Source: Spirochaetia bacterium
GTDB lineage: Bacteria > Spirochaetota > Spirochaetia > Treponematales > Breznakiellaceae
Assembly: GCA_026002265.1 (NCBI GenBank)
Contig: BOBG01000018.1
Span: forward strand, 1 to 25,847
Reading direction: 5' to 3'
DNA length: 25,847 bases
Part shown: in pieces, positions 1-25,847 of the stretch
Numbering within the stretch: position 1 is the first letter of the stretch
Layout of the letters: each line of letters opens with the position of its first letter
Made by a program: the position numbers and the translations under genes
Notes under the pieces: model-generated
Databases searched by the model: none
Told to the model about the DNA's origin: nothing
What the model saw: the letters and a program-made list of their open reading frames with translations, nothing else

Positions 1-441
1 AAAGCGAGTCCGTTCTGCCATTGCACCGGAAACGATTGTAGCGGCGGTTGCTGCGAATACACACTGGAAAAACCAATTTTTGTAGAAGTCTGCGTTTTCC
101 GCGTTGATCGCCATCGGCCCTTTGAATAGGTCCGAAATGCTCCAGCCGATGAATCCGCCCGCATGATTTTCACCCCACATAAAGGACCAACCGATTGCCC
201 AGTATGCAATTGAACCGACACAAAAATCCATCAGGTTTTTCATTACAATATTGGTCGCATTTTTTGCGCGGGTCAGTCCGGTTTCAACAAGCGCAAATCC
301 GGCCTGCATCATAAAAACCAGTGCCGCACCGAAGACAAGCCAGACAGTATTTAATGCAGCCTGTATATCAAATTCCTGCGCGAAGAGGGACATTTCTAGA
401 CACAAGAACAATAGCGCCGCAATGCATAATTTTTTTCGCAT
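1..441 (-). CDS. amt: Ammonium transporter (Amt family), N-terminal part, cut by window edge
   Basis: The 147 codons present read in frame to the window edge without a stop. The protein starts with a Sec signal peptide (about residues 1-22, ending SLFAQ), as many Amt proteins do. The first membrane segments and Amt family motifs follow: QAGFALVETG, the NxxxKNLMDF stretch, and a WAIGW...G segment. The family conducts ammonium or ammonia across the inner membrane. The ATG at 441 is chosen because AAGGAG lies 8 bases upstream and the signal peptide starts exactly there. A consensus sigma-54 promoter lies just upstream, so nitrogen control is likely. The C-terminal two thirds lie outside the window; a fused regulatory domain or a glnK neighbour cannot be judged. 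Confidence 0.95.
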   Translation of the reverse strand, partial: MRKKLCIAALLFLCLEMSLFAQEFDIQAALNTVWLVFGAALVFMMQAGFALVETGLTRAKNATNIVMKNLMDFCVGSIAYWAIGWSFMWGENHAGGFIGWSISDLFKGPMAINAENADFYKNWFFQCVFAATAATIVSGAMAERTRF

Positions 442-468
442 GGATATTCTCCTTGCCGGAAAGGAAAA

Positions 469-483
469 GCAAAAACTGTGCCA
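469..483 (-). promoter_or_regulatory. Sigma-54 (RpoN) promoter of the ammonium transporter
   Basis: On the minus strand the sequence reads TGGCAC, five bases, TTGC. This is the textbook -24/-12 element with the invariant GG and GC dinucleotides at the correct spacing. The -12 GC is about 28 bases before the start codon, which gives a short leader that still includes the AAGGAG ribosome site. Sigma-54 control of amt by NtrC-type activators is well established in other bacteria. No clear activator site was recognised upstream. Confidence 0.8.
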
Positions 484-508
484 AAATTTACCCGGAACGA
501 CTGAATAT

Positions 509-521
509 GGGGTCAGACCTC
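509..521 (+). repeat. Single RAYT-associated 13-bp motif (T form)
   Basis: GGGGTCAGACCTC is followed by the family's usual CTGTATTTCTTTA tract, but the second motif of the pair is missing. It lies upstream of the amt sigma-54 promoter, in the interval where an activator would be expected to bind. The motif can fold as a GGGG/CCTC stem. Confidence 0.8.
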
Positions 522-557
522 TGTATTTCTTTATACTACAACGAAATAATAAAAAAC

Positions 558-577
558 GTAAAATCTAAAAATTTTAC
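558..577 (-). terminator. AT-rich inverted repeat with T-tract, possible terminator of the ABC exporter operon
   Basis: GTAAAAT and ATTTTAC form perfect 7-bp arms around a 6-base loop. On the minus strand the hairpin is followed by GTTTTTTATT. It lies about 105 bases behind the stop of the ABC exporter, so it could end that transcript. The stem is weak. The site is also about 100 bases upstream of the amt promoter and could instead be an operator or activator site. Confidence 0.35.
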
Positions 578-682
578 ATGAAGCCCTCTTTCAAGGGTAT
601 AATGAATCCGGAAAATATTACTTTTTTGTAGGTTTTGAACTGATCACCTTAGCTATACTACCGGAAAAGTCGGAATTCGGAA

Positions 683-2803
683 TTATTCCTTGATTCCGCC
701 AAATTGTAACCGGTATAAATTTGCATAGATGCCGTTTTTTTGAATCAAGGCTTCGTGTGTACCTTCTTCCGCAACTTTTCCACCGGAGAGTACCAAAATC
801 CGGTCCGAATGACGGATCGTAGAGAGCCGGTGCGCGATAACGATGGATGTACGCCCGGCCAACACTTTCTGCATACCCAGTTGAATGAGGCGTTCCGTTT
901 CAGTATCAATGGAACTTGTTGCTTCGTCAAGAATTACAACGGCCGGATTGTGAGCGATGACCCGTGCAAAACTAATCAGCTGCCGCTGACCGGAGGAAAT
1001 GTTGGTCGCACCTTCCGACAATTTTGTATGATATTGTTCTGGCAGTGCCATGATAAAATCATGTGCGTAGACTGCTTTGGCTGCTGCTTCAACCTGTTCG
1101 TCAGAAAGATCCAAACCGAGCCGGATATTATCCGCAACAGAACCGGAAAAAAGGAAGACATCCTGCAACACCGGCAACACTGCCCGGCGCAATTCCGGCA
1201 GTTCAATCTCCTGAATCGGCACTCCATCAAGGCTGATGGTCCCGGAATCAATATCCCAGAGCCGTGCCAAAACATTGGTGATCGTAGTTTTTCCTGCGCC
1301 GGTTGATCCGACAACCGCGGCCATTTCACCCGGATTCACCGTAAATGTCAAACCTTTAAGGATTTCCTCGCCGGTTTTGTAGGAAAAATGTACATCTTTA
1401 AAGTCAATATGCCCACGGGTAAAACCGTCAATTTTTCTCGTGCCGGCGTCGGGAATCTGTTCCTCGGTGTCAAGAATCGCAAAAATGCGTTCTCCCCCAG
1501 CCATTGCGCTCTGTAGTAGCGTGTATTTTTCGGCAATATCCATCACCGGGTTGTAAAACATTGCCACAAGATTCACAAATGCGATCGTTGTACCAAGCGA
1601 AAGTGTCAGATTCAGCACCATCATTCCGCCGACTGCTATCACCACCGCAGTTGTAACTATCGACAGCCACTCGACAACCGGCCGAAATGTTGCAAAAACG
1701 TACATTTCTCCGAGGTTTGCGTCCAGCAATTCCTTATTCCGCACCCCAAATTCCCGGCCGCTTTTCTTCTCACCCCGGAACAATTGCACAACTTGAACAC
1801 CGGAAAGGCGTTCCGCAAGATAGGCATTGACCCGTGATGAAGCGGTCCGTTGACGCCGAAACGCATCCCGCGCCCGAGTCCGGCTCAACATCGTGATGAG
1901 CAGGACCGGTGGAAGCGTAAGAATAGTAACCAGTGCAAGTTCCGATGACAAAATAAATAACGTGATCAATGCACCGGTCATAATCGAAAAATCTTTGAGA
2001 AAAGCGATCAAAACCGAGGTAAAAAATTCATTGATCGTTTCGACATCGCTCGTGAGCCGTGTGACGATTCTGCCGACCGGATGCCGTGACAGAAAAGCCG
2101 TAGATTGCGAGGCAGTTTTTTTGAAAAGCGCAAGCCGGAGATCCTTCATCACCTGCTGTGCGATCAATGTGGAATTCCATGTTTGAACAAAAGTAAACAA
2201 AAAGGTAAGAATCAAAATTCCAATGAGTGCCATCACCCACCGGGTAATAAAGGAAATATCTCCATGCCGCACTGTGGCGATGTCCGGCGTAGAAAACCGG
2301 TTGAGATCATCTTTCCGGATCGCAGCATAGTTCCCAGATTCTATAAACAGATCCGGGTTTTTTCCCATAATAGCGCGAGTCGAATCCGGAATCTCCGTAA
2401 AAACATACCATGCATCAGGCTCCACGATTCCGGAATCTTTCAGTTCACTTTCAACGTTACCCGGTAAATGTAGCTTTTGATTCTGAGGTACAAAAAGGTA
2501 GGATTCAATGGAAGCTGACCGCGGCAAATTTTTCAGACGCTCAAGCTCAAAACGGGTAGCATCGCTCAAGGGGACAGTCGATGCCCGGTCCATACGCAGG
2601 GCAAGAAATCTCGCCAGTACCGCATCATCGATCACCCGCTGCTGAATAATTGGTACAAACAATTCGCCGACCGTAGAAATTCCCAGTGCAATCAGTGTTA
2701 TGATCACCAATTTTTTGTACGGCTTGAGATATGACAAAATCCGTTTTGTTATACCGGAATCGTAACTTTTTACCACTTCTTCGACATCAAAATAATCAGA
2801 CAT
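683..2803 (-). CDS. ABC exporter, fused permease and ATPase (type IV/B-type half transporter)
   Basis: This 706-residue protein has an N-terminal six-helix exporter domain and a C-terminal ATPase: Walker A GSTGAGKT (499-506), Q-loop Q547, signature SSGQR (603-607), Walker B VVILDE (622-627) and H-loop H658. Between the first helix (about 30-55) and the second (about 187-207) is an extra region of roughly 120 residues, predicted outside the membrane. This makes the protein about 120 residues longer than a typical half exporter. The signature has SSGQ instead of SGGQ. The ATG has AAGGA five bases before it. The gene follows the helical protein at 2827-3573 by 23 bases, so the two are probably co-transcribed. 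The substrate cannot be deduced; lipid or drug export is usual for the family. As a half transporter it should act as a homodimer or with a partner elsewhere. Confidence 0.92.
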   Translation of the reverse strand: MSDYFDVEEVVKSYDSGITKRILSYLKPYKKLVIITLIALGISTVGELFVPIIQQRVIDDAVLARFLALRMDRASTVPLSDATRFELERLKNLPRSASIESYLFVPQNQKLHLPGNVESELKDSGIVEPDAWYVFTEIPDSTRAIMGKNPDLFIESGNYAAIRKDDLNRFSTPDIATVRHGDISFITRWVMALIGILILTFLFTFVQTWNSTLIAQQVMKDLRLALFKKTASQSTAFLSRHPVGRIVTRLTSDVETINEFFTSVLIAFLKDFSIMTGALITLFILSSELALVTILTLPPVLLITMLSRTRARDAFRRQRTASSRVNAYLAERLSGVQVVQLFRGEKKSGREFGVRNKELLDANLGEMYVFATFRPVVEWLSIVTTAVVIAVGGMMVLNLTLSLGTTIAFVNLVAMFYNPVMDIAEKYTLLQSAMAGGERIFAILDTEEQIPDAGTRKIDGFTRGHIDFKDVHFSYKTGEEILKGLTFTVNPGEMAAVVGSTGAGKTTITNVLARLWDIDSGTISLDGVPIQEIELPELRRAVLPVLQDVFLFSGSVADNIRLGLDLSDEQVEAAAKAVYAHDFIMALPEQYHTKLSEGATNISSGQRQLISFARVIAHNPAVVILDEATSSIDTETERLIQLGMQKVLAGRTSIVIAHRLSTIRHSDRILVLSGGKVAEEGTHEALIQKNGIYANLYRLQFGGIKE

Positions 2804-2826
2804 TGAATTCCTTCAACTATAACGAT

Positions 2827-3573
2827 TTAACCGCTAATATCGATCACCAAACTCCGCATATCAGCCGGAACCTGCGTGCCGGTCCGTCCATACACTTTAC
2901 CCTTCCGGTCCGGAAAAGCCTGATCGACAAAAGCCGAAATCGTAATTTTTGCCTCATCAAGATACGTGACGAGTGCATCGCCGGCAAGCCGTATGCCCAT
3001 CACCTTAAATTTGAGAGTCCGGTACAATTCACTTAGCTGTTTCCGCTCTTCCGGATCCATTACAGCAGTGGCTGCATAAAAATGAGTCTCTTCCGGCGCA
3101 TATTTCTGCCGTTCCTCTTCCAAAGTCTCGAAAGCTTCCTGCGCTGCACCGAGCGCACTCTGATGGGATTCAAAATCGGTCCATTCACGGGTAATAACCG
3201 CGGCCCGCACTTTTTCCTGCAATACTGCTATCGAATCCACCAATTCAATTTCCTGTTTGAGGATGCGTGCGAGCGGTGAATCTTCTTTTTCCTGATCAAC
3301 TATTCCAACCGGTTCCGGCACATTTTCTTCAGACAAATCTAGTTGTTCCGGATTCCGATCTTTTTGATCGAATTCTTCAGCAGACTCCAGAATAGTATCA
3401 TTAATCAATACCATTGGGGAAGCCTCCCCCTCGCTACAGACGCCTGCGGCGCCTTCCGCTACCCCCTCTGCGGGGACACCCCGCAACGCCCCGGGGACCA
3501 GAGTAGGTTCAGATTCTGAATTCTCCTGATCAATTATCCCGGCAGGTTCCGGCGTGCTTTGCTCTTCCGGCAT
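2827..3573 (-). CDS. Acidic helical protein of unknown function, weakly FlgN-like
   Basis: I do not recognise this 248-residue protein with confidence. Residues 1-100 are acidic, rich in Pro and Glu and probably disordered. Residues about 103-225 look like two or three long amphipathic helices, a pattern seen in FlgN-type flagellar chaperones; that assignment is tentative. No signal peptide is present. The ATG at 3573 is preferred over a TTG three bases earlier because GGGAG then has a six-base spacing. The N-terminal part contains an imperfect duplication (EPAGIIDQE near residue 10 and EPVGIVDQE near residue 88). Between the copies lies an in-frame block encoded by a GC-rich palindrome array. 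The gene is upstream of, and probably co-transcribed with, the ABC exporter. Confidence 0.7.
   Translation of the reverse strand: MPEEQSTPEPAGIIDQENSESEPTLVPGALRGVPAEGVAEGAAGVCSEGEASPMVLINDTILESAEEFDQKDRNPEQLDLSEENVPEPVGIVDQEKEDSPLARILKQEIELVDSIAVLQEKVRAAVITREWTDFESHQSALGAAQEAFETLEEERQKYAPEETHFYAATAVMDPEERKQLSELYRTLKFKVMGIRLAGDALVTYLDEAKITISAFVDQAFPDRKGKVYGRTGTQVPADMRSLVIDISG
3416..3497. repeat. GC-rich array of three palindromes inside a coding region
   Basis: Three hairpins lie side by side: GGGGA/TCCCC (3416-3429), CGCC/GGCG (3441-3451) and GCGGGG/CCCCGC with a 3-base loop (3470-3484). A GC-rich CCCCGGGG follows. The segment is far richer in G+C than its surroundings and resembles the intergenic palindromic elements elsewhere in the window, yet it is read through in frame as an Ala/Gly/Glu-rich peptide. 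It looks like a mobile palindromic element captured by a gene. Confidence 0.65.
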
Positions 3574-3621
3574 CAAAAACTCCCATACGATTTTATTGTT
3601 TTTAGCCGGTTATAACAACAT

Positions 3622-3634
3622 GGGGACAGACCTC
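3622..3634 (+). repeat. Single RAYT-associated 13-bp motif (A form)
   Basis: GGGGACAGACCTC is followed by the family's T-rich tract and ATATATAGTTACAA, but the second motif expected about 44 bases later is absent. It lies just upstream of the 2827-3573 gene, in its probable promoter region. Confidence 0.8.
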
Positions 3635-3662
3635 TTTATTTTTTTACAATATATATAGTTAC

Positions 3663-3689
3663 AAAAATTGATCGGTTGTATCAATTTTT
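3663..3689. terminator. Bidirectional hairpin terminator candidate
   Basis: AAAAATTGAT and ATCAATTTTT form a perfect 10-bp stem around the loop CGGTTGT. The A-tract on one side and T-tract on the other would give a T-run after the stem in either direction. It lies downstream of the minus-strand transposase and upstream of the 2827-3573 operon, where a minus-strand terminator would insulate the two. Confidence 0.45.
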
Positions 3690-3980
3690 CCGGAAAATAT
3701 TTCGGAACTGGATTCTCATAGATAGGTGTCCAGAGGATTTTTTCTCTGCCATATCTGCTGTGAATCGCTCCTACCAGGAGTCCGGTCAAGATCTATTCTG
3801 ATGAATCTATGAATCTGACAACCTTTCGATTCAGTTCATGGCTGATCGATACTATAATCCTATTTTTTTTAGGATAAACCACCGGAAAAGCGGTTTTTGA
3901 GACTATCCGGCTCCGTTTTTATAAAATTTTCGCCGGGATTTATACTGAAAGCACCGTATTTAGGCTACAATGTGCTAGGG
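3690..3980. other. Intergenic stretch without a recognisable gene
   Basis: No credible reading frame was found. Two small inverted repeats are visible: ATCCTA/TAGGAT around seven T's (3857-3875) and ACCG/CGGT followed by T's (3881-3898). Otherwise nothing is recognised. It separates the first transposase locus from the operon at 683-3573. Confidence 0.5.
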
Positions 3981-3981
3981 A

Positions 3982-4521
3982 TTAGGGACGGGGGTCTGTC
4001 CCCAGTAGCCGGTGCCTCGGCAATCGCTCCAACACCCACTCCGGTGCTGCACTTACTATCCGGGTAATCCCGGCTTGGTGGTGATGCAACCCGCCCCACG
4101 GCCAGTCCTCCGGCTTTTCCACGATACCAGCTTTTACCGGATTCTGATCGATATAGTTATAGACTGTTATGAAATCTTCATCGTCCACAATCTCCCGTGA
4201 GAAAAACCGGTCACCCCACAAATGGCCGGTTTTTCCATACTTATGATTCCACCGAATCGCGAGTACCATTTTGATCCATTTCATTATCACCGATAGACTT
4301 TGTCCAAGTTCCGGTGTGATCAAAAAATGGAAATGATTATCCATGATGCAAAAATTGTGAAGCTCGAACTTATAATTTTTTTTCGTTTTTGCTTCCTCGA
4401 TAACTTTCAGAAACATTTCCTTATCCTCACTATCCTGCAAATCAAATGCTTTCCGGTTAATTTCCGATGCCACATGGTATGTTTTTCCCTTGCTAGTATC
4501 TCCACGCTCTGGACGCGCCAT
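3982..4521 (-). CDS. REP-associated tyrosine transposase (RAYT, Y1/HUH family), copy 1
   Basis: This 179-residue single-domain Y1 transposase carries the HUH metal site at H63-F64-H65 (DNHFHFL), the GHLWGDRFFS block (99-108) and the catalytic-tyrosine helix YIDQNPVKAGIV, with Y123 the likely nucleophile. These are the hallmarks of RAYTs, which cut and join single-stranded REP hairpins. The length is full for the family and the frame is intact. The last codons (LLGTDPRP, stop) lie within the hairpin motif GGGGACAGACCCC that forms the downstream end of the locus. GAGGTCTGTCCCC lies about 100 bases upstream of the start. A close paralogue lies at 17368-17907: 7 residues differ against about 72 nucleotides. 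The ATG has AGGAGG just upstream (CCTCCT at 4526-4531). Confidence 0.93.
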   Translation of the reverse strand: MARPERGDTSKGKTYHVASEINRKAFDLQDSEDKEMFLKVIEEAKTKKNYKFELHNFCIMDNHFHFLITPELGQSLSVIMKWIKMVLAIRWNHKYGKTGHLWGDRFFSREIVDDEDFITVYNYIDQNPVKAGIVEKPEDWPWGGLHHHQAGITRIVSAAPEWVLERLPRHRLLGTDPRP

Positions 4522-4634
4522 AGATTCCTCCTTTTAACCGCCGGCACTACACAGCGATCAATTAAAGTACGGTTCGAGGTGATACTTTTGATTCAGTTTT
4601 CTGGAATTTTTTGCGAATTTTGGGGACAGACCTC
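3991..4634 (-). mobile_element. RAYT locus 1 bounded by REP-like hairpin motifs
   Basis: The unit runs from GGGGTCTGTCCCC (3991-4003) to GGGGACAGACCTC (4622-4634), so the ends are near-perfect inverted copies of one motif. Between the start codon and the outer motif the two loci share recognisable sequence (for example GTGATACTTTTGATTCAG at 4580-4597). The shared boundaries suggest a unit that was duplicated or moved as a whole. No target-site duplication was identified. Confidence 0.6.
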
Positions 4635-4678
4635 TAGCATTTATTTTCAATATATATAGTTACAAGGGGTCAGACCTC
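4622..4678 (+). repeat. Complete RAYT-associated motif pair (A form then T form)
   Basis: GGGGACAGACCTC at 4622 is followed by GGGGTCAGACCTC at 4666, 44 bases start to start. The spacer is AT-rich with ATATATAGTTACAA. This is the cleanest example of the paired unit and is joined directly to the outer end of RAYT locus 1. It ends about 10 bases from the stop codon of the downstream kinase gene. Confidence 0.85.
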
Positions 4679-4687
4679 GATCTCCTT

Positions 4688-5290
4688 TTAGATTGTCCAT
4701 AAACAAACAGACGGGATGGATGCCGCAAAACCAACTGCAAGTGGTATGAGGATGTTATCAACGTCAGCAGCCGGCATTAATTCGGCAATAGTTGCGGCGC
4801 AGGCACAGATGAGAGCCGCTGCTACATTATTCAAAACAAGATAAGTTGAAAAAAATGTTACCGCATAACAAGCGAGAGAACCTTCGATACTCTTTCCATG
4901 CAAAAAAGCGGGACGGATACGCCCTAAAAATTTTCCAACCATACCGGCACAACTGTCCCCAAAAGCAACCGCATAGATGGCGCTTGCCGCGGCCGGCGCC
5001 GGAAAAACTAATATTGTCACCGCCGCTCCCAGTCCAAGGGTACAGGGTCCCCATACAAAATGCTTTTGATCCCGGATTCTAGACGATTTTTCTGTCAAAA
5101 AAGAAATAAGCGGGATTCGGATTCCGGATTGACGGCATTTTTCGGCAATTATATACAATGCTGTTCCGGCGAGGAGGATTGCCGCTGTTGCGGGACCGTG
5201 TAATGAAGAAAGCGGAACCGCTGCCGCAATAAGAACATGAAGCGATTTTCTCAATAATTCTTGTGAAAATTCCGGCTTTGTAATCAACAT
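4688..5290 (-). CDS. CTP-dependent polyprenol/diacylglycerol kinase family membrane protein
   Basis: This 200-residue polytopic protein carries the dolichol/phytol kinase signature: ELLRKSLH near residue 10, AFGDSCAGMVGKFLGR near 108-123, the KSIEGSLA loop near 132-139, and a C-terminal ELMPAADVDNILIP. Members phosphorylate a lipid alcohol such as a polyprenol, phytol or diacylglycerol, usually with CTP, in the inner membrane. The substrate cannot be told from sequence. The ATG at 5290 is preferred because family homology starts shortly after it; an in-frame TTG at 5347 would add 19 residues, but no ribosome site is visible there. It diverges from the MATE gene. Confidence 0.82.
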   Translation of the reverse strand: MLITKPEFSQELLRKSLHVLIAAAVPLSSLHGPATAAILLAGTALYIIAEKCRQSGIRIPLISFLTEKSSRIRDQKHFVWGPCTLGLGAAVTILVFPAPAAASAIYAVAFGDSCAGMVGKFLGRIRPAFLHGKSIEGSLACYAVTFFSTYLVLNNVAAALICACAATIAELMPAADVDNILIPLAVGFAASIPSVCLWTI

Positions 5291-5333
5291 TTCCGGACAA
5301 ATAATAGTCTTTTTTACAAAAAAAAATGAAGGC

Positions 5334-5371
5334 TTGAATGTTATCAAATATTTTGTTAAACTTTATAAAGT
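5334..5371 (+). promoter_or_regulatory. Possible promoter and 12-bp palindrome before the MATE gene
   Basis: TTGAAT (5334-5339) and TAAACT (5357-5362), 17 bases apart, form a weak sigma-70-like promoter. The perfect palindrome ACTTTATAAAGT (5360-5371) overlaps its -10 and could be an operator. It precedes the AAGGA ribosome site by five bases. This is a pattern match only. Confidence 0.35.
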
Positions 5372-5388
5372 AATATAAGGAAAATACT

Positions 5389-6765
5389 ATTCGTTCTTTA
5401 CAAAAACTTGGACCATGGTCATTTTACCGTGAAGCGTTGAGCATTGCCTTTCCGGTTATGCTGCAACAACTTATTATGAGTATGGTTTCTTTGATCGACA
5501 ACTTTATGGTTTCCGGACTCGGGGATCAAAGTATGGGCGCGGTCAATGTTGCCAATCAAATCAATTTTATCTACATTGTTTTTGTTAATACTATATGCGG
5601 TGCAGGCGGAATTTACCTCGCACAATTCCGGGGCGCCGGCAATACCGGAGGGATGCAGCATGCATACCGGTTCAAAATCATTTTTTCGCTCGCAGTTTCC
5701 CTAATATTTTTAGTACTATACAATACAATTCCCAAACAAATGCTTGCAATGATGACACCCGGCAACAGCGATCAAACGGAAATTATCGCAATCGGCTCGC
5801 GCTACCTTTATTTTACATCATTTTCGTTGATTCCCATCGCTATTTCCTCATCTATTGGCTCATCATTCCGGGAAATCGGAAAACCAATCATTCCGTTGAT
5901 AATTTCAGCCAGTGCAACATTGATCAACACTATCGGCAACTGGTTTTTAATTTACGGCAATATGGGAGCGCCACGGTTGGAAGTTGAAGGTGCGGCCATT
6001 GCAACGATTATCGCCCGCGGCTACGAACTTTTGATGTTTTTACTCTATGTGGCGTTCCGGAAAACACACTTTTTTGTAGGTTTTCACCGGGTACTCCATA
6101 TAAACAAAAAACTCATCCGGGAAATTTTTAGCAAATCATTGATGATGTTTGCCTCAGAATTATCATGGATCAGCTCCGAAACGATCATGAATGCACTCCT
6201 CAACGGCCGCGGCGGCGCAGAAACACTCGCGGGCATGGCCGGCGGATTCACCATTGCGAATATTCTCTTTCTCGTGTTCAGCGGCGTATGGACAGCGTCC
6301 ACAGTCATCATCGGCGGAAGCCTCGGCGCAGGCAAACTGAATGAAGCCCGGATCCGGGGTGAATGGATCAAATCCGGGGCAGTTATCGCGGGAATCGTCA
6401 TTGCAGGGGCCGGAATCGGTGTGTCAATTGCCATTATCCCCAAAGTTTTTTTCAACCTCACACCTGCGGCTCAGTCGATCAGCCAGGGAATCGTCTTTGT
6501 TATCGTTGCCTACCTGCCGTTGTGGGCATTACTCAACGCCCAGTTCGCAATTTCCCGCGCCGGCGGCGACACCGCGATGGGAATGTATGCGGATGTTTCA
6601 GTCAATACCATTCTCTTTATACCCGGCGCTTTTCTTTTAGCATATTTTACCGGCATGGGGCCAGTGCCAATGTTCGCGATTCTCAAACTCACCGACATCA
6701 TAAAATATTTTGTGGCTCGGCATTTTTTCAAAAAAGAACGGTGGCTTAAAAATTTAACAGTATAG
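5389..6765 (+). CDS. MATE family multidrug/metabolite efflux transporter
   Basis: This polytopic protein of about 458 residues has twelve hydrophobic segments and typical MATE N-terminal sequence (EALSIAFPVMLQQ, then SLIDNFMVSGLGD). Members export organic cations or other small molecules, driven by Na+ or H+. The first standard start codon in frame is the TTG at 5437, but that would cut into conserved N-terminal sequence and has no ribosome site. Upstream codons are open to a stop at 5371, and an ATT at 5389 lies seven bases behind AAGGA. I therefore place the start at the ATT, which is rare; a sequence error or a frameshifted ATG at 5415 are alternatives. REP-like repeats follow the gene. 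Confidence 0.88.
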   Translation: MRSLQKLGPWSFYREALSIAFPVMLQQLIMSMVSLIDNFMVSGLGDQSMGAVNVANQINFIYIVFVNTICGAGGIYLAQFRGAGNTGGMQHAYRFKIIFSLAVSLIFLVLYNTIPKQMLAMMTPGNSDQTEIIAIGSRYLYFTSFSLIPIAISSSIGSSFREIGKPIIPLIISASATLINTIGNWFLIYGNMGAPRLEVEGAAIATIIARGYELLMFLLYVAFRKTHFFVGFHRVLHINKKLIREIFSKSLMMFASELSWISSETIMNALLNGRGGAETLAGMAGGFTIANILFLVFSGVWTASTVIIGGSLGAGKLNEARIRGEWIKSGAVIAGIVIAGAGIGVSIAIIPKVFFNLTPAAQSISQGIVFVIVAYLPLWALLNAQFAISRAGGDTAMGMYADVSVNTILFIPGAFLLAYFTGMGPVPMFAILKLTDIIKYFVARHFFKKERWLKNLTV

Positions 6766-6805
6766 TTTTTCACTTGAAAAGTGTCGCAAATGTATATCGA
6801 AAAAT

Positions 6806-6914
6806 GGGGACAGACCTCTGTATTTCTTTACAATGTAACGAGATAACTGGGGTCAGACCTCTAGTGAAATTTTTTCAACAACCACCCTCGTTGGGGCTAA
6901 AGGGGTCAGACTTC
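6806..6914 (+). repeat. Motif pair plus a third degenerate RAYT-associated motif
   Basis: GGGGACAGACCTC at 6806 and GGGGTCAGACCTC at 6849 form a pair 43 bases apart. A third copy with one change (GGGGTCAGACTTC) follows at 6902. The array fills the space behind the MATE gene. Short open frames across it look like chance readings of the repeats. Confidence 0.82.
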
Positions 6915-6950
6915 GACCTGATAATCAGAAACCGGCTGATAAAAAACAGG

Positions 6951-6972
6951 ACTCTTCTTAAGAATGAAGAGT
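6951..6972. repeat. Inverted repeat upstream of the 7003 gene
   Basis: ACTCTTC and GAAGAGT are perfect 7-bp arms around an 8-base loop. On the minus strand the stem is followed by CCTGTTTTTT, which is terminator-like, but no minus-strand gene ends here. An operator for the 7003 gene is an alternative. Confidence 0.4.
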
Positions 6973-7002
6973 AACTGACCGATTAAATTTTTAGGGTAGA
7001 TC

Positions 7003-7557
7003 ATGATGGAAAAAACCAATCGTGCCGAAAAGATCGATGCAGGACACATGAGGCAGGAAGGGGAAGGCCTGGTTAATGAATTTTTTCAATTAAGTACTGG
7101 AAATCCGGTACAATTTTTGGAGGATTCGCTCAAAAATACACCGAAAGATCAGCAGCTGTACCTTAAACGTGAAATTTTAGCTGCGCTTGTGTCCCATATT
7201 GTGATTCCAGCGCCTCATGGAAACGGCAAAGAACTTGAACTGGTGGGAAAAGCCTTGTCGCTGCTGATAAAAGATTCACGTTTTCCGGAATTTTACCGGC
7301 AGTTTATCCGGATCAGCACCCAATATTTTGAAGAAATCGCCCACTGCGAAGCCGACATCCGGGACCAGTACACCGACAGACTACGCGAAAAAGAAGAGAA
7401 ACTTTCGCACCAATCCGGCCGGCCCGTTAGGGTGGATCTCTCGACTGATCCTGAATTTGCAGATATATATAACAAAAAAATTAACAGCATACGGGAAGAT
7501 TACGAATCCATTGCGGAACAGGTGCGGGAACAATCCCTGTTGCTTTTTCCCACATGA
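7003..7557 (+). CDS. Helical protein of unknown function
   Basis: This 184-residue protein is not recognised. It has no signal peptide or membrane segment and is rich in Glu, Lys and Arg. Predicted helices cover residues 20-60, 65-130 and 155-180, and the last looks coiled-coil-like. The frame is supported by a ribosome site (AGGGT at 6992-6996) with suitable spacing and by coding-like composition. An ATG three bases later could be the start instead. It ends 27 bases before a strong promoter for the LysM gene, so it is probably a separate transcription unit. Confidence 0.72.
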   Translation: MMEKTNRAEKIDAGHMRQEGEGLVNEFFQLSTGNPVQFLEDSLKNTPKDQQLYLKREILAALVSHIVIPAPHGNGKELELVGKALSLLIKDSRFPEFYRQFIRISTQYFEEIAHCEADIRDQYTDRLREKEEKLSHQSGRPVRVDLSTDPEFADIYNKKINSIREDYESIAEQVREQSLLLFPT

Positions 7558-7584
7558 AACATTTCAGCTTTTTTCAAAATACAC

Positions 7585-7613
7585 TTGACAGGAGAAAAAT
7601 TTCTCGTTTTAAT
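7585..7613 (+). promoter_or_regulatory. Sigma-70-like promoter with palindromic spacer, upstream of the LysM gene
   Basis: TTGACA (7585-7590) and TTTAAT (7608-7613) are separated by exactly 17 bases. The spacer contains GAGAAA-AA-TTTCTC (7592-7605), a perfect 6-bp inverted repeat where a repressor would block RNA polymerase. The leader to the LysM start is about 100 bases and contains a further small hairpin GAGGCA/TGCCTC (7691-7703) just before the start. Confidence 0.6.
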
Positions 7614-7720
7614 GAATAATGATAGGAATAACCCGGAATGGACGGGAACTGACCTGAATATCTTGTTGATGGGAGGAACGTCGTTTTCTGAGAGGCAATG
7701 CCTCGCGGCGGTGATTTTCG

Positions 7721-8662
7721 ATGAAACATAAGATAGCGTTGATAACAGTGCTGCTCCTTTGGGGGATGGGTGTCGTGTTTACCCAAAATCCGGACGAGTC
7801 TGACGGCGGGGGACTGCGTGCCCAAATTATTGATACCAGTGGAATTCCGGAGGAAGCTCCTGCGGTAGTGATGACTGATGTCACTAACAATGAATTTATC
7901 CGGCAGAGTACAGAGCTGAACACGCAAGCGGAGGCGAAGTACGAAGAAGGTGATTACGATGCAGCGGTTGATCTGTTTGACGAAGCTAGCCGGTTCGCAG
8001 CACTTTCCGATGCCTTTGTTCAAGAACAGTTGGAAATAAAGGCGAGCAATGATGCCATTTCAAACGCGCGTGAACGTCTTGTATGGGCGGCTGGAGTCGG
8101 AGCGGAGGAACGTTACCCGGATGAATACACAAGTGCATTTGGCTACTACACAACCGCGCTTGATGAACGCCGGGCCAGGCAGTGGATTGATGCAAAGAAT
8201 AACGCGGATAGAGTCGGTATCGCTCTTGCCAATGTCAAAGCGCCGGGCGATGTGATTGCTGAAGTAAAACCGGATGATCCGACTAAACCGGATGACAATA
8301 CTGGCGGTAGTGCAGGTACTTCCGGTGCAACCACTGGTACCGTGACTCCGGGAGGCGGTGGCTCTAATCGTCCGTCCGGACCAAGCTCGGTGAATCCGCC
8401 TTCAGGTACCTATCCAGCACAATACACAGTACGTTCGTGGTATACCACACGAGACTGTCTGTGGAATATCGCCAGTTGGCCATGGGTCTATGGAGATGCG
8501 ACAAAATGGACTCGTTTGTACAATGCAAACCGGGACAAACTGCCGGAACCGGAGAATCCGGATCTGATTCTTCCGGACATGGTGTTGGATATTCCGTCAC
8601 TGAAAGGTGAAATTCGCGAGGGAATGTGGAGTGAAAACATTGTTTACCAACCGCTTCCCTAA
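7721..8662 (+). CDS. Secreted LysM-domain protein
   Basis: This 313-residue protein has a Sec signal peptide (about 1-22, ending VVFTQ, no lipobox). A helical, TPR-like region (about 58-172; EGDYDAAVDLFDEAS is a typical TPR-type pair) is followed by a low-complexity Pro/Gly/Ser/Thr linker (175-234). A C-terminal LysM-type module (about 235-293) has the usual DCLWNIA...W...LYNANRD...NPDLILPDMVLDIP pattern. LysM modules bind peptidoglycan, so the protein is expected in the periplasm, tethered to the cell wall. It has no visible enzymatic domain. The ATG is preceded only by a weak GGTGA ribosome site. Its own promoter lies at 7585. Confidence 0.85.
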   Translation: MKHKIALITVLLLWGMGVVFTQNPDESDGGGLRAQIIDTSGIPEEAPAVVMTDVTNNEFIRQSTELNTQAEAKYEEGDYDAAVDLFDEASRFAALSDAFVQEQLEIKASNDAISNARERLVWAAGVGAEERYPDEYTSAFGYYTTALDERRARQWIDAKNNADRVGIALANVKAPGDVIAEVKPDDPTKPDDNTGGSAGTSGATTGTVTPGGGGSNRPSGPSSVNPPSGTYPAQYTVRSWYTTRDCLWNIASWPWVYGDATKWTRLYNANRDKLPEPENPDLILPDMVLDIPSLKGEIREGMWSENIVYQPLP

Positions 8663-8772
8663 AATCTAGTGGGTGATGATGTGTCCGGTAGAGCAGCTTT
8701 TTTCGGAAGGAAAAAATTTACATGCATCTGCCGGAACTATATTTTTGATATGTTCAATGTAGGCAAATTTTT

Positions 8773-9843
8773 GTGAATGAACGTCTGAATTCGCTCTTGC
8801 AGCGTTATGCGACTGTTCTGATCCTTGTTCAGGATCCGAATCTGGTAAAAGATCAAAGCCAGTACCGGAATGTCATGCGGGAGTATGCTCAACTTGGTGA
8901 GATCGCATCTGCCAATGCAGAAATCGAAACATTGACGCTCCAAGCCAACGATGCTCAGGTTCTCTTTCAAGAGGAAAAAGATCCGGATATGCGTGAATTG
9001 GCAAAAGAGGAGCTGCATGCGTTGGAATCCCGGCTCGGCGAAGCTGAAAACCGGCTGAAATTACTTTTGATCCCAAGGGATCCGCTTGACGAAAAAAATA
9101 TTATCATGGAGATCCGTGCCGGCACCGGTGGAGATGAAGCCGCTCTTTTTGTTGCTGATCTATTCCGGGTCTATTCCCGGTTTGCAGAAACAAAGGACTG
9201 GAAATTTGAGGTGATGAGCATCAACGAAACAGAACTCGGCGGCATCAAGGAGATCATCTTTTCTATCAGCGGAAATAATGTTTATGAAAATCTCCGTTAT
9301 GAATCCGGTGTGCACCGGGTTCAACGAGTACCGGTCACGGAATCAGCCGGAAGGATTCACACATCGGCAGTAACGGTGGCGGTTTTGCCGGAAGCTGATG
9401 AAACTGAAATTGACATTAAACCGGATGATCTCCGCATCGATGTAATGCGTGCCGGAGGTCCCGGGGGTCAATGCGTTAATACAACTGATTCGGCCGTGAG
9501 AATCACTCACCTTCCATCCGGAATCGTTGTCCATTGCCAGGATGAAAAAAGTCAGATAAAAAATAAAGCAAAGGCGATGCGTATTTTACGTGCGCGTGTG
9601 TACGAAGCTGAAGCGGCAAAGGCTCAAGCTGAACGTGCGGAAGCCCGAAAGAATCAAGTTGGATCCGGCGACCGTTCAGAGCGGATCCGTACCTATAATT
9701 TTCCTCAAAACCGGCTCACGGATCACAGGATCAATCTTACTCTTTACAAACTCGATCTTATTATGCAAGGTGATATAGCGGAACTTTTTGATGCGCTGAA
9801 ACTTTCTGCGCGGGAAGATTTGCTCCGTGCAACTGCTTCATAG
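8773..9843 (+). CDS. prfA: Peptide chain release factor 1
   Basis: This 356-residue class I release factor has the GGQ peptidyl-hydrolysis motif at 231-233 and the RF1 codon-recognition tripeptide PVT at 187-189 within [16 protein letters not shown]. It therefore reads UAA and UAG. Length and motif order are normal. The residue after GGQ is Cys (GGQCVN), where many RF1 proteins have His. The GTG at 8773 is the only reasonable start; the ribosome site is weak (AGG at 8761-8763). In many bacteria prmC, which methylates the GGQ glutamine, follows prfA. Here it does not, and an uncharacterised membrane-protein pair follows instead. Confidence 0.97.
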
Positions 9844-9854
9844 CAGTCTTTTGA

Positions 9855-9878
9855 GTCTCTTGCATGAGACAGTTTTTT
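9855..9878 (+). terminator. Possible intrinsic terminator after prfA
   Basis: GTCTC and GAGAC pair around a 6-base loop and are followed by AGTTTTTT. It starts 12 bases behind the prfA stop. The stem is short. The same bases overlap a promoter-like element for the next gene. Confidence 0.45.
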
Positions 9879-9888
9879 ATGCTAGGCT
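9860..9888 (+). promoter_or_regulatory. Promoter candidate giving a leaderless transcript for the 9895 gene
   Basis: TTGCAT (9860-9865), 17 bases, TAGGCT (9883-9888) preceded by TGC, as in an extended -10. The -10 ends six bases before the GTG start, so transcription would start at or next to the start codon. No ribosome site is visible. The arrangement matches the element at 22522-22550, including the 35-base distance to the start codon. Confidence 0.4.
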
Positions 9889-9894
9889 GCTTCT

Positions 9895-10776
9895 GTGAAA
9901 AACGTGGCGCGACTCATATTGTTTTTCAGTGTTAGCTTTATTGTAATTTTTCTCTTCGCAGTTCTTTGCCGAACTCTTGTAACCTTGTCAATATCGGTAC
10001 AGAGCGTACCGGTTTCGCGGCAGTCTTTTCTTGGCGAATGTGTACGCTCACTACCTCACATCCTTCCCATTGCTTTTTATATAAGCCTTTTTGCCGGATT
10101 CCAGTTCGTAGTACTTCATTCAATAAATGGAATTAGCTCTTTTTTGTGTTTATTGATACTTTCTACGCTGTACAGCACTGGAGCTACATGGGGAATCAGT
10201 ACATTTTTTCTTCCGTCATCAAGCAACAAAGAGAACCGTTTTGAATATCCGGGTACTGTTTTCGTTGATTCCACTATAATAAAAGTTGCATTTAACGATT
10301 ATGCTCAAGCTGCTGTATATCGATCCTTTGAATACCGGCAAGAGCTTCCCAAACCGCTCGATGTAACGTTTCAAATTGATGGATTCCATGATATTTCCGG
10401 TGATATGGACCGAGTTGCCCTTCAAATCGACCGGTACCGGCATGCAGGTCTTGTTTTTCTGGCCGGATACTTTGGTGCGCTTAGTTTTTTCCTTTTGTCT
10501 CTTGCATTTGCCTTCCGGATTCGAAAATGGCCCGTGGCAACTCTCATATTAAGTGCCGCAGCGTTCCGGGGAGTCTTAGTCCTTGAAGGAGTGATCCTAT
10601 CTGAAAAAGTTCAAAACGTCCTCAATCCGGTTTTACAGAATCGTGTGCCAGAATTATTCCGCGTTCTTCTCATTTTTTGCGGACTCGGCATCTTGATCAT
10701 GTTGTATGTCTTTTTCATCAATATAGGAAGGGGCAAAAAATCGAATATCCATACACGAAAAAGGGTGCATTCATGA
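9895..10776 (+). CDS. Six-TM membrane protein, possible divergent LptF/LptG-like permease
   Basis: This 293-residue protein has three N-terminal membrane helices (about 7-29, 55-74, 82-104), a central periplasmic region of about 80 residues with beta-like segments (107-183), and three C-terminal helices (about 185-207, 213-235, 256-275). The 3 + soluble + 3 layout is that of the LptF/LptG permeases, which pull lipopolysaccharide out of the inner membrane. The soluble part here is shorter than usual, and the resemblance is topological rather than by clear motif. The start is a GTG without a ribosome site. The stop overlaps the next start (ATGA), so the two are translationally coupled, like many lptF-lptG pairs. 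The function is unproven. Confidence 0.75.
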   Translation: MKNVARLILFFSVSFIVIFLFAVLCRTLVTLSISVQSVPVSRQSFLGECVRSLPHILPIAFYISLFAGFQFVVLHSINGISSFLCLLILSTLYSTGATWGISTFFLPSSSNKENRFEYPGTVFVDSTIIKVAFNDYAQAAVYRSFEYRQELPKPLDVTFQIDGFHDISGDMDRVALQIDRYRHAGLVFLAGYFGALSFFLLSLAFAFRIRKWPVATLILSAAAFRGVLVLEGVILSEKVQNVLNPVLQNRVPELFRVLLIFCGLGILIMLYVFFINIGRGKKSNIHTRKRVHS

Positions 10777-12482
10777 GCAAAAAGATTTATTCACTGATCT
10801 TTTTTTGTGCGGTTATTTTTGCGGCTGCAGTTTTAATTATAATATTCCGGTTTATTTTTCCTGTAGAGGAGAGAGCGCCGCTTCCGAGCTCTTTTTTCCT
10901 ATGGCATCTGAACCAAGGTATTCTCGAAGTTGTGCGGTTTTTCCCAGCTGTAGCGCTGTCGGGTTTACTTATAACCGTCAGCATTCTCTACCGTAATGAT
11001 TCGCATCGATTTGTTGAAATTATTGAGGGGCCTTTATTAAGCGCGCTCGTTGCCTCGCTTATATATGTAGCTCTGCTGCTTGTGGTGAATCCGGTTGTCT
11101 ATACTGCGCTGGATACTATGCGATTCAAGAGACAGCTTTTTGACCATTCTTTGGAACGGGCAAGACAGTACAGCGCCGAGCAGCAATGGAATAATGTGCC
11201 GTCATTGCTCGCTGTGTGTAATTGGATCTGGCCGGAAAATCCTGAAGTTAAAGCGTTACAGGACAAACAATCCAGTTTTTATATGCAAAATGCTGGCCAA
11301 TCAACGCGGCGCCCGGCACCGGGAAGCATTATGCCGGGTATGGAGATGACTGTGTCCGAGGCATTGACCGCATCGAGAACAGCCTTCGATAATGAACAAT
11401 ATTCCGAGTCCCATTGGTTTGCAACATTTGCCGGCAAGATCGCCCGGGTAGAAAGCCCGGAAGCCGATCAAGCGCAGGAATACGCAAATAAAGCCTGGGA
11501 GAAAATAGCATTAGTAGAACCGGCCAGAATGGAACGCGAGATTGCCGAGCGGTATCAACGTAAACAGGAAGGTTACGGAGCAGCGATCAATGGAAATTGG
11601 GTTGATGCCTACTATATTTTTCAGGAACTGAGTAAAACAATTCCTAATGATAGAGATGTTGTTGAATATCTCGCAAAAAGTGAAGAAACTCTTGCACAAA
11701 AAGCTTTTTTTATTGATGAAGTGGACCAGAGATTTGGAATTCCTCTGCTCGATTTAGAGTTTTCATTACCGCTCCAGAGTGAGGGAGACGTTAAAGAGCC
11801 AAGACATGCGGTATTGTATATTTCTTCTTTATTAACATTTTCCGATTTTTCTCTTGGAACTACAGTTAAAATCGTAGTATATAATCAAAGAGGGAATGCT
11901 CTTTACCGGATCTCTACACCGTATATGAAAATACTGCCATCGAGTCAAGATTCGAGATCAAAGACGGTCCTTTTGCTTCAGGCTGTAAACCGGTCATACA
12001 AAGACGAACGTCTGGATCCATTTTGGGAAGGGGCGGAACGACCCGCGCCTCTTCCAGCCTCACTCACCTTGGATATGTCGTACCAAGATTTTCTTTTACT
12101 TTCCCAGCTCCAGCGCCATGTCGAACAACTATTTTTAGGCGAATTGGTTGCAAGTGCATGGCGTTTTGATTCGAAAGAGGTGCAGGCTGAATTACTCTAC
12201 CGGATTATAGATACAGCGATTTTTATGATTCTGGCAGTCCTTGCAGTCGGCATTGGTTTCCGGTTCCGGAGCCGCACATCTTCTGTACCGTATTGGCTTT
12301 TTCCGATCATAACTGCTGTACTTGTGTTACTCCTTTATGAAGGAGTCACGTTGTACCGGATGCTGTTACATTCTCTCGGAATATTGAGTATCGTTTCGCT
12401 CGGTTTTCCGGTGACAATTATATTGTTTAGTGTAGGAGTTATTGTACTTCTCACACTATCGCTTAACAGTGCGGTTGCGTAA
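10773..12482 (+). CDS. Six-TM protein with large helical periplasmic domain, possible LptF/LptG-like partner
   Basis: This is a 569-residue protein. Helices lie at about 6-28, 52-72 and 87-108, then a large periplasmic part (110-475), then helices at about 477-497, 506-527 and 541-563. Residues 115-310 look like TPR-type helical repeats; 313-400 look beta-rich. From about 435 to the end the pattern (MSYQDF...LLYRIID...AVLAVGIGFRFR...YEGVTLYRMLLHSLG) resembles the C-terminal third of LptF/LptG in spacing. The ATG at 10773 overlaps the previous stop and has AAGGGTG seven bases before it; an upstream in-frame ATG at 10677 lies inside the preceding gene and is rejected. It is about 200 residues longer than LptF or LptG because of the helical insert. 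I infer a partner of the preceding protein; the family assignment needs structural comparison. Confidence 0.75.
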   Translation: MSKKIYSLIFFCAVIFAAAVLIIIFRFIFPVEERAPLPSSFFLWHLNQGILEVVRFFPAVALSGLLITVSILYRNDSHRFVEIIEGPLLSALVASLIYVALLLVVNPVVYTALDTMRFKRQLFDHSLERARQYSAEQQWNNVPSLLAVCNWIWPENPEVKALQDKQSSFYMQNAGQSTRRPAPGSIMPGMEMTVSEALTASRTAFDNEQYSESHWFATFAGKIARVESPEADQAQEYANKAWEKIALVEPARMEREIAERYQRKQEGYGAAINGNWVDAYYIFQELSKTIPNDRDVVEYLAKSEETLAQKAFFIDEVDQRFGIPLLDLEFSLPLQSEGDVKEPRHAVLYISSLLTFSDFSLGTTVKIVVYNQRGNALYRISTPYMKILPSSQDSRSKTVLLLQAVNRSYKDERLDPFWEGAERPAPLPASLTLDMSYQDFLLLSQLQRHVEQLFLGELVASAWRFDSKEVQAELLYRIIDTAIFMILAVLAVGIGFRFRSRTSSVPYWLFPIITAVLVLLLYEGVTLYRMLLHSLGILSIVSLGFPVTIILFSVGVIVLLTLSLNSAVA

Positions 12483-12489
12483 CGAGAGC

Positions 12490-12517
12490 TAAATTTCTGC
12501 GCTTATTCTGCCGTTAA
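12490..12517 (+). promoter_or_regulatory. Sigma-28 (FliA)-like promoter before flgG
   Basis: TAAATTT (12490-12496) and GCCGTTAA (12510-12517) match the flagellar sigma-28 consensus TAAA...GCCGATAA with one mismatch in the -10. The spacer after TAAA is 16 bases instead of 15. Transcription would start just before the GAGGAG ribosome site of flgG. This is consistent with the flagellar genes having their own unit separate from the membrane pair upstream. Confidence 0.6.
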
Positions 12518-12535
12518 ATAAAAGAGGAGCAAATT

Positions 12536-13336
12536 TTGGTACGAAGTTTATGGACCGGGGCATCCGGTATGATTGGGCAGCAGGCAAATATTGACACGAT
12601 TTCAAATAACTTGGCGAATGTAAATACAACTGGTTTTAAGCGAATGCGTGCGGACTTTGAGGACCTGCTCTATCAGACGGTAAAAACGGCCGGTACGCCG
12701 GCAACCGAGGATACGGTCGTTCCGGTTGGAGTGCAGATGGGACACGGTGTCAAGCTCGCGGATACACAACGAAACTTTGGTCAAGGTTCGCCGCAAAATA
12801 CTGAAGTCCCCACGGATATGGCGATCATCGGGGACGGCTTTTTCCGGATTCAACTGTACGACGGCAGTTACGGTTATACCCGGAACGGCGCCTTTGAAGT
12901 GGATTCAGACGGCAGAATGGTGACTTCAAATGGGTACTGGCTTTTGCCGGATATTATTATGCCAGAACATTTTCTTCCCCAAACTATCAACGTTTCGCAA
13001 GACGGACGAGTGTCGGTGATGGTTCCGGAAATTGATCCAGAGGAACCGATTCAGGTCGGCCAGTTGGAACTCTACCGGTTTCCGAATCCGGTTGGTCTGA
13101 GCGCGATCGGTGACAATCTCTTTAAAATCAGTCAAGCTTCCGGTGATCCGATTCCGGGACGTCCCGGTTATGACGGCATGGGCAAAATTTACCACAAATT
13201 TTTGGAAATGTCCAATGTGTCGGTTGTCCGGGAAATGGTTGACCTGATCGTCGCACAGCGTGCCTACGAATTTAACTCTAAAACGATACAAACGAGTGAT
13301 AATATGCTCGGTACAGCAACGCAACTCAAACGGTAG
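12536..13336 (+). CDS. flgG: Flagellar distal rod protein FlgG
   Basis: This 266-residue rod/hook family protein has the N-terminal signature WTGASGMIGQQANIDTISNN followed by LANVNTTGFK. The central domain holds TDMAIIGDGFFRI. The C-terminal helix is of the MVDLIVAQRAYEFNSKTIQTSD type that packs in the axial core. It forms the distal rod in the periplasm. The start is a TTG with a strong GAGGAG six bases upstream; the protein aligns from that residue. flgJ follows 19 bases later. In T. pallidum two FlgG-like genes lie together upstream of the rod-binding gene; here only one is present, so the flgF counterpart must lie elsewhere or be absent. A sigma-28-like promoter precedes it. Confidence 0.95.
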   Translation: MVRSLWTGASGMIGQQANIDTISNNLANVNTTGFKRMRADFEDLLYQTVKTAGTPATEDTVVPVGVQMGHGVKLADTQRNFGQGSPQNTEVPTDMAIIGDGFFRIQLYDGSYGYTRNGAFEVDSDGRMVTSNGYWLLPDIIMPEHFLPQTINVSQDGRVSVMVPEIDPEEPIQVGQLELYRFPNPVGLSAIGDNLFKISQASGDPIPGRPGYDGMGKIYHKFLEMSNVSVVREMVDLIVAQRAYEFNSKTIQTSDNMLGTATQLKR

Positions 13337-13355
13337 TAAGGAAAAAGGAGATTGT

Positions 13356-13751
13356 ATGGATATTGCAGCACTTGGATCGTTTTATGCAGGAGAGTCCCGG
13401 TTCACAGTGCCGGAAGGGATTCAAAAAAAGGCAGAAACCGGATTTGATGCAGTGCTTGAGCAGGCTTCTTCAGCCACTCTAAAGAAGCCGGTTATTGATA
13501 AAAGTGACAAGCTTTACGAACAGTGCGAAGCTCTTGAAACCTTTCTTATTAAGAATTTACTCACCGGTTTAAGAAATACAGTACAAAAATCCGGTCTCAT
13601 AGACGAAGGTTTTGCCGGAAAGATGTATGAAGATATGTTGTACGATGAATATGCGAAAGATTTTACGAAGAATGCGGATTTCGGCTTTGCCGAATTAGCT
13701 TATCTTGAATTAACTGGGCAGCGCGGAACGAAAATCGACCGGAATGCCTGA
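13356..13751 (+). CDS. flgJ: Rod-binding protein FlgJ, N-terminal-domain-only form
   Basis: This 131-residue protein contains the FlgJ rod-binding domain at about 45-125 (EQCEALETFLIKNLL...GKMYEDMLYDEYAKDF). It lacks the C-terminal muramidase domain found in enterobacterial FlgJ. This short form caps and chaperones rod assembly while another enzyme must open the peptidoglycan. The ATG at 13356 has AAGGAG at five-base spacing; an earlier in-frame ATG at 13260 lies inside flgG and is rejected. It is co-transcribed with flgG. Confidence 0.9.
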   Translation: MDIAALGSFYAGESRFTVPEGIQKKAETGFDAVLEQASSATLKKPVIDKSDKLYEQCEALETFLIKNLLTGLRNTVQKSGLIDEGFAGKMYEDMLYDEYAKDFTKNADFGFAELAYLELTGQRGTKIDRNA

Positions 13752-13777
13752 ATCTATATTTATAATCCTTTTTAGGA

Positions 13778-14686
13778 ATGGTTCGACAAATGGGTGTTTT
13801 AACGAGTCAAAAGGTCTCTGCGCTTTATACGCAATTCTCTCGGACTGAATTAGTCTTTACCAAAGAAATTGTCCAGGGTACTGGACTAGTCACGCAACAA
13901 ATTGCTCTCAAATCTCAAGGAGATCTGTTTCCATGTGTTATCTATTCATCATCATTACAAGGTGCACGGGTTCTAACAAATGCTAAAGCTCAGTTGATTC
14001 AGAATCTCCAAGAATCTAACAATCTTGTTAGTCTCCGGTTTTGTTTTAAAAAAGAAGAAGACAATCCGATTACTTTTTTCGTCTCCACGAGATCCGTGGG
14101 ATATGCACCGTACACCGGTTCACCGGATACCGCAATGTTTACTCTGGAATTCATTCAGCGTCCTCCGGATGATTTGATCGAAATTATGGGTAGAATTATG
14201 GAGGCAAACGAAACCGCAGTTAAAAAATCTCGTGAACGTATTATTATAAATGAATCTACACAGAAGCGTCTCTCTATTTCTTCAAAAGATACTGCTGTTT
14301 TTATACAGGGAGTTCCCCGGCGCTGTATGCTTCGTGAACTTTCTTTTAGCGGTGCAAAAGTTATTATGATGGGGATTGCTAAATTTTTGGTCAATAAAGA
14401 GGCGGGAATCAAGATAGAATTTGAGAGTCCACATGAGGGATTTTTCATCCGGGGTAAATTTTCCAGCTCTGAAGCAGTTGACGGCCGGAAGGATTTGGTA
14501 GCACTCGCTATACGTTTCACCGATGCTAATGTTCCTATCGCTTATAAATTGCGTATCAGCGAATATATTAATGCATACCGGGTTGAGGATCGTATGGAAC
14601 AGGCCACTACAAAAGCCGACCAGCTCGCTTCGATAGGAGCAAGGATAAATGGTACGGCACAAACTGATATAAAACCGGTATGGTGA
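13778..14686 (+). CDS. PilZ-domain-like protein
   Basis: This 302-residue soluble protein has an N-terminal domain (about 8-130) that is a divergent beta-rich module like the N-terminal halves of YcgR/PlzA-type proteins. A PilZ-like C-terminal domain follows (about 150-262), with the core motif RELSFSGAKV at 186-195. The usual motif is (D/N)xSxxG; here the first position is Glu, and a canonical RxxxR is not clearly placed. Binding of cyclic-di-GMP is therefore uncertain. PilZ proteins commonly brake or steer flagellar motors, and the gene follows flgJ by 26 bases. The start is ambiguous: ATG 13778 or ATG 13790, both with weak ribosome sites. Its end overlaps the next gene. Confidence 0.78.
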   Translation: MVRQMGVLTSQKVSALYTQFSRTELVFTKEIVQGTGLVTQQIALKSQGDLFPCVIYSSSLQGARVLTNAKAQLIQNLQESNNLVSLRFCFKKEEDNPITFFVSTRSVGYAPYTGSPDTAMFTLEFIQRPPDDLIEIMGRIMEANETAVKKSRERIIINESTQKRLSISSKDTAVFIQGVPRRCMLRELSFSGAKVIMMGIAKFLVNKEAGIKIEFESPHEGFFIRGKFSSSEAVDGRKDLVALAIRFTDANVPIAYKLRISEYINAYRVEDRMEQATTKADQLASIGARINGTAQTDIKPVW

Positions 14687-15729
14687 CAAAGCGCATCGTG
14701 TTTATACCCGCGACAGAATGTGGAATCTTTACGGTGCCGGGTTTTTCCTTGGATCCTGTTATTCCACTGCCGGTAGAACTTGACGAAGATGCTTCGCTCG
14801 CGGATCTTTCGTTGGAAATGATACTCTCCGGAATGTTGAGGGTCATAGCCAAAGAGCCGGGCACCTTGGAAAGTGAATATTACCGGAATTTTCTACGTGC
14901 TGCCCGGCCGGGACTACTGGAAGAATTAGGCGGAGCTGCGCTTTTCAAAGCGCGTAATGGGGATCCCCAGTTGGCCCGGGAGATTATTGGCCTTTTGCAG
15001 GTATCATTTCCAGATTCTCCAGAATTCCTTTTGTACAAAGCCCTTGTTTGTGAAGAAACCGGAAGTGATGCAACGGATGCATACCGTCAAGCCCTTGCTC
15101 ATGATTCTCCTGTTGATGACGCATTTTTTTATGCGGGTCGTTTTTTTATGAAAAACCGGAATTTTACCAAAGCCTCGGACTATTTCCGGTTGTACCTTTC
15201 TTTTCATATAGAATCAGAAAAAAATATTCAAGCTGAACAATATTTGAAGGAAATTGATCATGCGGATCTCATGGATCGTCATTTTCAGGAAGCCTATCAA
15301 CAAGTTATTGCCGGTGATGAAGATAAGGCTTTAGAATCTATCCGGATTTTTCTTCAGCAGCATCCAGCTGTGTGGCATGGGTGGTTTTTATTGGGGTGGG
15401 CGTTGCGCCGGCTGGGACGTTTTGAAGATGGGCGGGCTGCGTTTGCCGCCGCGTTGGAATATGGCGGGGATACTGCGGATACTCACAATGAGTTGGCAAT
15501 CTGCTGCATGGAAATAGGCGATTATGCACGGGCACGGACCGAGCTAGAAAAAGCCCTCCGTCACGATGCTGAAAATATTAAGATCATTTCGAATATGGGT
15601 GTACTTGCACTCAAAATCAAAAAATATGCCGAAGCTGAATCCTTTTTCCGGATTGTTTTGGAACTGGATCCGGAAGATCCGGTTGCAAACGAGTATATTC
15701 AAAAAATGGAACAGGACGACCTCGATTGA
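14680..15729 (+). CDS. Cytoplasmic TPR-repeat protein
   Basis: This 349-residue protein has tandem TPR units covering about residues 85-345. The clearest are near 238-270 (GWFLLGWALRRLGRFEDGRA), 272-305 (NELAICCMEIGDYARARTEL) and 306-340 (NMGVLALKIKKYAEAESFFR). The first 60 residues are a separate non-TPR segment. No signal peptide is present, so it acts in the cytoplasm as a protein-binding scaffold. The ATG at 14680 overlaps the stop of the PilZ gene (ATGGTGA), indicating translational coupling; a GTG three bases later is an alternative. Location at the end of the flagellar/PilZ unit suggests a motility or envelope role, but no specific function can be assigned. Confidence 0.85.
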   Translation: MVTKRIVFIPATECGIFTVPGFSLDPVIPLPVELDEDASLADLSLEMILSGMLRVIAKEPGTLESEYYRNFLRAARPGLLEELGGAALFKARNGDPQLAREIIGLLQVSFPDSPEFLLYKALVCEETGSDATDAYRQALAHDSPVDDAFFYAGRFFMKNRNFTKASDYFRLYLSFHIESEKNIQAEQYLKEIDHADLMDRHFQEAYQQVIAGDEDKALESIRIFLQQHPAVWHGWFLLGWALRRLGRFEDGRAAFAAALEYGGDTADTHNELAICCMEIGDYARARTELEKALRHDAENIKIISNMGVLALKIKKYAEAESFFRIVLELDPEDPVANEYIQKMEQDDLD

Positions 15730-15805
15730 CTACAGGTTAAGAATAAGAATCCTGTTATAATTATCCTTATCAGATTTATGGAACGAAAACCGAGATTTAG
15801 ATTTT

Positions 15806-15862
15806 GGGGACAGACCTCTTGCATTTTTTTACAGTATATATATTTACACGGGGTCAGACCTC
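15806..15862 (+). repeat. Complete RAYT-associated motif pair
   Basis: GGGGACAGACCTC at 15806 and GGGGTCAGACCTC at 15850 are 44 bases apart. The spacer holds the family's T-run and a TATATATATTTACA tract. It lies in the convergent gap between the TPR gene and the MFS gene and is immediately followed by a different palindromic element. Confidence 0.85.
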
Positions 15863-15894
15863 GATCCCGGTTTCCGGATAAAACTTTCAATTAC

Positions 15895-15970
15895 GAGGGG
15901 GGTGCCGGAAAGCCCGTTCCCTGAGTTTATCGAAGGGCGGGCTTGGAGGCAGGGGGAGGACACCCCCTCA
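15895..15970 (-). repeat. Composite palindromic element A, abutting the MFS stop codon
   Basis: Read from the MFS gene, it starts at the stop codon with GGGGGTGTCCTCCCCCTGCC and ends with CCGGCACCCCCCTC. Both ends recur in the element behind lplC. The core differs: AAGCCCG/CGGGCTT arms (15910-15916, 15938-15944) enclose TTCCCTGAGTTTATCGAAGG. The core contains a variant of the REP-like sequence TTCGACAGGCTCAGGG seen at 22301. It probably acts as a transcript-end structure for the MFS gene. Confidence 0.65.
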
Positions 15971-17236
15971 TGATTCTGGATTCTTTATACTCGCTGCATA
16001 TAAGCTATTTAAAAGTCCCAAAAATGCGGAGAGTGCAAAAAGTACTTCGATTCCGGTTACTTGCCAAATCCAGCCGCCCAATAATGCTATAAAAATTGAT
16101 ATAACATGATTAACAGAAATTCCGGTGCTTAATGTTGCTGTGATTTCTTCCGAATTGTCTGCTATAGATTGCACATATACGTTAGTTGCCATACTTGCCA
16201 GCGAAATAATTGAATCCAGTACATAATTGACACATACAATAATAAAGGCAATATTGTGCGGGAAAAACCGGTGTGAAAAACCATAAAAAAAGCAGACAAT
16301 GATAAGAATCAGCGTATCAGTTACCATGATGAATTTGTAACCGAGTTTGTCTATGAGTTTTCCAATTAACGGCGAAAAAATCGTACCGCAGATCGCACAA
16401 ATACCGAGAAGTAAAGCAATAAGCGAAGTGTCTGCTCCGTATTCCCGGATCAAAACGAGCGGGGCAAACGTGATAAAAATTTGTTTCCGGGCTCCGTAAA
16501 ATACTTCCAGCATATAATATTTGGAGAATTTTTTTGCAAAATAGAAACGCCGCCGGCTAACACTGATAGCAGATTCATGCATGGAGAATGCTACGAGAGT
16601 CGCACCGAGCATGAGCGCAATAGCAATTGCAAATATCACCTTGAATTGAGCCGTATCTGTGCGTGCAAAACCAAGCCGGCCGAAAACGAAAAAGATTACG
16701 GAAACGACAAGATAACCCGCGATATTCCCTAAATTGCCGATCGTACTCGTGATTCCAAGTGATGCCCCGCTCCGTTCCCGCCGGGCAAGATCCAGAGAAA
16801 TCGTACTTTTAACCGGCATGATGATGTGTTCGCCGAAGCTAAATACAACCATGAAAAGGACTACGGTTACTTTACCTGTTGAAGAGCCTCCATCTGGATT
16901 TCCCAGCATTAAACCAACGACACCAGCTAGCATAATGGCGATTCCGATTTTAAATATCCGGGATTCGCTAAACCGGTACATCGCTGCGAGGATCAGTACT
17001 ACAAGGAGTCCCGGAATTTCCCGGAAAAATTCCACTACTCCTCGCTCAAAAGGTTTGATATTGAGAATTTCCACCAGATAATTATCCTGAACGCCTTTGT
17101 AGAGTCCATAGGCAATTCCGGAAAGAATAAGCGCGGTGAGAAAACGCATCGGTTTTGCAGCGTCACGGTAAATTGAATGTAATTGCGGAATCATATTACT
17201 TGTACTAATGGAAAAAGGAAGCTGAATCAAGTACAA
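15968..17236 (-). CDS. Major facilitator superfamily transporter
   Basis: This 422-residue protein has twelve hydrophobic segments in two halves around a basic cytoplasmic loop near 225-242 (SRRRFYFAKKFSKYY). The loop after helix 4 (SLDLARRERSGASLGITSTIGNLGN) is MFS-like. The substrate cannot be inferred. The TTG at 17236 has AAGGG six bases upstream. An ATG at 17194 would give a protein 14 residues shorter but has no ribosome site. The stop codon is the first base triplet of a composite palindromic element, so the end of the gene may have been shaped by that insertion. RAYT locus 2 lies upstream. Confidence 0.88.
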   Translation of the reverse strand: MYLIQLPFSISTSNMIPQLHSIYRDAAKPMRFLTALILSGIAYGLYKGVQDNYLVEILNIKPFERGVVEFFREIPGLLVVLILAAMYRFSESRIFKIGIAIMLAGVVGLMLGNPDGGSSTGKVTVVLFMVVFSFGEHIIMPVKSTISLDLARRERSGASLGITSTIGNLGNIAGYLVVSVIFFVFGRLGFARTDTAQFKVIFAIAIALMLGATLVAFSMHESAISVSRRRFYFAKKFSKYYMLEVFYGARKQIFITFAPLVLIREYGADTSLIALLLGICAICGTIFSPLIGKLIDKLGYKFIMVTDTLILIIVCFFYGFSHRFFPHNIAFIIVCVNYVLDSIISLASMATNVYVQSIADNSEEITATLSTGISVNHVISIFIALLGGWIWQVTGIEVLFALSAFLGLLNSLYAASIKNPES

Positions 17237-17367
17237 ATATTTCCCTTGCCCTTTTCACAGTACAATACCGGAAAAATAATTTTGAGGTTGTTTCCGGATT
17301 ATTTCTAGGCCGGAATGTAGTCGATTTTACTGGTACAGTGACGGAAGTGGGGTGAGGAGGCCGGGGA

Positions 17368-17907
17368 TTAGGGACGGGGGTCTGTCCCCAGTAGCCGGTG
17401 CCACGGCAACCGCTCCAGTACCCACTCCGGCGCTGCACTCACTATCCGGGTAATCCCGGCTTGGTGGTGGTGCAATCCACCCCACGGCCAGTCCTCCGGT
17501 TTCTCCACAATCCCTGCTTTTACCGGATTCTGATCGATGTAATTGTAGACTGTGATGAAATCTTCATCGTCTATAATTTCCCGGGAAAAAAATCGGTCAC
17601 CCCACAAATGTCCGGTTTTTCCATACTTATGATTCCAACGAATTGCGAGAACCATTTTGATCCATTTCATTAGCACAGATAAACTTTGGCCAAGCTCTGG
17701 GGTAATTAAAAAGTGGAAATGATTATCCATAATACAGAAGTTGTGAAGCTCGAACTTATAGTTTTTCTTAGCTTTCGCCTCCTCAATAACTTTCAAAAAC
17801 ATCTCTTTGTCCTCATCATCCTGTAGATCAAAAGCCTTCCGGTTGATTTCTGAGGCAACATGATAGGTTTTTCCTTCACTCGTATCTCCACGATCTGGCC
17901 GTGCCAT
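17368..17907 (-). CDS. REP-associated tyrosine transposase (RAYT, Y1/HUH family), copy 2
   Basis: This 179-residue paralogue of the protein at 3982-4521 has all active-site residues intact: H63-x-H65 and the Y123 helix (NYIDQNPVKAGIV). The differences from copy 1 are E5D, K11E, S31D, T46A, I79L, V112I and R169W. At the DNA level I count about 72 differences in 540 bases, so nearly all are silent. The gene ends inside GGGGACAGACCCC, as in copy 1, and has the same AGGAGG ribosome site. It lies alone between the MFS gene and a decayed permease. Both loci appear able to make active protein. Confidence 0.93.
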   Translation of the reverse strand: MARPDRGDTSEGKTYHVASEINRKAFDLQDDEDKEMFLKVIEEAKAKKNYKFELHNFCIMDNHFHFLITPELGQSLSVLMKWIKMVLAIRWNHKYGKTGHLWGDRFFSREIIDDEDFITVYNYIDQNPVKAGIVEKPEDWPWGGLHHHQAGITRIVSAAPEWVLERLPWHRLLGTDPRP

Positions 17908-18000
17908 AGATTCCTCCTCGATCGCACTGTGCGATCAATAAGATCATGGGATGAAGTGATACTTTTGATTCAGTTTTTCGAAATTTTGGGGACAGACCTC
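17377..18000 (-). mobile_element. RAYT locus 2 bounded by REP-like hairpin motifs
   Basis: The unit runs from GGGGTCTGTCCCC (17377-17389) to GGGGACAGACCTC (17988-18000). It has the same layout as locus 1, but the outer motif is single rather than paired. The upstream flank shares GTGATACTTTTGATTCAG (17957-17974) with locus 1. A short palindrome, GATCGCAC/GTGCGATC (17920-17936), is present here and partly lost in locus 1. Confidence 0.6.
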
Positions 18001-18039
18001 CGTCGCTGTAAACACCGGTTATTTGCACTCACCAAGCCG

Positions 18040-18384
18040 CTAGTCTTTGACTCCGCTTGCTGTAACGCCGGAAATAATATAATGTGACATACACGCGTAA
18101 AAAATTAGTATAGGCACGATGGATATCGCGATGCCAAGATAAATACTGCCGTATTCAGTGCGATAGATGTCGCCGCGGAGCGACTGAACTAACATCGGTA
18201 GTGTGTACTTTTTTGAGACAAAATTAAGTACAAATGGCGTAAAAAAGTTATTCCACGAAGCTACAAATGCAAAAATTGCCTAAACCGACAGTGCTGGAGT
18301 TAGTACTGGCAGCACAATTATGTTAAAAATTTTAAACTCGCCTGTACCGTCGATGCGTCCCGCGTCAATCAATTCTTTCTTCAA
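18040..18384 (-). pseudogene. Decayed sugar ABC transporter permease (MalG type), C-terminal remnant
   Basis: Minus-strand translation gives about 114 residues of a binding-protein-dependent permease without frameshift. It opens with the EAA-loop sequence ELIDAGRIDGTGEFKIF, continues through VASWNNFFTPFVL and ends ISIVPILIFYACMSHYIISG with a normal stop. A TAG at 18280-18282 interrupts it where the family usually has Gln, a one-base change from CAG. Upstream of 18384 the rest of the gene is missing. It belongs to a different permease subfamily from LplB/LplC in the next operon, so it is a relic of another sugar importer and not a duplicate. Confidence 0.85.
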
Positions 18385-18488
18385 AAATTATTTTTGTGAT
18401 TCCCTATCATCAATCGCTCATGTCTGATCCGGAACTATAGTGCCTCTTGCAAAGTGCCTCATATTTCGGTGTAAAAAAAATACAGCTA

Positions 18489-18576
18489 GAGGTCTGACCC
18501 CATTTTTCAAATCTTTAGATTTTATCAAATTTTTACTATTTTATTGTATTATAAAGAAATACAGAGGTCTGTCCCC
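18489..18576 (-). repeat. Reverse-oriented RAYT-associated motif pair with extended spacer
   Basis: Read on the minus strand, GGGGACAGACCTC (18564-18576) comes first and GGGGTCAGACCTC (18489-18501) second, in the same A-then-T order as other pairs. The starts are 75 bases apart instead of 43-44; the spacer has gained about 30 AT-rich bases. The pair lies upstream of the lplA promoter. Confidence 0.82.
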
Positions 18577-18623
18577 ATTTTGGAATACACGGTGATTGCC
18601 GCTCGCTTTTTTTCAAAAAAAAC

Positions 18624-18653
18624 TTGACAGTTTTCTAAACGCCTTGTTATATT
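18624..18653 (+). promoter_or_regulatory. Sigma-70-like promoter of the lpl operon
   Basis: TTGACA (18624-18629) is followed 17 bases later by TTATAT (18647-18652), or 18 bases later by TATATT. A leader of about 25 bases carries the very strong ribosome site GGGGGAGG. This suggests high expression of the binding protein. Confidence 0.7.
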
Positions 18654-18683
18654 AAATCACTCTATTTTTTGGGGGAGGTTTTT

Positions 18684-20330
18684 ATGAAAAAAGCATTGTT
18701 TATGCTTATTTCGCTCTCGTTTTTCGCCGGATCTGTGTTTGCAAATGGGCAGAATCAAGGCAGACCGGTGAGCACGGATCCGAATTCTCCGATCACCATT
18801 TCGATCTACACGCAACAGCCCCGGCAGCAGCCGCCGGCTGACAACAAGATCGACAGGTGGATCAAGGAAAAGTACAACGTCAGCTTTTCATGGGATATTC
18901 TCGTTGGAGATAGTATCCAAAAGCGTGGACTTATGATCGCGGGCCGGGATTATCCGGACATGATCGAGATAAACGAAACTGCGTTTATTGATGCAGGCGC
19001 GTGTATTCCGCTCGAAGACTTGATCGAACAGTATGGACCGAATATCAAACGGCACTATGCATCTGTCTGGGAGCAGATGAAATCGCCGGACGGCCACATT
19101 TATTATCTGATCAACTGGGGCGTTTACGAAGGTCTCAACCAGAGTCCCTACTACGGCGACTCCGCGCTGTGGGTTCAGAAGGAAGTTCTCAAGGATGCCG
19201 GCTATCCAAAAGTCGTGACGATGGATCAATATTTTGATCTGCTCATCAATTATGCGAGGAAGTACCCGACCATCAACGGTATGCCGACCATTCCGTTCAC
19301 GATTCTCACCTATGATTGGCACGCATTTTGTCTGTGGAATCCGCCGAATTTCCTCGCCGGCTACCCTAACGATGGAAACGGTACGGTGGATCCGAGAACG
19401 TATCAGTACAAAAACTTCTTCACGCAGGATATTTCCAAACGTTGGTTCAAAAAATTGAACGAGCTCAACGCGCAGGGTTATATTGACCGGTCGGCATTTG
19501 TTGATAATTACGATCAATATCTTGCAAAAATCGCTTCCGGCCGGGTCCTCGGTCTCCACGATCAGCGCTGGCAATTCCAGCAGGCCGATGATTCTCTACG
19601 GGATCAAGGTATATACAACCGGACAATGGCTCCGTTACCGATAGTTTTTGATTCTACGATCCGGCCACGCTACCGGAATATTCCGATCCCCAATATCGGC
19701 CGTGGCATTGGAATCAGCATCAACGCCAAGAATCCGGTTCGGATTATCCAATTTATCAATGAACTTCTGTCAGAAGATTTCCAGCGGACAATGGAATGGG
19801 GTATTGAAGGTCAGGATTGGCAGCGCAACGCACAGGGACAGCCCTACCGGACTCCCCAGCAGCGGGCAAATTGGCAGGATCAGGTGTGGGAACTCCACAA
19901 CCGGAATGTGCTGCTCCGTGAAGTTATGCCTACATGGGAAGGCTCGTTTAGTGACGGCTACCCCACAGTGTTGGACGATTATTTCCCGGAACGTGAAGCC
20001 CTCACCCGTGCCGAAGACAAGGAACTCTGGGCCGCTTATGGTGTAACGAGTAATGCAGAATTGATGGACAAAAATCCGCCGGCCAACTCCGTGTGGTTCC
20101 CGACTTGGAGTATGCCCAATCCGCCGGATGGATCTGATGCACAGATGGCGCTTCAGCGTGCTGAGCAAGTGATGCGTCAATATTTGCCGAGGGCCATTCT
20201 CGCTCCGCCGGCTCAATTTGAAAGTATCTGGGCAGAGTATGTCCGGGAAATGAACAGTGCCGGAATTGCCAGGTATGAAGCGTATATGCAGGAACAATTA
20301 AACATCCGTATCAAGGCGTGGAGTAAGTAA
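18684..20330 (+). CDS. lplA: LplA-type extracellular solute (sugar)-binding protein
   Basis: This 548-residue protein belongs to the large LplA/YtcQ class of sugar-binding proteins (usual length 500-560). The N-terminal signal peptide is MKKALFMLISLSFFAGSVFA, with signal peptidase I cleavage after VFA. There is no lipobox Cys, whereas most relatives are lipoproteins, so the protein should be free in the periplasm. Aromatic-rich stretches (YYLINWGVYEGLNQSPYYGD, WHAFCLWNPPNFL) are typical of carbohydrate binders. The ATG at 18684 follows GGGGGAGG; a TTG at 18669 is an artefact of the open frame. lplB starts 18 bases after its stop. The ligand is probably an oligosaccharide; the exact sugar cannot be told. 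Confidence 0.9.
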   Translation: MKKALFMLISLSFFAGSVFANGQNQGRPVSTDPNSPITISIYTQQPRQQPPADNKIDRWIKEKYNVSFSWDILVGDSIQKRGLMIAGRDYPDMIEINETAFIDAGACIPLEDLIEQYGPNIKRHYASVWEQMKSPDGHIYYLINWGVYEGLNQSPYYGDSALWVQKEVLKDAGYPKVVTMDQYFDLLINYARKYPTINGMPTIPFTILTYDWHAFCLWNPPNFLAGYPNDGNGTVDPRTYQYKNFFTQDISKRWFKKLNELNAQGYIDRSAFVDNYDQYLAKIASGRVLGLHDQRWQFQQADDSLRDQGIYNRTMAPLPIVFDSTIRPRYRNIPIPNIGRGIGISINAKNPVRIIQFINELLSEDFQRTMEWGIEGQDWQRNAQGQPYRTPQQRANWQDQVWELHNRNVLLREVMPTWEGSFSDGYPTVLDDYFPEREALTRAEDKELWAAYGVTSNAELMDKNPPANSVWFPTWSMPNPPDGSDAQMALQRAEQVMRQYLPRAILAPPAQFESIWAEYVREMNSAGIARYEAYMQEQLNIRIKAWSK

Positions 20331-20348
20331 TTTTTAGAGAGGACTGAT

Positions 20349-21290
20349 ATGAATAAGCAGCAGCCTGTACTGAACCGTCCAAAGACTTTTACTGAGAAAT
20401 TGTTCATTCAACGACAGTTAGTGTTCATGTCGGTCCCCATTGTTTTGTATATAATTCTTTTTTCGTACGTTCCAATCTGGGGCTGGACCATGGCCTTTCA
20501 GAATTTCCGGCCGGCCCGGACCTTTTTTCAACAAGAATGGGTCGGCTTTAAATGGTTCGTCTTTCTCTTTACTGACAAAATATTTCTACGGACAATCCGG
20601 AATACCCTTGCCATGAGTCTGATCAACACGGCCCTTGGTTATATCACCGCGATTGGTTTCGCGTTGCTGTTAAACGAAGTTAAAAATGTCCTCTTTAAAC
20701 GCACCATTCAAACAATTTCGTACCTTCCGCATTTTCTTTCATGGGTTATAGTTACCGGTTTAGTTTCGAGTATGCTTGCCGTGGAAAACGGTACGATCAA
20801 CGATATTCTTTTATTTTTTCACCTTATTGACGAGCCGCTTTTGTGGTTGAGCAAGCCGAATTATTTTTGGGGAATCATCGGTGGAACCTATGTGTGGAAA
20901 GAAGTTGGTTGGAATACGATCATTTATTTAGCAGCAATGGTCGGCATCGATCCGACTCTTTACGAAGCTGCCGAAATTGATGGATGCAACCGGTACCATA
21001 AAATGTGGCATATTACCCTTCCCGGCATTAAACCGACCATTATTATTATGTTAATTATGAGTATCGGCCACATTCTCGACGCCGGATTCGAGATGCAATA
21101 CCTGCTCCGGAATGGACTTATTCAAGATGTGGCGGACACCATCGATATTTATGTTCTTATGTACGGCTTGCAGCACTCGAATTATTCTATGGCAACTGCT
21201 GCCGGAATGTTCAAAAATGTGGTCAATATCAGCCTTATTTTTATTGCAAATTCAATAGCCAAACGTGCCGGCGAGGAGCGTTTAATATGA
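20349..21290 (+). CDS. lplB: LplB-type ABC sugar permease
   Basis: This 313-residue inner-membrane permease has six hydrophobic segments and the EAA cytoplasmic loop at 206-227 (EAAEIDGCNRYHKMWHITLP), which docks to the ATPase. The N-terminal region and helix 1 (VLYIILFSYVPIWGW) are typical of the LplB/YteP group. The start ATG has GAGAGGA eight bases before it. The stop overlaps the lplC start (ATGA), so the two are translationally coupled. It pairs with LplC to form the translocation pore. Confidence 0.94.
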   Translation: MNKQQPVLNRPKTFTEKLFIQRQLVFMSVPIVLYIILFSYVPIWGWTMAFQNFRPARTFFQQEWVGFKWFVFLFTDKIFLRTIRNTLAMSLINTALGYITAIGFALLLNEVKNVLFKRTIQTISYLPHFLSWVIVTGLVSSMLAVENGTINDILLFFHLIDEPLLWLSKPNYFWGIIGGTYVWKEVGWNTIIYLAAMVGIDPTLYEAAEIDGCNRYHKMWHITLPGIKPTIIIMLIMSIGHILDAGFEMQYLLRNGLIQDVADTIDIYVLMYGLQHSNYSMATAAGMFKNVVNISLIFIANSIAKRAGEERLI

Positions 21291-22195
21291 AAATCGGTAC
21301 TGCATCAAAGATCGAAAATATTGTTTTTAACAGCGTAAATGTGCTCATTATGATCCTCGTAATGATCTGTACGATCTATCCGTTTTGGAATACCATCGCA
21401 ATTTCATTTAACGAAGCCACCGACACGATCCGGGGCGGCGTTAATTTTTTCCCCCGGAAATTCTCCATGCAGAATTACAAAGCAGTGTTCGCATCCGGAA
21501 CAATTTACAATGCATTTTTCGTTTCAGTTATCCGGACCATTATCAACACAGTTACGAGCGTTTTTTTTACCGCAATGGTCGCCTTTGCATTATCCCGGCG
21601 TGAGTTTGTTCTGAATAAAACCCTTACGACGATCATTATTCTTTCGATGTATTTAAATGCCGGTTTAATCCCAACGTATTTTTTAATGCGCGGACTCCAT
21701 CTGACCAACACCTTCCTCGTGTATGTAATTCCGGGAATTGTCAATGCGTTCAATTTTGTCGTTATCCGGACCTATATGCGCTCGCTTCCGGAGAGCATTA
21801 TCGAGTCAGCCCGGATTGACGGGTGCGGTGATTTTTGGATATTTCTCCGGATTATTCTGCCCCTAAGCTTGCCGGTTCTTGCGACCATTGCCCTTTTTGT
21901 GGCGGTCGGTGCGTGGAACTCGTGGTTTGACACGATGATCTACAATTCCGGCCGGGCCTATCTCCACACCCTCCAGTATAAATTGATGGAATATTTGCAG
22001 GCGAGCCAGAGTCAGGCAAAAACGGCCGCAGATGTCGGCTCAATGAGTCTGTCCGGAAACACTTCCAGTATGGTTACCCCGGTGAGTATCCGGGCGGCGA
22101 TCACCGTAGTTGCAGCACTGCCGATTCTGGTCGTGTATCCCTTTATGCAGCGGTATTTTGTCGTAGGTTTGAATGTCGGTGGAGTTAAAGAATAA
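21287..22195 (+). CDS. lplC: LplC-type ABC sugar permease
   Basis: This 302-residue permease has six hydrophobic segments and an EAA loop at 172-196 (ESARIDGCGDFWIFLRIILP). The N-terminus (YPFWNTIAISFNEA) and the YLNAGLIPTYFLMRGL segment are typical of the LplC/YtcP group. It forms a heterodimer with LplB. No ATPase gene follows, as is usual for this class; a shared MsmK/MsmX-type ATPase encoded elsewhere is expected to energise it. A strong palindromic element starts nine bases after the stop and probably ends the transcript. Confidence 0.94.
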   Translation: MKIGTASKIENIVFNSVNVLIMILVMICTIYPFWNTIAISFNEATDTIRGGVNFFPRKFSMQNYKAVFASGTIYNAFFVSVIRTIINTVTSVFFTAMVAFALSRREFVLNKTLTTIIILSMYLNAGLIPTYFLMRGLHLTNTFLVYVIPGIVNAFNFVVIRTYMRSLPESIIESARIDGCGDFWIFLRIILPLSLPVLATIALFVAVGAWNSWFDTMIYNSGRAYLHTLQYKLMEYLQASQSQAKTAADVGSMSLSGNTSSMVTPVSIRAAITVVAALPILVVYPFMQRYFVVGLNVGGVKE

Positions 22196-22203
22196 GAGAA
22201 GTT

Positions 22204-22325
22204 AGTAGGGGGTGTACTCCCCCTGCCTCTATCTCGCCAGGCTCGATACCCGGGCATCGAGCCTGGCGAGATGCCGGCACCCCCCTCCCTAAGTGAGAGC
22301 GTTCCCTGAGCCTGTCGAAGGGAAC
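22204..22325 (+). repeat. Composite palindromic element B behind lplC, with adjoining REP
   Basis: Its left end GGGGGTGTACTCCCCCTGCC and right end CCGGCACCCCCCTC match element A at 15895. The core is a perfect 17-bp inverted repeat (22231-22247 and 22256-22272) around ACCCGGGC, unrelated to the core of element A. A second REP follows: GTTCCC/GGGAAC arms (22301-22306, 22320-22325) around TGAGCCTGTCGAA, the sequence type found inside element A. The large stem would be a strong transcript-end structure, though no T-tract follows. Confidence 0.75.
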
Positions 22326-22336
22326 ACCGGAAGAAG

Positions 22337-22420
22337 TCCACGAATACACACGAATATCCACGAATGAATACTTCTTACTAATTATTTTTCTTATTCGTGT
22401 ACATTCGTGACATTCGTGGA
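22337..22420. repeat. Phased CACGAAT array facing inverted copies
   Basis: CACGAAT occurs at 22339, 22349 and 22359, exactly 10 bp apart. The inverted form ATTCGTG occurs at 22393, 22403 and 22412. The outermost arms TCCACGAAT and ATTCGTGGA pair perfectly. The 27-base centre is AT-rich. It can fold as a long imperfect cruciform or offer six similar binding sites. Confidence 0.7.
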
Positions 22421-22441
22421 TCCTATTTAAAAATTCAGATC

Positions 22442-22497
22442 GAGGTCTGACCCCAAATATCTCATTATGTTGTAAAGAAATATGGAGGTCTGTCCCC
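22442..22497 (-). repeat. Reverse-oriented complete RAYT-associated motif pair
   Basis: On the minus strand GGGGACAGACCTC (22485-22497) precedes GGGGTCAGACCTC (22442-22454). The motif starts are 43 bases apart and the spacer carries the ATTTCTTTACAA tract. It is the last member of the family in the window. Confidence 0.85.
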
Positions 22498-22521
22498 ACA
22501 CAAAGGTTTTTATAAACAATC

Positions 22522-22550
22522 TTGCATAGCAGCTTTTTTTGAGCTATGAT
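22522..22550 (+). promoter_or_regulatory. Promoter candidate giving a leaderless transcript for the 22557 gene
   Basis: TTGCAT (22522-22527), 17 bases, TATGAT (22545-22550). The -10 ends six bases before the ATG, so the mRNA would start at the start codon, and no ribosome site is visible. Spacing and several positions match the element at 9860-9888. Confidence 0.5.
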
Positions 22551-22556
22551 TAATGA

Positions 22557-23468
22557 ATGGCGCAGAATAAGCGGAAAGAATCGATCATTAAACTGCTCTC
22601 GTTATTGATTCTAGCTATCATTGCAGTATTGATTCTTATATATGTTTTGCCGGAACTGCCGGTTGAACCGCCGGAACCGGGTCCGCTACCGGCCGAGACG
22701 GATAGTATCCGGATATATTCGTTTAATATACAAATATTCGGCGCTTCAAAAATAGCTAAAACGGAAGTTGTTGAAATTTTAACTGACATTGTTTCCGGAG
22801 CAGATCTCATTGCTATTCAAGAAGTTCGTTCTGCAACAATAGATCCGGTTGAACAATTTATGGCTCTTCTCCCGGCTCATTATGACTATGTTCTCGGCCC
22901 CCGGGAGGGGAGAACAAATTCAAAAGAGCAATATTGGATCATTTATGACACAAATAAATTACAGGTTTTAGCCCAAGAAACATGGGCGGATCCTCAAGAT
23001 CTGTTTGAAAGAAATCCTTTAGCTGTATACTTTAAGACGACCGGAAACTTTGATTTTATTGTAATAAATAACCACATTCAGCCCTCATCTGCCCGGACAG
23101 AAATTAGCGTTTTGCCGGAAGTTATCGCCTATTATCAAGAATTATGGAACGAATCCGATGTACTCGTAATGGGTGATTTTAACGCTGACGGCTCTTATTT
23201 CAACGAATCTACGCTGGCGGATATTTTCCCGGATCATGCATACCAAATCGTCATAACCAATGATTTTGACACAACAGTTGCAGCCGGCGATAACACGTAC
23301 GACCGGTTTATTATCACTGCAACAGCACGCGAAGATTACACCGAAAATTGCGGAGTCATCCGCTTTGATGAAATTTACGATTTTTCACAAAAACAGATTT
23401 TACCGAGGAATGTCAGCGATCATTATCCAATATGGGCAGAATTTTCTCTCTACAACGACACAGATTAA
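22557..23468 (+). CDS. Membrane-anchored DNase I-like endonuclease/exonuclease/phosphatase
   Basis: This 303-residue protein has one N-terminal membrane helix (about 11-32), then a Pro-rich linker (33-46), then an EEP/DNase I-fold catalytic domain. The catalytic signatures are all present: N57 (SFNIQIFG), E89 (IAIQEVR), a KEQYWIIYD strand as in DNase I (123-131), H173 (NNHIQP), D207/N209 (MGDFNAD) and D288/H289 (VSDHYPIW). The domain faces the periplasm if the anchor is uncleaved, so extracellular or periplasmic DNA degradation is the likely role. A phosphodiesterase acting on another substrate is possible. The gene stands alone, behind a long repeat-filled gap, with a possible leaderless promoter. 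Confidence 0.9.
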   Translation: MAQNKRKESIIKLLSLLILAIIAVLILIYVLPELPVEPPEPGPLPAETDSIRIYSFNIQIFGASKIAKTEVVEILTDIVSGADLIAIQEVRSATIDPVEQFMALLPAHYDYVLGPREGRTNSKEQYWIIYDTNKLQVLAQETWADPQDLFERNPLAVYFKTTGNFDFIVINNHIQPSSARTEISVLPEVIAYYQELWNESDVLVMGDFNADGSYFNESTLADIFPDHAYQIVITNDFDTTVAAGDNTYDRFIITATAREDYTENCGVIRFDEIYDFSQKQILPRNVSDHYPIWAEFSLYNDTD

Positions 23469-23501
23469 ATCAAATTCCGATCCGGCTGAAAAGCCGGATT
23501 C

Positions 23502-24887
23502 TTAATGTTCAGTCTGGATTCCCATTCTTTTGAATTGTTCTTCTTCTTCCTTTTGGTCAACATAATCATGGTACTTTCCATTCGCTTTTATGGCTGCATT
23601 TTGCAGCGCAGTTAATTCCGGTTTAATACCGCGTACCCTGTCCCGGTCATTTTTATCAACATTTGTTTTAAAATAATCGTCAAGTGCAACAAGCGTTTTG
23701 TGCAAATTTTGTATGTCCTTGACGGTTTTTTGCAAAAAGGTGATGAGTTGATCCTCCGGCATACTTTCCAATTTTGCCGCTGCCTGAGGACGGAGGCTTA
23801 TTTCGGAAAGATTTTTTATTCTTTTTTCTAAATCCGCCCGAAAAACCCCAAAATCAAGTTTTTCCCGGACGACTTCACTTTTTTCCGGATCCGTGTACAT
23901 CAATTCGTACACAGTCAATTCCGGATCTTTATTCATCATTTGCATGAGTATCCGTTTCACTTTAATCCACATACTCACTCGTTTATGTTCAAGCAGTATC
24001 TCATTTTCATCAATCTTTGCCGCTATTTCAGTGAGTGGATTCGATCCGGCCGCGGCTGCAAGAATCCCATCAACCAAATATATTTTTTTTGAAGCGGTCA
24101 CTTTAACTGATTTTGCCTTAGGTTCCGGGATACCCAGAGAATCCAATACCTTTTTCCGGAGCACCGGACCATCCGGACCATAATCTTCTTTTATACACTC
24201 CTCGACTAATTCCGGGTAAAAAACCTTCCCGGACGACACAGATGCCAATTTTTGTTTGATTTGTGCAACGGTCGGCGCGCTTTGGTACGAATCTTCCTCG
24301 CCGATGCGCCGGACATCGAGTTTATAGGATTCACGGTGAAAATCACTCAGTGTCTTGAGTCGATTCATAATGGATCCGGTCATTTTATGTAATGCACCGA
24401 GAGCGCCGCTGACGATTGTTACACTGACCGCATCGCTTCCGGCGCGTATTTGTTGGGTGATTCCCGCTACAGCCCGAGTGGTAGGACTCGAAGAATCTGC
24501 CGAAAGATGGAGCCAATCAATGTATTTTATGAGAGCAAGGAGTTGTTTGATCCGGTCAATCGTGAGAAAACCCACCGAAAATTGGTAAAAATTAACGAGA
24601 AAATCAAGCTGACTGTCATAATTTGATAACCTGACGCTAAGTTGTTTCGTTTTTTCAGATTCTGAAATAGGACCCATTTCCGGCACTACTATATCGGTTA
24701 TTTTCATTTCTTCTTTATACGGATCTTCGTTGATGAGACCTTTTTTAAGATACAGCGTATACAGTGCGACAAATGAGGACTGGAAAGATCTCAAATCATT
24801 TTTCATGACATCCAATTCTGAGTTTTCAAGCCATGCTTGCCGTGCAGTCAATGCAGCGGAGAGCTTGTTCTGATAGTCAGCATCCAT
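23502..24887 (-). CDS. Uncharacterised 461-residue helical protein
   Basis: I do not recognise the family. The protein is soluble, mostly helical and rich in Lys and Glu. It has no signal peptide and no clear membrane helix. Residues about 90-180 are more hydrophobic (FLVNFYQFSVGFLTIDRIK...), and residues 370-445 look coiled-coil-like. No enzyme motif was found. The ATG at 24887 is supported by GAGGTGA at five-base spacing. A promoter-like pair lies upstream, and the gene is convergent with the DNase I-like gene (33 bases between stops). It probably belongs to a lineage-specific conserved group. Confidence 0.85.
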   Translation of the reverse strand: MDADYQNKLSAALTARQAWLENSELDVMKNDLRSFQSSFVALYTLYLKKGLINEDPYKEEMKITDIVVPEMGPISESEKTKQLSVRLSNYDSQLDFLVNFYQFSVGFLTIDRIKQLLALIKYIDWLHLSADSSSPTTRAVAGITQQIRAGSDAVSVTIVSGALGALHKMTGSIMNRLKTLSDFHRESYKLDVRRIGEEDSYQSAPTVAQIKQKLASVSSGKVFYPELVEECIKEDYGPDGPVLRKKVLDSLGIPEPKAKSVKVTASKKIYLVDGILAAAAGSNPLTEIAAKIDENEILLEHKRVSMWIKVKRILMQMMNKDPELTVYELMYTDPEKSEVVREKLDFGVFRADLEKRIKNLSEISLRPQAAAKLESMPEDQLITFLQKTVKDIQNLHKTLVALDDYFKTNVDKNDRDRVRGIKPELTALQNAAIKANGKYHDYVDQKEEEEQFKRMGIQTEH

Positions 24888-24919
24888 ACATCACCTCAAC
24901 AAATCTTATCATTTCCTTA

Positions 24920-24948
24920 AGTATGCACTGAATTAGCGTTATTGACAA
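24920..24948 (-). promoter_or_regulatory. Sigma-70-like promoter of the 461-residue protein
   Basis: On the minus strand TTGTCA (24943-24948) and CATACT (24920-24925) are 17 bases apart. The leader is about 27 bases and carries GAGGTGA. Confidence 0.5.
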
Positions 24949-24960
24949 GGTACAAATAAC

Positions 24961-24985
24961 CCGGATTCAGCTGTATAGAATCCGG
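24961..24985 (-). terminator. Hairpin terminator of the AIM24-family gene
   Basis: CCGGATTC and GAATCCGG form a perfect 8-bp stem with a 9-base loop. On the minus strand GTTATTTG follows. It lies 37 bases after the AIM24 stop codon. The T-tract is short, so termination efficiency is uncertain. Confidence 0.55.
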
Positions 24986-25022
24986 ATTCAAGCTCTTGTT
25001 CCGGAAAAAAGGAGGATGCCGC

Positions 25023-25697
25023 TTATTTTCCGGGGATAAACTTGGAAATTGTTTGTGCAAAAACAGAAAGGGGCAGAGTCTGGAGCCAAAGTGAACCGGG
25101 GCCGGTTACGAGGGTGTTGAACAAACCTTCGCCGCCCGCGACAATATTGCCAATACCTTTAATCATCTGTACATCAACGGTAATACTTGATTCAGCAAAC
25201 GCAAAGGCACCGGTGTCAAGGATCATCTGTTCGCCGGCTCTGAGGGAGTATTTTACAGTCGTGCCGTCAATGGAAAGAAGTACGGTTCCGTAACCGGTAA
25301 ATTTTTGGAGAATAAAGCCCTCACCTCCGAAGAAGCTGGCTCCTAATTTTTTTTGGAGGGTGATTTCCGACTGTACACTCAGTTCAGATGCGAGAAATGC
25401 GCCTTTTTGTGCGATGATGCTCTGTTTTGAAACATCAATCGGGACAATTTCGCCGGGTGCAGTGGTGCCGAATGCGATCATTCCGGGACCGCCTTCAGCA
25501 GTATAGGTATTTTGGAATAAACCTTCACCGGAAATGGCCCGGGAGAATATCTTTCCGATTCCTCCTCCTGTGCCGGTATTCATTTTCATATTAGTGGACA
25601 TCCAGAGCATAGCGCCGCTCTGACAGGTCACCTGCTCGCCCGATTCCAGATAACAAATTGCGACCGGGTATGTTGATCCTTTAATTTCATATTTCAT
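25023..25697 (-). CDS. AIM24/TIGR00266 family protein
   Basis: This 224-residue Gly-rich, beta-rich protein has the family's features: the N-terminal ESGEQVTCQSGAMLWMS, the GGGIGKIFSRAISGEGLF stretch, paired GGEGF/GGEGL turns (about 123-127 and 186-190), and a closing GPGSLWLQTLPL. The family is widespread and related to yeast mitochondrial AIM24; its biochemical role in bacteria is unknown. The length is normal. The ATG at 25697 has AGAGG six bases upstream, and an extended -10 promoter lies just before it. A plus-strand frame diverges from it. Confidence 0.93.
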   Translation of the reverse strand: MKYEIKGSTYPVAICYLESGEQVTCQSGAMLWMSTNMKMNTGTGGGIGKIFSRAISGEGLFQNTYTAEGGPGMIAFGTTAPGEIVPIDVSKQSIIAQKGAFLASELSVQSEITLQKKLGASFFGGEGFILQKFTGYGTVLLSIDGTTVKYSLRAGEQMILDTGAFAFAESSITVDVQMIKGIGNIVAGGEGLFNTLVTGPGSLWLQTLPLSVFAQTISKFIPGK

Positions 25698-25715
25698 AAA
25701 AGCCTCTTATTTGTG

Positions 25716-25724
25716 AGTATAGCA
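25716..25724 (-). promoter_or_regulatory. Extended -10 promoter of the AIM24-family gene
   Basis: On the minus strand TGCTATACT matches the TGnTATAAT extended -10 with one change. No good -35 is needed for such promoters and none is obvious. The leader is about 12 bases and contains AGAGG. Confidence 0.55.
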
Positions 25725-25738
25725 CACACAAAGGAAGC

Positions 25739-25847
25739 ATGAAAACCCTGCCATTAGTCGCCGCCGGTACAGCAATTTTCAGCTTTTCGTCATTGGGCTT
25801 CGGTGATTCCGGAAAATTTTTAAAGAAGGTACTTGACAAGATGGGGG
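25739..25847 (+). CDS. N-terminus of a divergent gene, cut by window edge
   Basis: An ATG at 25739 opens a frame that stays open for 36 codons to the window end. AAAGGA precedes it at short spacing. The peptide has a basic start and a hydrophobic stretch (MKTLPLVAAGTAIFSFSSLG) that could be a signal or membrane segment, followed by DSGKFLKKVLDKMG. The product cannot be identified from this length. Confidence 0.4.
   Translation, partial: MKTLPLVAAGTAIFSFSSLGFGDSGKFLKKVLDKMG

Follow-up and report, generated by a model that had tools for sequence, protein, structure and literature searches.

What is the short sequence that recurs along this locus, and how did its copies come to lie in pairs? 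The window (the whole 25,847-nt stretch of DNA that was analysed) contains 13 exact copies of the 13-mer GGGGWCAGACCTC, a near-palindrome able to form a small hairpin in single-stranded DNA. A sequence-only reading had interpreted the pairs as BIME-like units of direct repeats, probably mobilized by the two RAYT transposases encoded here. When both strands were searched with up to two mismatches, 16 matches were found, compared to a chance expectation of 0.57 and a maximum of 4 among 100 shuffles. Exact copies start at 509, 3622, 4622, 4666, 6806, 6849, 15806, 15850, and 17988 on the plus strand and at 18489, 18564, 22442, and 22485 on the minus strand. This bore out the earlier count of 13 exact copies plus a degenerate one at 6902 (one mismatch); the earlier list of 14 sites was correct but had missed two one-mismatch minus-strand copies, GGGGACAGACCCC at 3991 and 17377, which lie within the 3' ends of both RAYT genes. 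Genome-wide, GGGGWCAGACCTC is present in 344 exact copies, and the reversed-pattern control in none. The following single copies and doublets were located, the 13-mers being of an A or a T form:

509..521, plus strand: single T-form copy (pattern search)
6806..6861, plus strand: A-then-T doublet, 43 bp (pattern search and genome doublet survey)
6902..6914, plus strand: degenerate T-form copy with one mismatch (pattern search)
15806..15862, plus strand: A-then-T doublet, 44 bp (pattern search and genome doublet survey)
18489..18576, minus strand: A-then-T doublet, 75-bp spacing (pattern search)
22442..22497, minus strand: A-then-T doublet, 43 bp (pattern search and genome doublet survey)

The two genes were assigned by profile searches:

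3982..4521, minus strand: RAYT gene 1, 179 aa, with HuH motif NHFH and Y motif YIDQNP
17368..17907, minus strand: RAYT gene 2, 179 aa, 96% identical to gene 1

Both proteins belong to the RAYT family, scoring 93.2 and 93.0 bits with the NCBIfam model REP_Tyr_transpos (NF047646; curated cut-off, 80), whereas the IS200 model NF033573 gave only 25 bits, under its cut-off of 55. Furthermore, gene 1 matched TnpArep (PDB 4er8) with an E value of 1.3e-7. Y1_Tnp was the sole domain that Pfam found in the 179-aa protein; the C-terminal HTH-type extension of subclass 2.1, a typical but not obligatory feature, was not found by this search.

To delimit the unit carrying the gene, 31 close copies were aligned. 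The left edge is a TTGTAA-like sequence located 30 to 32 nt outside an A-form 13-mer (A form in 29 of 31 copies), and the right 13-mer is GGGGACAGACCYC in 30 of 31. In this genome, the conserved unit extends approximately 150 nt beyond the right 13-mer, whereas in the three congeners conservation begins at the left 13-mer and ends at the right one or approximately 15 to 20 nt past it. Left and right 13-mers are inverted here and lie on one strand in the three sister species (G001 to G003). The idea that the conserved 3' tail holds a structured RNA was rejected, since RNAalifold gave no structure for 30 of the 31 copies (one is without a matching right 13-mer). In the window, the units comprise the following parts:

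3852..4665, minus strand: mobile unit 1, approximate extent; the right edge is set by loss of conservation and uncertain by some nucleotides
3991..4003, minus strand: right-hand 13-mer GGGGACAGACCCC in RAYT gene 1, encoding part of the C terminus GTDPRP
4622..4634, plus strand: left-hand 13-mer of unit 1, A form
4635..4665, plus strand: left terminus of unit 1, with TTACAA at its end (TTGTAA in gene orientation); conservation among copies begins here
4666..4678, plus strand: outer 13-mer, T form, adjoining the terminus; read here as a resident neighbor site (alternatively, part of the left end)
17236..18000, minus strand: mobile unit 2, approximate extent; the left terminus past the 13-mer is missing
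17377..17389, minus strand: right-hand 13-mer GGGGACAGACCCC in RAYT gene 2
17988..18000, plus strand: left-hand 13-mer of unit 2, A form
3622..3664, plus strand: solo left end, an A-form 13-mer plus terminus without a gene (18-nt stretch identical to unit 1)

The proposed tie between the repeats and the RAYTs thus holds, here and in the congeners, where 13-mers also flank RAYT units. What the comparison to BIMEs left out is that the 13-mer also forms an end of the transposase unit and belongs to its coding sequence, so that the unit resembles an insertion sequence more than a BIME.

The 13-mer probably marks the ends of an autonomous transposon of the RAYT class (Y1 HuH, TIRtron-like), one that is still mobile as a whole and often inserts beside its own end repeat. 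The transposase would recognize the 13-mer upstream of its gene and the one at the gene's own 3' end, presumably as hairpins, and would move the DNA between them by single-strand chemistry. Free-standing singles and doublets would then be gene-less left ends and remnants. New copies would frequently land directly next to a pre-existing 13-mer, and repeated rounds of insertion, together with local duplication, could build the same-strand doublets and arrays. Points against this reading are the longer conserved stretch past the right 13-mer in this genome and the inverted ends here versus same-strand ends in G001 to G003, as are the lack of filled/empty site pairs and the RAYT-bearing genomes with few repeats (both below).

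The junctions at the left terminus bear on this reading. Of 31 units, 16 have a 13-mer immediately adjoining the terminus (T form in 13, A form in 3), and 3 lack the terminus. Alternatively, the T-form 13-mer could be integral to the left end, so that the doublet (13-mer, structured spacer, 13-mer) would be a REPIN-like non-autonomous unit with inherited A-then-T order, and copies without the outer 13-mer would be shortened. In line with this, spacer columns of 35 distinct 43-bp doublets covary about a single hairpin axis (with a summed excess of 0.88, versus 0.37 for the next axis), doublets often fold with both 13-mers paired to one another, and free doublets show the A-then-T order of the unit's left end. 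Inheritance would also explain why the sister copies C35 and C7 have an A-form outer site in common. However, 12 of the 31 units begin at the same terminus against unrelated sequence, without an outer copy, and the sequence past the outer copy differs from copy to copy. The outer copy is also scattered on the copy tree (9 changes versus a shuffled mean of 9.9, on a poorly resolved tree with 19 of 26 inner branches open). By inspection, aligning the two 13-mers as inverted repeats gives matches at 9 of 13 positions, compared to 12 of 13 when they are aligned as direct repeats, and the A-then-T doublet is no rule in the sister species. Given both sides, we consider an integral outer 13-mer possible but rather unlikely.

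The order and spacing of the doublets had been noted from the window, and both were confirmed there: in all five pairs (4622/4666, 6806/6849, 15806/15850, 18564/18489, and 22485/22442), the A form precedes the T form on the strand of the pair, with start-to-start distances of 44, 43, 44, 75, and 43 bp, respectively. Among same-strand neighbors at 42 to 44 bp in this genome, 39 were A then T, 10 A then A, 5 T then T, and 1 T then A. Counting one pair per 2-kb locus, the ratio was 26:8:3:1 (sign test of A-then-T versus T-then-A, p = 2e-7). The predicted genome-wide order is therefore strongly favored but is not a fixed rule. The TTACAA noted in the spacer occurs in some of the units only. These counts cover 63 contigs with 1,364,259 of 2,528,893 bp (54% of the genome), namely, C1 to C48 and 15 contigs chosen for RAYT copies, so that RAYT-linked sites are overrepresented; C1, C2, C4, C5, C16, C17, and C19 to C31 were covered not to their ends. 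If transposons land beside resident sites, the A-then-T order would arise because unit ends are mostly of the A form and neighbor sites mostly of the T form in this genome.

Direct pairing, as had been proposed, recurs in all four species: doublets within 90 bp were on the same versus opposite strand in ratios of 73:1 (this genome), 71:6 (G001), 25:2 (G002), and 11:0 (G003), the sister species being represented by 20, 20, and 17 stretches, respectively, picked for RAYT copies or motif hits. In G001, only A forms with broad spacing between doublet members were found, and in such stretches of G002 and G003 the A-then-T order was not seen. A mechanistic requirement for A-then-T order and 43-bp spacing was therefore rejected; with no such rule in the sister species, both look inherited from one amplified composite.

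Could the doublets have formed without the transposase? The repeats may have spread once with the transposons, doublets and arrays then arising solely from slippage during replication and from unequal recombination of direct repeats. Indeed, tandem arrays with shared flanks are present on contigs C11, C12, and C30, and of three doublet/triplet locus pairs counted, the one inspected differs by exactly one 43-bp array step, a difference that slippage could produce. Most doublets, however, are found at different loci whose flanks are unrelated (38 when counted once per 2 kb), which makes this explanation improbable. Single/doublet locus pairs with both flanks alike numbered zero, i.e., no filled/empty site pair was found in this genome.

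We also considered whether the 13-mers serve the host, as terminators or as nucleoid or regulatory sites, with their position under selection. Of 185 free-standing copies, 154 lie outside open reading frames of at least 120 aa (simple longest-ORF calls), although such frames make up 83% of the sequence, and a T-run follows many 13-mer copies. Terminators and host regulatory sites are disfavored, since in tandem gaps neither strand is preferred (29 on the same strand, 35 on the opposite one) and the density in divergent gaps (1.16 per kb) is as high as that in convergent gaps (1.11 per kb). Moreover, the form of the 13-mer changes together with the RAYT ends in G002 and G003. A host function thus appears highly improbable.

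The comparison with relatives showed that the repeat form follows the RAYT lineage. Counts of GGGGWCAGACCTC and AGGWCAGACCT were 344 and 20 in this genome, 935 and 42 in G001, 8 and 1,113 in G002, and 190 and 405 in G003; the other 54 genomes had at most 24 and 16, respectively. Many RAYTs with a 13-mer at each edge occur in every one of the three congeners, the form being the same as here in one and other forms in two. In agreement with the expectation that genomes lacking the transposase would lack the repeats, 30 of the 58 genomes are without a RAYT match and carry no more than 2 copies of the 13-mer. RAYTs alone are insufficient for repeat expansion, because G015 (59 weaker RAYT matches; best E value, 1e-14) and G025 (29 matches) have few copies of either pattern.

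The supposition that the two transposases of the window are the particular source was not supported: they are 2 of 50 RAYT matches in this genome, where a single or low copy number would be expected of a RAYT. The congeners have 42 (G001), at least 59 (G002), and at least 59 (G003) matches; an initial count gave 157 in G002 and 68 in G003, of which no more than 59 each were scored. Among the close copies, H-x-H is intact in 31 of 31 and Y[IV]xxN[PA] in 30 of 31. The genes are under purifying selection, with a dN/dS of approximately 0.04 to 0.13 across RAYT copies (Nei-Gojobori); in this genome it is 0.044, with dS near saturation, and four-fold sites differing at 0.387 would place it nearer 0.08. 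The expansions are species specific and star-like, with almost no decay among copies (protein tree with 19 copies from G001, 22 from G002, and 11 from G003). A recent burst of identical copies was not seen among the assembled ones (nearest-neighbor median DNA identity, 0.881), while a short-read MAG would miss identical copies. Nor was transition-driven hypermutation seen, the ts/tv at four-fold sites being 1.06.

RAYTs are described as domesticated transposases that are inherited vertically in single copy and whose function is unknown (PMC8049555). What is surprising here is that intact copies of the RAYT gene number in the dozens, whereas its relatives usually have one copy. Our literature search found no account of multicopy RAYTs in spirochaetes and no text naming both RAYT and Treponema, and PMC13067680, on termite-gut spirochaetes, has no mention of "transpos". 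We tentatively suggest that the RAYTs of this Treponema genus may be a living, self-targeting transposon population rather than domesticated single genes. In such a population, function would be maintained in every copy that persists, transposase and end repeat would have been rematched in the host lineages, and same-strand repeats would accumulate by the hundreds through insertion next to existing ends. If so, this population would represent a stage, still extant, between IS200-type transposons and domesticated REPtrons. With its dozens of intact, strongly constrained RAYTs per genome and a repeat form shifting with the transposase between congeners, the genus offers a natural series for asking how end-repeat recognition evolves, whether RAYTs move autonomously, and what keeps every copy functional.

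Among known systems, TIRYT/TIRtron elements have GGGGWSAS terminal repeats (Di Nocera et al. 2013, PMC3733652). The elements found here share with them a RAYT-like transposase, end repeats in which GGGGWCAG fits GGGGWSAS, the lack of a GTAG tag, repeats that may overlap the gene's 3' end, and genome-wide repeat families; they differ in that here there are tens of transposase copies per genome, same-strand doublets, and, in G001 to G003, one-strand ends. The fit to GGGGWSAS applies to this genome and G001 (GGGGACAG or GGGGTCAG), not to the G002 form, and to only part of the G003 copies. The protein has 179 aa here, whereas 20 of 26 TIRYTs fall in subclass 2.1, with a median of 238 aa and a C-terminal HTH (Quentin 2018, PMC6006769).

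With RAYT/REPtrons, the elements share the transposase family, repeats that flank the gene and are scattered between genes, and an own repeat per RAYT lineage (PMC2817692; PMC6006769). REPtrons generally have one full-length gene per REP type and do not transpose as a unit (PMC6006769). In contrast to systems with GTAG REPs, the repeats are untagged here (GT[AG]G abutted 0 of 232 13-mers on either strand; within 8 nt, one strand gave 0 cases and the other 3), the transposase copies are many, and the doublets are direct, not the inverted ones of canonical REPs, BIMEs, and REPINs. BIME-like arrays can thus consist of direct, untagged repeats. A REPtron gene is delimited by two inverted palindromes (Nunvar 2010, PMC2817692), and the left and right 13-mers are inverted in this genome but lie on the same strand in G001 to G003. 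Finally, a single small Y1 HuH transposase, end palindromes, and many copies per genome are shared with IS200/IS605, but the motif is of class 2 (Y...NP here, Y...Q there), and the DNA of 22 copies is 79 to 93% identical, compared to about 99% in IS200/IS605 (Table 1 in PMC6006769).

The window genes at 3982-4521 and 17368-17907 were identified as RAYTs by NCBIfam REP_Tyr_transpos (93 bits) and by Pfam Y1_Tnp. TnpArep (4er8) was the one relative of known structure that a sequence search with the first gene brought up. This gene had 50 matches across the genome that holds the window (G000), a MAG that is 83% complete and comprises 381 contigs. Alignment of 31 close RAYT copies with their flanks revealed units with abrupt edges, on the left at a TTGTAA-like terminus and on the right approximately 150 nt past the stop codon, or earlier in a few copies. 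Where the left edge was present, a near-palindromic 13-mer, whose A and T forms differ at position 5, lay 30 to 32 nt inside it (A form in 29 of 31 units, T form in 1, another sequence in 1). The right 13-mer, GGGGACAGACCCC, lay within the coding sequence, at its 3' end, and encoded the C-terminus GTDPRP. The following window features are referred to here.

3622-3664, solo left end, with an 18-nt stretch identical to the terminus of the first unit
3982-4521, minus strand, first RAYT gene
6806, 15806 and 22485, 13-mer doublets
8773-9843, plus strand, gene for peptide chain release factor 1, a standard housekeeping neighbor
17368-17907, minus strand, second RAYT gene

Thirteen more distant RAYT copies of this genome, read by eye, had other palindromes at both equivalent positions, for example TAGGACAGTCCTA with the C-terminus YRTVLP and AGGGTCAGACCCT with LGSDP. 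In these other subfamilies, palindrome and encoded C-terminus vary in concert.

C58:710, C14:3038, C14:19619, C30:18731, C2:36517, C111:1432, C7:2245, C4:7380, C3:47280 and C147:383 (contig:position in G000), loci of other RAYT subfamilies

The window contained 13 exact copies of GGGGWCAGACCTC (chance expectation 0.57 for the pattern search with up to two mismatches), and two one-mismatch copies, GGGGACAGACCCC, within the 3' ends of both transposase genes. The 14th, degenerate site noted in the sequence-only reading was borne out with one mismatch, as was its A-then-T order, found in all five close pairs, each along its own strand. Genome-wide, the exact 13-mer occurred 344 times and the reversed control not once. 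In 1.364 Mb (63 contigs) of G000, the top six overrepresented hexamers (expected count above 100) all fell within the 13-mer or its complement, and same-strand pairs 42 to 44 bp apart were A>T in 39 cases, A>A in 10, T>T in 5 and T>A in 1 (26:8:3:1 with one pair per 2-kb locus).

Neighboring 13-mers at most 90 bp apart were on the same rather than the opposite strand in 73:1 cases in G000 and in 71:6, 25:2 and 11:0 cases in its three congeners, G001, G002 and G003. This excess in all four species shows that the genus as a whole has its doublets in direct orientation. Of the ordered direct pairs proposed earlier, the orientation held in all four species, but the A>T order and the 42- to 44-bp spacing did not hold as a genus-wide rule: G001 doublets had A forms only and broad spacing, and those of G002 and G003 were spaced differently and were seldom in A>T order. 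We read order and spacing as traits of one composite multiplied in G000, which resembles a unit's left end (13-mer plus terminus) beside a further 13-mer. The window contains these components, in the solo left end at 3622-3664 and in the doublets at 6806, 15806 and 22485.

Such an outer 13-mer abutted the left terminus in 16 of the 31 units (13 T form, 3 A form), 15 found by script and one with a longer spacer (C67) added from the alignment. The terminus met unrelated sequence in 12 units and was missing in 3. Since the outer 13-mer is scattered on a poorly resolved tree of 29 copies (9 changes against a shuffled mean of 9.9, a value that 187 of 500 shuffles matched or undercut; C67 scored as lacking it), we favor the view that it is probably a preexisting neighbor, the unit having inserted beside an existing end. 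Two sister copies sharing an A-form outer site run counter to this. The rival reading, about half as probable, is that the doublet is a REPIN-like unit with an inherited outer 13-mer; co-variation of the spacer columns supports it, and the scatter over the 29 copies speaks against it.

In most RAYT copies read in the congeners, 13-mers on one strand marked both unit edges. The 13-mer in G001 was GGGGACAGACCYC, the G000 form, immediately 3' of the stop codon; those in G002 were TAGGACAGACCTC and, in frame, GAGGACAGACCTC; those in G003 were CAGGTCAGACCTA and CAGGTCAGACCTG or near forms. In G000 the right edge lies past the 13-mer, in contrast to the sister species. In G002 a weaker common stretch extends beyond the right 13-mer. 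Copy numbers are given below.

Copies per genome, GGGGWCAGACCTC then AGGWCAGACCT
G000: 344, 20
G001: 935, 42
G002: 8, 1113
G003: 190, 405
Remaining 54 genomes of relatives: at most 24 (G038), at most 16 (G025)

The proposed link between RAYTs and repeats withstood the comparison with RAYT-free genomes suggested along with it, as none of the 30 genomes that lacked RAYT matches had more than two copies of GGGGWCAGACCTC. RAYTs alone are insufficient for these repeats, because G015 (59 weaker RAYT matches, 156 first-look candidates) has almost none of either pattern and G025 (29 matches) has few. Their RAYTs may use other repeats (two G025 loci were looked at). The RAYT-like matches of G015 are another expanded Y1 transposase family.

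The most surprising part of the findings is the RAYT population. PMC8049555 describes RAYTs as single copy and vertically inherited. The 31 G000 copies differed by approximately 15% in DNA (median dN 0.046, dS 1.12, ratio 0.044), and the 22 copies that were exactly 179 aa long had a median protein identity of 0.922 and a ratio of 0.041. Even between nearest neighbors, median dS was 0.68 (ratio 0.05). The ratio was 0.14 for the 13 distant copies and, among copies read, 0.13 in G001 (18 copies), 0.11 in G002 (22) and 0.06 in G003 (11). No internal stop was found among 45 listed of the 50 G000 matches (C36 partial); 4.4% of single changes in the first gene would create one. Copies with stops were present in the sister species, few among the matches listed. 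In a tree of 115 proteins, one origin suffices for the close copies within each of the four species; the groups of G001 and G003 had high support and those of G000 (71/91) and G002 (69/49) modest support, with star-like branching inside the groups. An NF047646 search of 296 Spirochaetota gave 48 first-look candidates in G000 and 31 in G025, with no more than 22 in any other genome listed; G001 to G003 are absent from this listing. Cis preference, with persistence only via an element's own transposase, would explain the constraint, as would a host function.

The 13-mer fits the TIRtron consensus GGGGWSAS, and TIRtron repeats may overlap a gene's 3' end (PMC3733652). It differs from canonical REPs in having no abutting GTAG tag (0 of 232) and from BIMEs and REPINs in not being arranged in inverted fashion; RAYT genes are bounded by two inverted palindromes according to PMC2817692. 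Because TnpAREP recognizes REP hairpins strand specifically in vitro, as shown in PMC8266576, we infer by analogy a similar transposase chemistry at the 13-mers.

Other arrangements were also seen. Match positions in G001 (C5:27046-27512 and C79:21-339) gave CRISPR-like-looking tandem 13-mers at approximately 22, 43 and 67 bp. G000 carried a T-form array with a 38- to 40-bp period and a different spacer (C15:17622-17906) and repeated 125- to 173-bp blocks with a doublet in each (C12:12455-13374 and C30:9043-9542). Finally, CCGG, recurrent in the 3' tails of RAYT units, occurred 17,341 times in the 1.364 Mb of G000 versus 12,867 expected (1.35 times).
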